Assembly (NCBI GenBank): GCA_950295325.1
Contig: OX485804.1
Coordinates: forward strand, 26,908,001 to 26,972,000
Length of the DNA: 64,000 bases
Source of the DNA: Polytrichum commune
Lineage: Eukaryota > Streptophyta > Polytrichopsida > Polytrichales > Polytrichaceae
Reading direction: 5' to 3'
Shown piece by piece: positions 1 to 64,000 of this stretch (position 1 is its first letter; the number at the start of each line of letters is the position of its first letter). A program made the position numbers and the translations under genes. The notes under the pieces are model-generated. The model had not been told where the DNA came from. It saw only the letters and a program-made list of their open reading frames with translations, and did not search any database.

Positions 1-1028
1 ATGAATGACCTCGACCTCCAATCGCCTATTAATCCAGCTGATTTGGTATGTCTTTCTTGCCTCATCCATTTCTAGTTTTCTCTTTTTTGCTCTTCCATTT
101 TGTTTTCCTAATACTACCATTTTCATTTCTTACAGACTCGCAAGTTCTTCATCAAGGTTCTCGTGCGCAATGGTTCGGTTTTGAATGTCCGGACTTCGGA
201 CTTCGAAGACATGAGTTACAATTTGAAGAGAGATGGTTGGCTCAACAGTTTTGCGGATGCCAAAAACCAGTCGATGAGGGAGGACGGTGTCCCTTGGAGA
301 GGTGCTCATGAAAAGCATCCGGAGTTCTTCTCCATCCTTTTCTCCGCCCTCACGAATAAGGACGACATTATTATGGATTGGCAATGTGGCCTTGGTCGGT
401 TTTTCTTTTCCTTGTTTCATTTCCTTGTTTTTTTTCCTTACTTCATTTCCCATTCATTCCCTTATGCTCATCTTATGCCATTTTGTTTTTATAGGAGGTT
501 CCATGATTGCATGTCGTTCCATTCAACGCCATATTGTGGCGCTTGAGTCCGATCTCGACATCTTTAAGTCCATCCTCCTTCCTATGCGTGAAACTGAGCA
601 AGAACACACTTCTCAGCATGCTGCCCCACAACGAGGATCCGTTTTTGCTCCTCCTCCCCGGAAGATGGCCAAGCGCAATTTCGATTTGCTGTGTGCGTAA
701 GTTCGTTCTTGTCTTCTTACTTGCTTGTATTTGTATCTTCTTCTATCGGATTTTTTGGCTTGTACTAATTTGTTTTGTTTTTCCGTCTTGACTGTGCAGA
801 GTTCAAAATGAGAGTCCCATTTGTGTCCTTAATGCGGACATGTTTGCAACCCCTTCGACAACCTTCCAACTCCCTTCGTATGCCGCTGACCTTGCCAATC
901 TTTTGGCAGAAGCACCTTCCCCACCTCCTCGTCGCATTCGCCCTCTCAACAAAGTAGTATTTGATTTCCTAGACATAGAGGCCGACCAGGGCGAGGTTAG
1001 TGATAGACATGATAATCCTAGTTGTTGA
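1..1028 (+). CDS. DNA N4/N6-methyltransferase-like protein, 3' part (MT1)
   Basis: This is the 3' end of a spliced gene that continues left of the window. Inferred exons are 1-45, 136-394, 495-696 and 800-1028 (stop TGA 1026-1028). The introns are 90-103 bp with GT..AG ends; the second donor is the weaker GTCGGT. The joined frame contains an AdoMet-type segment (IIMDWQCGLGG across the 394/495 junction), then IVALESD, the spacing expected of motif I and the following acidic residue in N4/N6 amino-methyltransferases. The exon borders and residues match the fragment at 57528-58954: MN.L.L.SPIN before the first intron, VPWRG / TPWRG, RHIVALE.D and LPSYA.D. Two independent copies with the same intron positions support a real gene. 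The motif is degenerate and activity is not shown. The tail after about 870 is not recognised. The family assignment is inference from motifs. Confidence 0.68.
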
Positions 1029-1194
1029 CTACACCTGGTGCGTTTGGAACCCCTATTGTCTATGTTTTCTTTATGTTTGAGTTACTTACAAATTCCCTTG
1101 TTGAATTTCCATTGCCCTTTTTAAAACCCCATTTAACTCCATCATCTTATGTGTTTTTTACCTTTCAATCTCTCTTTCAATTACTTATCTTATG

Positions 1195-3060
1195 TCCATA
1201 AGTGGCCGACCCTCTCGGAACCGAGAGGGTCTAGGATGGTTTTAGTATGGACCAGATTTTCACAACTATGATGTGGCTTCAGTATGTGACTGTATGTGGA
1301 CCAGCTAGTTATTCATGTTGAAATTGTTCGCGGGTGCATGAAAGGGAGACCCTCTCGGAACCCAGAGGGTCAAGGTGGGGATATTAAGGACCAGATTTTG
1401 ACAACTATGATTTTGCTTGTGTATGTGAATGTATTTGGACCAACTAGTTATTCATCTTCAAAAGATTTGTGTTTGCAAGAGAATGAGACCCTCTCGGAAC
1501 CGAGAGGGTCAAGGTGGGGATAGTATGGACCAGATTTTGACAACTATGATGTGGCTTGTGTATATGTTTCTTTGTGGACCACTTAGTAATTCATGTTGAG
1601 AATTTTTGTGTGTGCACTAGGATGAGACTCTCTCGGAACCGAGAGGGTCTAGGATGGGTTTAGTATGGACCAGATTTTGAAAACTATGATGTGGCTTTTG
1701 TTTGTGAATGTATGTGGACCAACTAGTAATTCATGTTGAAATTGTTTGCGGGTTCGTGAGAGGGAGACCCTCTCGGAACCGAGAGGGTCGAGGTTGGGAT
1801 AGTGTGGACCAGATTTCGACAACTCAGATGTGGCTTGTGTATGTGAATGTATTTGGACCAACTAGTTATTCATGTTCAAAACTTTTGTGTGTGCATGAGT
1901 GTTAGACCCTCTCAGAACCGAGAGGGTGAATTTGGGGTTAGTATGGACCAGAATTTGACAATTATGATTTGGCTTGTCTATGTGTATGTATGTGGTCCAT
2001 CTAGTTAGTCATAATGAAATTGATTTTGGGTGCATGAGAGTGAGACCCTCTCGGAACCGAGAGGGTCAAGTTGGGGACAGTATGGACCAGATTTTGTCAA
2101 CTATGATTTGCCTTGTGTATATGTTTGTTTGTGGACCAATTATTAGTTCATGTTGAAAAGTTTTGTTTGTGCACTAGGATGAGACCCTCTCGGAACCGAC
2201 AGTGTCTAGGATGGGTTTAGTATGGACCAGATTTTGAAAACTATGATGTGGCTTTTGTATGTGAATGTATGTGGACCAACTAGTAATTCATGTTGAAAAT
2301 GTTTGCGAGTGCATGAGAGGGAGACCCTCTCGGAACCGAGAGGGTCGAGGTTGGGATAGTGTGGACCACATTTCGACAACTCTGATTTGGCTTGTTTATG
2401 TGAATGTATTTGGACCAAGTAGTTATTCATGTTCAAAACTTTTGTGTGTGCATGAGAGTGAGACCCTCTCGGAACCGAGAGGGTGAATTTGGGGTTAGTA
2501 TGGACCAGATTTTGACAACTATGATTTGGCTTGTCTATGTGTATGTATGTGGTCCATCTAGTTAGTAATAATGAAATTGATTTTGGGTGCATGTTAGTGA
2601 GACCCTCTCGGAACCGAGAGGGTCAAGTTGGGGATAGTATGGACCAGATTTTGACAACTATGACTTGGCTTGTCTATGTGTATGTATGTGGACTAGGTAG
2701 GTACTTAGGTTGTTAATGTTTGTGTATTCATAAGAGGCCCACCCTCTCGGAACCGAGAGGGTCAATGTTGGGATAGTATGGACCAGATTTTTACAACTAT
2801 GATGTGCCTTGTGGATGTGAATGTATGTGGTCTAGGTGGGTACTTACGTTTGAAATTTTTGTATATGCATGAGAGTGATACCCTCTCGGGTGTAGGTTGT
2901 GATAGTAAGGACCAGATTTTCACAACTATTATGTGCCTTCTGTATGTGCATGTATGTGTATTACGTAGGTACTTAGGTTGAAAACGTTTGTGTATCCTTG
3001 ACAGTGAGACCCTCTCGGAACCGAGAGGGTCAAGGTGGGGATATTATGGATAGTATTCAT
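1195..3060. repeat. 139-bp tandem satellite with a palindrome in each unit
   Basis: About 13 units are spaced 138-141 bp apart, with palindromes near 1209, 1349, 1488, 1626, 1765, 1903, 2042, 2183, 2322, 2461, 2601, 2740, a half-site near 2880, and 3008. Each palindrome is arm ACCCTCTCGG, centre AA, arm CCGAGAGGGT. The text between palindromes (GTATGGACCAGATTTT..) is also repeated. Units show four alternating subtypes; the unit at 1626 resembles that at 2183 and 1765 resembles 2322, giving a higher-order period of about 557 bp. Short open frames on both strands are by-products of repetition. Confidence 0.92.
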
Positions 3061-3119
3061 TTTTACATGAATGTATGTGGATTAGGTAGGTAATTAGATT
3101 TTGTCAACTTGAGTGGTTG

Positions 3120-3265
3120 GACTACTTGTGGACCCTCTCGGTTTCGAGAGGTTCCAGTGGTTGGGGGTTTCATCCAGTGGTTGGGGGTTTCTTTTTGGGG
3201 TTCATATTTGTCAAGGGGTTCGACTATTTGGGAACCCTCTCGGTTCCGAGAGGGTCCCCGGGTAT
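3120..3265. repeat. Variant palindrome pair at the edge of the 139-bp satellite
   Basis: Two further copies of the palindrome lie at about 3131 (right arm partly mutated) and 3233 (arms intact, centre TT instead of AA). They are only ~102 bp apart and sit in unrelated GGTTGGGGGTTTC-rich sequence. The palindrome is therefore not confined to the 139-bp unit. Confidence 0.8.
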
Positions 3266-3689
3266 GGGGTTCATCCCAGATTTTTGCATGTGGCATTATA
3301 GCCATAATGTTATATATTGCATCCTCTGTCATTATGTGCAATATTAGTTAAGATCCCCTAGTTAAGTTCAGATTCATCCCATTAATGTAATGCATTGAAT
3401 GCATATCTCCTTCCAATTATGGTCACATCCCCGTGCACCCTTTTCACATTGTGCCGCTCCAAGCACGTGCTCTCCTATTTCGGCATGTAATACTTTCAAG
3501 CCCAAGCATTGTGCTACTCCAACCTATTGAGTGCTCGGACTCTCAACTCTGTTTCTACAAGATTGTCAACCTTGTTTCAGGTGAATGCTCTCACTTCCGA
3601 TTGCCCTAGATGTGTAGTCCTTATTCTTGAGTTGGATTCAGGTGTTGATTTGGTTAGGATTTTTGGATGCTCTCACTTTTAATGGCCCA
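3266..3689. other. Non-coding stretch, nothing recognised
   Basis: AT-rich sequence between two satellites. No open frame with composition or motifs of a gene, no RNA gene and no repeat of note was seen. Confidence 0.5.
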
Positions 3690-4985
3690 AAAATTTCAGA
3701 TTCTATGCTCTTGTTTTTGAGGTTAAGCCCTTGGCCAAAAATTTCAGATTGTAGGCTCTTGTTTGTGAGGTTAAGTCCTTGGCCTAACATATCAGATTAG
3801 TGGCTCTTGTGTGTGAGGTTAAGCCCTTGCCCAAAGATTTCAGATTGTTAGATCTTGTATATGGTGTTGAGGCCTTGGCCAAAAATTTCAGATTGTTGGC
3901 TCTTGTGTGTGAGGTTAAGCCGTTGCCCAAAAATTTCATATTCTATGCTCTTGTATGTGAGGTTAAGCCCTTGCCCACAACTTTCAGATTCTATGGTTTG
4001 TATATGGTGTTGAGGCCTTGGCCAAAAATTTCAGATTGTAGGCTCTTCTTTGTGAGGTTAAGTCCTTGGCCAAACATATCAGATTAGTTGCTCTTGTATG
4101 TGATGTTAAGGCCTTCTCCAAACATATCAGATTAGTGGCTCTTGTGTGTGAGGTTAAGCCCTTGCCCAAAAATTTCAGATTGTTAGCTCTTGTATATGGT
4201 GTTGAGGCCTTGGCCAAAAATTTCAGATTGTTGGCTCTTGTGTGTGAGGTTAAGGCCTTGGCCAACAATTTCAGATTGTAGGCTTTTGAATGTGATGTTA
4301 AGGCCTTGGCCAAATATTTCAGATTGTGGGCTCTTGTGTGTGAGGTTAAGGCCTTGGCCAACAATTTCATATTGTAGGCTTTTGAATGTGATGTTAAGGC
4401 CTTGGCCAAATATTTCAAATTGTGGGCTCTTGTATATGAGGTTAAAGCCTTGGCTAAACATATCAGATTAGTGGCTCTTCTGTGTGAGGTTAAGGCATTG
4501 GCCAAAAGTTTGTGATTGTTAGCTCTTGTAGATGGGGTTGAGGCCTTGGCCAAAAATTTGTTATTGTAGCCTCTTGTATGTGAGGTTAAGGCCTTGGCCA
4601 AACATATCAGATTAGGGGCTCTTGTGTGTGAGCTTAAGCCCTTGCCCAAAAATTTCAGATTGTTAGCTCTTGTATATGGTGTTGAGGCCTTGGCCAAAAA
4701 TTTCAGATTGTTGGCTCTTGTGTGTGAGGTTAAGGCCTTGGCCAACAATTTCAGATTGTAGGCTTTTGAATGTGATGTTAAGGCCTTGGCCAAATATTTC
4801 AGATTGTGGGCTCTTGTATATGAGGTTAAAGCCTTGGCTAAACATATCATATTAGTGGCTCTTGTGTGTGAGGTTAAGGCATTGGCCAAAAGTTTGTGAT
4901 TGTTAGCTCTTGTTTATGGGGTTGAGGCCTTGGCCAAACATTTGTTATTGTAGCCTCTTGTATGTGAGGTTAAGGCCTTGAACAC
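3690..4985. repeat. 48-bp tandem satellite
   Basis: About 26 units of roughly 48 bp, typified by GAGGTTAAGGCCTTGGCCAA followed by AATTTCAGATTGT and GGCTCTTGTGTGT. Blocks of ten units recur: the text from about 4163 repeats almost exactly from about 4643 (480 bp = 10 x 48). Because 48 is divisible by three, one minus-strand frame stays open for about 300 codons (4889-3984) as a 16-residue repeat. That frame has no start context or domain and is best read as a by-product. Confidence 0.9.
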
Positions 4986-5368
4986 TATATTCGGTATTTG
5001 GAGACTTTTTGTTGATTATGAGACTATATAAGGATGCACCTTTCAAAATTGGACCAGTAATGACGACTAAAAATCCCATATGTATAATGGTATGCTACTA
5101 TTATTATACATAAAGGCATGGAAGTGAACAAAAATGTGAGGCATACATGAAAATAGTTGCGTATGAAATCACAACTCGTTATGAATGGAAGGGAAGGTGC
5201 GAAGAATGAAAGTTGAATGAATTAATTGGGATTGAAATACAATTATAATGGAAATACCATCAATGTCTTGAGTAACTTGGAATAGCATAGAAAGTAAGCA
5301 CTTAAATATGTTCTACACCTAAGCCCATTTAGGGAGTCCGTCCCACTAGTACGCTTCTAGACGTCACA
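4986..5368. other. Non-coding stretch, nothing recognised
   Basis: AT-rich unique sequence 3' of the minus-strand proline-rich gene. It probably contains that gene's 3' untranslated region. No other feature is seen. Confidence 0.45.
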
Positions 5369-6369
5369 CTAGTCCGACCCACTATTTTTTTTGGCGGCTA
5401 AGCCCTTTTTTTTGGCGGCCTCCATGGCTCTAAAAATCTCAGGCCCACGACTGTATCCTTGTGTGTTGCCTGGACAGGAATATGTGTCGTTCTTGCATGT
5501 TTCAGGACGCGCTCCCGAATTGTACGAGGTGGTATTATAAGTAGAATGCGAGGGCGTTTGCGAAAGGGAACGTCTTGCGCTTCTCCGGAGGGCCAGACAA
5601 TGATCGGACTCGGAAGATGCGGCCTTGAGGGCGTGCCTATCCAAGGAGGACGTGGAGGAGGGCCGGGCACCAAGCGAGCGGGTAACCACCTGCGAAACAA
5701 CGTCATAGGAAGATAAGAATAGGAATGGAGTGGGGAAAATAATGAGGGCGGTTTGGGATGGGCGCTCGTAAAGAGAACGGCACGCAAACGGAAGACAAGG
5801 AAAGCAAAAGCGAGAAAGGGGTTCAGGGTTGAGGAGGGCACCTTGGCTTTGGGGACGTCCATGCGGGGAACGGTGGGAACGAGGGGGGCGTCGACGGGAG
5901 CATCCGGAGCCGATGGAACTATTGCAATTATGTTGGATGGCGGGGGGGAGTCGAGGCGTGGAGGGCCCACGATCGCGGAGGACGTTGCGGGGGGAGGAAC
6001 GGAGTCGGCGGGGGAGGTGTGGCAACGGGGGCCTTCCATGCGGAGACGCCGGCTCGGCCCGCGACGAGCGACGGCGTCGTCCCTCGAGGGCGAGAGGTGT
6101 CCCAAACGAACGAGCGTCCGTTTCTCCTTGGAGAGGGGGGAGGGCGACGGGGCGTAGGCGCGGGCGACAAGTGGTGGGGGCGGGCTGTTGACGACGCCGT
6201 CGTCGATGCCGACGTCGCGGGAGTAATCCACGGCCGAGGCCGCGTCGACCGCCGAGAACTGGTAGAGGGATGGCATTTGGAAGCCCGTGACGTCGCGGGA
6301 AGGGGAGGCAGGGGGCGAGAGGAGACGGGAAGGGCCGTCGACCACAGGGGCGTCGCATATGGGGGCAGA
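5369..6369 (-). CDS. Proline-rich protein of unknown function, two exons
   Basis: Proposed exons on the minus strand are 6369-5842 and 5689-5369, joined by a 152-bp GT-AG intron (donor AAG|GTGCCC, acceptor TTTCGCAG). The join is phase 0 and gives about 282 codons to a TAG at 5371-5369. Exon 1 starts after an acceptor-like CCCATAG, so at least one upstream exon is missing from this model; the first in-frame ATG lies in ..GFQMPSLY. The product is Pro/Ser/Ala-rich (SPPPP, SVPPPATSS) and ends in a basic tail (MEAAKKKGLAAKK). Three overlapping long frames exist here; this one was chosen because it gives clean splice sites and a coherent C-terminus. It lies downstream of and colinear with the HAD gene and could be further exons of it. 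Function unknown. Confidence 0.45.
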
Positions 6370-6480
6370 CTATGGGCAAGAACAACAACAACAACAATCA
6401 CAACAACAAAAGACATCCAAAAACGAAGCAAGCATTAGTAAATGTGAACCACATGATACAAGCAAAGACATGGAGGCATT

Positions 6481-7248
6481 TCAAATCAATTTATTGAGTT
6501 TGGCGAGCCTCATGATGCTCTTGAATACATTATCGCGGGGGCTTAGCGCCGCATTGCCGAAGGGGTTGGACCTAACAAAAAATGGGATGCTACCGGCGTG
6601 GAGCACGAGCCTTCTAAGGTAGGGGGCTAGCCTATCGACCAAAAATGTGTCTTGCCTATCGCCGGTCCAAGTGTCCGGGAAGATGACGTTGCCCGGGGGG
6701 TTCAAGACGCTCTTGGTGGGGCTGTCGTCGATGAGGACGGTGTTCTCTGGAGTCGGCCACCACCCGTGCGGCGTCCCTTGCAGACGGGGGACGCCTCGCC
6801 AGAGTCTCGAGCGGAGGACCTTGAGGAACTGTTGTCCTCCGCCCCGACCGCCAAACTTGGGCACCGGTTGACCTTTCTCGTCGAGCAGCTCGTCGCAGTC
6901 CTCTTGGCCGAGGACGAGGCAAGGGCTCGGGAGATCGCGGAACAAGAAGTGCACGATGGGCTCGGTGTTCTCCATGACCATGGAGCTCCACACAATGACG
7001 TGAGCGAACTCGACCACCTCGCGAAGGAAGTCACGCAAGCCGGGACGGGCGCGGACAGCCTTGCGGTTAATGAGGGTGTCGAGCTCGCCGTCGTAGTCCC
7101 TTTCGTCGGGGTGACGGAAGGGACGCGTGGGGACCCTTGGGATGTGTTGGGTGTGACACAACACCCCGTTGAGGTCAAAAACGATGAAAGGTTTGTTCCG
7201 GGTGGGAGGTCCACTGGTAGAGGGGTTGCGACCAATCTCCGGGGGGTC
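6481..7248 (-). CDS. FCP1/NIF-like HAD phosphatase domain protein
   Basis: The frame begins after an acceptor-like TTCATCACAG at 7258-7249 and runs about 255 codons to TGA at 6483-6481. HAD signatures in order are FIVFDLNGVLCHT near residue 25 (motif I), VIVWSSMVMEN (motif II), the substrate-cap region with GWWPTPEN, and VLIDDSPTK (motif III). This is the arrangement of FCP1/SCP-like (NLI-interacting-factor) protein-serine phosphatases. The second aspartate of DxDxT is replaced by asparagine (DLN), as in some plant DLNG-type members, so catalysis may be reduced. No transmembrane or transit segment is obvious. It lies 3' of the DGQHS gene on the same strand; a phase-0 donor (GAG|GTAACT at about 7861) could also splice into it, which would make one fused protein. 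Confidence 0.72.
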   Translation of the reverse strand, partial: DPPEIGRNPSTSGPPTRNKPFIVFDLNGVLCHTQHIPRVPTRPFRHPDERDYDGELDTLINRKAVRARPGLRDFLREVVEFAHVIVWSSMVMENTEPIVHFLFRDLPSPCLVLGQEDCDELLDEKGQPVPKFGGRGGGQQFLKVLRSRLWRGVPRLQGTPHGWWPTPENTVLIDDSPTKSVLNPPGNVIFPDTWTGDRQDTFLVDRLAPYLRRLVLHAGSIPFFVRSNPFGNAALSPRDNVFKSIMRLAKLNKLI

Positions 7249-7851
7249 CTGTGATGAACAACGCGACTAGTTTAATTCTATGATCCAATAATGAAATTTT
7301 GCGTAGAAAATGAAGACGGTGCATTATGGGGAAAGACGAGGAAGTGAGGAGAGTGCAAGGAAAATGTGCTCAAGGGCACACTTGCGAACGAGCGTTCGTG
7401 AATGAAGGCTGCGGGGGCGGTGCGCATCATTTACGAGCGCTCGTTCGTGAGCGCGGCTACACGTACATTTACGAGCGGTCGTTCGCGAATGAGGTGGACA
7501 GTGGGTCGCAGCCTTTCACGAACGAGCGTTCGCGAATGAGGTGGGTATGCAAGAATCAACATAATCTCATCAACATATACAACATACGAGAAGGGGTCGA
7601 GGGCAGAGAATTTGAAGCAACGCGATGCAGATAACATAGGCTCATATATTAATCCGTTGAATATTTACATTTCTCACGTGATAGTCTATCACATTTTCCT
7701 AAGGCAAAATGATGCCGTGTCCTACAAAACTGTTCGGCCCTAAGGGGGACCGCTGAAGAGGGCTCTCGCAAGGCCACTGGATGTCGATGAAGATAAAAAC
7801 ATCGCGATGTTAGAGAGGTTACGAACGCGCGTTCGTTAAAAAATGGTATTC
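7249..7851 (-). other. Intergenic stretch or long intron with palindromes
   Basis: No coding frame was recognised. It holds one perfect ACGAACG..CGTTCGT palindrome (7821-7836) and four degenerate ones (near 7384, 7434, 7470 and 7518). A GAG|GTAACT donor at about 7861 and an acceptor at 7249 would allow it to be an intron joining the DGQHS gene to the HAD domain. Otherwise it is the spacer between two genes. Confidence 0.5.
7384..7540. repeat. Cluster of degenerate ACGAACG palindromes
   Basis: Four copies at about 7384, 7434, 7470 and 7518 carry substitutions in one arm (for example ACGAGCG or TTCGCGA). Partner changes in the other arm were not seen. The copy at 7518 has GAGGTGGGTATGCA on its right, the same flank as copies at 23446 and, diverged, 27610. 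Confidence 0.75.
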
Positions 7852-10800
7852 TCAGAGGAGAGTTACCTCGTCATCGGGGGGAGGGGTAGCGGCGCTGGAC
7901 CGAGCAGCAGGTCCCTCCTCAACGATTAACGAACGCGCGTTCGTAACCTCCACAGCTGCAGCCGCCTCTGTCTCCATGGCCTCTGCCTCACGCTCCGGTT
8001 GAGAGGCATGTGTCGCCTGGATGCGCAGCGCGTCTTCTTCCTCGGCGCCCAGGTCGAGCGCGTCCATCCTGACATCCTCCATCCACGCCGCATGGGTTTC
8101 TTCCACGTCCATCCCATGCACCCCTGGTGCGTCATTGGGGCTCCCCTGCGTGTCCTCCACAATGACCATGTCAGTGTGTCGCGCAGAGTCATCGCCATGT
8201 CTGTCTACTACCCTGGGGACGACGGTGAAAGACGATGCATCGGTGTATGAGGGCAGTCCTACCCTTGAAGGGGGAGGGGTGAGGACTGGAGGACCTGAAG
8301 ATTCACGAACGCGCGTTCGTAAATCCTCGTCCTCCTGGATGGCCGCCGCCACAGCATCGTGGGAGGTGGTCGAGGGAACCTCTGGTGGCGGAGGAGTGCC
8401 AACAGGCGTGGGGTGGGGCGCCTGCTGGCGGGAAGGCCCTCCGGTGAACATGCCCGGTGGAGGGGATTGGGAGGGGTATCCTCCAGGGAAGGGGTAGGCC
8501 GGCTGGGGGGGCGCCGAGAAGCTCTGCATACGCTGGAGCATGGCGAGGATGGCGTCCGTCTTCTCGTTGGACTGCCTCAGCTCCTCCTGAATTGCGAACA
8601 TTTTCTTGGCATTCTCCTCTGCCGCCTTCGCCATGTCCTCCTTCATCTTTTGCTCGAGCTTGGCGTTAAGCTCGGCGACGGACAACGCCTCCTCCTTGAC
8701 CCGCTTGTTCTTGTCGAAGTCTACCCCCAGCTCGACCATGATCTCCATGTCGCCCTCGTCCTCATCGGAGACCTCGATGATTGCCCCCGGAGGCAGCTCC
8801 ACGTAGGGGGTCTTCTTCATCCTCCGCCTCGTGTTGCGGTACTGGTCCAACGTCGGTCGGGACCGTTGGTCCAGAAGGTCGAGGTTCTCCATCTTGGGAA
8901 CCACGATCGGCCTGGGCGACACGGATGTCGAGCATCCCCCGGGAGTGCCGAATGCCTCCGCTCCAGACGTTCTCGCGGGGAGGACATCTTGGGTTGTCCC
9001 CGCCGACGACCCCGTGTATCCACCCGGAGTCCCTTGCACGTCGGATGGATTTCCCGACGGCGCCAAAATGCGGAGAGGAGTGACGTCCAAGGATCGGAGG
9101 ATCGCCTCGATGTTGTAGGAGGGCGCGGGCTCGTCGTCGTCCGTCTCCATGGCGGGCATGCCTTCGTCGACGGGCATGTTGATGTCCGTCCTCGGGAGGG
9201 ACATGTCCTCCAGGTCCATCGTGGAGGCCTTCGCCCTGTGCACGTGGAAGTCCTCCTCGTCGATGGCTTCAATGAAGCTGTTGACGACCAGCCCCAGCAT
9301 CTGAGATTCAAGCAAATACGTTAGAAAATACGAACGTGCGTTCGTAAACATCAACGACGAGAAACAATGTCATCAAACCCAAGACAAGTTGAGGTGAACT
9401 TTACGAACGAGCGTTCGTAAATATTAGTTGGAGAGCTTACCATCGCAGCGTACATGAACTTGCTGCCGCCACAAACGTTGTACACGGTCTCTCCGCTTAT
9501 TGCCACGCTCTGCAAAACGGAGACGTAGAACTCCAACCTGAGTTCCATCGCCGGGAAGACAGTGTACAAGGTCTCCTGCAGCAGATCCTTGGGAGGGGGA
9601 TGGGGGATGCTGTAGATCTTCTTGAACGTAGTGTTCGCCTTGACAGGGGCTCGCCCATTCCGCAGCGCGTTGTACGTCAAGAAGACGAGGCTGACCGCCC
9701 CCACCTGTTTGTTCCCCCTGGCCTCGTTGATGGCCACGATCCCTTCCGTCTTGGCGGGCACGTAAGTGCTGTGGAAGATGCTGTACTCAAATTTGATCGA
9801 CTTCTCGTACAGGTCGACTACAGCAGAGAGCTTCTCCTGCTCGACTATCCACAGCCAAACGTGAGGCTCCCTCATGTCCGGAGACTTGTGCTCCTTGAAC
9901 TTGGCCATGAAGGGGTCGTAGAAAGGTATGTCCTTCCCCCCCTGCCTCGACGCACCGGGGATCCCCCTGAAATCGATCAGGGCAAATGGGCACCCCCGTC
10001 GATCCTCCCTCACCTCGGCCCTGCTCATGGTCCGGTCCCACTTGGAAAATGTCACCCTCTCCACTCCTTTTGTCAACAGACAAAATCTGGCCACTCCTTC
10101 GAATGTGGCCAACCTCTTCCGCGTCAAAAAGCTTCTGTATTGCTCCACCTCTTGGGGATCCGTCTCGGTTTTCTTTGTCCTCTTGTTCCCCTTCTGCTTC
10201 AAAATGGAGGCGTGCTCCTTGACAAGACAACGCATTGAGGGTCCGGAGATGTTGTAGTCGACCTTGAACATCTTCCAGCTGGCCCAATTAATGTCCCCGT
10301 CGGCTAGGATGAGTGCGTACTCTGGTATTAGGGCGCTCAACTCCCTCATTGCAGCAGTCTTCAGCTTGCGGTGTTCGCACCATTCCTTGATGGAATACGT
10401 GCCGGGCTTGTGTCTTGGCCTCTTCAAAAATATCTTCGGGTATGGGATGGTTCTTCCCACAGTGTTCCCAAGAAGATGCACCGCGCACCTCTGCAACTCG
10501 GACTCTGTTAACCCTTGAAGGGACCTGAAGAACTCCCTCAGTAGTGGAGGGGCCTCCCCGGTCTTCTCCGCGCTGTACTTCTCCTCGGTGTCGGGGTTGA
10601 CCAGATCGCCCGAGCTGTGCGCATCAAAAAATTGTGTCCACAACTCCCAAGTGTCCCTGTTGCAACAGATGAGGCGGAGCTCACCCTTGAGCTCCAGGAC
10701 AGACTTGGTTGTTGTAGACTTCATGTCGATGGAGGAGAACTTGTCCACCATCGCGTCGCAGAATGCCTGCAGCAAGAAAAACATCAGTAACGCACAAAAT

Positions 10801-11661
10801 ACGAACGCACGTTCGTAAGTTTGAATGTCAAAGAACTTGAAAATTTGAATGTCAAAGATATTTACGAACGTTCGTTCGTAAACTCACCTTCCATTGTGGA
10901 GACGGCGTCTTCGCGTTCTCCCTTTCTTTAGGGGGGCACCCGTGGGCGACCCAGACGTCCCTTGCAGCCACTATGTTGGCTGCCCACGACGCCTCGAAGG
11001 CCTTGATTTTGTTTCCGGAGTTGAGTAAGGTGGATATCTTCCGCAGCTTGTCCCAATCGTCCGACCACACCAAGAACGCCTTCCAGTAGCGCAAGTCCTC
11101 CTTCAGCTCATGCTGGAAGTTGTCGTCCTTGAGAATTATTTGGGACGCCTCCAAGCTGTGTTGGCCGTCTATGATCCAGAACTCTCCATTCTGGATCCGT
11201 GGCCAGTCCTTCTCCGTCGGACGGGATGTCAGCCCCTTCGGCATGACGCAGACGGTCTGCCTGTCCCACTTGACGTTGTTCATTAGATTATTTATCTGCC
11301 ACTTCACACCACCGCTTTCGCGAGAGCGAACCACCCATTTGTTGGGGGACATCTCGCACTTGAAGCAGTCCACGTTGAATGTGAAGTGGCGTCCCATGGG
11401 CCAGCAATCCTTCGAGTAGTTGTTGAAGTCTCGAAGGATCCTCGTGGCCTTCACAGCGTCAGGGTTCTCACCCTTTTTCAAGGGGGTGGGCATTACGACA
11501 GGCGAGGTCACCTCTGCGGTCTCCGTTACTCCCGATTTCTCCATCTCCTCCCTTGTCCTCTTCGATGGCGTGGAGTGTCTACTGGGGCCCTCCGTCGCCC
11601 TGCTAGCGGAAGGCACAGGCCTGGGTGCACTTCTAGATCCTCCTGCCCCTGATGTGGATGG
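7852..11661 (-). CDS. DGQHS-motif protein, 3' part (rest of gene beyond inserted E1)
   Basis: Three exon segments on the minus strand: 11661-10888 (258 codons), 10766-9441 (442 codons) and 9300-7852 (482 codons plus TGA). The introns of 121 and 140 bp have clean GTGAG/GTAAGC donors and CTGCAG/TCTCAG acceptors, all phase 0. The first segment is in frame with 22853-22332 across the retrotransposon, giving about 1356 residues in total. FWIIDGQHSLEASQ lies near residue 339; DGQH resembles the DGQHR motif of DndB-like proteins, but no wider similarity can be claimed. The middle exon (..GIPGASRQGGKD, FYDPFMAKF) is unrecognised. The last exon has an acidic stretch, a charged coiled coil (about residues 1075-1135) and a Pro/Gly-rich tail. 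ACGAACG palindromes lie in both introns and twice inside the last exon in frame. Confidence 0.75.
7929..7944. repeat. ACGAACG palindrome inside coding exon
   Basis: A perfect core with CG centre lies in the last exon of the DGQHS gene, read as VTNARS on the minus strand without breaking the frame. The homologous place in the duplicate near 28000 lacks the palindrome. Confidence 0.85.
8305..8320. repeat. ACGAACG palindrome inside coding exon
   Basis: A perfect core with CG centre in the last exon of the DGQHS gene, read as LRTRVRES on the minus strand. It keeps the frame in a low-complexity acidic/Pro-rich part of the protein. Confidence 0.85.
9330..9418. repeat. Palindrome pair inside intron 9301-9440
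   Basis: Perfect cores at 9330-9345 (centre TG) and 9403-9418 (centre AG) occupy the acceptor-proximal and donor-proximal parts of a 140-bp intron. Each is self-complementary and also complementary to the other. Confidence 0.88.
10801..10879. repeat. Palindrome pair inside intron 10767-10887
   Basis: Perfect cores at 10801-10816 (centre CA) and 10864-10879 (centre TT). The donor-side copy starts within a few nucleotides of GTGAG; the other ends about 30 nt before the acceptor. Confidence 0.88.
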
Positions 11662-11666
11662 TTTCC
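11662..11666. repeat. Target-site duplication of E1, left copy (TTTCC)
   Basis: TTTCC directly precedes TGTGAGG at 11667 and recurs directly after ..CTCACA at 22332-22336. Removing E1 and one copy restores the open frame of the host exon. Confidence 0.93.
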
Positions 11667-13767
11667 TGTGAGGCCAAACCCCCCACCCTTAAGCGTCCGT
11701 AGTCCGAGTAGTAGGTTTGGGCTCACATTCCTCCGCGGTATTGGATTTGGACTTGGATGAGTCCATAGTGCAAGGTTCACCCTTCAAGTGGTCTTGGATT
11801 TAACTGGAATTTCACTTTTAACAACTCAATGTACAATTTCAATACGTATGTGGAGAATGCACAAGTTAACTATGTTATTTTAACCTCCTTATGCTCGGGT
11901 GCTATTTTGTCTTTGTTTGCTTCTAACGTCCATCCGGCCGCTTTAGCTACACAAGCCCTTAAGGATATCCCTCTCCTAAATGGAGTCCGTGCCGTTGACT
12001 CTATACTACCACTTGAACTATCACTTGTGTATTCCGTATCGCTACTATAAGAGGTCTCACTTGGTGTCTCCATACCGTACATAAGCCTTTAAGTATTAAG
12101 AAATACTTATGTGACTTATGTCAATCTCTCCCTCGCACCTTTGGTCTTTGCTTCCTTTGTCTTGCCATCGCGAGAGTGCTCCACATTCTCCATTAATTTG
12201 TGCACGTGATTTATTTTTAAAGAGAGGATGCAAGTGTTTAAAAAAACACTATTCTCTATAGTCAATCTCAAATACATTTACTTGTGAAAGCCACCATAAC
12301 ACTAACTAGCATAATGTAACTAACTACTTGTCTATGAGCTAATTAGGTAGGCTATCTACTAAGCTCCTTCATGAACCCATCTCTTTACTTTCTAATTACA
12401 TAAACCTAGCTCCTTCATAAACCCAGCTCCTTCATGAACCCAGCTCCTTAGCTTCTAACTAAACAAACCCAGGTCCTTCATAAACCCAGCTCTTTACTTT
12501 CTAACTAAACAAACCCAGGTCCTTCATAAACCCAGGTCCTTCATGAACCCACAACTTTGTAGTTGTAATCCCCAACTACCTCACTAATTATTCAAGCCCT
12601 TAACTAATCTTCCTACCTAATTTCCCTAATTCTACTAACAACCCCTTTCTAATCACACAATTCTTCTCTAATCCTAAAATCCTAAAATCCTAGAGAGGAG
12701 AGGGGGAGAGAGAATTTCCTAACTTCACTAAGACTAACTAATCCACACAAGTATATTTTTGCACTCATCACAACATCAAGTGCTCAACTCTTAAACATGG
12801 AACTTGCAACCACGTGTATTCAAAACATGAACTTTAAGTACCACAAATTGGAATCATGAATTAACTTTAAAATCCTTCACGTCAACACTAATTCTACCAA
12901 GAGGTCAAGCCCTCTTCAAGGCTAACAAGCCTTGGCTCTCAAACTAAAAACTAAGCACACACATGTGCTCCAATATGGCTTCCCACACCCACACTTATAA
13001 CTCGTGGGGTGCCTTGGAGCACAAAGGAAAGAGAGGATGAGTGAGGGAAGAATGAGGGATTATATAGTAAGCTTGAGGGGGTGAGCACCCTCAAGGCTCA
13101 CGATAAGCCCTTGAGATTTCCTCCTACTTAGTAGGCGCCAATCCTATCTTCTAAGTCTTCCTCCCTCAAATGATCAACAAGGATCCTAATTCGAACATTT
13201 AACTAGCCTTGGCTTTCTACCTACCACACTTTACCAAACTTGGGATGCTTCAACCCAAACTTAGCCTCCTTCGCTTTCCGCCGCCATAACTTTCTCCCCT
13301 TACTTTCCCAAATCGTCGCTCACCACTTAATTCAAACCACGATGCTTAACTCGTGATTTGATTGGTGCTTTGAGAATTTGCTTATCCTCCACCTTGCATT
13401 CTTCCTTGGGCCTTCCCCATTAAGTGGCCATGATGAGGTGGTCCACTTGTGCGCTCCATGTGATCCTCCATTCATCCCAATTCGAAAGCACTTGCCTCTT
13501 GAGTCACTTTGGTTGTCTCCATCCATTTGTACTAGCCTACTCACTAACTACTCAATCCAAGTTCTCCTTACCTATCCTCATTCACTCAAATCCTTCCGAA
13601 GGTAAAAACACAATAACAACTCACATCCTAGCCTCTTACAACATGGTACTTCTAAGACTAACATTTCACTCTTTTTATATTTTTGTGAAGTAACATGCTA
13701 CTTCAAAGTGCATCAACTAACGTTTCAAGGGTCTAAGACTAAATGTGGGCACCCTTTTGGGCTCACA
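11667..13767 (-). repeat. E1 3' LTR, the longest LTR (2101 bp)
   Basis: On the minus strand it starts TGTGAGCCCAAAAGG (13767) and ends TTTGGCCTCACA (11667). It holds a TATATAA box (13066-13060) and a run of 15-17-bp repeats around 12390-12560 (CCCAGGTCCTTCATAAA-like). It is the only one of the four LTRs without an internal deletion and serves as the reference. Confidence 0.93.
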
Positions 13768-13828
13768 TAATTGGCGACCATCGGGGGATGAATCCAAACA
13801 TCTCTTGCTCCAAGGGTAAGTTGCCTAG

Positions 13829-16228
13829 TCAAGCTCGGTACTCCTTACATCTACTTCCCGATGTACGGGTAGGAAAGAGCTCACCATTCAACGTTTCCAA
13901 TTGAATTGAATTATTAGGAAAGACCTCATAGACAAGGTAAGGTCCTAACCATACCGCATCGAATTTCGCCGGAAATTCAAGCTTTCGTGCGTCTTGAATC
14001 ATGACCATCATTCCCGGTGTTAGGGCCCTTCTCTTATGTCGTTTGTCGAAAGTAATCTTTCTCCTTCTTTGGATTGCCTCAATATGTTGAGCCGCCATTC
14101 TCCTCCCTTCGTCAAGTGCTTCCAAATCGGTTAGTCGATTTCGTAAGGATTGACTTTCGGTAAGTCTCGTACTCACGGCCACCCTAAGTGACTCGACTTC
14201 ATATTCGATTGGTAGTGTCGCTTCAAGACCATAGACTAAGGAAAATGGTGTAGCACGCGTAGTTACCTTATAGGTTGTACGGTATGCCCAAAGTGCCGCC
14301 GTTAGTTTCGTATCCCAATCCCGCTTCGAGTCTATAACCGTCTTGCGTAGTATACTCACCAAAATTCCGTTAACCCTTTCCGTTTGTCCATTGGTTTGTG
14401 GGTGGTAGGGAGTAGTCTTCCGGTGATCAATTTTAAATTTCTCTGTCATCTCTCGAATCAAGTCATTCAAAAAGTGAGTACCCCTATCGCTTACTAGGAT
14501 CTTCGGCACCCCGAACCGCGAAATTATGTTTTCGTACATAAATGTTGCCGCGTGTTCCGCCGTGTCGGTCTTCACCGCTTTGGCTTCCGCCCACTTGGTG
14601 AGGTACTCGGTTGCCACCACAATATATTTCATTCCTTTTGAAGATTGGGGATGGACCTCACCCACATAGTCGATGCCCCATTTTTCGAAAGGAATTAAGG
14701 GTAATGATACATGTAAAGGCATCTCCATTCTAAGGTCGTCTCGGGCATACCGTTGGCAAGCGTCGCATTTCCTTACATAGTCATGGGCGTCCTTAAATAG
14801 TGTAGGCCAAAAGTAGCCCGCTCTAAGTATTTTTTGCCCGGTGAGTTGACCCGAGAAGTGACCGCCGCAAGCGCTATCGTGGCAAGCGATTAAAATCGCT
14901 TCAACCTCCGTTTTTGACACGCATCGTCGTAAAATACCATCGGACCCCCTTCTAAACAACCTATGGCCCACTACAACAAATTGCCTACTATTTACCCTCA
15001 CCTTCCTTCTCTCTTCTTTTGTCCACTCTTTGGGCAACTTGTGGGTTGTTAGAAATTCCACTATGCCCGCATACCACTCCGGTGTAGAAGTGACCACAAA
15101 GAGGCTATCATCTACTAACATATCATTTACCGGATTTTTTCCTATCTCCTCCGACAACCTAGACAAGTGGTCCGCTTGTAAATGCATACGACCCGGTTTA
15201 TATTCCACCGTGTAGTCGAATTCTTCTAATAACAAAACCCACCTAGCTAACCTACCACTTAACTCCGCCTTGTTAATTAGATACTTGATAGCCATGTGGT
15301 CAACAAAAAATACAACCGGGTTGCACATGAGGTAATGCCTAAACTTTTTAACGGAAAACACCATGGCTAGGCACTCCCTCTCCGTTGTAGAGTAGTTTCT
15401 TTCGGCGGGGGTCAATTGCTTACTCGCATAAGCTATAGGTTGATCCTTCTCTTTTTCTCCCGTTGCTTGACAAAGCGCACTCCCTATTGCCACATTACTA
15501 GCATCACAATAGACGTGAAAAGGTTTACCCCAATTGGGTGGTATCAACACCGGATAGGTGCTCAACCTATCCCGCAATTCCTCAAAGGCTTTTTGACAAG
15601 CATCCGTCCACTCGAATTTGACATCCTTTTTGAGCAAATGGGTAATGGGCACCGCTATCTTTGAAAAATTAGGAATAAGTTCCCGGTACCATCCCACATG
15701 TCCTAACAACTTAGAGATCCCCTTGGAATTGGTTGGAGTTGCCAAGTCGCTTATGGCCGCAATCTTATCCGGATCGGGTTCTCTACCTTTTTCACTAACA
15801 ACATAACCCAACAACACTCCCTTATTCACTCCCAAAAATGTCTTATCCGGGTTCAATGCTAACCTCATCTTCCTACACCTAACCAATGCCTCCCTAACAC
15901 AATGTAGGTGATCATCCACATTACTTTGTGTGCTAAAATCGTCCACAAAGACGGTCATGGATTTGAACAACAAGTCGGTGAAGATATACATTACTAATCG
16001 TTGGAAAGTAGCCGGGGCATTACATAACCCAAATGGCATCACTACCCACACAAAAGTACCCCAAGGTGTAGTAAAAGCCGTTTTATGGATATCTTGGAGG
16101 GCTATGGAAATTTGATTATAACCCGCATACCCATCCATAAAGGTATATCGCGAATGACCTCCAACCTCCTCAAGCAACAAGGTGATAAAAGGTAAGGGGA
16201 AGTGATCCTTTTGTGTGCACGAATTCAA
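13829..16228 (-). CDS. E1 ORF B: reverse transcriptase, RNase H, integrase
   Basis: About 799 codons. In order: reverse-transcriptase core with FMDGYAGYNQ, MPFGLCNAPATFQR and the catalytic FVDD near residue 95; RNase H beginning at FHVYCDASNVAIG with later ERECLAM and FFVDH; the integrase HHCC zinc finger (GGHF..CDACQRY); the catalytic core with WGIDYV, VSDRGTHF and GQTERVNG (D, D, E); and a C-terminal GPYLVYEV..FPTRTSG segment. The frame is intact. It is one nucleotide out of register with ORF A at a run of nine A. The natural N-terminus (..NGKLRVCVDYRKLNSC) lies upstream of the first usable codon counted here, overlapping the end of ORF A. Confidence 0.93.
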   Translation of the reverse strand: MNSCTQKDHFPLPFITLLLEEVGGHSRYTFMDGYAGYNQISIALQDIHKTAFTTPWGTFVWVVMPFGLCNAPATFQRLVMYIFTDLLFKSMTVFVDDFSTQSNVDDHLHCVREALVRCRKMRLALNPDKTFLGVNKGVLLGYVVSEKGREPDPDKIAAISDLATPTNSKGISKLLGHVGWYRELIPNFSKIAVPITHLLKKDVKFEWTDACQKAFEELRDRLSTYPVLIPPNWGKPFHVYCDASNVAIGSALCQATGEKEKDQPIAYASKQLTPAERNYSTTERECLAMVFSVKKFRHYLMCNPVVFFVDHMAIKYLINKAELSGRLARWVLLLEEFDYTVEYKPGRMHLQADHLSRLSEEIGKNPVNDMLVDDSLFVVTSTPEWYAGIVEFLTTHKLPKEWTKEERRKVRVNSRQFVVVGHRLFRRGSDGILRRCVSKTEVEAILIACHDSACGGHFSGQLTGQKILRAGYFWPTLFKDAHDYVRKCDACQRYARDDLRMEMPLHVSLPLIPFEKWGIDYVGEVHPQSSKGMKYIVVATEYLTKWAEAKAVKTDTAEHAATFMYENIISRFGVPKILVSDRGTHFLNDLIREMTEKFKIDHRKTTPYHPQTNGQTERVNGILVSILRKTVIDSKRDWDTKLTAALWAYRTTYKVTTRATPFSLVYGLEATLPIEYEVESLRVAVSTRLTESQSLRNRLTDLEALDEGRRMAAQHIEAIQRRRKITFDKRHKRRALTPGMMVMIQDARKLEFPAKFDAVWLGPYLVYEVFPNNSIQLETLNGELFPTRTSGSRCKEYRA

Positions 16229-16232
16229 TTTC

Positions 16233-19200
16233 CTATAGTCGACACAAACCCTTAATTTCCCATTTTTTTTTCTTTACTAAGACCATAGGAGAAACCCAAT
16301 CCGTGATTTCCACCGGCTTGATAAACCCGGCCTTCAATAACCTTTCCAATTCCGCTTTCACCAACAATTGCAATTGAGGATTCATCCTCCTCTCCTTTTG
16401 TCTAATTGGCCTCGCCCCCGGAATTAAAGGAATCCGGTGCTCTACCATTTCCCTAGGAATTCCCTTAAGCTCATCGTAGGACCATGCAAAAGTATCACTA
16501 AACTCATCCACCAAATTGCTATACTCCCTAACCTCTTTCTCCCCCAATTTGGAGCCCATCTTCATTTGTCGGGTTTTTCCATTCTTTAATTTCACATCCA
16601 CGTACCGCCAATCCGCTTCCGACACATGTGCTTGCTCCTCTTTGTTCCGATACCAATCGGAAGGCACATTGGGGTAATCTTTCACATCTTGACCTACAAC
16701 TATCCCCGTAGACGTGGTCTTGAAATGTAAAGGCTCCTCCAATTTCGATGACTCAATAATCACATCCTCCTCTTGAGTCCCATCTACATGAATTAAACTA
16801 ACCTCACCCTCTTCCACGTCATCTACCCAAGGTGTTAACCCACCGCTAATCCACTCTTCCTCGGTGAGCACCTCACATGGCTCCAACAATGAGCCCTCTC
16901 CTAAACTAACACTAGGAAATTCACTCCCTAAGCCTACTTGGTGAAATGTAACCATTACATCAACCTCGGACTCGGGGTACTCCCTTAGCCATTGGGCATA
17001 ATCCCCATTATCCCCATAATTGTAAAAATTAGGACCTAGACTTCCCGAGCCCGAATCTATAACAACCCTTTGACCTTCGGGATGGACGACTCCCACCAAT
17101 GCCTTGCCAATCTCATTCTCGTTTAAGTCATCAATTTCCTTCTCCAATGGCAAATACATCTCCTTCTTCATCCATCCTTCTAATGAACCAATGGACACTA
17201 TGACCCTATTACCCTCCGGACCATAAGTGATGGATGGTTTAGGTCCACCCCAATTGACCATAGCATTCGCCATCCGCAACCAAGGCCTACCTAGCAAAAT
17301 GGGAAAGGTGTCCTTGTTGGAGTGCATTTTAATGACATGGAAGGTGACCAAGTACTCCTCACCTCCCGTAGTCATTCTACAATCCTTGATCATCCCCAAA
17401 GGCGTAGTCGAACTTTGATTTGCCATATTTATGACCAAAGGTGAAGGCCCCGTGAGTCCAAGTCCCAATTTTTTCATAGTATCCTCCGGTAGTATATTTA
17501 GACTACTCCCTCCGTCGACTAGCACATTAGGAACCACCTTATCTACTATAACAACTTCTATTTCTATAGCTTTCACGTCTCTTCCACCTTGTGATTGGAT
17601 CCTAGCGGCTATTTTAGCTTTCACCTTCCTCATCCTCTTGTGTACCGGCATTCCCTCCTTTAATGTTTTCCTTGCCGTGGGTGAAATTTCCAATAGTTGG
17701 CCGAAAGTAATATCCGCCTTGAGTGTACTAAGGTCCGCCCACAAGTCGTACCCGGTAGATCTTTCCACCTTAGAATTACCCACTACGTCGAATTCGTCTA
17801 CGGGAACCCCCGGTCCTTCCCATTCACCCACATCGCTATTATCCAAGTCATGTACCGCATTAGTCCTCTCCCTATCTTGTAAAATTATATTTTCCCTCTC
17901 CACATCCTTAGTAGCTCTTCTAGCTACCCTATCCAACTCGGAGAGATTAATCTCTTCATCCGAAGAGTAATTTCCTTGCTCTCCTATTCCTACCTCCAAC
18001 GGGGCATCCCCTCTCCTAGCCCTAGTAGTTACCGCTAGTGCAGGTGCTTCTTCAACCACACCCTTACCCTTCACTAACTCATATGTAATAGCATTGGTGT
18101 GAGGAGGCCATTGACTTTGCTCCTCTCCAATTCTCGTTGGGAGAGGAAGCATGTCATCACATGTGGCCTCCAACACTCCATCCATGAACCTAACATCTTG
18201 GGAGTTAGATGGTCCCGGATCCGTTGGAGGCGCTTGTCTCCCGTTACTACCATTAGGTGGAACTCCTTGTCTATTTTGTATTGGAATGTAACCGGTTGTA
18301 GTTTGCAAGCCCGCCGGTGGATGAAAAGTTTGCCTAGCATTACTATGGTCATAGTATAAGTTAGGTGGCCTAAGTTCATTGGCCGGTACTCCTTGTGGCC
18401 TAGCACCTCGCATATTATCCCTTGCTTGTTGTTGTGGATTAGCCACCGGGTAAGGGACATTAATTATTTTGTCCGGTTGGCGACACGTATCCGAGGGATG
18501 ACTTCCTCCACAATTGCTACAATTAAACTCTTGACCTTCGGACCAACATTGTCCTTGAGCGTGCCACCTTCCACAAAAGGGATGAAATTCCTTCTTCTCT
18601 AAATTTTGGCCACCTTGCCCTCTAGGTTGTGGTCCTCTATTGCTTCCATTTCCATAGTGAGGTGGCGCTTGACCTCGTTGATTTTGTTGAGGTGGGTTAC
18701 CGTTTCCTCTTTGGTCACGGTTTTGTCCACTTCTACAAAATTGACGCGTGTGGCCCGGTTGGCCACATTGGACACACCATAATCCGGAAGAATGCCTACC
18801 CGACTCAACCGGGGGTGGAGGCCCCGGTTGTTGACTCCGGATCATTAATGACATTTGATCCGTGAGGCTTTGCATTTGTTTTATCATAGCCTCTTGGAAT
18901 CCTAGTTGGCTAGCACCTAGTCTTCTCTCAACCTCCTCCAAGTGTGGATCCGTTCTAGGGGCCGGTAGTGCCAAAAGAGGTGCCGGTTCCCTAACCGCTA
19001 AAGGTCGGGGACCGGTGTCCACAATGGCATATGGAATTTGGTCCTCATACTTAGCGGGTTCTACCGCTACCACCCTAGGGCGTATGGGGATGAATTGTGG
19101 GATCAATTCATCCTCCCTTCTCCATAGCCTTTCGTGATCTTTATCCAAGTTTTCAATATCTCTAGCCGCACGCTTGGCATCCGCCAAGGTCAAGGGATTC

Positions 19201-20069
19201 CTTTCTAGAACACCCCTAATAGTTCCGGACTTAAAAAACCCTTGAATGAAAAATTGCTTTAGCGTGTCGTCGTTGAGCATGGTACCCACAAATCTAGTGC
19301 ACACTAAATCAAACCTCCTAATGTAAGCCGAAATTTCTTCCTCCCTTCCTTGCTTCAATGACGACAATGCCCTTAATGCGGTACTTTGACCCACTTCCGG
19401 CCTAAATTCGTTAAGAAACTCCCTTTGTAATTGTTCCCATCCCCTAAAATGTCCCTCGGCATGATCCCGATACCATTCATAGGCTTCCCCCTCTAGAGTG
19501 GTAGGAAACCACACTAACCAATAACCCGGGTCGGTTATGAGGAAGCTAGCCAACCGTTCGATATACCGTTCCATGTGCCGAGAGGGGTCCTCATCCTTGG
19601 TCCCATAAAATTTAGGGAGATGAGATGGCATATCCATCGCCGCTAAATTTTGTGGAACCACAATTGGTAGGCCTCTTGGCCTAACCAATGGGTCTATTGG
19701 AGGTATAGGAGGTATGGGCGGAATTGGGGGTATGGGTGGTGGATCCATCCCCCGTTCCTCGGCCATGGTGACCGGTGAACTATTCAACAATCCCCTATCA
19801 ACTTCTACCGGGAATTCTTCTCTAAGTGTGTAATTTTCCGAAGAAGTTTCACCACTCAATTTGGAGGGAGTGATCTCCTCTTCAAGTTGAGCTCCAAGTT
19901 CTAAGGTGTCTAGAATTGACCTAGTCCTAGGTTCGACGTTCAAACAACTCTCTATTCTAACATTATCTTGTTCTAATCTATCACTGATTTTAGAGGACCG
20001 CCTCTTTCGAGTAGATTTCTCTAGTCCTACTATCAAACTTGGTTTTTGTGAGCGAGTCCTACCTTGCAT
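16233..20069 (-). CDS. E1 ORF A: Gag, protease and start of reverse transcriptase
   Basis: 1278 codons starting at ATG 20069 (MQGRTRSQK). A proline-isoleucine repeat (PPIPPIPP) lies near residue 112, the retrotransposon Gag domain (LPKFYGTKDED.. to ..EEEISAYIRRFDL) at about 150-310, a CCHC knuckle (CVQCGQPGHTRQFC) at 432-445 and a second near-knuckle (CSNCGGSHPSDTC) near 517. The aspartic protease motif VLVDGGSS is near 850. The last ~80 residues are the N-terminus of reverse transcriptase, ending SPMVLVKKKKWEIKG.. where the frame leaves the conserved KKKNGKLRVCVDYRKLN. It differs from the E2 copy at about three residues (G/S near 182, D/N near 343, I/V near 1071). Confidence 0.93.
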   Translation of the reverse strand: MQGRTRSQKPSLIVGLEKSTRKRRSSKISDRLEQDNVRIESCLNVEPRTRSILDTLELGAQLEEEITPSKLSGETSSENYTLREEFPVEVDRGLLNSSPVTMAEERGMDPPPIPPIPPIPPIPPIDPLVRPRGLPIVVPQNLAAMDMPSHLPKFYGTKDEDPSRHMERYIERLASFLITDPGYWLVWFPTTLEGEAYEWYRDHAEGHFRGWEQLQREFLNEFRPEVGQSTALRALSSLKQGREEEISAYIRRFDLVCTRFVGTMLNDDTLKQFFIQGFFKSGTIRGVLERNPLTLADAKRAARDIENLDKDHERLWRREDELIPQFIPIRPRVVAVEPAKYEDQIPYAIVDTGPRPLAVREPAPLLALPAPRTDPHLEEVERRLGASQLGFQEAMIKQMQSLTDQMSLMIRSQQPGPPPPVESGRHSSGLWCVQCGQPGHTRQFCRSGQNRDQRGNGNPPQQNQRGQAPPHYGNGSNRGPQPRGQGGQNLEKKEFHPFCGRWHAQGQCWSEGQEFNCSNCGGSHPSDTCRQPDKIINVPYPVANPQQQARDNMRGARPQGVPANELRPPNLYYDHSNARQTFHPPAGLQTTTGYIPIQNRQGVPPNGSNGRQAPPTDPGPSNSQDVRFMDGVLEATCDDMLPLPTRIGEEQSQWPPHTNAITYELVKGKGVVEEAPALAVTTRARRGDAPLEVGIGEQGNYSSDEEINLSELDRVARRATKDVERENIILQDRERTNAVHDLDNSDVGEWEGPGVPVDEFDVVGNSKVERSTGYDLWADLSTLKADITFGQLLEISPTARKTLKEGMPVHKRMRKVKAKIAARIQSQGGRDVKAIEIEVVIVDKVVPNVLVDGGSSLNILPEDTMKKLGLGLTGPSPLVINMANQSSTTPLGMIKDCRMTTGGEEYLVTFHVIKMHSNKDTFPILLGRPWLRMANAMVNWGGPKPSITYGPEGNRVIVSIGSLEGWMKKEMYLPLEKEIDDLNENEIGKALVGVVHPEGQRVVIDSGSGSLGPNFYNYGDNGDYAQWLREYPESEVDVMVTFHQVGLGSEFPSVSLGEGSLLEPCEVLTEEEWISGGLTPWVDDVEEGEVSLIHVDGTQEEDVIIESSKLEEPLHFKTTSTGIVVGQDVKDYPNVPSDWYRNKEEQAHVSEADWRYVDVKLKNGKTRQMKMGSKLGEKEVREYSNLVDEFSDTFAWSYDELKGIPREMVEHRIPLIPGARPIRQKERRMNPQLQLLVKAELERLLKAGFIKPVEITDWVSPMVLVKKKKWEIKGLCRL
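16256..16275 (-). other. Frame change at A9 run in reverse transcriptase (E1)
   Basis: Nine T on the plus strand (A9 in sense). With eight A the conserved frame KKKNGKLRVC would be continuous. The same A9 is present in E2. Confidence 0.85.
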
Positions 20070-20936
20070 TCCATAAGAATCGATCGACCCTCACTTGACC
20101 ACACATAATCCTAGCAATTCCCCTCTTAATATTTTCACTTGTCTTGGTGTGGTTATAATTTTTTTAGGAGGTGAGGAAAAGAACCTGCAAGCCCACTTAG
20201 GTGAAAGAATCCCAATAGGGGATAGGCATGTTCATGTTAATTTTTTGGTTAAGTCGGAGCATCACCTCCGCACCTTCCCGCAAATTAACACTCACCACAA
20301 TACCGATTGTGAGGGGGTGACCTTCCGAGTAGATTATGTTAAAAGTCGAGGCTTCACCCTTCAACTTCTCACACCATCCACAATTTGGGAATTACCCTCT
20401 ACAACGGATAACAACAATCACGAGTACAAAAGGCATTCCTTAATTAGTTAATGAGTTCACTTTGAAGAAATAAACATACCTTGAGCAATCGCATCCCCCT
20501 GTGAGTTAGCACTCCCCTCAATCGTGACTCAATGTAACAACACCATAAACTTTGTGAAATATTAATTTAATCTAGAGCATGAAATGACAACTCCCAAAAC
20601 TTTGAGACTCACCCCGAGGTGAGTGTCAAAGTTCAATGTCCTAAGGTGAATTTACCCTCTAATGTTTTAATGAGCTACTCGGTTATAGGTTCCTTTTAAG
20701 TTCTTAGCAAATCCCCAAAAAGGTTGAGGACGTACCTTCGCCGCGCTCCTTCCTCAAAAATGAATTTGCGTAATTGACAATGCAATTCATTCCAAGGAAT
20801 AGTTGAAATACAATGAATTCAAATGTAACCCAAAGAGAGAATACTTACCGAGTTTCGGGTGCTCCTTCCCTTCTCTCAAGTTTGTGTCTCCAATTTTTCC
20901 TAGTCGCCTCCAAGTCTTGTAACTACCTTCCGCTTC

Positions 20937-20955
20937 GCTCCCGGCGGACGCACCA
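20937..20955 (-). promoter_or_regulatory. E1 primer-binding site
   Basis: In sense, TAAT follows the 5' LTR end CTCACA, then TGGTGCGTCCGCCGGGAGC, beginning TGG as expected for complementarity to a tRNA 3' CCA end. It is not the tRNA-Met type. The primer tRNA was not identified. Confidence 0.7.
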
Positions 20956-20959
20956 ATTA

Positions 20960-22331
20960 TGTGAGGCCAAACCCCCCACCCTTAAGCGTCCGTAGTCCGA
21001 GTAGTGGGTTTGGGCTCACATTCCTCCGCGGTATTGGATTTGGACTTGGATGAGTCCATAGTGCAAGGTTCACCCTTCAAGTGGTCTTGGATTTAACTGG
21101 AATTTCACTTTTAACAACTCAATGTACAATTTCAATACGTATGTGGAGAATGCACAAGTTAACTATGTTATTTTAACCTCCTTATGCTCGGGTGCTATTT
21201 TGTCTTTGTTTGCTTCTAACGTCCATCCGGCCGCTTTAGCTACACAAGCCCTTAAGGATATCCCTCTCCTAAATGGAGTCCGTGCCGTTGACTCTATACT
21301 ACCACTTGAACTATCACTTGTGTATTCCGTATCGCTACTATAAGAGGTCTCACTTGGTGTCTCCATACCGTACATAAGCCTTTAAGTATTAAGAAATACT
21401 TATGTGACTTATGTCAATCTCTCCCTCGCACCTTTGGTCTTTGCTTCCTTTGTCTTGCCATCGCGAGAGTGCTCCACATTCTCCATTAATTTGTGCACGT
21501 GGTTTATTTTTAAAGAGAGGATGCAAGTGTTAAAAAAAACACCATTCTCTATAGTCAATCTCAAATACATTTACTTGTGAAAGCCACCATAACACTAACT
21601 AGCATAATGTAACTAACTACTTGTCTATGAGCTAATTAGGTAGGCTATCTACTAAGCTCCTTCATGAACCCATCTCTTTACTTTCTAATTACATAAACCT
21701 AGCTCCTTCATAAACCCAGCTCCTTCATGAACCCAGCTTCTTAGCTTCTAACTAAACAAACCCAGCTCCTTCATGAACCCAGCTCCTTAGCTTCTAACTA
21801 AACAAACCCAGGTCCTTCATAAACCCAGCTCTTTACTTTCTAACTAAACCATAACTTTCTCCCCTTACTTTCCCAAATCGTCGCTCACCACTTAATTCAA
21901 ACCACGATGCTTAACTCGTGATTTGATTGGTGCTTTGAGAATTTGCTTATCCTCCACCTTGCATTCTTCCTTGGCCTTCCCCATTAAGTGGCCATGATGA
22001 GGTGGTCCACTTGTGCGCTCCATGTGATCCTCCATTCATCCCAATTCGAATGCACTTGCCTCTTGAGTCACTTTGGTTGTCTCCATCCATTTGTACTAGC
22101 CTACTCACTAACTACTCAATCCAAGTTCTCCTTACCTATCCTCATTCACTCAAATCCTTCCGAAGGTAAAAACACAATAACAACTCACATCCTAGCCTCT
22201 TACAACATGGTACTTCTAAGACTAACATTTCACTCTTTTTATATTTTTGTGAAGTAACATGCTACTTCAAAGTGCATCAACTAACGCTTCAAGGGTCTAA
22301 GACTAAATGTGGGCACCCTTTTGGGCTCACA
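20960..22331 (-). repeat. E1 5' LTR, shortened (1372 bp)
   Basis: It matches the 3' LTR closely at both ends but jumps from the position of 12510 to that of about 13284. It therefore lacks about 770 bp that include the TATATAA box, and it has one extra ~46-bp block of the short repeats. Few single-base differences from the 3' LTR suggest a recent insertion. Confidence 0.92.
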
Positions 22332-22336
22332 TTTCC
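22332..22336. repeat. Target-site duplication of E1, right copy (TTTCC)
   Basis: Partner of 11662-11666. Confidence 0.93.
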
Positions 22337-22853
22337 TGGGGCTCTTCTTCTTCTTGTTTGCCTCAGTGACCACACTGTTGTATTTGGAGATGTTCAATGC
22401 CAGGGCGTTGAATTTCCTTGCAGTCCAGTATGGGCTCAACGCATATTTGGAGAAGAGGCCGTCCAGGTCGAAGTGCTTGGCATCTTCCGCTACGTTATTG
22501 GTGGCGTATTGGTAGGAGAAGGTATTTTTCTGAAAATGTAACAAGAGGTTGATATGATCCTTCTTGTTCTTCATGTCCAGAATTACATACTCCCCCTGGG
22601 CCTCTATGGACTCTATCTCCCACGTCTTCATTTGAACCCACTGTTCGGGCTGGTCCGGTCTTGTCTCCAGCTCGTAGGTGAAGCGCATGCAGAAGAGGCC
22701 GTCCCCGATCTTCTCTGGCAGTGCCGTCCACTCCCCCATGAAGTCTTCCTTGGGGACATAGTTGTCGTTGCCGTTATCGTCTAACACCGACTCTGGGAGG
22801 CCATCGACCTTCACCGCGAACATCTCAATGGCGCTTCTGCTTGATCTTGCCAT
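22332..22853 (-). CDS. DGQHS-motif protein, 5' part interrupted by E1
   Basis: An exon starting at ATG 22851-22853 immediately after a good acceptor (TATTCTGTTGCAG). It encodes 174 residues (MARSSRSAIEMF..) ending ..KKKKSPRK at the retrotransposon. The reading frame continues as PSTSGAGGSR.. at 11661 once E1 and one TTTCC are ignored. With E1 present, the frame runs 16 codons into the LTR (CEPKRVPTFSLRPLKR) and stops. The ATG may be the true start with the preceding intron in the 5' leader, or an earlier exon may exist; none was found. The intron just upstream carries a palindrome at 22885-22900. No known domain was recognised in this segment. Confidence 0.75.
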
Positions 22854-22884
22854 CTGCAACAGAATATAAACAATTAGTGACTTT

Positions 22885-23510
22885 ACGAACGAACGTTCGT
22901 AAGTGACATGCATATCCCACAGACTACGCAGTGTTAATGCGTCTTTGCAATTGATGTAATTATATTTACGAACGTTCGCTCGTAAATGAGGGGTTGCAAG
23001 ATCATATAAATTTTTAGTATTGAGTTTACGAACGAGCGTTCGTAAAAGATATGAAGATCAAAGAGACTACTCGTCATGAATGTGTTTGTAATATATTTGG
23101 TTATTTTTACGAACGATCGTTCGTAAAAGATATAGGTTTTATAGGTTTGGATTCATTTACGAACGTGCGTTCGTAAGTATGTCCATTTGGTCTATCTTTT
23201 CGGATATTTGGTTGATTTATCTTTCGTAAGTACATGTGATTTGTCTTATTGGTGTTCGCAAAATTGTATTTGTTCTTTAGATATTCATAGAGGTTCATAT
23301 TTAAGTTAAGGTTCTTTCTGAGTGATATTTTGAGTATATTTACGAACGTGCGTTCGTAAATATAGATCATCTCAAAGAACGTGGAGTGCGTATTTACGAA
23401 CGCACGTTCGTAAATGGAGGTTCGGTATGCAGTGTATGTCCATTTACGAACGAGCGTTCGTAAATGGAGGTGGGTATGCAGTGTATGTCCATTTACGAAC
23501 GAGCGTTCGT
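22885..23510. repeat. Cluster of ACGAACG..CGTTCGT palindromes
   Basis: Perfect cores start at 22885, 23028, 23109, 23159, 23342, 23396, 23446 and 23495, with a one-base variant at 22968. Full arms are usually TTTACGAACG and CGTTCGTAAA. The centres are AA, AG, AT, TG and CA. The last three form ~50-bp tandem units sharing the flank ATGGAGG..GGTATGCAGTGTATGTCC. Confidence 0.93.
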
Positions 23511-24000
23511 ATATGTGATGGTTTTGGGATCCCCTGTCCGTACATATATGTATTCGTGTATATACGAATACGTATATATATGTATATGTATATAACTCAC
23601 TTATTAGTTACTCTGCTTGCAGCCGTGCCTGCAAAATTTTGGTCAGAATGATGCAATTCTTCAATCATAAAGCAATTGAGATGCAGAATGAGATGCAGAA
23701 TGAAACATGAAGAAAAGAGTGATAGTTCACATTGCATGTAACAAAAGAAATTGAATTCAAGAAGCAACATTTTCAGAATGTGAGAGGAGTTGGAAAGGAT
23801 AACAAATTACATTGAAATGCTGCACATTGCAATCCCTGCTTCTTCTCTTTCTGAAAATCCCAGAAATCCTCACAACTGCACACTCAATTGCCTTTCAAAT
23901 GCACACTCAGATAACTCTCTAATGCAGACCTCAAGCCTTCACAGCTTATATACAAACCCTAGTATACTCCTATGTACACAAAACTCACAACCTTGTAGCT
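23511..24000. other. Unique sequence with AT microsatellite, no gene seen
   Basis: Alternating TATATA/TATACG tracts lie near 23538-23596. The rest is AT-rich with no supported coding frame. Confidence 0.5.
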
Positions 24001-24330
24001 CTCAAGCTTCTGAACTCTTAAGCAAACCCTAAACTCTCAAGCTTCCCTAAACTCTCAAGCTTCACTTCTGAAGCTTCCCTAAACTCTCAAGCTTCACTTC
24101 TGAAGCTTCCTTAAACTCTCAAGCTTCAACTCTGAAGCTTCCTTAAACTCTCAAGCTTCTAAAGATCACCCTCAAGCTCTCAATCCGAAACTCTGAAGCT
24201 TTCCTACTCAAGCTCTCAAGCTTTTGAAACTCACAAACTCTCACACTGAAAGCTTTCACAAACTCACAAGCTTTCACAATGAAAGCTTTCACAAACTCAA
24301 AAGCTTTCACACAAGCTCTCAATCTGAAAT
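24000..24330. repeat. AAGCTTC-rich imperfect tandem repeat
   Basis: Units of about 31 bp (CTAAACTCTCAAGCTTCACT followed by TCTGAAGCTTCC) repeat at 24030-24150 and degrade into AAGCTTTCACAA-like copies to about 24330. GAAGCTTC itself is palindromic. Confidence 0.8.
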
Positions 24331-26244
24331 CTCTCAAAACTTGCAACAAAACTAATTTAAAACTTCAAGACTAAAAAAAGCAAGAGCTTCGCTCTCTAAA
24401 CGCTCCGCTCCTCCTCTCCTCGAAATGACAAATGAGGAGAAGAGGAAGGGGCGCGGGGAGGTAGGTGCGCCGCTAGGGTTTCCCAGCACCTGCCACGTGG
24501 CACAACTCCACTGGCTAGGGTTGGGAGAGAGATGGGATGGGATGGTATGGGAGGTGATGGGAAGGGATGGGATGGGATGGGATGCGATGGGAGATGGGAG
24601 ATGGTTGTATATTGGAACCCTTCATGTTATTCTCATGCTTTGACATATTTATATGTAATGGACGCGTTTAAGGCATTAACTTGACAAGCTTAGTTCAAAT
24701 ACATGAATTTTACTCGTTTTATTTCCTTAGTACCTCTACATTTGGATTCCTTGTAAACATATTTTAGGAAAATATGCTCAGTTAATTCGTAATAAACAAT
24801 GCATGTCACTCCCTAGGTTGTCAATGTAGAATCCACCCCCAAAGATATATATATGGTGTTTTAAAATATAGTTTATGTAAGAGCTAGATATCTTTCAATT
24901 AATTCGATGGTTCCTCAAATAAATAATACATGCAAAAAAGAATTCATAATAATATGAGATTGCGCAGAGTTGCTATACGATAGGATGTCAATTCAAGTTC
25001 TAATATTAGGTGTTAGCTTGAACTAATGCATTTCTGGAGTGGTCAACTATTTTGCTAGCATCAACTACGAGCTTGCGATGAATGAAGTTAATGCAATTAC
25101 AAGGGTTTTTGAGGAGTCAATATTGTTTGTGTGTGTAATGTATCCTAGTAACAATCTAAAACCTAAACCCAAATACCACATACACAACTTTCACAAACCC
25201 TAAACCCCTAAACCCTACCCCCAAACCCTTACCCTAAACCCTAACCGCAAACCCTAAACCCTACATCCCTGCATCTTTTTATCTTACCAACCTTTCTTAT
25301 ATATGGCCATGTTGTTTTCTGAGGGCAGGTCAAATTGGTCTACCAATGTTGGTTGGATGGAGAATGCTTAATTCCGTTCATAACAACTATAATAATTGAT
25401 AATGATGGCAATTGTCAATTTCACATTCCAAATTAATAGATTTGAGATAAAACTTTGGTTTAAGTGATAAGTGAAATTTCAAATATTCCCACTTTCACCT
25501 TAATAGTTCTGAGTGAAATTTCATCACACAATCCACGATCTTATTATAATAACATGCATGTCTTAAGACTTCAATTTATATCAACACTTTAAGCTATGAT
25601 GATGCACATCCTTCTCATAGGATGCAAAACATATATTAATTGTAAGTACATACTATTGTATGCACCATTCCAAATTAATAGTGCATTTCCCCAAACCCTA
25701 AAAGTCTATTTCCAATAGGACCTCAACTCATTTAATCATGTGTCAACTTAAACTAACAATCGAACAATGCATTCAACTATAAATATCACCAATGATCTAA
25801 TAAACATTTAACCAATGTGTATCCGTACCCTTACAACAAGTGGACGAAAATTCAATTTCCAATAGGACGTCAAACACATAATAATTGTAACTATGATTCA
25901 ACGTTACGGTAGCTAGTATGGTTTCAAGTCTCAATGATCATTACGCTATCATACTATGCAGCATTACAAATTGATTAATCCTTCCTACTCATGCCATTTT
26001 AATTCCTTATTTTCACACCTAGATACCATTTGAAAGAAGACCTAACTTACATATATTATTAGGTATAATTAGTTCATAGTGTCCTCAATCTACCCTAGTG
26101 CAAGCCATTATGGATTAACCCGATTTTTTAGTTGTATTCATGCACTTGGTGACCATATTACGGTCATTTTTTGATGTGAAACATATGATACCTATAATTT
26201 TAGGGGCGTCCGCAACATGTTTCTTAGCCACTCTGACCTCATTG

Positions 26245-26287
<43 letters not shown>

Positions 26288-26402
26288 CTATGACTTCGAC
26301 ATTCATAACTTTATTAGGCATCAATTGTCAATTAACTTGGACTTCATACCTTAGTCGCAAATCATTAAATATTCAATGTTAACCATCTCCATATTTAGAC
26401 AT

Positions 26403-26445
<43 letters not shown>

Positions 26446-26834
26446 GTATATACATATATTTCGATGAGACCTTGGTCACAACTAAGGTGTGCAACCGATT
26501 TATATATTTTCAATATGTTGGCGTGCATGCAAGGCATGTTCCATACATGACAATGCTATTTATATAATTCCGCATGGATGGAATGGGAGATTGTTAGGTC
26601 AAAGAAGGCGGCGGGAATCTGCTTTTTAAAAAGCATCCAAGGGATTTTGAACCAGCGGGGTGAAGTACTTAAAGCTCTTCCCCCCACAACAAAGCTCTTT
26701 TCAGCGGCACATGCAAGTGTGCGCTCTACAGACCTCACCGAACGCGCTCAAGCCATTTCGTGTGCGCCAACCCTACACCACCCAGGTACAGTACAGGCTG
26801 TACCTACCGCATATACCGCCGTAAATACCGGAAC
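24331..26834. other. AT-rich non-coding spacer with microsatellites
   Basis: It contains a GATGG-type microsatellite (about 24532-24605), a telomere-like stretch (separate entry), TG/TA runs (about 26244-26288) and a TA run (about 26409-26447). No coding frame, RNA gene or known element was recognised in the remainder. Confidence 0.55.
25192..25264. repeat. Degenerate plant-type telomeric (CCCTAAA) stretch
   Basis: About ten copies of AACCCTAAA-like heptamers and variants (ACCCTACC, ACCCTTACC). It is an internal array, not a chromosome end, because unique sequence continues on both sides. Confidence 0.75.
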
Positions 26835-26837
26835 TTT

Positions 26838-27625
26838 ACGAACGCACGTTCGTAAAGATGAAGAGCTTCAGGTTTAGACAAACGATTCGGACCTGGACAT
26901 GGCAAGGATTTACGAACGCGCGTTCGTAAATTCCACATGAGAGCATGTTCTGGATTGGGCTACTCATATGGATAGTCACATGCACGTAATCCATCTCAGT
27001 TATTTACGAACGTGCGTTCGTAAATATGCCTTCGAGGACCATGCAGACATATTTGACCCTTATCTATTGGTACCTGATGGTCGGTAATTTACGAACGTGC
27101 GTTCGTAAATCCCACAGGAGATCATGTTTTGGATTGAGCTACTCATGGATAGTCACATGCACATCATCCATGGCATTTATTTACGAACGTGCGTTCGTAA
27201 ATATGCCTTCGAGTTTCATACATACATATTTGACCCTTGTCTATTGGTACCTGTTGGTCGGTAATTTACGAACGTGCGTTCGTAAATCCCACATGAGAGC
27301 ATGTTCTGGATTGAGGTACTCATATGGTTAGTCACATGCACTTAATCCATGACAGTCATTTACGAACGTGCGTTCGTAAATATGCCTTCGAGGATCATAC
27401 ATACTTATTTGACCCGTATCTATTGTTACCTGATGGTCGGGAATTTACGAACGTTCGTTCGTAAATACATGTCATTATTGTCTACGCATCCAGCAACACA
27501 TCTTCATTCATGCACATCAGTATGGCAGTAATTTACGAACACAGAATAGCAAGAAAAATATGCTCATCGCTCGTCCGTGAAGGATGTGAACACGGGGTCG
27601 CACCCATTTACGAACGTCCGTTCGT
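26838..27625. repeat. Tandem array with two palindromes per ~178-bp unit
   Basis: Perfect cores start at 26838, 26912, 27006, 27091, 27183, 27268, 27362, 27447 and 27610, with a half-site at about 27534. From 26912 the spacing alternates about 93 and 85 bp, so the unit is ~178 bp and carries two different inter-palindrome segments (..CATGTTCTGGATTGAG.. and ..GCCTTCGAGG..CTATTGGTACCTG..). About 3.3 units. Confidence 0.93.
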
Positions 27626-28030
27626 AAATGGGTAGGTACGCAAAAGTCAACATAATCAAATTCACAATATGGAGGTGCTCAGTGTTCAAAATATTGTTGG
27701 AGTTGATTCAGGCATCATCTGCAGATTTGCTAATTTTGTGCGTATGGACAAGTGTTCTCTTGTGATAGTATATCGCGCAGGTTCCTAAGTCAACATGGTA
27801 CTTTGACCTACAAAACCGATATTCCTCAGGGTGCTCTCATTTGAGGGATCTCGAAGGCCGCCGGATGTACATGGAGAAGTTACTGAGGTCACGAACGCGC
27901 GTTCGTAAATGCATGTGGCGTTCTCGGATTTCTGATTTCGTCGTCGGTTGTATGTGGACAGGCGCTGGTCCGAACAGCAGGGCCCTCCTGGACGACTAAC
28001 GAGTGTTCTCCTCTTTGTCCATGTATTGTT
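27570..28030 (-). pseudogene. Decayed duplicate of the DGQHS gene 3' end
   Basis: The plus-strand text runs parallel to about 7480-7990: GGGTCGCA.., GTGATAGT.TATC.C, CCTACAAAAC, GGGCTCTC / GTGCTCTC, GGCC.CCGGATGT, GAGGT.ACGAACGCGCGTTCGT, then GGCGCTGG.CCGA.CAGCAGG.CCCTCCT. Palindromes at 27610 and 27891 correspond to those at 7518 and 7821. The coding match is short and broken, so this is a remnant. The in-exon palindrome at 7929 has no counterpart here. Confidence 0.72.
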
Positions 28031-28231
28031 TACATTAGTGAACAACCTAGACGTATGCTTAAAACGTTTTTTTGGGACGCGCGTTCGTCTTTGTGCGTGA
28101 GGTTCTCCAATGGTGCACCAAAATTTGTTTGTCAATTTTGGGCCATTTATCTCCACATATATTCTATCCTCTCTTGTATGCATTGCGGTGGTGGTTGGGT
28201 TGATCATGTCCTGGTGGTTGGTCTAGGCTGT

Positions 28232-29116
28232 ATGGCGTTGCATGTGGGTGATAGTTCATTGGAGTTGTCGACGTATGCATCGTCATCCGATGCTGTATGT
28301 GAACTGTCTTCCCCGTCGGCAGATAGTAATGGTGTGCCAAACGTGAGGGGGGTGTTTGTGGATACATCCTCCCATGAATCTTTGGAAGTCCACGAACAAT
28401 CTCTGCATTCCGGAGATGACCACGATGACATTCCGTTGTGTGCCGGTTTCGGGAGGGAGCAATGGGTTGGCCTTGATGTCGTTCTACTCAACGAGGTTGG
28501 TGTCCCGGTGGCAGATGGTATATGTAGAAACTCCAATCCCCGTGATTGTGTCGATGCCAACGCCCTAGGTCTCGATGATGTTGGCGTGTGCATCTTGAAC
28601 TCTTTGCTTCCGGTAGAGTTCCCGGTGACATGGAGATTTTCCTTGCGTCGATGGCCGCTTCGTCGAGTTCTACATGAGGAAGTGAGTTTGTGGGATCATG
28701 AGCGGCGGCATAAGCAAACACAATTAGCTTTGTTGGCCACAACACGTCCTCGCAAAGGCCTCCGTAGATATGATTCAAACCGTGTGCCTCGCGGAGATAA
28801 GGAGCGTCGACGGGATCGGCTTTTGGGGGACGAATCTATCCGTCTAGTGTCCGGCAAGGATTGTTGCGCGAGGAAATGTTGCCAATTTTTCCCGCGGGAG
28901 AAAATTAGATCTCTGCGTCAAGAGATGTGGCTTGCGGATTTTCGTATGAGGTCGGCTAAGAAACTCGAGGTCCACAGAAATTTGCACCTTGATACCCATG
29001 GGCATAAGGTGGTGACACTTGAGAATGTTGATGTGTGTTGTACAGCGTGGTATACCATCCACGCCGTCTCCAAGGCTGACTTTTATAGGTTTCGAAAATA
29101 TTCATCGTTGGGTCGC
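28232..29116 (+). CDS. Unrecognised protein, truncated by E2
   Basis: An open frame starting at ATG 28232 (MALHVGDSSLE; the frame is open from about 28055, so the start is uncertain) runs about 295 codons to the edge of E2. It then continues 16 codons into the LTR (CEPKRVPTFSLRPLKR) before a stop. The N-terminal half is acidic; the C-terminal half is basic with a cysteine cluster (GKDCCARKCCQF), then REKIRSLRQEMW and VDVCCTAWYTIHAVSKADFY, a pattern like N-terminal parts of transposon-derived proteins. That likeness is a weak impression. The continuation is not on the other side of E2. A palindrome half-site lies upstream near 28077. Confidence 0.5.
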
Positions 29117-30758
29117 TGTGAGCCCAAAAGGGTGCCCACATTTAGTCTTAGACCCTTGAAACGTTAGTTGATGCACTTTGAAGTAGCATGTTACTTCACA
29201 AAAATATAAAAAGAGTGAAATGTTAGTCTTAGAAGTACCATGTTGTAAGAGGCTAGGATGTGAGTTGTTATTGTGTTTTTACCTTCGGAAGGATTTGAGT
29301 GAATGAGGATAGGTAAGGAGAACTTGGATTGAGTAGTTAGTGAGTAGGCTAGTACAAATGGATGGAGACAACCAAAGTGACTCAAGAGGCAAGTGCTTTC
29401 GAATTGGGATGAATGGAGGATCACATGGAGCGCACAAGTGGACCACCTCATCATGGCCACTTAATGGGGAAGGCCCAAGGAAGAATGCAAGGTGGAGGAT
29501 AAGCAAATTCTCAAAGCACCAATCAAATCACGAGTTAAGCATCGTGGTTTGAATTAAGTGGTGAGCGACGATTTGGGAAAGTAAGGGGAGAAAGTTATGG
29601 CGGCGGAAAGCGAAGGAGGCTAAGTTTGGGTTGAAGCATCCCAAGTTTGGTAAAGTGTGGTAGGTAGAAAGCCAAGGCTAGTTAAATGTTCGAATTAGGA
29701 TCCTTGTTGATCATTTGAGGGAGGAAGACTTAGAAGATAGGATTGGCGCCTACTAAGTAGGAGGAAATCTCAAGGGCTTATCGTGAGCCTTGAGGGTGCT
29801 CACCCCCTCAAGCTTACTATATAATCCCTCATTCTTCCCTCACTCATCCTCTCTTTCCTTTGTGCTCCAAGGCACCCCACGAGTTATAAGTGTGGGTGTG
29901 GGAAGCCATATTGGAGCACATGTGTGTGCTTAGTTTTTAGTTTGAGAGCCAAGGCTTGTTAGCCTTGAAGAGGGCTTGACCTCTTGGTAGAATTAGTGTT
30001 GACGTGAAGGATTTTAAAGTTAATTCATGATTCCAATTTGTGGTACTTAAAGTTCATGTTTTGAATACACGTGGTTGCAAGTTTCATGTTTAAGAGTTGA
30101 GCACTTGATGTTGTGATGAGTGCAAAAATATACTTGTGTGGATTAGTTAGTCTTAGTGAAGTTAGGAAATTCTCTCTCCCCCTCTCCTCTCTAGGATTTT
30201 AGGATTTTAGGATTAGAGAAGAATTGTGTGATTAGAAAGGGGTTGTTAGTAGAATTAGGGAAATTAGGTAGGAAGATTAGTTAAGGGCTTGAATAATTAG
30301 TGAGGTAGTTGGGGATTACAACTACAAAGTTGTGGGTTCATGAAGGACCTGGGTTTATGAAGGACCTGGGTTTGTTTAGTTAGAAGCTAAGGAGCTGGGT
30401 TCATGAAGGAGCTGGGTTTATGAAGGAGCTGGGTTTATGAAGGAGCTGGGTTTGTTTAGTTAGAAAGTAAAGAGCTGGGTTTATGAAGGAGCTGGGTTTG
30501 TTTAGTTAGAAAGTAAAGAGCTGGGTTTATGAAGGACCTGAGTTTGTTTAGTTAGAAGCTAAGGAGCGGGGTTCATGAAGGAGCTGGGTTTATGAAGGAG
30601 TTGGGTTTATGAAGGAGCTAGTTAAATCCAAGACCACTTGAAGGGTGAACCTTGCACTATGGACTCATCCAAGTCCAAATCCAATACCGCGGAGGAATGT
30701 GAGCCCAAACCCACTACTCGGACTACGGACGCTTAAGGGTAGGGGGTTTGGCCTCACA
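29117..30758 (+). repeat. E2 5' LTR (1642 bp, internal deletion)
   Basis: TG..CA ends as in E1. Compared with 11667-13767 it lacks roughly 0.6 kb between the short-repeat tract (..GGAGCTA at ~30610) and GTTAAATCCAAGACC. It keeps the TATA-like box. Confidence 0.9.
29818..29824 (+). promoter_or_regulatory. TATA-like box in E2 5' LTR
   Basis: TATATAA in CTTACTATATAATCCC. The same box is at 38651-38657 (E2 3' LTR) and 13066-13060 (E1 3' LTR) and is missing from the E1 5' LTR. Confidence 0.55.
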
Positions 30759-30762
30759 TAAT

Positions 30763-30781
30763 TGGTGCGTCCGCCGGGAGC
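30763..30781 (+). promoter_or_regulatory. E2 primer-binding site
   Basis: TGGTGCGTCCGCCGGGAGC, four bases after the LTR end, identical to the E1 site. Confidence 0.7.
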
Positions 30782-31647
30782 GAAGCGGAAGGTAGTTACA
30801 AGACTTGGAGGCGACTAGGAGACTTGGAGGCACAAACTTGAGAGAAGGGAAGGAGCACCCGAAACTCGGTAAGTATTCTCTCTTTGGGTTACATTTGAAT
30901 TCATTGTATTTCAACTATTCCTTGGAATGAATTGCATTGTCAATTACGCAAATTCATTTTTGAGGAAGGAGCGCGGCGAAGGTACGTCCTCAACCTTTTT
31001 GGGGATTTGCTAAGAACTTAAAAGGAACCTATAACCGAGTAGCTCATTAAAACATTAGAGGGTAAATTCACCTTAGGACATTGAACTTTGACACTCACCT
31101 CGGGGTGAGTCTCAAAGTTTTGGGAGTTGTCATTTCATGCTCTAGATTAAATTAATATTTCACAAAGTTTATGGTGTTGTTACATTGAGTCACGATTGAG
31201 GGGAGTGCTAACTCACAGGGGGATGCGATTGCTCAAGGTATGTTTATTTCTTCAAAGTGAACTCATTAACTAATTAAGGAATGCCTTTTGTACTCGTGAT
31301 TGTTGTTATCCGTTGTAGAGGGTAATTCCCAAATTGTGGATGGTGTGAGAAGTTGAAGGGTGAAGCCTCGACTTTTAACATAATCTACTCGGAAGGTCAC
31401 CCCCTCACAATCGGTATTGTGGTGAGTGTTAATTTGCGGGAAGGTGCGGAGGTGATGCTCCGACTTAACCAAAAAATTAACATGAACATGCCTATCCCCT
31501 ATTGGGATTCTTTCACCTAAGTGGGCTTGCAGGTTCTTTTCCTCACCTCCTAAAAAAATTATAACCACACCAAGACAAGTGAAAATATTAAGAGGGGAAT
31601 TGCTAGGATTATGTGTGGTCAAGTGAGGGTCGATCGATTCTTATGGA

Positions 31648-34600
31648 ATGCAAGGTAGGACTCGCTCACAAAAACCAAGTTTGATAGTAGGACTAGAGAA
31701 ATCTACTCGAAAGAGGCGGTCCTCTAAAATCAGTGATAGATTAGAACAAGATAATGTTAGAATAGAGAGTTGTTTGAACGTCGAACCTAGGACTAGGTCA
31801 ATTCTAGACACCTTAGAACTTGGAGCTCAACTTGAAGAGGAGATCACTCCCTCCAAATTGAGTGGTGAAACTTCTTCGGAAAATTACACACTTAGAGAAG
31901 AATTCCCGGTAGAAGTTGATAGGGGATTGTTGAATAGTTCACCGGTCACCATGGCCGAGGAACGGGGGATGGATCCACCACCCATACCCCCAATTCCGCC
32001 CATACCTCCTATACCTCCAATAGACCCATTGGTTAGGCCAAGAGGCCTACCAATTGTGGTTCCACAAAATTTAGCGGCGATGGATATGCCATCTCATCTC
32101 CCTAAATTTTATGGGACCAAGGATGAGGACCCCTCTCGGCACATGGAACGGTATATCGAACGGTTGGCTAGCTTCCTCATAACCGACCCGAGTTATTGGT
32201 TAGTGTGGTTTCCTACCACTCTAGAGGGGGAAGCCTATGAATGGTATCGGGATCATGCCGAGGGACATTTTAGGGGATGGGAACAATTACAAAGGGAGTT
32301 TCTTAACGAATTTAGGCCGGAAGTGGGTCAAAGTACCGCATTAAGGGCATTGTCGTCATTGAAGCAAGGAAGGGAGGAAGAAATTTCGGCTTACATTAGG
32401 AGGTTTGATTTAGTGTGCACTAGATTTGTGGGTACCATGCTCAACGACGACACGCTAAAGCAATTTTTCATTCAAGGGTTTTTTAAGTCCGGAACTATTA
32501 GGGGTGTTCTAGAAAGGAATCCCTTGACCTTGGCGGATGCCAAGCGTGCGGCTAGAGATATTGAAAACTTGGATAAAGATCACGAAAGGCTATGGAGAAG
32601 GGAGGATGAATTGATCCCACAATTCATCCCCATACGCCCTAGGGTGGTAGCGGTAGAACCCGCTAAGTATGAGAACCAAATTCCATATGCCATTGTGGAC
32701 ACCGGTCCCCGACCTTTAGCGGTTAGGGAACCGGCACCTCTTTTGGCACTACCGGCCCCTAGAACGGATCCACACTTGGAGGAGGTTGAGAGAAGACTAG
32801 GTGCTAGCCAACTAGGATTCCAAGAGGCTATGATAAAACAAATGCAAAGCCTCACGGATCAAATGTCATTAATGATCCGGAGTCAACAACCGGGGCCTCC
32901 ACCCCCGGTTGAGTCGGGTAGGCATTCTTCCGGATTATGGTGTGTCCAATGTGGCCAACCGGGCCACACGCGTCAATTTTGTAGAAGTGGACAAAACCGT
33001 GACCAAAGAGGAAACGGTAACCCACCTCAACAAAATCAACGAGGTCAAGCGCCACCTCACTATGGAAATGGAAGCAATAGAGGACCACAACCTAGAGGGC
33101 AAGGTGGCCAAAATTTAGAGAAGAAGGAATTTCATCCCTTTTGTGGAAGGTGGCACGCTCAAGGACAATGTTGGTCCGAAGGTCAAGAGTTTAATTGTAG
33201 CAATTGTGGAGGAAGTCATCCCTCGGATACGTGTCGCCAACCGGACAAAATAATTAATGTCCCTTACCCGGTGGCTAATCCACAACAACAAGCAAGGGAT
33301 AATATGCGAGGCGCTAGGCCACAAGGAGTACCGGCCAATGAACTTAGGCCACCTAACTTATACTATGACCATAGTAATGCTAGGCAAACTTTTCATCCAC
33401 CGGCGGGCTTGCAAACTACAACCGGTTACATTCCAATACAAAATAGACAAGGAGTTCCACCTAATGGTAGTAACGGGAGACAAGCGCCTCCAACGGATCC
33501 GGGACCATCTAACTCCCAAGATGTTAGGTTCATGGATGGAGTGTTGGAGGCCACATGTGATGACATGCTTCCTCTCCCAACGAGAATTGGAGAGGAGCAA
33601 AGTCAATGGCCTCCTCACACCAATGCTATTACATATGAGTTAGTGAAGGGTAAGGGTGTGGTTGAAGAAGCACCTGCACTAGCGGTAACTACTAGGGCTA
33701 GGAGAGGGGATGCCCCGTTGGAGGTAGGAATAGGAGAGCAAGGAAATTACTCTTCGGATGAAGAGATTAATCTCTCCGAGTTGGATAGGGTAGCTAGAAG
33801 AGCTACTAAGGATGTGGAGAGGGAAAATATAATTTTACAAGATAGGGAGAGGACTAATGCGGTACATGACTTGGATAATAGCGATGTGGGTGAATGGGAA
33901 GGACCGGGGGTTCCCGTAGACGAATTCGACGTAGTGGGTAATTCTAAGGTGGAAAGATCTACCGGGTACGACTTGTGGGCGGACCTTAGTACACTCAAGG
34001 CGGATATTACTTTCGGCCAACTATTGGAAATTTCACCCACGGCAAGGAAAACATTAAAGGAGGGAATGCCGGTACACAAGAGGATGAGGAAGGTGAAAGC
34101 TAAAATAGCCGCTAGGATCCAATCACAAGGTGGAAGAGACGTGAAAGCTATAGAAATAGAAGTTGTTATAGTAGATAAGGTGGTTCCTAATGTGCTAGTC
34201 GACGGAGGGAGTAGTCTAAATATACTACCGGAGGATACTATGAAAAAATTGGGACTTGGACTCACGGGGCCTTCACCTTTGGTCATAAATATGGCAAATC
34301 AAAGTTCGACTACGCCTTTGGGGATGATCAAGGATTGTAGAATGACTACGGGAGGTGAGGAGTACTTGGTCACCTTCCATGTCATTAAAATGCACTCCAA
34401 CAAGGACACCTTTCCCATTTTGCTAGGTAGGCCTTGGTTGCGGATGGCGAATGCTATGGTCAATTGGGGTGGACCTAAACCATCCATCACTTATGGTCCG
34501 GAGGGTAATAGGGTCATAGTGTCCATTGGTTCATTAGAAGGATGGATGAAGAAGGAGATGTATTTGCCATTGGAGAAGGAAATTGATGACTTAAACGAGA

Positions 34601-35484
34601 ATGAGATTGGCAAGGCATTGGTGGGAGTCGTCCATCCCGAAGGTCAAAGGGTTGTTATAGATTCGGGCTCGGGAAGTCTAGGTCCTAATTTTTACAATTA
34701 TGGGGATAATGGGGATTATGCCCAATGGCTAAGGGAGTACCCCGAGTCCGAGGTTGATGTAATGGTTACATTTCACCAAGTAGGCTTAGGGAGTGAATTT
34801 CCTAGTGTTAGTTTAGGAGAGGGCTCATTGTTGGAGCCATGTGAGGTGCTCACCGAGGAAGAGTGGGTTAGCGGTGGGTTAACACCTTGGGTAGATGACG
34901 TGGAAGAGGGTGAGGTTAGTTTAATTCATGTAGATGGGACTCAAGAGGAGGATGTGATTATTGAGTCATCGAAATTGGAGGAGCCTTTACATTTCAAGAC
35001 CACGTCTACGGGGATAGTTGTAGGTCAAGATGTGAAAGATTACCCCAATGTGCCTTCCGATTGGTATCGGAACAAAGAGGAGCAAGCACATGTGTCGGAA
35101 GCGGATTGGCGGTACGTGGATGTGAAATTAAAGAATGGAAAAACCCGACAAATGAAGATGGGCTCCAAATTGGGGGAGAAAGAGGTTAGGGAGTATAGCA
35201 ATTTGGTGGATGAGTTTAGTGATACTTTTGCATGGTCCTACGATGAGCTTAAGGGAATTCCTAGGGAAATGGTAGAGCACCGGATTCCTTTAATTCCGGG
35301 GGCGAGGCCAATTAGACAAAAGGAGAGGAGGATGAATCCTCAATTGCAATTGTTGGTGAAAGCGGAATTGGAAAGGTTATTGAAGGCCGGGTTTATCAAG
35401 CCGGTGGAAATCACGGATTGGGTTTCTCCTATGGTCTTAGTAAAGAAAAAAAAATGGGAAATTAAGGGTTTGTGTCGACTATAG
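31648..35484 (+). CDS. E2 ORF A: Gag, protease, start of reverse transcriptase
   Basis: 1278 codons with the same layout as the E1 copy: Gag, CCHC knuckle near 432-445, protease VLVDGGSS near 850, reverse-transcriptase N-terminus. It ends at TAG 35482-35484, 16 codons after the A9 run. It is preceded by a leader of about 870 bp with no supported coding frame. Confidence 0.93.
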   Translation: MQGRTRSQKPSLIVGLEKSTRKRRSSKISDRLEQDNVRIESCLNVEPRTRSILDTLELGAQLEEEITPSKLSGETSSENYTLREEFPVEVDRGLLNSSPVTMAEERGMDPPPIPPIPPIPPIPPIDPLVRPRGLPIVVPQNLAAMDMPSHLPKFYGTKDEDPSRHMERYIERLASFLITDPSYWLVWFPTTLEGEAYEWYRDHAEGHFRGWEQLQREFLNEFRPEVGQSTALRALSSLKQGREEEISAYIRRFDLVCTRFVGTMLNDDTLKQFFIQGFFKSGTIRGVLERNPLTLADAKRAARDIENLDKDHERLWRREDELIPQFIPIRPRVVAVEPAKYENQIPYAIVDTGPRPLAVREPAPLLALPAPRTDPHLEEVERRLGASQLGFQEAMIKQMQSLTDQMSLMIRSQQPGPPPPVESGRHSSGLWCVQCGQPGHTRQFCRSGQNRDQRGNGNPPQQNQRGQAPPHYGNGSNRGPQPRGQGGQNLEKKEFHPFCGRWHAQGQCWSEGQEFNCSNCGGSHPSDTCRQPDKIINVPYPVANPQQQARDNMRGARPQGVPANELRPPNLYYDHSNARQTFHPPAGLQTTTGYIPIQNRQGVPPNGSNGRQAPPTDPGPSNSQDVRFMDGVLEATCDDMLPLPTRIGEEQSQWPPHTNAITYELVKGKGVVEEAPALAVTTRARRGDAPLEVGIGEQGNYSSDEEINLSELDRVARRATKDVERENIILQDRERTNAVHDLDNSDVGEWEGPGVPVDEFDVVGNSKVERSTGYDLWADLSTLKADITFGQLLEISPTARKTLKEGMPVHKRMRKVKAKIAARIQSQGGRDVKAIEIEVVIVDKVVPNVLVDGGSSLNILPEDTMKKLGLGLTGPSPLVINMANQSSTTPLGMIKDCRMTTGGEEYLVTFHVIKMHSNKDTFPILLGRPWLRMANAMVNWGGPKPSITYGPEGNRVIVSIGSLEGWMKKEMYLPLEKEIDDLNENEIGKALVGVVHPEGQRVVIDSGSGSLGPNFYNYGDNGDYAQWLREYPESEVDVMVTFHQVGLGSEFPSVSLGEGSLLEPCEVLTEEEWVSGGLTPWVDDVEEGEVSLIHVDGTQEEDVIIESSKLEEPLHFKTTSTGIVVGQDVKDYPNVPSDWYRNKEEQAHVSEADWRYVDVKLKNGKTRQMKMGSKLGEKEVREYSNLVDEFSDTFAWSYDELKGIPREMVEHRIPLIPGARPIRQKERRMNPQLQLLVKAELERLLKAGFIKPVEITDWVSPMVLVKKKKWEIKGLCRL

Positions 35485-35488
35485 GAAA

Positions 35489-37888
35489 TTGAATTCGTGC
35501 ACACAAAAGGATCACTTCCCCTTACCTTTTATCACCTTGTTGCTTGAGGAGGTTGGAGGTCATTCGCGATATACCTTTATGGATGGGTATGCGGGTTATA
35601 ATCAAATTTCCATAGCCCTCCAAGATATCCATAAAACGGCTTTTACTACACCTTGGGGTACTTTTGTGTGGGTAGTGATGCCATTTGGGTTATGTAATGC
35701 CCCGGCTACTTTCCAACGATTAGTAATGTATATCTTCACCGACTTGTTGTTCAAATCCATGACCGTCTTTGTGGACGATTTTAGCACACAAAGTAATGTG
35801 GATGATCACCTACATTGTGTTAGGGAGGCATTGGTTAGGTGTAGGAAGATGAGGTTAGCATTGAACCCGGATAAGACATTTTTGGGAGTGAATAAGGGAG
35901 TGTTGTTGGGTTATGTTGTTAGTGAAAAAGGTAGAGAACCCGATCCGGATAAGATTGCGGCCATAAGCGACTTGGCAACTCCAACCAATTCCAAGGGGAT
36001 CTCTAAGTTGTTAGGACATGTGGGATGGTACCGGGAACTTATTCCTAATTTTTCAAAGATAGCGGTGCCCATTACCCATTTGCTCAAAAAGGATGTCAAA
36101 TTCGAGTGGACGGATGCTTGTCAAAAAGCCTTTGAGGAATTGCGGGATAGGTTGAGCACCTATCCGGTGTTGATACCACCCAATTGGGGTAAACCTTTTC
36201 ACGTCTATTGTGATGCTAGTAATGTGGCAATAGGGAGTGCGCTTTGTCAAGCAACGGGAGAAAAAGAGAAGGATCAACCTATAGCTTATGCGAGTAAGCA
36301 ATTGACCCCCGCCGAAAGAAACTACTCTACAACGGAGAGGGAGTGCCTAGCCATGGTGTTTTCCGTTAAAAAGTTTAGGCATTACCTCATGTGCAACCCG
36401 GTTGTATTTTTTGTTGACCACATGGCTATCAAGTATCTAATTAACAAGGCGGAGTTAAGTGGTAGGTTAGCTAGGTGGGTTTTGTTATTAGAAGAATTCG
36501 ACTACACGGTGGAATATAAACCGGGTCGTATGCATTTACAAGCGGACCACTTGTCTAGGTTGTCGGAGGAGATAGGAAAAAATCCGGTAAATGATATGTT
36601 AGTAGATGATAGCCTCTTTGTGGTCACTTCTACACCGGAGTGGTATGCGGGCATAGTGGAATTTCTAACAACCCACAAGTTGCCCAAAGAGTGGACAAAA
36701 GAAGAGAGAAGGAAGGTGAGGGTAAATAGTAGGCAATTTGTTGTAGTGGGCCATAGGTTGTTTAGAAGGGGGTCCGATGGTATTTTACGACGATGCGTGT
36801 CAAAAACGGAGGTTGAAGCGATTTTAATCGCTTGCCACGATAGCGCTTGCGGCGGTCACTTCTCGGGTCAACTCACCGGGCAAAAAATACTTAGAGCGGG
36901 CTACTTTTGGCCTACACTATTTAAGGACGCCCATGACTATGTAAGGAAATGCGACGCTTGCCAACGGTATGCCCGAGACGACCTTAGAATGGAGATGCCT
37001 TTACATGTATCATTACCCTTAATTCCTTTCGAAAAATGGGGCATCGACTATGTGGGTGAGGTCCATCCCCAATCTTCAAAAGGAATGAAATATATTGTGG
37101 TGGCAACCGAGTACCTCACCAAGTGGGCGGAAGCCAAAGCGGTGAAGACCGACACGGCGGAACACGCGGCAACATTTATGTACGAAAACATAATTTCGCG
37201 GTTCGGGGTGCCGAAGATCCTAGTAAGCGATAGGGGTACTCACTTTTTGAATGACTTGATTCGAGAGATGACAGAGAAATTTAAAATTGATCACCGGAAG
37301 ACTACTCCCTACCACCCACAAACCAATGGACAAACGGAAAGGGTTAACGGAATTTTGGTGAGTATACTACGCAAGACGGTTATAGACTCGAAGCGGGATT
37401 GGGATACGAAACTAACGGCGGCACTTTGGGCATACCGTACAACCTATAAGGTAACTACGCGTGCTACACCATTTTCCTTAGTCTATGGTCTTGAAGCGAC
37501 ACTACCAATCGAATATGAAGTCGAGTCACTTAGGGTGGCCGTGAGTACGAGACTTACCGAAAGTCAATCCTTACGAAATCGACTCACCGATTTGGAAGCA
37601 CTTGACGAAGGGAGGAGAATGGCGGCTCAACATATTGAGGCAATCCAAAGAAGGAGAAAGATTACTTTCGACAAACGACATAAGAGAAGGGCCCTAACAC
37701 CGGGAATGATGGTCATGATTCAAGACGCACGAAAGCTTGAATTTCCGGCGAAATTCGATGCGGTATGGTTAGGACCTTACCTTGTCTATGAGGTCTTTCC
37801 TAATAATTCAATTCAATTGGAAACGTTGAATGGTGAGCTCTTTCCTACCCGTACATCGGGAAGTAGATGTAAGGAGTACCGAGCTTGA
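35489..37888 (+). CDS. E2 ORF B: reverse transcriptase, RNase H, integrase
   Basis: About 799 codons that appear identical to E1 ORF B, with all catalytic signatures present (FVDD; RNase H D/E/D; integrase HHCC and D, D, E). The frame opens just before the A9 run and overlaps the end of ORF A by about 40 nt, so a +1 shift in that overlap would join the two. Confidence 0.93.
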   Translation: MNSCTQKDHFPLPFITLLLEEVGGHSRYTFMDGYAGYNQISIALQDIHKTAFTTPWGTFVWVVMPFGLCNAPATFQRLVMYIFTDLLFKSMTVFVDDFSTQSNVDDHLHCVREALVRCRKMRLALNPDKTFLGVNKGVLLGYVVSEKGREPDPDKIAAISDLATPTNSKGISKLLGHVGWYRELIPNFSKIAVPITHLLKKDVKFEWTDACQKAFEELRDRLSTYPVLIPPNWGKPFHVYCDASNVAIGSALCQATGEKEKDQPIAYASKQLTPAERNYSTTERECLAMVFSVKKFRHYLMCNPVVFFVDHMAIKYLINKAELSGRLARWVLLLEEFDYTVEYKPGRMHLQADHLSRLSEEIGKNPVNDMLVDDSLFVVTSTPEWYAGIVEFLTTHKLPKEWTKEERRKVRVNSRQFVVVGHRLFRRGSDGILRRCVSKTEVEAILIACHDSACGGHFSGQLTGQKILRAGYFWPTLFKDAHDYVRKCDACQRYARDDLRMEMPLHVSLPLIPFEKWGIDYVGEVHPQSSKGMKYIVVATEYLTKWAEAKAVKTDTAEHAATFMYENIISRFGVPKILVSDRGTHFLNDLIREMTEKFKIDHRKTTPYHPQTNGQTERVNGILVSILRKTVIDSKRDWDTKLTAALWAYRTTYKVTTRATPFSLVYGLEATLPIEYEVESLRVAVSTRLTESQSLRNRLTDLEALDEGRRMAAQHIEAIQRRRKITFDKRHKRRALTPGMMVMIQDARKLEFPAKFDAVWLGPYLVYEVFPNNSIQLETLNGELFPTRTSGSRCKEYRA

Positions 37889-37949
37889 CTAGGCAACTTA
37901 CCCTTGGAGCAAGAGATGTTTGGATTCATCCCCCGATGGTCGCCAATTA

Positions 37950-39733
37950 TGTGAGCCCAAAAGGGTGCCCACATTTAGTCTTAGACCCTTGAAACGTTAG
38001 TTGATGCACTTTGAAGTAGCATGTTACTTCACAAAAATATAAAAAGAGTGAAATGTTAGTCTTAGAAGTACCATGTTGTAAGAGGCTAGGATGTGAGTTG
38101 TTATTGTGTTTTTACCTTCGGAAGGATTTGAGTGAATGAGGATAGGTAAGGAGAACTTGGATTGAGTAGTTAGTGAGTAGGCTAGTACAAATGGATGGAG
38201 ACAACCAAAGTGACTCAAGAGGCAAGTGCTTTCGAATTGGGATGAATGGAGGATCACATGGAGCGCACAAGTGGACCACCTCATCATGGCCACTTAATGG
38301 GGAAGGCCCAAGGAAGAATGCAAGGTGGAGGATAAGCAAATTCTCAAAGCACCAATCAAATCACGAGTTAAGCATCGTGGTTTGAATTAAGTGGTGAGCG
38401 ACGATTTGGGAAAGTAAGGGGAGAAAGTTATGGCGGCGGAAAGCGAAGGAGGCTAAGTTTGGGTTGAAGCATCCCAAGTTTGGTAAAGTGTGGTAGGTAG
38501 AAAGCCAAGGCTAGTTAAATGTTCGAATTAGGATCCTTGTTGATCATTTGAGGGAGGAAGACTTAGAAGATAGGATTGGCGCCTACTAAGTAGGAGGAAA
38601 TCTCAAGGGCTTATCGTGAGCCTTGAGGGTGCTCACCCCCTCAAGCTTACTATATAATCCCTCATTCTTCCCTCACTCATCCTCTCTTTCCTTTGTGCTC
38701 CAAGGCACCCCACGAGTTATAAGTGTGGGTGTGGGAAGCCATATTGGAGCACATGTGTGTGCTTAGTTTTTAGTTTGAGAGCCAAGGCTTGTTAGCCTTG
38801 AAGAGGGCTTGACCTCTTGGTAGAATTAGTGTTGACGTGAAGGATTTTAAAGTTAATTCATGATTCCAATTTGTGGTACTTAAAGTTCATGTTTTGAATA
38901 CACGTGGTTGCAAGTTTCATGTTTAAGAGTTGAGCACTTGATGTTGTGATGAGTGCAAAAATATACTTGTGTGGATTAGTTAGTCTTAGTGAAGTTAGGA
39001 AATTCTCTCTCCCCCTCTCCTCTCTAGGATTTTAGGATTTTAGGATTAGAGAAGAATTGTGTGATTAGAAAGGGGTTGTTAGTAGAATTAGGGAAATTAG
39101 GTAGGAAGATTAGTTAAGGGCTTGAATAATTAGTGAGGTAGTTGGGGATTACAACTACAAAGTTGTGGGTTCATGAAGGACCTGGGTTTATGAAGGACCT
39201 GGGTTTGTTTAGTTAGAAGCTAAGGAGCTGGGTTCATGAAGGAGCTGGGTTTATGAAGGAGCTGGGTTTGTTTAGTTAGAAGCTAAGAAGCTGGGTTTAT
39301 GAAGGAGCTGGGTTTATGAAGGAGCTAGGTTTATGTAATTAGAAAGTAAAGAGATGGGTTCATGAAGGAGCTTAGTAGATAGCCTACCTAATTAGCCCAT
39401 AGACAAGTAGTTAGTTACATTATGCTAGTTAGTGTTATGTGTGGCTTTCACAAGTAAATGTATTTGAGATTGACTACAGAGAATAGTGTTTTTTTTAACA
39501 CTTGCATCCTCTCTTTAAAAATAAACCACGTGCACAACTTAATGGAGAATGTGGAGCACTCTCGCGATGGCAAGACAAAGGAAGCAAAGACCAAAGTTAA
39601 ATCCAAGACCACTTGAAGGGTGAACCTTGCACTATGGACTCATCCAAGTCCAAATCCAATACCGCGGAGGAATGTGAGCCCAAACCCACTACTCGGACTA
39701 CGGACGCTTAAGGGTGGGGGGTTTGGCCTCACA
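37950..39733 (+). repeat. E2 3' LTR (1784 bp, internal deletion)
   Basis: It lacks about 335 bp relative to the E1 3' LTR (joining ..AGACCAAAG to TTAAATCCAAG), a deletion different from those of the other LTRs. No polypurine tract precedes it. Confidence 0.9.
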
Positions 39734-41750
39734 AAGCACACCGGCTTGCACCTCACATCTATCATGTGAGTTTCAAAGAAGGCGGCCTTCATAATGACAT
39801 GCATTTCATCTATTTCACTTGATGTGAAATTTTGACAAAATCCAATGTCCCACATTGAAAGGTTACATGCATCGCGGCCTCCTTTGTCTCATGCGGTTCG
39901 CCCTTTCCAAACCGCACCTTGGTGGGCTTGCCCGCTCTACCAATAGGCAAGCCCCAACTCCCTTATGAGTTTTGGGCTCAAGAAGAAGTGGTAGCCTCTT
40001 TGTCAACCCATGAGACAAGTCTCCCATTCATTTGAACCTCAAGGTACAAAAGACTTGGCCTCGGCTTAAGGCTACTAGCCTTGGCCACAATGCCATCGTC
40101 TTACATTCGGTTCGCGGCACAAGTATTATTTGGCGGGGTACCTATCTCCCCTCAACGTCCATTGTTGTAATGCACCGCCAAATTGCTTAATGGGGTCATC
40201 GGCCTTGATGCTCATGGCAATTTTGATGATCCCCGCCACAACCTCAATAAACTTTGGAAATTTGAACTTGGTCTTCACCACCCGCTTTTGAAACCCACCT
40301 AAAACGATGCATTTCTTAGAAAGCTCGTTCATCTAAGATGTACAATTCATTTGGGTGTGAAATGCGCGCATATACGCCTTAAGAGGCCCGGACGCCTCAT
40401 TTCCACCAAATTCATTCCAACATCAATACCTTCCAAGCATTTCGAATTGGAATTTCAATCGAACATTAATGCCCTCCAAGGTTTTGGGTGCATTCGGTAT
40501 TTTAGGCCCCAAATGTTTTTTTTTGAGGTGTGCGGGAGCCCTTTGAAAGGACTCCACCATTTTCCTTACGGAATCCACCATCATGCCCACCATTGTCATG
40601 AGAACTAATGGTATGGTCAAATTCCATTTACACATGATCTTTGTTCCAATTTGAGCCTCACAACCTTTTGGAAACCCTGGGCTCACCATGATAACCCGCA
40701 TTTTTGATAGCCATGTTTCCCTCAAAGTGGAGCTCAAAACTTGGAACCCTGCTCTGATACCAAGTGTCGCAACCCTTGCTAGCCCCCCCCTTGACCATCT
40801 TGCCAATTTTCAATTCTAGCAAAGGTTACGAGTGGCTAACCCTTCGCATACCGCCATGCTAATGGTTAGCTCCTCTAACCCCGGACCAATAGTTCATAGG
40901 AGGGAACCAACCCTCCTACTTTGCTTTCGGGACTCACCCCTTAATCGGTAACCCATTTCCCCAATGTGGACTTCCATCCATGGAAGTCTAATCCTATGTT
41001 GCTCATCGCGTTGCCGGAGCAACACTACAACAACCCGAAGCATACTAGGCAACTATGGCCTCACAATAGGCCAAAGCCCATGGAGGCCTTGCCGTTCGGC
41101 CTCGGGTGGGTGAGGCCACACCACCTCACCCATATAAGCCTCTAGGACTTCACGCGGGGCCCCTACCCCACCGTCAACCAACCTCTTGTCTCTCTACCAA
41201 GAGTTGGGGCCAAGTGGACATTTTCCTTTAGCTGCTGGGCCTAGAGCCCCCCCCAGCAGCTTCAGACCATCATAACTTCCTTGTATGATGTCTGATCATA
41301 ACAACCAACCACTCCATCTTCATCTACGCTTCACGTAGATGCCGATGGACTCCTCACTTGCTCCATTTGAGCAAGTCTTGAGGAAGTTATGCCTGTTTGA
41401 ACTTTGGCAGTCCCGGGAATCACTTCCAGGCACTGCTGTACCAGGGACAGCGCCCCACTCAAATGGCCATAACTCCTAGCTCACACCTCGGATTGAGGTG
41501 TTCTTGAGCTTTCTAGAATCACCACGCCATGAGCTACGCATAACTCATGGCCTTACCCTTGTGCCTCCTAATCTTCGTGGGTGGGAGGCGTTCCCAACGA
41601 CCGGGGCCCTCACCCACACTAGGATCACTTGGGCCCTCTCACCAACGGCGCCACAAGTCCCGGGTGTCACTCCGGGGTCCCCCTTGTCACTCCGGGGTCC
41701 CCCTTGTGCCCATGGTGTTTCGGGCACTCCTCATGGAGAGGTGCGCGACA
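39734..41750 (-). mobile_element. G1: truncated chromovirus-type gypsy element, 5' end only
   Basis: Minus-strand element with 5' LTR 41750-40765, tRNA-Met primer site 40762-40747 (TGGTATCAGAGCAGGG) and about 1 kb of the Gag region (..SKMRVIMVSPGFPKGCEAQ.., 40806-40423) with broken frames. It ends abruptly at the E2 boundary; the remainder is not in the window. The LTR is 986 bp rather than 972, partly from a short duplication of GTCACTCCGGGGTCCCCCTT near 41670-41705. Confidence 0.88.
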
Positions 41751-41853
41751 AAGTCCCACTTGGAGAAGGCCTCGGATCCGAGGCCTCATGGCTGCAGTAT
41801 CATTTCAAATTGGGTATAAGGTTTAATTTGTAGGTTGGGAATGGGTCTCGGAT
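41751..41853. repeat. Host satellite fragment with GGCCTCGGATCCGAGGCC palindrome
   Basis: It starts AAGTCCCACTTGGAGAAGG and has the palindrome at 41768-41785. The same text recurs at 42849-42900, so it is one unit of a host repeat into which G elements inserted. Confidence 0.75.
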
Positions 41854-42826
41854 TGTCGCGCACCTCTCCATGAGGAGTGCCCGAAACACCATGGGCACAA
41901 GGGGGACCCCGGAGTGACACCCGGGACTTGTGGCGCCGTTGGTGAGAGGGCCCAAGTGATCCTAGTGTGGGTGAGGGCCCCGGGCGTTGGGAACGCCTCC
42001 CACCCACAAAGACTAGGAGGCATGAGGGTGAGGCCATGAGCTATGCGTAGCTCATGGCGTGGTGATTCTAGAATGCTCAAGAACACCTCAATCCGAGGTG
42101 TGAGCTAGGAGTTATGGCCATTTGAGTGGGGCGCTGTCCCGGGACAGCGCCCTGGTACAGCAGTGCCTGGGAGAGATTCCCGGGACTGCCAAGGTTCAAA
42201 CAGGCATAACTTCCTCACCACTTGCACGAATGGGGCAAGTGAGGAGTCCATCGGTATCTACGTGAAGCGTAGATGAGGATGGAGTGGTTGGTTGCTGGAA
42301 TCAGACATCATACAAGGAGGTTATGATGGTCTGAAGCTGCTGGGGGATTCTAGGCCCAGCGGCTAAGGGAAAATGTCCACTTGGCCCCAACTCTTGGTAG
42401 AGAGACAAGAGGTTGGTTGACGGTGGGGTAGGGGCCCCGCGTAAAGTCCTAGAGGCTTATATGGGTGAGGTGGTGTGGCCTCACCCACCCGAGGCCGAAC
42501 GGCACGGCCTCCATGTGCATTGGCCCATTGTGAGGCCATAGTTGCCTAGTATGGTTCGGGTTGTTGTAGTGTTGCTCCGGCAACGCGATGATCAACATAG
42601 GATTGGACTTCCATGGATGGAAGTCCACATTGGGGAAATGGGTTACCGATTAAGGGGTGAGTCCCGAAAGCAAAGTAGGAGGGTTGGTTCCCTCCTATGA
42701 ACTATTGGTCCGGGGTAAGAGGAGCTATCCATTAGCATGGCGGAATGCGAAGGGTTAGCGACTCGTAACCTTTGCTAGAATTGAAAATTGGCAAGATGGT
42801 CAAGGGACCTAGCAAGGGTTGCGACA
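41854..42826 (+). mobile_element. Solo LTR of the G family
   Basis: 973 bp, TGTCGCGCACC..GGTTGCGACA, flanked by the 5-bp duplication CGGAT (41849-41853 and 42827-42831). No internal region. With the opposite-facing G1 LTR it forms a ~1-kb inverted repeat around 103 bp. Confidence 0.93.
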
Positions 42827-42831
42827 CGGAT

Positions 42832-43167
42832 GGTTACAGGTTGTCATTTGAGGTGGACTAAGTCCCACTTGGAGAAGGCCTAGGATCCGAGGCCTCATGG
42901 CTTGAGCCCCTAAATTTTGATTGTGTTTTAAAGTTGGTGGTTTTTTGGTGGGTCTTGGCATTACAAGTGGAGGGGCTACTTTGCAGAAGGCCTCGGATCC
43001 GAGGTCTGTTGGCCTTGGGGTTTGCTGTTTGATTTGAGGTCAAGTTTATGGTTTCAGGTTGAATGAAGGCATGCCATGTTTGGGTTTCATGTTTAGCTAC
43101 ATTCAACCTGACTCCATAAATTTGATTTCAAATCAATGGTCTCAATTTGGGTCTCGACATGCCCAAT
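42832..43167. repeat. Host satellite with palindromes
   Basis: It holds GGCCTNGGATCCGAGGCC-type palindromes at 42877-42894 and 42989-43006. Its right part (GGCATGCCATGTTTGGGTTT..) reappears beyond G3 at about 57290, so G3 lies inside a repeated host tract. Confidence 0.72.
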
Positions 43168-44139
43168 TGTCGCAACCCTTGCTAGGTCCCTTAACAATCT
43201 TGCCAATTTTCATTTCTAGCAAAGGTTACGAGCGCTAACCATTCGCATTCCGCCATGCTAATGGATAGCTCCTCTTACCCCGGACCAATAGTTCATAGGA
43301 GGGAACCAACCCTCCTACTTTGCTTTCGGGACTCACCCCTTAATCGGTAACCCATTTCCCCAATGTGGACTTCCATCCATGGAAGTCCAATCCTATGTTG
43401 ATCATCGCGTTGCCGGAGCAACACTACAACAACCCGAACCATACTAGGCAACTATGGCCTCACAATAGGCCAAAGCCCATGGAGGCCTTGCCGTTCGGCC
43501 TCGGGTGGGTGAGGCCACACCACCTCACCCATATAAGCCTCTAGGACTCTACACGGAGCCCCTACCCCACCGCCAACCAACCTCTTGTCTCTCTACCAAG
43601 AGTTGGGGCCAAGTGGACATTTTCCCTTAGCTGCTGGGCCTAGAACCCCCCCAGCAGCTTCAGACCATCATAACTTCCTTGTATGATGTCTGATCATAAC
43701 AACCAACCACTCCATCCTCATCTACGCTTCACGTAGATGCCGATGGACTCCTCGCTTGCCCCATTCGGGCAAGTCTTGAAGAAGTTATGCCTGTTTGAAC
43801 CTTGGCAGTCCCGGAATCACTCCCAGGCACTGCTGTACCAGGGCGCTGTCCCGGGACAGCACCCCACTCAAATGGCCATAACTCCTAGCTCTCACCTCCG
43901 ATTGAGGTGATCTTGAGCATTCTAGAATCACCACGCCATGAGCTACGCATAGCTCATGGCCTCACCCTCATGCCTCCTAGTCTTTGTGGGTGGGAGGCGT
44001 TCCCAACGCCCGGGGCCCTCACCCACACTAGGATCACTTGGGCCCTCTCACCAACGGCGCCACAAGTCCCGGGTGTCACTCCGGGGTCCCCCTTGTGCCC
44101 ATGGTGTTTCGGGCACTCCTCATGGAGAGGTGCGCGACA
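43168..44139 (-). repeat. G3 3' LTR (972 bp)
   Basis: In sense TGTCGCGCACC..GGTTGCGACA. It is preceded in sense by GGTGGGGGTGAG, a polypurine-rich tract, as in G2. Confidence 0.92.
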
Positions 44140-45415
44140 CTCACCCCCACCAAACGGAGTCGATGCCCTCATCGACTATACTCGTAGTCGGCACACCAAT
44201 TCTCAAGTTGCCATCCTCTATGGTGCGGCATTGTGTTTACCTTAGGGCGCGACCCCCACAATGCATCTTCAAATTTGGCATAGTCCCAAAGGTGTCGTTC
44301 CTAGGTGGTCCGTTAGCGACCTTGGATCTCTCCTCCAAGGACCTAACCTACACTAGACCCACCTACTTTGGGACTCACTTGGGTTGCCCCTCCTTTGGGG
44401 CCTCCCCCGTTAGGCTCCACTAGCCTAACGTGACACATCTAGGCGAGACCTCAACGCTTCCACTAAGTTGTCTCGGTTGCAACTCCGAGATGGCTTTCCA
44501 TTGTTAAGCCACGCCTCGATCGCACGGGGGTGATGCCAAGTCCCGCCCGACTCGGTTCCCACTTTGCTCTTTCGAGACATGGGTTCATGACTCCCATGCG
44601 CCAACTTTCGTTAGCTCGCGGGTAGCACTTTTATGAGCACGCGCCATCACCTTGTCCCCGCCCGGACAAGCCCACAATTAAGAAGTTTCTTGGTTTTATC
44701 CAAGGCCCCTCCAAGCCATGGCCCCCAATTACTCGGCTTACCCAACCTAGTTTGGCATGTCTATTCCCCCTCTTCCATTAACCAAGCACAAGTACAAGAC
44801 TAGGACCTCATCTCATACTTTTCTCTTTGCACCACTAAAGTTTGGATTTTATTCCCTCAAGCCAAAGAACAAGTTCATGTCGTGGAGCAATTAACCTCGA
44901 AGCTAAGTGTGCTACTAGCGTCTCTCCCCCACTAAAGGAGATTGATGTCCTCATCAATGCCTACGCTTCATTTTATTGGAATCCTTAGCCTTAGTTTCTT
45001 CAAAGTGCTTTACCAATTCCTTGGCGTTCATCATGTCTCTTGCCGCCACCCAAACGGCTTCTTTCTCATGGTATCCTCACCATTTCACCAAGTACTCCTT
45101 TGTACATTTTCTTTCATTTTCACTTGGGCTTCCTACACTTGAGGATGCCCTCCTACCTCATGTTCCAAGTGACCTCCACAAGGTCGGGACGTGGCCTAAT
45201 CACTTGCTTGTGATCGGGCCACAAGGTGTCGTCCTAAAATGACTTTCGTAATGAGACATGAAATGTCGGATGCACTTTGATGTCCGGCGGTAATTCCAAC
45301 TTATACATGTCCTTGAACACTTGTTGCACAATGGAAAACGAAGTTCCAATTTTGGACATGAACTTTTGAAGTAAGGCCTTTGGGCAAGGTGAAGTTGTCC
45401 ACATTCAACAACACC

Positions 45416-46130
45416 TTATTGGCCCACCTCATACTCCACTTCGCGTCTTCCGGCATTGATTTGCACTCCGTAGCACCTTCGGGCTTTCTCCACCAACAAC
45501 TTGGTCATCTCCAAGACTTGTTTACCATCCTTGGCCAAGTCCTCACCATCTTGGTTGAACTCTAGTGTTGAATGTGCCCCCTCGAGAGCTAGGTTAATAG
45601 GTTGGAGCGCATCCACTCCATAAGCCACCACCAAAGACCACCCCTTGGTAGCCAAGTGCGTGGCTACATTGCAATTACACTCCGCTCGACCCACATAGTC
45701 CGCCCAATCTCCTTGGTCCGCCCCGACCAAGTTCCTCAAGTATTGCTTCAAGACTCCATTCACACGCTCCGTTTTCCCAAATATTTGGGAATGCAAGGCC
45801 GTGCTAAACCTTAGTTTCATTGCGACCTCCTTAGAGAAATGCACTTGTGAACTTTGGATCTTGATCCCACACAATCACTCTTGGCAACCCGTGGTGCCTC
45901 AACCATCCTTTGAGAAAAGGCTATGCGGTCTCCAACGCGGTGGCGGTTCCCACAATCAGCACCATGTGTGCCAACTTGGCAAACCGCTCTACCATCAACA
46001 AGATGGCATCATACCCATGTGACTCCGGCAAACTTGTGATCAAGTCCATGCACATACCATGCCATGGCGCCGACGGGATAAGCAACGGTTGCAAGAAACC
46101 GCCTTGCTTTTGGTAAGAGGCTCGGTTCAC
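45416..46130 (-). pseudogene. G3 integrase remnant
   Basis: Sense frames include WHGMCMDLITSLPESHGYDA, FAKLAHMV and, after a break, KTERVNGVLKQYLRNL and NCNVATHLATKGWS. These are integrase core pieces homologous to 50300-51060, separated by frame changes. Confidence 0.8.
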
Positions 46131-46303
46131 TTGGCACTTTATTCACGCCTTCACAAAGTGGGTTATATCCTCCTTTATGCACCGCCAATGGTACCTCCAT
46201 GACACCATTCTATGGCGGTTTTTTCTTTCTCCTCTATGGCCGGCAATAGGACTATCACATTTTTCCTTCAAAACCGATAGCCTCAACTTGCCTTGAGGCA
46301 CAT

Positions 46304-47275
46304 TGTCGCGCACCTCTCCATGAGGAGTGCCCGAAACACCATGGGCACAAGGGGGACCCCGGAGTGACACCTGGGACTTGTGGCGCCGTTGGTGAGAGGG
46401 CCCAAGTGATCCTAGTGTGGGTGAGGGCCCCGGGCGTTGGGAACGCCTCCCACCCACAAAGACTAGGAGGCATGAGGGTGAGGCCATGAGCTATGCGTAG
46501 CTCATGGCGTGGTGATTCTAGAATGCTCAAGATCACCTCAATCGGAGGTGAGAGCTAGGAGTTATGGCCATTTGAGTGGGGTGCTGTCCCGGGACAGCGC
46601 CCTGGTACAGCAGTGCCTGGGAGTGATTCCGGGACTGCCAAGGTTCAAACAGGCATAACTTCTTCAAGACTTGCCCGAATGGGGCAAGCGAGGAGTCCAT
46701 CGGCATCTACGTGAAGCGTAGATGAGGATGGAGTGGTTGGTTGTTATGATCAGACATCATACAAGGAAGTTATGATGGTCTGAAGCTGCTGGGGGGGTTC
46801 TAGGCCCAGCAGCTAAGGGAAAATGTCCACTTGGCCCCAACTCTTGGTAGAGAGACAAGAGGTTGGTTGGCGGTGGGGTAGGGGCTCCGTGTAGAGTCCT
46901 AGAGGCTTATATGGGTGAGGTGGTGTGGCCTCACCCACCCGAGGCCGAACGGCACGGCCTCCATGGGCATTGGCCCATTGTGAGGTCATAGTTGCCTAGT
47001 ATGGTTCGGGTTGTTGTAGTGTTGCTCCGGCAACGCGATGATCAACATAGGATTGGACTTCCATGGATGGAAGTCCACATTGGGGAAATGGGTTACCGAT
47101 TAAGGGGTGAGCCCTCAAAGCAAAGTAGGAGGGTTGGTTCCCTCCTATGAACTATTGGTCCGGGGTAAGAGGAGCTATCCATTAGCATGGCGGAATGCGA
47201 AGGGTTAGCGCTCGTAACCTTTGCTAGAAACGAAAATTGGCAAGATTATTAAGGGACCTAGCAAGGGTTGCGACA
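46304..47275 (+). repeat. G2 5' LTR (972 bp), hairpin-rich
   Basis: It contains several near-perfect inverted repeats: 46484-46507 (10-bp arms, TGCG loop), about 46580-46603 (centre CCCGGG), 46704-46724 (8-bp arms CATCTACG/CGTAGATG) and 47054-47077 (11-bp arms, GG centre). It appears identical to the 3' LTR. Confidence 0.9.
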
Positions 47276-47277
47276 TG

Positions 47278-47293
47278 TGGTATCAGAGCAGGG
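47278..47293 (+). promoter_or_regulatory. G2 primer-binding site (initiator tRNA-Met type)
   Basis: TGGTATCAGAGCAGGG two bases after the LTR, the standard site of plant chromoviruses. Confidence 0.92.
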
Positions 47294-47299
47294 TTCCAA

Positions 47300-48450
47300 T
47301 TTTTGAGCTAGCACTTTGAAGGAAGCATGGCTATCATATAAGCGGCTTATGATGGTGACCCGGGGTTTCCAAAAGGTTGTGAGGCTCAAATTGGAACAAA
47401 GATCATGTGTAAATGGAATTTGACCATATCATTGGTTCTAATGACAATGGTGGGCATGATGGTGGATTCGGTAAGGAAAATGGTGGAGTCCTTTGAAAGG
47501 GCTCCCGCACACCTCAAAAAGCATTTGGGGCCTAGAATACCGAATGCACCCAAAACCTTGGATAGCATTAATGTTGGATTGAAATTCCAATTCGAAATGC
47601 TTGGAAGGTATTGATGTTGGAATGAATTTGGTGGAAATGAGGCACCCGGGGCCTTTTAAGGCCTAAGTGCGCAATTCAAACGCACATATGAAGGATACAC
47701 CTAAAATGGACGAGCTTTGTAAGAAATTCATCATTTTAGGTGGGGTTTCTAAAGCGGGTGGAGAATACCAAGTTCAAATTTCCAAAAGTTTATTGAGGTT
47801 GTGGCGGGGATCATCAAAATCGCCACGAGGATTAAGGCCGATGACTCCAATAAAAAATTTGGCGGTGCCTTACAACAATGGACGTTGAGGGGAGATAGGT
47901 ACCACGCCAAATAATACTTGTGCCACAGACCGAATGTAAGACGTTGGCATTGTGGCCAAGGCTAGTAGCCTTAAGCCGAGGCCAAGTTCTTTTGTACCTT
48001 GAGGCTCAAATGAATGGGAGAAATGTCTCATGTGTTAACAAAGAGGCTACCACTCCTTCTTGAGCCCAAAACTCACAAGGGAGTTGGGGCTTGCCGATTG
48101 ATAGAGCGGGCAAGCCCACCAAGGTGCGGTTTGGAAAGGGCGAACCGCATGAGACAAAGGAGGCCGCGATGCATGGAACCTTTCAATGTGGGACATTGGA
48201 TCTTTGTCAAAATTTCGCACCATGTGAAATAGATGAAATGCATGTCGTTGTGAAGGCCGCCTTGTTTGAAACTCACATGATAGATGTGAGGTGCAAGCCG
48301 GTGTGCTTGCGGTGCATTATGATGTGTCATAATGGCAAATAATTGAAGTTCAAATTGACAAGGACTCCTATGGTAGGAGGACCCAAGTTGAATTTGGTCT
48401 AAATGGACCAAATAAAAAATAGAATACATAATGGTCGTGGTTCAATTGGA
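47300..48450 (+). pseudogene. G2 Gag region, broken
   Basis: Short frames such as TISLVLMTMVGMMVDSVRKM.. (47405-47614) and ..EIDEMHVVVKAALFETHM (48091-48342) match the corresponding regions of G1 and G3. No continuous frame remains. Confidence 0.65.
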
Positions 48451-48636
48451 GCAACTCCAAGGAATGTATGGGGAGGCTAGGAAAGATGGGCCTCCCCCAA
48501 ACCACATTGGTGGGATGTTGGTGAGATACAAGGATGTATTCACCAATGTGTTGCCCAAAAAGTCACCGCCAAGGAGTGAAAAATAACTTTGCTCAACGAG
48601 AGATTGAGTTCGTGAGGGATGTGGTGACAAAAGAAG

Positions 48637-49813
48637 TTGGTGGACGAACATGAAAAATGTCAAGGCAATCCAAGAGGAGAATTGGCCCTTGATTCAAGAA
48701 AAGGGCTTAGTTCATTTGTTGGCCTAGCCAACTACTACCACCACTTCATTGGAGGTTTTTCTAAGGTTGCTAGGACCTTAGACAACTTGTTGAAAAAATG
48801 GGTATCCCAAGAGTGGGATGAGCCTTGTCACCAAGCCTTTGGGGAGCTCAAGAGCAAGTTCTCTTCACAAGATGTGGTTAAGTTTCCGGGTTTTCGTAAG
48901 CATTTTGAGGTGCACATGGAGGCGAAGGACTTTACCATTGGCAGATGTTGATCCAAGATGGATGACCATTGCTTATGGGAGCATTAACCTCCATGGTTGT
49001 CGAACCTTATCTGGCTTGTGCAAGAAATAGTTATCCCAAGAGTGGGATGAGCCTTGCCACAAAGCCTTTGGGAAGCTTAAGACCAAGTTGTCTTCGCCGC
49101 CCATGCTCAAGTTCGTGGAGTTTGACAAACTTTTGAGGTGCATACGGGGGCGAGTGACTTTACCATTGGCGGATGTTGAGGCAAAATGGATGGTCATTGC
49201 ATATAGAGCATGAAGTTCGATGGTTGTCCGACCTTGTCCAACTGGTGCAAGAAATGTCTATCCCAAGAGTGGGATGAGCCTTGCCACCAAGTCTTTGAGG
49301 AACTTAAGATCTAGTTCTCTTCGCCGCCCGTGCTCAAGTTCGCGGAATTTGACAAACCGTTTGAGGTGCATACGGGGGCGAGTGATTTTACCATTGGCGG
49401 ATGTTGATGCAAGATGGATGGCCATTACATATGAGAGCGTTAAGCTCGATGGTTATCCGACCTTATCCGACTTGTGGAAGAAATGGCTATCCCAAGAATG
49501 GGATGAGCCTTGCCACCAAGTCTTTGGGGAGCTTGAGAACAAGTTTTCTTCGCCGCCCGTGCTCAAGTTCGCAGAGCTTGACAAACCTTTTGAGGTGCAT
49601 ACGGGGGTGAATGACTTTGCCAATGGTGGATTATGTGTAAGATGGATGGCCATTGCATATGGGAGCATGAAGATCGATGGTTGTCAAAGAAGACAACCAA
49701 CTCATGACAAAGAACTTCTTTGCCGTAGTGCATTGCTTGAAGATGTGGCGACACTATTTGGGGTCGCACAAATCAAAGGTCTACATGGACAATGTGTCGT
49801 AAAAGTATTTTGA
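48637..49813 (+). pseudogene. G2 reverse-transcriptase/RNase H region with four tandem copies of one segment
   Basis: SFVGLANYYHHFI marks the end of reverse transcriptase. The segment SQEWDEPCHQAFGELKSKF.. to ..FEVHTGASDFTIGG (tether plus first RNase H strand) occurs four times, with TCCCAAG starts at 48804, 49034, 49261 and 49490 (spacing 230, 227, 229 bp). The spacing is not a multiple of three throughout, so the frame is broken between units. Other gypsy elements have a single copy. Confidence 0.85.
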
Positions 49814-50303
49814 CATACAAGCGCAAGTGAGCGCCAAGTCATTGCGGAGGCATTATAGTTTGGCGCTTATGAAGGTGGATTTGATCCACAAACCGGACCG
49901 TGGAAATGTGGTGCCGGATGCGCGACGTAGACCGGAAGAGTTCCAAGCAATGAGAACCATCCAAACCTTGTGGCTAATGTGTGCCGGCAAAGGAAACTTG
50001 TGATGCAAGATACGGGAGGGGTAAATTAACTACCCCAAAGCACAAAAGCTTTTAGGTGAGCTTCGCAAGAGCAAGGTGCTCAAAGAGGTTAAGTTGGTGG
50101 ACGGATTGTTCAAGTGCAAACAAAGTCGGGTATATGTGCCACAAGGCAAGTTGAGGCTATCGGTTTTGAAGGAGGAATATGATAGTCCTATTGCCGGCCA
50201 TAGAGGAGAAACAAAAAGCCGCCATAGAATGGTGTCAAAGAGGCACCATTGGCGGTGCATAAAGGAAAATATAGCCCACTTTGTGAAGGCTTGAATCAAA
50301 GTG

Positions 50304-51063
50304 CCAAGTGAACCAAGCCTCTTACCAAAAGCAAGGCGGCTTCTTGCAACCGTTGCCTATCCCGTTGGCGCCATGGCATGGTATGTGCATGGACTTGATC
50401 ACAAGTTTGCCGGAGTCACATGGGTATGATGCCATCTTGTTGATGGTAGAGTGGTTTGCCAAGTTGGCACACATGGTGCCGATTGTGGGAGCCGCCACCG
50501 TGTTGGAGACCGCATAGCCTTTTCTTAAAGGATGGTTGAGGCACCACGGGTTGCCAAGAGTGATTGTGTGGGATCAAGATCCAAAGTTCACAAGTGCATT
50601 TTCAATGCATTTCTCTAAGGAGGTCGGAATGAAACTAAGGTTTAGCACGGCCTTGCATTCCCAAATGAATGGGAAAACGGAGCGTGTGAATGGAGTCTTG
50701 AAGCAATACTTGAGGAACTTGGTGGGGGCGGACCAAGGAGATTGGGCGGACTATGTGGGTCGAGCGGAGTGTAATTGCAATGTAGCCACGCACTTGGCTA
50801 CCAAGGGGTGGTCTTTGGCGGTGGCTTATGGAGTGGATGCGCTCCAACCTATTAACCTAGCTCTCGAGGGGGCACATTCAGCACTAGAGTTCAACCAAGA
50901 TGGTGAGGACTTGGCCAAGAAGCGTGAACAACTCTTGGAGATGACCAAGTTGTTGGTGGAGAAAGCCCGAAGGTGCTACGGAGTGCAAGTCAATGCCGGA
51001 AGACGCGAAGTGGAGAATGAGGTGGGCCAAAAGGCGTTGTTGAATGTGAACAACTTCACTTAG
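50304..51063 (+). pseudogene. G2 integrase, nearly intact
   Basis: WHGMCMDLITSLPESHGYDA, VIVWDQDPKFTSAF and QMNGKTERVNGVLKQYLRNL give the D, D, E core. One in-frame stop lies near 50515 (ETA*PFLKGW). The C-terminal part (VEKARRCYGVQVNAGRREVE) follows. Confidence 0.85.
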
Positions 51064-51490
51064 CCGGAAGGCCTCACTCCAAAGTTCATGTCCAAAATTG
51101 GAGCTCCGTTTCCCATTGTGGAACAAGTGGTCAAGGACATATATAAGTTGGAATTACCGCCGGAGATCAAAGTGCATCCGACATTTCATGTCTCATTACG
51201 AAAGTCATTTTAGGACGACACCTTGTGGCCCGATCACAAGCAAGTGATTAGGCCACCTCCCGACCTTGTGGACGTCATTTGGAACATGAGGTAAGAGGGC
51301 ATCCTCAAGTGTAGGAAGCCCAAGTGAAAAGGAAAGAAAATGTACAAAGGAATACTTGGTGAAATGGTGAGGATACCATGAGAAAGAAACCGCTTGGGTG
51401 GCGGCAAGAGACATGGTCAACACCAATGAATTGGTGAAGCACTTTGAAGAAACTAAGGCTAGACATTCCAATAAAAAGAAGCGTAGGCAT
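51064..51490 (+). pseudogene. G2 integrase tail and chromodomain remnant
   Basis: KIGAPFPIVEQVVKDIYKLE, then after stops EGILKCRKPK and pieces matching KEYLVKW..ETAW and NELVKHFEE, the pattern of a C-terminal chromodomain. This supports assignment to the chromoviruses. Confidence 0.7.
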
Positions 51491-52307
51491 TGATGAGGAC
51501 ATCAATCTCCTTTAGTGGGGGAGAGACGCTAGTAGCACACTTAGCTTCGAGGCTAATTACTCCACAACATGAACTTGTTCTTTGGCTTGAGGGAATAAAG
51601 TCCAAACTTTAGTGGTGCAAAGAGAAAAGTATGAGATGAGGTCCTAGTCTTGTACTTGTGCTTGGTTAATGGAAGAGGGGGAATAGATATGCCAAACTAG
51701 GTTGGGTAAGCCGAGTAATTGGGGGCCATGGCTTGGAGGGGCCTTGGATAAAACCAAGAAACTTCTTAGTTGTGGGCTTGTCCGGGCGGGGACAAGGTGA
51801 TGGCGCGTGCTCATAAAAGTGCTACCCGCGAGCTAACGAGAGTTGGCGCATGGGAGTCATGAACCCATGTCTCGAAAGAGCAAAGTGGGAACCGAGTCGG
51901 GCGGGACTTGGCATCACCCCCGTGCGATCGAGGCGTGGCTTAACAATGGAAAGCCATCTCGGAGTTGCAACCGAGACAACTTAGTGGAAGCGTTGAGGTC
52001 TCGCCTAGATGTGTCATGTTAGGCTAGTGGAGCCTAACGGGGGAGGCCCCAAAGGAGGGGCAACCCAAGTGAGTCCCAAAGTAGGTGGGTCTAGTATAGG
52101 TTAGGTCCTTGGATGAGAGATCCAAGGTCGCTAACGGACCACCTAGGAACGACACCTTTGGGACTATGCCAAATTTGAAGATGCATTGTGGGGGTCGCGC
52201 CCTAAGGTAAACACAATGCCGCACCATAGAGGATGGCAACTTGAGAATTGGTGTGCCGACTACGAGTATAGTCGATGAGGGCATCGACTCCGTTTGGTGG
52301 GGGTGAG
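51491..52307 (+). other. G2 3' non-coding region
   Basis: About 0.8 kb between the chromodomain and the 3' LTR, with purine-rich AGTGGGGGAGAGA near 51513 and a terminal GGTGGGGGTGAG. The matching region of G3 is 44140-44950. No gene seen. Confidence 0.6.
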
Positions 52308-53279
52308 TGTCGCGCACCTCTCCATGAGGAGTGCCCGAAACACCATGGGCACAAGGGGGACCCCGGAGTGACACCCGGGACTTGTGGCGCCGTTGGTGAG
52401 AGGGCCCAAGTGATCCTAGTGTGGGTGAGGGCCCCGGGCGTTGGGAACGCCTCCCACCCACAAAGACTAGGAGGCATGAGGGTGAGGCCATGAGCTATGC
52501 GTAGCTCATGGCGTGGTGATTCTAGAATGCTCAAGATCACCTCAATCGGAGGTGAGAGCTAGGAGTTATGGCCATTTGAGTGGGGTGCTGTCCCGGGACA
52601 GCGCCCTGGTACAGCAGTGCCTGGGAGTGATTCCGGGACTGCCAAGGTTCAAACAGGCATAACTTCTTCAAGACTTGCCCGAATGGGGCAAGCGAGGAGT
52701 CCATCGGCATCTACGTGAAGCGTAGATGAGGATGGAGTGGTTGGTTGTTATGATCAGACATCATACAAGGAAGTTATGATGGTCTGAAGCTGCTGGGGGG
52801 GTTCTAGGCCCAGCAGCTAAGGGAAAATGTCCACTTGGCCCCAACTCTTGGTAGAGAGACAAGAGGTTGGTTGGCGGTGGGGTAGGGGCTCCGTGTAGAG
52901 TCCTAGAGGCTTATATGGGTGAGGTGGTGTGGCCTCACCCACCCGAGGCCGAACGGCACGGCCTCCATGGGCATTGGCCCATTGTGAGGTCATAGTTGCC
53001 TAGTATGGTTCGGGTTGTTGTAGTGTTGCTCCGGCAACGCGATGATCAACATAGGATTGGACTTCCATGGATGGAAGTCCACATTGGGGAAATGGGTTAC
53101 CGATTAAGGGGTGAGCCCTCAAAGCAAAGTAGGAGGGTTGGTTCCCTCCTATGAACTATTGGTCCGGGGTAAGAGGAGCTATCCATTAGCATGGCGGAAT
53201 GCGAAGGGTTAGCGCTCGTAACCTTTGCTAGAAACGAAAATTGGCAAGATTATTAAGGGACCTAGCAAGGGTTGCGACA
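52308..53279 (+). repeat. G2 3' LTR (972 bp)
   Basis: Same length as the 5' LTR and no difference noticed by eye. Confidence 0.92.
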
Positions 53280-53811
53280 CACATACACCCGACTTTGCTT
53301 GCACTTGAACAATCCGTCCACCAACTTAACCTCTTTGAGCACCTTGCTCTTGCGAAGCTCACCTAAAAGCTTTTGTGCTTTGGGGTAGTTAATTTACCCC
53401 TCCCGTATCTTGCATCACAAGTTTCCTTCGCCGGCACACATTAGCCACAAGGTTTGGATGGTTCTCATTGCTTGGAACTCATCCGGTCTACTTAGCGCAT
53501 CCGGCACCACATTTCCATGGTCCGGTTTGTGGATCAAATCCACCTTCATAAGCGCCAAACTATCATGCCACCGCAATGACTTGGCGCTCACTTGCGCTTG
53601 TATATGTTAAAATACTTTTAGGACACATTGTCCATGTAGACCTTTGCTTTGTGCGACCCCAAATAGTGTCGCCACATCTTCAAGCAATGCACTACGGCAA
53701 AGAAGTTCTTTGTCATGAGTTGGTTGTCTTCTTTGACAACCATCGAGCCTCAAGCCCCCATATGCAAAGGCCATCCATCTTACATTAACAATCCGCCATT
53801 GGCAAAGTCAT

Positions 53812-54549
53812 TCACCCCCGTATGCACCTCAAAAGGTATGTCAAGCTCCGCGAACTTGAGCACAGGCGGCAAAGAGAACTTGCTCTAAAGCTCCCCAAAG
53901 ACTTGGTGACAAGGTTAGTCCCACTCTTGGGATAGCCATTTCTTTCACAAGTCGGACAACCATCGAGCTTCATGCTCCCATATGCAATGGCCATCCATCT
54001 TACATCAACAATCCGCCATTGGCAAAGTCATTCAGCCCCGTATGCACCTCAAAAGGTTTGTCAAGCTCCGCGAACTTGAGCACGGGCGTCAAAGACAATT
54101 TTGTATTAAGCTCCCCAAAGACTTTGGGGCAAGGCTCATCCCACTCTTGAGATAGCCATTTCTTTCATAGGTTGCACAAGGTTTGACAACCTTTAAGCTT
54201 AATACTCCCATATGCAATGGGCATCCATCTTGGATCAACATCCGCCAATGGTAAAGTCACTCGCCTCCATGTGCACCTCAAAATGCTTATGAAAACCCGG
54301 AAACTTAACCACATCTTGTGAAGAGAACTTGCTCTTGAGCTTCCCAAAGGCTTGGTGACAAGGCTCATCCCACTCTTGGGATAGCCATTTTTTCAACAAA
54401 TTGACTAAGGTCCTAGCAACCTTAGAAAAACCTCGAATGAAGTGGTGGTAGTAGTTGGCTAGGCCAACAAATGACCTAAGCCATTTTCTTGAGTCAAGGA
54501 CCAATTCTCCTTTTGGATGGCCTTGATATTCTTCATGTTCGTCCACCAA
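53812..54549 (-). pseudogene. G3 reverse-transcriptase/RNase H region with three tandem copies
   Basis: Sense WLSQEWDEPCHQAFGKLKSK.. units recur at (plus coordinates) about 54363, 54136 and 53910, 227 and 226 bp apart. The first unit follows SFVGLANYYHHFIRGFSKVA. Confidence 0.82.
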
Positions 54550-55249
54550 CTTCCTTTGTCACCACATACCTCAAGAACTCAATCTCTCGTTGAGCAAAGT
54601 TATTTTTCACTTCTTGGCGGTAACTTTTTGGGCAACACATTGGTGAATACATCCTTGTATCTCACCAACATCCCACCAATGTGGTTTGGAGGAGGCCCAT
54701 CTTTTCTAACCTCCCCATTCATTCCTTGGAGTTGCTCCAATCGAACCACGACCATTATGTTTTCTATTTTTCATTTGGTCCATTAAGACCAAATTCAACT
54801 TGGGTCCTCCTACCATAGGAGTCCTTGTCAATTTGAACTTCAATTCTTTGCCATTATGACACATCATAATGCACCGCAAGCTCACCGGCTTGTACCTCAC
54901 ATCTATCATGTAAGTTTCAAAGTAGGCGGCCTTCACAATGACATGCATTTCATCTATTTCACTTGGTGTGAAATTTTGACAAAAATCCAATGTCCCACAT
55001 TGAAAGGTTACATGCATCGCGGCCTCCTTTGTCTCATGCGGTTTGCCCTTTCCAAACCGCACCTTGGTGGGCTTGCCCGCTCTACCAATCGGCAAGCCCC
55101 AACTCCCTTATGAGTTTTGGGCTCAAGAAGGCATGGCTTGCCTCTTTGTCAACCCATTAGACGTTTGTCCCATTCATTTGAGCCTCAAGATATAAAATAG
55201 TTGGCCTTGGCTTAAGGCTACTAGCCTTGGCCACAATGCCATCGTCTTA

Positions 55250-55560
55250 CATTTGGTCCTCGGCAACTTGGCTTGGCTTGGTCCGCAAAGCCAACTTTAA
55301 ACATTTCGTCCGCGGGACAAATTGGTTTGGTGCCACAAAACCAATTTCTAATAGTTTGTCCGCAAAACAAACATGTTTTGCCTTGGTAGCACAAAGCCAC
55401 CTTCCCACACTCCGTCCACGGCACGAACATGAATTGCCTTGGTAGGACAAACCCACCTCCCAACATTCCGTCCACGGCACAAGTATGATTTGCTTTGGAA
55501 GCATAAAGCCACCTTTCAACATTCCGTCCGCGGCACCAACATGTTTTGCCTAAATAAAAT
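55250..55560 (-). repeat. 63-bp tandem expansion in G3 Gag region
   Basis: About five units containing CCGTCCGCGGCAC.. AACATG.TTTGCCT.. GCACAAAGCCACCTT keep one sense frame open for 116 codons (55571-55221). G1 (near 40100) and G2 (near 47920) have a single diverged unit at the same place. Confidence 0.82.
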
Positions 55561-55873
55561 GGACCAAACAATTTGCACTCATTTCTTTGGGACCTACTTT
55601 GGCTAAAGCCACTTGTGGTGATGCGCCGCCAAACTTCTCTTTGGGACCATCGGCTTCAATGCTCTTGCAAACTTGATGGTCCCCACCATGTCCTCAAGAA
55701 GCCTTAGGGACTTAAACAAGGCATCCACCACCCACTTTTAAAACCCCACCTAAAGGATGCATTTCTTAGAAAGCTCGTCTGTTTTAGGTGTATCCTTCAT
55801 TTGTGCGTTTGAATAGCGCACATAGGCCTTAAGAGGCCCCGGGTGCCTCATTAGCACCAAATTCATTCCAACA

Positions 55874-56173
55874 TCAATACCTTCCAAGCATTTCGAATTG
55901 GAATTTCAATCCAACATTAATGCCCTCCAAGGTTTTGGGTGCATTCGGTATTCTAGCCCCCGAATACTTTTCGAGGTTTGCGGGAGCCTTTTCAAAGCAT
56001 TCCTCCATTTTCCTCACCGAATCCACCCTCATGCCCACCATTGTCATTAGAATCAATGGTATGGTCAAAATCCACTTGCACATGATCCTTGTTCCAATTT
56101 GAGCCTCACAACCTTTTGGAAACCCCGGGCTCACCATCATAACCCGCATTTTTGATAGCCATGTCTCCCTCAA
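55874..56173 (-). pseudogene. G3 Gag start region
   Basis: LSKMRVMMVSPGFPKGCEAQ.. to ..VGLKFQFEMLGRY, about 99 codons, homologous to G1 (40423-40806) and G2 (47405-47614). Confidence 0.7.
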
Positions 56174-56213
56174 AGTGCTAGCTCAAATATTGGAACCCTG
56201 CTCTGATACCACG

Positions 56214-57186
56214 TGTCGCAACCCTTGCTAGGTCCCTTAACAATCTTGCCAATTTTCGTTTCTAGCAAAGGTTACGAGCGCTAACCATTCGCATTCCGCC
56301 ATGCTAATGGATAGCTCCTCTTACCCCGGACCAATAGTTCATAGGAGGGAACCAACCCTCCTACTTTGCTTTCGGGACTCACCCCTTAATCGGTAACCCA
56401 TTTCCCCAATGTGGACTTCCATCCATGGAAGTCCAATCCTATGTTGATCATCGCGTTGCCGGAGCAACACTACAACAACCCGAACCATACTAGGCAACTA
56501 TGGCCTCACAATAGGCCAAAGCCCATGGAGGCCTTGCCGTTCGGCCTCGGGTGGGTGAGGCCACACCACCTCACCCATATAAGCCTCTAGGACTCTACAC
56601 GGAGCCCCTACCCCACCGCCAACCAACCTCTTGTCTCTCTACCAAGAGTTGGGGCCAAGTGGACATTTTCCCTTAGCTGCTGGGCCTAGAACCCCCCCAG
56701 CAGCTTCAGACCATCATAACTTCCTTGTATGATGTCTGATCATAACAACCAACCACTCCATCCTCATCTACGCTTCACGTAGATGCCGATGGACTCCTCA
56801 CTTGCCCCATTCGGGAAAGTCTTGAGGAAGTTATGCGTGTTTGAACCTTGGCAGTCCCGGGAATCACTCCCAGGCACTGCTGTACCAGGGCGCTGTCCCG
56901 GGACAGCGCCCCACTCAAATGGCCATAACTCCTAGCTCACACCTCCGATTGAGGTGTTCTTGAGCTTTCTAGAATCACCATGCCATGAGCTACGCATAGC
57001 TCATGGCCTTACCCTTGTGCCTCCTAGTCTTCGTGGGTGGGAGGTGTTCCCAACGCCCGAGGCCCTCACCCACACTAGGATCACTTGGGCCCTCTCACCA
57101 ACGGCGCCACAAGTCCCGGGTGTCACTCCGGGGTCCCCCTTGTGCCCATGGTGTTTCGGGCACTCCTCATGGAGAGGTGCGCGACA
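56214..57186 (-). repeat. G3 5' LTR (973 bp)
   Basis: Followed in sense by CG and the tRNA-Met primer site (56211-56196). Confidence 0.92.
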
Positions 57187-57191
57187 CCAAT

Positions 57192-57527
57192 GGCTTAGAT
57201 TTCATGTTCGGTCTCAGCATGGCCACTTTGGACAAGGCCTAGGGGTTTTATGTTTGACTTGAATTCAAATTTATGGTTACCGGTTCAAAGTGGGCATGCC
57301 ATGTTTGGGTTTCATGCTTAGCTACATTCAAACTGACACCATACATTTGACATCAAATTATTGGTTTCTGGTTTAGTGTCGTTGGTGCACACTTTAGCGA
57401 ATTTGTAGACCATTGTGTAATATAGGTGTGCACCTCATATCATTGTTGAACATACTCATGCAGAGATATTAGTAAAGACACTTGAATGCCAAGTTTCAAA
57501 CAATGGTAGTCAATACAATGAAAAAAC
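57192..57527. other. Host repeat remnant and 3' flank of MT2
   Basis: GGGCATGCCATGTTTGGGTTTC and the text after it match 43069-43130, so this is the same host repeat on the far side of G3. From about 57380 the sequence is unique and probably the 3' untranslated region of MT2. Confidence 0.55.
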
Positions 57528-58954
57528 TCAGTTCCCATCCGAGGAGTCTTCACGATCAGACTCTAGAGCTTCATTATCATAGAATTCAATACATCTACCT
57601 GGATAAGATTTAGGAATAACAGTACGATAACATCCACTAGCTAGTTCAATTGCAGTGTCATTTGCGTAGGAAGGAAGATCCCAAGTTTTTGGAGGACTTG
57701 GATAAAACATGGGGTCACAAAAGAAAGGGCGGTGACTAGGATAGCTCATTGGTCCATATTTGCAGTTTCCAAAAGCACCATGGTTAGGGCTCCATATTAG
57801 ATACAACAACGCTCAAAAGTAAAACAAATGTATGATAAAATGTTCAACAAACTCACTTACTGAATCGAGACCTCTTCACAATTCTGGGGACCACAAGTAC
57901 ATCGCCCTCGGGGTCCTCACTAATTGCCGTTGCTCCAGAAGTGACCTCTGGAGCAACACTCGAACGAATCAAGGGTTTAAGTACGGCATGGAAAATGGCC
58001 TCATCAGCCTCCAATGCCACAATGTGACGCTCGACGTTGCGGCACGCATGGATGGAAGATCCTACAATAAAAAGAATGACAATAAAATTAGTGTGATTTC
58101 TCTAGAACTAACAACAAATAGTTAAAGATGTCATATGGAAGATTGAATTAACATACCCGTAGCAGCAGTGCAGTCTAAAACAACATCCCCAGGGGAGGTA
58201 GAACTCTGAATTAACATCTGCATTAAAAGAGTAGACTTCTCTCTTGGACCTCGCCACGGGGTGGGTCCATTCATGAGTTGATCCTCACGAGAGACGAGGT
58301 TTTGTAGAATATCATCTCTTGATACATCTACCCCGTGTCGGTCAAGAGCGGGAACAGGCTGAAATGAGAATTTGGAAGCAGGCTTGCCAGGCATGGTCCT
58401 CACCACCAATGTAATACCGAAACGCATAGTCTACCATGGTCCCAAAATAATGAACTTCTCAACTGAGAACAATGAACCAACAATATGAGAAAATCAATAT
58501 GTAGCATTCGTGTCAAACAAAGTTTTAAAATTGTTAAATAAATTCAGAGTAAATTAAATTAGAGAATTAACTTACAGTGACACCCTGATTAATCGGCGAC
58601 GTCAGGTGAAGGCGGTTCATACCCCACCACTCCTTCCGAACTTGAAAACCGAAACACTCACAATATCCGATAATCATGGCTTTTGTAGTCATTCGAAAAG
58701 GGTGAAATAAAATGATGGCTCCGGCATCATGCAAGTACTTATTTGCAAAATCAAAGATTGGCTGAAGCCACTCGTGAGTTTCTTGATTCCACGCAGGTAT
58801 CGACGTTGGTGGGTTGGAGATCCCTGGAACGGGCAAGCCCTCTGGGATATCTGCAAGTATCAAGTTCAGACAGGGCTGGACACCGGTAGTCCCCTTGTAG
58901 AATCGCACTTTGCTTTTGGAATGCTGGTCAATAAACAAGCACACCCAAATATCA
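57528..58954 (-). CDS. DNA N4/N6-methyltransferase-like protein, 3' part (MT2)
   Basis: Minus-strand exons 58954-58576, 58430-58157, 58061-57861 and 57811-57528 (stop TGA), with GT-AG introns of 145, 95 and 49 bp; the last acceptor is the least certain. The first exon has DIWVCLFIDQHSKSKVRF and CLNLILADIPEGLPVPG, where a (D/S)PPY catalytic motif would be expected and DIPE is found, then HDAGAIILFHPF and EWWGMNRLHLTSPIN. The second and third hold PTPWRG, GDVVLDCTAATGSSIHAC (AdoMet motif I) and VERHIVALEADEAIF. Motif IV before motif I is the circular order of many N4-cytosine/N6-adenine enzymes. Intron positions agree with MT1 at 1-1028. The 5' part is missing: a solo LTR and a satellite lie upstream. 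Confidence 0.7.
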
Positions 58955-58963
58955 CTTTATATA

Positions 58964-59937
58964 TGTCGCGCACCTCTCCATGAGGAGTGCCCGAAACACC
59001 ATGGGCACAAGGGGGACCCCGGAGTGACACCCGGGACTTGTGGCGCCGTTGGTGAGAGGGCCCAAGTGATCCTAGTGTGGGTGAGGGCCCCGGGCGTTGG
59101 GAACGCCTCCCACCCACGGAGACTAGGAGGCACAAGGGGAAAGCCATGAGTTATGCGTAGCTCATGGCGTGGTGATTCTAGAAAGCTCAAGAACACCTCA
59201 ATCGGAGGTGTGAGCTAGGAGTTATGGCCATTTGAGTGGGGCGCTGTCCCGGGACAGCGCCCTGGTACAGCAGTGCCTGGGAGGGATTCCCGGGACTGCC
59301 AAGGTTCAAACAGGCATAACTTCCTCAAGACTTGCTCAAATGGGGCAAGTGAGGAGTCCATCGGCATCTACGTGAAGCGTAGATGAGGATGGAGTGGTTG
59401 GTTGTTATGATCAGACATCATACAAGGAAGTTATGATGGTCTGGAGCGGCTGGGGGGGTTCTAGGCCCAGCAGCTAAGGGAAAATGTCCACTTGGCCCCA
59501 ACTCTGGGTAGAGAGACAAGAGGTTAGTTGACGGTGGGGTAGGGGCCCCGCGTGAAGTCCTAGAGGCTTATATGGGTGAGGTGGTGTGGCCTCACCCACC
59601 CGAGGCCAAACGGCAAGGCCTCCATGGGCTTTGGCCTATTGTGAGGCCATAGTTGCCTAGTATGACTCGGGTTGTTGTAGTGTTGCTCCGGCAACGCGAT
59701 GATCAACATAGGATTGGACTTCCATGGATGGAAGTCCACATTGGGGAAATGGGTTACCGATTAAGGGGTGAGTCCCGAAAGCAAAGTAGGAGGGTTGGTT
59801 CCCTCCTATGAACTATTGGTCCGGGGTAAGAGGAGCTATCCATTAGCATGGCGGAATGCGAAGGGTTAGTGACTCGTAACCTTTGCTAGAATTGAAAATT
59901 GGCAAGATTATTAAGGGACCTAGCAAGGGTTGTGACA
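58964..59937 (+). mobile_element. Solo LTR of the G family in MT2
   Basis: 974 bp, flanked by ATATA (58959-58963 and 59938-59942). It lies 5-10 bp upstream of the proposed splice acceptor of the first visible MT2 exon. The end is TGTGACA rather than TGCGACA, a single change. Confidence 0.92.
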
Positions 59938-59942
59938 ATATA

Positions 59943-61600
59943 AGTCTAGTTGGCTTCATTTCAGGTTAGAATCTAACAATATGAAGCCTCGACTCTAAAT
60001 TCATATTTCGGGTGCTCACTTTATGTTATTTTAGCTGGCCTCATTTCAGGTTAGAATCTAACTCTTTGAAAGTGGCTTTCGGTTTAGATTTCAAGTTCTC
60101 ATATTATGTGGCTGTCCAATATATGGGTTTCGGGACCGAATCCTTCATTTTCAGGTCAAGAGGGTCACACCCTGAAGCCTCGGCTTCAAGGTTCAAATTA
60201 AAGGTGCTCACTTTATATATATCTAGTTGATCTCATTTCAGGTTAGAATCTAACACTTTGAAGCCTCGGCTCTAGGTTCAGATTTCAAGTGCTCATTTTA
60301 TATATGTTTAGTTGGCCTCATTTCAGGTTAGAATCTAACAATTTGAGCCTTGGCTCTAGGTTCAGATTTCAGGTGCTCACTTTATATAAGTCTAGTTGGC
60401 CTCATTTCAGGTTAGAATCTAACACTTTGAAGCCTCGGTTCTAGTTTGAGATTTCAAGTGGTCACTTCATATAAGTCTAGTTGGCCTCATTTCAGGCTAG
60501 AATATAACACTTTGAAGCCTTGGATCTACTTTGAGATTTCAGGTGCTCGCTTTATATATATCTAGTTGGCCTCATTTTAGGTTAGAATCTAACAATTAGA
60601 GGCCTCGGCTCTAGGTTCAGATTAAAGGTGCTCACTTTATGTTGTTTTAGTTGGCCTCATTTCAGGTTAGAATCTAAGTCTTTGAAAGTGGCCTATAGGC
60701 TTAGATATCAGGTTCTCACTTTATGTGGGTGTCCAATATATGGGTTTTGGGACCGAAACCTTCCTTTTGAGGTCTAGAGGGTCACACCCTGAAGCCTCGG
60801 CTTCATGGTTCAAATTACAGGTGCTCACTTTATATATATCTAGTTGGCCTCATTTCAGGTTATAATCTAAAGCTTTGAAGCCGAGGCTCTAGGTTAAGAT
60901 TTCAAGTGCTTTCACTTTATGTTGTTCTAGTTGGCCTCATTTCAGGTTAGAATCGAACACTTTGAAGCCTTGGCTCTAGGTTGAGATTTCGGGTGCTAAC
61001 TTTATATATGTCTAGTTGGCCTCATTTCAGGTTAGAATCTAACACTTTGAAGCCTCGGCTCTACTTTGAGATTTCAGGTGCTCGCTTTATACATGTCTAG
61101 TTGGCCTCATTTCAGGTTAGAATCTAACAATTAGAGGCCTCAGCTCTAGGTTCAGATTTAAGGTGCTCACTTTACGTTGTTTTAGTTGGCCTCATTTCAG
61201 GTTAGAATCTAGAATTTGAAGGTTGGCTATAGGCTAAGATTTCAGGTTCTCACTCTATGTTGTTTTAGTTGGCCTCATTTCAGGTTAGAATCTAAGTCTT
61301 TGAAAGTGGCCTATAGGCTTAGATATCAGGTTCTCACATTATGTGGCTGTCCAATATATGGGTTTCGGGACCGAAACCTTCATTTTGAGGTCAAGAGGGT
61401 CACATTTTGAAGCCTCGGCTTCAAGGTTCAAATTACAGGAGCTCACTTTATATATATGTAGTTGGCCTCATTTCAGGTTATAATCTAACAATTTGAAGCC
61501 TCTGCTCTAAGTTCATATATCGGGTGCTCACTTTATATAAGTCTAGTTGGCCACATTTCAGGTCAGAATCAACCAATTTGAAGCCTCGGCTCTAGGTTGA
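59943..61600. repeat. ~85-bp tandem satellite
   Basis: Units contain TCTAGTTGGCCTCATTTCAG, GTTAGAATCTAACA, TTTGAAGCCTCGGCTCTAGG and GTGCTCACTTTATATA. Some units are longer (~190 bp) and insert TGTCCAATATATGGGTTTCG plus GTCAAGAGGGTCACA (near 60110, 60730 and 61350), recurring about every 620 bp. TGAAGCC-TC-GGCTTCA is a small palindrome in the longer type. Confidence 0.9.
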
Positions 61601-61857
61601 CTCTAGAGGCGATGAAACGGAGGCGCAAGGCCGTCTTCAACAAACGACACAAGGTAAGAACTTTGCAACCTGGGACGTCGGTAATGCTCCAAGATGCGAG
61701 GAAACTGGAGTTCCCAGGTAAGTCTCACGCCTTGTGGTTGGGCCCTTTTTGGGTCACGAACGTGTATGACAATAATTCGGTTCAATTGGCTACACTTGAT
61801 GGCACATATTTCCCTACGCGAACTAACGGGGGTCGGTGTAAGTTGTATAATGTGTGA
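61597..61857 (+). pseudogene. G4: integrase C-terminus of another gypsy element
   Basis: The last 86 codons of a gypsy polyprotein (MKRRRKAVFNKRHKVRTLQP.., VMLQDARKLEFPGKSHALWL, FPTRTNGGRCKLYNV, stop TGA at 61855-61857). It is clearly related to the end of E ORF B but not the same family. The upstream part is replaced by the satellite. Confidence 0.85.
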
Positions 61858-62139
61858 CAGGTGCAACTAGCGGATTAAATGCGATGTGATACCTTTAGAC
61901 CCAAAGCAAAGGCGGAGGGTTTCAAATTCCTGCAATAGGTGCTAGGTTAGAGGTCGGCCCTCCGTGGTCATTGTTTGAAGGAAACCAGTAGGGGGACCTT
62001 CTTTCTTCAGCGCCTGGGAATTGCTCTTGTAGTCCGAACTCTCTCCGAAGAGGAAGGAAGCGGGTTGAAAGTTTTTTCTTCTATAGCTCCAAGTTGCTCC
62101 CGCAAGGCGGAGGGGGTGTCCTAGATAGACACAAACCCA

Positions 62140-62153
62140 GTCCGGTGGGGGAG
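62140..62153 (+). promoter_or_regulatory. Polypurine tract of G4
   Basis: CCGGTGGGGGAG directly precedes TGTGGCGGC, the expected layout at a 3' LTR. Confidence 0.75.
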
Positions 62154-64000
62154 TGTGGCGGCTTTGAAGTGTTTTTTGGCTTTAGTATAGTACTATCTTT
62201 TTTTTCTCTCATCTTCACAACTTTGAAAGGATAAGATGCAAGTAATGATAAGAAAAAAAAACAAAAACAAAAAAAAAAAACAAAAAAATATGTGTAAGTG
62301 GTTGTGTGCATGCAGGTGACCGTGTACCCAGGATTGGCGTGCGAGCAAGAGCTGGTGTTCGTAGCGCTCGAACGAGCAGCTCCCCTGATGGCCGACATAT
62401 GTGAACCCTTTGAGTGGTCCACCACTCTGCGGGATCACTTTTAGTTAGAATGTTAGCATTAAAAGTTAGAATTGATAGGGAATTTAGGGAAAATTAGTTC
62501 ATTTAGCATTTAGCCTAGAAGAAGGAAGGTCAAAATGAAACTAAGTAGTGCTAGAAGATAGCAAAGTAGAAAAAAAATGCTAGCTAGTAAAAACAACTAG
62601 CTAAGCAAATATTAGTAGATGCTAGTTATTAAGCAAATGTTAGTAGATGCTAGCTAAGCAAGTGTTAGTTTATTAGTTAGTGTGAGGCACACAAGACTAT
62701 TGGAGGTGTTTTACGTAAGAAGATAAAATCGGCGTGAAGAATTTTGAAGACAAAAAAGAAAGAGAGCAAGGGGGATACTTGCCCACTTGCCCCCTTGCCA
62801 ACTCGATGGCGGAAAAATTAGAAAGATTTCTAAAGGTTTTTTGTCGGAGCCACCTCGGCGAGAGGGTGGCAACCTCAACCGGGAAAACCCCCGAGCCAAA
62901 ATTTCGGGAAAGGGTTTGAAAAATGGATCCGGTGGAGGAGGGGTCCAACCCTTTTGTGAGAGGGTTTAAAAACCCCTCCTTCCACCTTGTAGCTCTCTCT
63001 CTTTCTCTAGTTTTTGGGCGAAGCCCTGCTTCAATGTAGTTAGGAAAAAATCCTTTAGCATGTATTCTCAATGGTCTAAAAGAAAGGCTTGAGAACCTCC
63101 TCTACTCTCTCTCTCCTAGTTAGGTTGTGTGTTTATTAACACACCAACAAAATTATTCCTTCTTTTGTAGAGGTAGGTTGGATGGTAGAGTTTTGAGTAG
63201 AGGCATTATAGACCTCATCTGCCAATGCCCTGAAGGCTTAGTTCAAAAGCTAGAACAAGATACTTATCATTTTTCTCTTAGAGAGATTTCATATAGCTAT
63301 CCATAGCCGTTTTCCATTTGTGATTTGGTTGAGATGACAATTAGTTATGGATTTTCAAAGATGGAGTAGAAAAACTGGGTGGTCTTGTGGGTAGCGGCTG
63401 CTGGATCAGACCTGCGAGCCCAATAGGAATTTTAATTCCAAGAAATTATATTTTTCCCAAGTAGAACTTTTGTGTAGCTTTCCAAAATGGCTTAGAACAT
63501 TTGATTTGAGCATGATTTGAATTAGATATGAATTGTGCAAGATGGGACACATAGTTTGAGAACTTTTGGTTGACTGCTGCATTACAGAGGACCTGCTGGG
63601 TTCACTTCGGCTTACCTTTCTAATCACATATTTTTATCAAATACATCTTTTTAATATCTCTCCAGGGTCATATAGAACGTTTGATTTGACTAAGATTTGA
63701 ATTAGATATGAATTGTTGAAGGCGAGATACATAGTTTAAGCCTTCTTGATTGACTGCTGTGTTACAAGGAGTCCGCTGAATTTCTATTAGCTTAACCTGC
63801 TGATGTCATAATTTTTCTAGTTAGAGCTTGTTCATAGCTTTCCAATGGTATAAGGAAAGCCTAGATCCAAGTAGTAAGGAATGTGCTATGAATTTTTGAA
63901 GTTAGAAGGTAGATAGGTGGGTTGGAAGGGTCGGTTGAATCGACCTCACACTTCCAACCCTCATAACTTTTGCATTTCTTATCCGATTAGAGTGATTTTT
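62154..64000 (+). repeat. G4 3' LTR (start seen, end not found)
   Basis: It begins TGTGGCGGCTTTGAAG. It contains an A-rich run at about 62250-62286 and TAGTAAAAAC/TGCTAGCTA short repeats near 62570-62660. No CA end with a duplication was found, so the LTR may extend past the window or end unrecognised within it. No gene is supported in this stretch. Confidence 0.55.
63460..64000. repeat. Diverged ~185-bp tandem repeat
   Basis: Three units begin near 63474, 63655 and 63836, sharing TTTCCA.., GATTTGAATTAGATATGAAT, TTGACTGCTG and a CTGC(T/C)G..TT. pattern. They lie inside the presumed G4 LTR. Confidence 0.65.

Follow-up and report, generated by a model that had tools for sequence, protein, structure and literature searches.

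Candidate palindromic recognition sites in and around a gene for a predicted ParB-methyltransferase-like protein of Polytrichum commune

The sites of ParB-parS and KorB operator systems are short palindromes of which several are found per locus, with ParB proteins carrying the motif GERR. Conserved arms are also found in the short mobile palindromes of bacteria and fungi, which occur inside coding sequence as well, and the gram-positive LexA (SOS) box is defined as CGAACNNNNGTTCG. Proteins combining a ParB-like region with an N4C/N6A DNA methyltransferase have been described in PMC12477816 as accessory proteins of algal DNA transposons such as Sola1-1_Ec32 of Ectocarpus, with red and green algal cases cited in the same source and with the proposal that an algal protein of this kind binds its own element. 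This is the only account of eukaryotic transposons with such genes that we found in the open-access literature searched, and the terms 'palindrom' and 'binding site' are both absent from its text. In phages, a ParB-CTPase is fused to an N6_N4 methyltransferase, a pairing reported as frequent in PMC12704722, which does not contain the term 'palindrom' and thus describes no such set of sites. No report on target sites of ParB-methyltransferase proteins was found in the open-access literature.

Here, we describe a stretch of 64,000 nucleotides of Polytrichum commune DNA, referred to as the window, where short palindromes gather in and around one gene on the minus strand (22853–7852) and a 3' remnant of a second copy of this gene (Table 1). 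The gene is eukaryotic and contains introns, it is split by an LTR element flanked by a 5-bp duplication (TTTCC at 11662–11666 and 22332–22336) and its product, if translated from the ATG at 22853, would comprise about 1,356 residues. The sites form neither a single satellite nor a random scatter: each of the two introns has a site towards either end, and others lie within exon 3 and in the two flanks. The remnant of the second copy is recognisable by a 24-residue stretch near the C-terminus. The N-terminal domain of the protein is predicted to be of the ParB type and the second domain to be an N6/N4 methyltransferase with unusual motifs, and two features of the algal ParB-methyltransferase proteins are in this way found as predicted folds. 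In an alignment inspected by eye, the places matching the DPPY-like catalytic and SAM motifs read DFRxIPG and NVFGGSKFM. By eye, the methyltransferase motifs look degenerate. DUF6551 was matched weakly in 8 of 24 rows (best E 0.012), no HTH was identified in the predicted protein and sequence-profile searches of solved structures gave no meaningful match.

Table 1. Gene features and palindromic sites in the window.
Feature	Position	Strand	Remarks
First coding exon, first part (exon a)	22337..22853	-	translation, alignment to relatives; AG acceptor just upstream
First coding exon, second part (exon b)	10888..11666	-	predicted ParB-type fold with ..IIDGQHSLEAS..
Intron 1 (GT-AG)	10767..10887	-	one palindrome towards each end
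Exon 2	9441..10766	-	second half: predicted N6/N4 methyltransferase fold
Intron 2 (GT-AG)	9301..9440	-	two palindromes
Exon 3	7852..9300	-	coiled-coil-like stretch and variable tail; two in-frame palindromes
Ty3/gypsy LTR element	11667..22331	-	inserted in first coding exon; without palindromes; taken as E1 of the preliminary description
Second gene copy, 3' remnant	27568..28005	-	65% DNA identity to 7476-7932
Decayed palindromes, four (7384, 7433, 7471, 7518)	7384..7533		1-2 mismatches; 3' flank of gene
Palindrome, centre CG	7821..7836		3' flank of gene
Palindrome, centre CG	7929..7944		exon 3, in frame (TNARS)
Palindrome, centre CG	8305..8320		exon 3, in frame (RTRVR)
Palindrome, centre TG	9330..9345		intron 2, acceptor side
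Palindrome, centre AG	9403..9418		intron 2, donor side
Palindrome, centre CA	10801..10816		intron 1, acceptor side
Palindrome, centre TT	10864..10879		intron 1, donor side
Palindrome, centre AA	22885..22900		about 30 nt upstream of acceptor preceding exon a
One-mismatch palindrome	22968..22983		5' region
Palindrome, centre AG	23028..23043		5' region
Palindrome, centre AT	23109..23124		5' region
Palindrome, centre TG	23159..23174		5' region
Palindrome, centre TG	23342..23357		5' region; 14-nt arms
Palindrome, centre CA	23396..23411		49-bp repeat unit
Palindrome, centre AG	23446..23461		49-bp repeat unit; 14-nt arms
Palindrome, centre AG	23495..23510		49-bp repeat unit
Palindrome, centre CA	26838..26853		assigned to 3' flank of truncated second copy by position only
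179-bp tandem array, seven perfect palindromes	26908..27466		put in second copy's flank by position only
Array palindromes	26912, 27006, 27091, 27183, 27268, 27362, 27447		centres CG, TG x5, TT
Palindrome, centre TC	27610..27625		15-nt arms; counterpart of 7518
Palindrome, centre CG	27891..27906		counterpart of 7821

The locus shares features with each of the known systems. With the algal transposon proteins, the likeness lies in the described architecture: the same two predicted domains are united in one large eukaryotic protein (1104 residues in the algal case). Our locus differs in that it offers candidate cis sites, while the scanned window ORFs yielded no transposase and the flank comparison no element ends. 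The phage fusions of ParB-CTPase with N6_N4 methyltransferase and those involving DUF6551 display the same domain pairing, whereas the gene described here has introns. ParB-parS and the KorB operator are resembled in the short palindromes, several per locus, and in the predicted ParB fold, but here the sites reside within the introns and an exon of the eukaryotic gene itself and GQHS is found in place of GERR. The string pattern of the LexA box is contained in the palindrome, a match that we take as chance, and an identity that we dropped, because the host is eukaryotic and the arms differ between clades. Finally, the short mobile palindromes have in common with our sites the conserved arms and the presence in coding sequence, whereas here positions are common to relatives and the sites go with a single gene family.

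At least 25 perfect copies with eight centre dinucleotides between nearly fixed arms had been noted in a preliminary description of this DNA. Our pattern scan of the 64-kb window recovered exactly 25 perfect matches to ACGAACGNNCGTTCGT between 7821 and 27906, compared with a mean of 0.00 and a maximum of 0 in 100 dinucleotide shuffles. All sites have the form ACGAACG-NN-CGTTCGT. The arms are fixed, whereas the two-letter centre is free, and for it the same eight dinucleotides were recounted (TG 8, CG 5, AG 4, CA 3, TT 2, AA 1, AT 1, TC 1). The site at 7384, given earlier as the start of the range, contains one mismatch. Perfect sites are absent from the LTR element, in agreement with the earlier observation that copies flank this element but do not enter it, and from the remaining 36 kb of the window past 27906. 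At 16 of the 25 sites, the symmetry extends at least three letters beyond the 7-nt arms. Half-sites are rarely solitary: the word ACGAACG occurs 30 times, in 26 cases within the 25 perfect sites (one of which holds two overlapping occurrences), and seven half-sites of either orientation are located outside perfect sites, compared with an expectation of 1.3 for one word and 1.7 for the other. Across three units of the 179-bp array, none of 44 arm columns vary compared with 26 of 131 flank columns (Fisher p = 4e-4, columns being assumed as independent). As read directly from the window with the sites and their places, the arms are under constraint and the centre is free.

The number of independent copies is clearly lower than 25. 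In an ungapped comparison of 30 nt, flanks are clearly common to nine sites, the seven of the 179-bp array and those at 23446 and 23495, whereas similarity at 22885 and 23028 is just over the null. The claim that flanks are often unrelated holds for the 14 sites without common flanks, but even these include 23396, a member of the 49-bp array together with 23446 and 23495, and the matching sites 7821 and 27891 of the two gene copies. The accompanying claim that copies were not all generated by tandem duplication has to be seen together with the at least 10 sites residing within short tandem arrays.

In public genomes and metagenomes, 124 predicted proteins were identified as relatives of the gene. 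From their peptides we infer both the palindromes and their clade-specific arms. A first scan of whole proteins for any peptide compatible with a palindrome of 10-nt arms yielded 310 matches in 157,728 positions; exon bodies accounted for many of these matches, and the scan was too unspecific. We therefore restricted the test to the tails of introns and to arms that end in CG. In this narrowed form, chosen post hoc with the data already seen, compatible peptides were found at 46 of 62 intron starts tested compared with 1.8 in shuffles; 13 recognised boundaries with tails shorter than eight letters were left out, no boundary was recognised in 18 of the first 93 relatives, and the 31 exon-3 relatives lay outside this test. 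The peptides sit in matching introns and in three reading frames. Directly after the donor of intron 1, a site is indicated by the test in 8 of 13 rows of clade I, with four more in decayed form as judged by eye, and the places in exon 3 are kept as well (RTxVR in 17 of 18 rows, the T of TNxRS in 16 of 18). For two more distant clades, the peptides imply the arms ACGGACG/CGTCCGT, ACGGCCG/CGGCCGT and GGGTCG/CGACCC, which are always palindromic around CG-NN-CG, so that besides ACGAACGNNCGTTCGT the site types ACGGACGNNCGTCCGT, ACGGCCGNNCGGCCGT and the GGGTCG/CGACCC type would exist; arm types were assigned on the tree by hand in 23 of 50 rows, using frames that distinguish between them. Both arms thus appear to have changed together across the more distant clades. 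Pattern scans for three arm types gave no match in viral contigs, two protein-based scans revealed no relatives in viral contigs, and TTACGAACGNNCGTTCGTAA was found in four records of genome contigs from different bacteria, with one site each, which we take as chance.

The apparent joint change of arms in more distant relatives suggests that the gene is recognised by the protein it encodes. We consider the chances about even that the palindromes are parS-like or operator-like recognition sites for the dimeric protein of the gene in which they reside. Among the readings raised in the preliminary description, that of a dimeric protein site is the best supported, in light of the paired half-sites, fixed arms, free centre and apparent joint arm change, with a hairpin or RNA stem still as rival. 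We infer the dimeric arrangement and the binding by the own protein, together with any effect on expression, methylation or mobility. A dimer of the encoded protein, equipped with predicted ParB-type and methyltransferase-like domains and a coiled-coil-like tail, would read the palindrome with one subunit per half-arm and leave the two-base centre unread. Given the many sites in introns, exon and flanks, the protein would be loaded all along the copies of its own gene, and these copies may in this way be marked, regulated or both. As clades split, protein and sites would have changed together with the palindromy and the CG-NN-CG middle kept.

Alternatively, the palindromes could act at the level of RNA, where those at intron ends would pair in the pre-mRNA, join the splice sites and aid splicing, with arms changing together to retain pairing. 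Both window introns, intron 1 folded without its last three and intron 2 without its last four bases, indeed fold with the two palindromes paired together (z -2.1 and -3.3, with 6 of 200 and 1 of 200 shuffles folding equally well), and in relatives compatible peptides are found close to both intron ends, although 2 of the 17 stretches underlying this comparison are exon sequence picked up wrongly. However, pairing of intron ends would require complementary arms and not a palindrome at each end, the two conserved sites in coding exon 3 would link exon to exon, and further sites are located in the 3' flank and in the tandem array past the truncated copy. We regard such a stem as rather unlikely. 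Unlikely is also a scenario where a large DNA transposon carries the gene as cargo and has a separate transposase that binds the palindromes in the manner of subterminal repeats. It would account for the dense palindromes in both gene flanks and is in line with the giant algal DNA transposons reported with ParB-methyltransferase genes in PMC12477816. Against it, Pfam scans of window ORF queries (10 plus 9, one in both, a subset of the ORFs) detected no DNA-transposon transposase domain and equally no ParA, and the sequences flanking the LTR element share no terminal inverted repeat at E 1e-3, a comparison which short repeats or ends beyond the window could escape. Positions in exon 3 and at intron ends are moreover untypical of subterminal repeats.

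The very short mobile palindrome proposed earlier, which would insert anywhere and be kept where harmless, is in our view improbable. The unrelated flanks at many sites would fit, as would the truncated second copy, where a full counterpart of 7929 is missing, but this loss coincides with a fading of all similarity at the same place and is thus not a clean excision; the pair of 7476–7932 and 27568–28002 of the second copy is the one pair of matching loci compared for gain or loss. We have set this reading aside since the 25 sites are located within or next to copies of a single gene family, at places common to relatives (after the donor of intron 1 and twice in exon 3), and perfect sites are absent from the LTR element and the 36 kb after 27906. 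Despite the sites in short tandem arrays, a satellite or by-product of duplication without function is highly improbable and was equally set aside, as arms are fixed where the flanks of array units differ, relatives have kept the copies in introns and exon, and the window sites do not all carry a whole extended unit, with only part of them being tandem-duplicated, in contrast to the single satellite unit considered in the preliminary description.

Returning to recognition by the family's own protein, the locus provides a concrete candidate target of 16 to 22 bp and natural variants with matched proteins, which, together with a clear prediction, makes the proposal of self-binding directly testable. 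More tentatively, the family may exemplify a eukaryotic self-recognition code, where selfish or domesticated ParB-methyltransferase-like genes carry their own palindromic address per clade in introns, coding sequence and flanks, and where the address diverges in step with the protein, with each clade marking and controlling its own copies only. If true, this would constitute parS-like self-addressing in a eukaryotic nucleus and provide natural protein-site pairs for the change of specificity in a dimeric DNA-binding protein.

A pattern scan for the palindrome ACGAACGNNCGTTCGT, in which fixed 7-nt arms surround a free 2-nt centre, yields 25 matches in the window, the first starting at 7821 and the last ending at 27906, and eight kinds of centre dinucleotides. 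Both values reproduce the preliminary description, which had counted at least 25 perfect copies up to 27906 and eight centres. The chance expectation is none, with a largest count of 0 in 100 shuffles compared to the 25 sites found. When allowing up to three mismatches, we find 37 matches, some of which are shifted-register overlaps of perfect sites. Of 30 occurrences of the half-site ACGAACG, 26 fall within the perfect sites, and seven half-sites in either orientation are located outside. In the 64-kb window, no perfect palindrome was found beyond the gene encoding predicted ParB-type and N6/N4 methyltransferase folds, its flanks and the region of a truncated second gene copy.

Coordinates of the gene, its palindromes and further features of the window (sites are named by start; intron, exon, flank and second-copy classes are assigned by position)
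Feature	Position	Strand	Remark
Gene	22853 to 7852	minus	
Ty3/gypsy element	11667-22331		splits first coding exon; 5-bp duplication TTTCC on both sides
Intron 1	10887-10767	minus	short, GT-AG; two palindromes, one towards each end
Intron 2	9440-9301	minus	short, GT-AG; two palindromes, one towards each end
Exon 3 palindromes	8305 and 7929		two, in frame
3' flank palindrome of gene	7821		one
Palindromes upstream of first coding exon	22885-23495		eight
Palindromes assigned to 3' end of truncated second gene copy	26838-27891		ten
Decayed palindromes	7384-7518		four; scan with up to three mismatches
Near-palindrome	22968		scan with up to three mismatches
Near-palindrome, one mismatch	6106		combines arm types of clades I and II
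Open reading frame near 6106	6481-7164	minus	NLI-interacting-factor-like phosphatase domain (Pfam NIF, E 2e-13)
139-bp satellite	1208-3050		different palindrome with two-base centre, GACCCTCTCGG-AA-CCGAGAGGGTC
Lone copy of satellite palindrome	3234-3255		centre TT; outside array
48-bp tandem repeat	3687-4980		27 copies, holding 301-codon open frame
Internal array	25194-25263		AAACCCT-type repeats, resembling plant-type telomere repeats
Second LTR element	29117-39694		inverted
229-bp tandem repeat	48774-49685		fourfold; overlaps reverse-transcriptase/RNase H-like ORF

Since the Ty3/gypsy element interrupts it, the gene copy of the window may itself be inactive. An 8429-bp arm of the second LTR element is 100% complementary to the first LTR element, and LTR lengths differ within each of both elements, as judged from matching 40-mers. 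The second gene copy is manifested in 27568-28002, whose DNA is 65% identical to that of 7476-7932, and in a 24-residue stretch near the C-terminus, with 7821 matching 27891 and 7518 matching 27610, whereas a 179-bp array and site 26838 are linked to it by position only. Within 27568-28010, the similarity to the first copy fades in the place of palindrome 7929 and a breakpoint of rearrangement may thus lie in a palindrome.

Counting from the centre, the C/G letters of arm positions -1, -2, -5 and -6 show no variation across 62 of 62 half-sites, a count biased by the selection of its 31 sites (25 perfect and six near-sites) by similarity. A cleaner test is provided by the 179-bp array, where the alignment of three units shows variation in 0 of 44 arm columns compared to 26 of 131 flank columns, in line with the hardly varying arms noted initially. 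The often unrelated flanks that had also been noted hold in part: in an ungapped comparison, flanks are unshared in 14 of the 25 sites, shared in nine and marginal in two, yet among the 14, 23396 resides in a tandem array and 7821 and 27891 are counterparts. The number of independent copies is consequently clearly below 25, a small correction against the main evidence.

In coding exon 3, both places read as palindrome in most of 18 aligned rows, and each frame varies more at the residue whose codon holds the centre dinucleotide. At 8305 (L-R-T-x-V-R), R, V and R are invariant and T is found in 17 rows, while the identity of x to the window row is 0.59 compared to 0.94-1.0 at its neighbours. 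The contrast is weak at 7929 (T-N-x-R-S; 0.76 versus 0.82-1.0), likewise a small correction against the main evidence, and the reading of this site is absent in this frame from two rows.

In three protein searches, 63, 31 and 31 relatives were obtained, together 124 different proteins annotated as nothing beyond 'hypothetical protein'. Many of the predicted proteins continue past the splice donor, and their last residues are therefore translated intron, in which the palindrome appears in three reading frames as YERxFV, LRTxVRK or FTNxRS. The presence of palindromes in relatives is thus inferred from peptides. Of 62 tails with eight or more letters (21 following exon 1 and 41 following exon 2, leaving out 13 shorter tails and 18 of 93 relatives without recognised boundary), 46 hold a peptide compatible with a palindrome of 9-nt arms ending in CG and 16 do not, compared to 1.8 on average and at most 8 in 200 shuffles. 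The corresponding test upstream of acceptors covered 17 stretches, including two of exon sequence that were wrongly picked up. With 8-nt arms, 6 stretches are compatible (mean of 0.46 and at most 2 in the comparison), one of these probably by chance, and with 9-nt arms 3 are (mean of 0.2 and at most 2).

The arms appear to differ between clades I, II and III of these relatives, the first sharing the type of the window. Proteins whose identity is about 52-56% for exon 2 and about 43% for exon 1 carry FTDARP, FTDVRP, YGRASV, LRPRGRK or LTAGRP at the corresponding place, implying TTTACGGACG-NN-CGTCCGTAAA or TTTACGGCCG-NN-CGGCCGTAAA. Those at 35-39% identity carry FGSIDPN, SLGRSTQT, VWVDRPK, VSVARPK, SFGRPTET or FGPVGPN, implying arms GTTTGGGTCG, GTTTCGGTCG or TTTGGGCCG. 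Every implied type is palindromic, with CG-NN-CG in the middle. In a tree built from 50 exon-2 proteins after trimming of the intron tails, 23 of them labelled, the four arm types require 4 changes (mean of 11.3 in shuffles, 0 of 200 reaching so low a number), and 2 if both types of clade II, which are not cleanly sorted, are merged. Types I and III each occupy one side of a supported branch.

A real alternative would act at the level of RNA, where the two palindromes of an intron would pair with each other. Both introns of the window indeed fold with their palindromes paired (z -2.1 and -3.3), but such pairing leaves the sites in exon 3 and the flanks unexplained. Several features fit candidate sites read by the gene family's own dimeric protein: half-sites are paired, with fixed arms and a free centre, positions are shared, arms appear to change symmetrically from clade to clade, and the encoded protein has predicted ParB and methyltransferase folds, with the small correction that the predicted ParB-type fold is shared with sulfiredoxin. 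PMC12477816 reports a ParB and methyltransferase gene in a brown algal Sola1 transposon and suggests that proteins of this kind bind the element carrying them and modify it. For such proteins, the palindromes of the window would supply the missing partner in the form of candidate sites.
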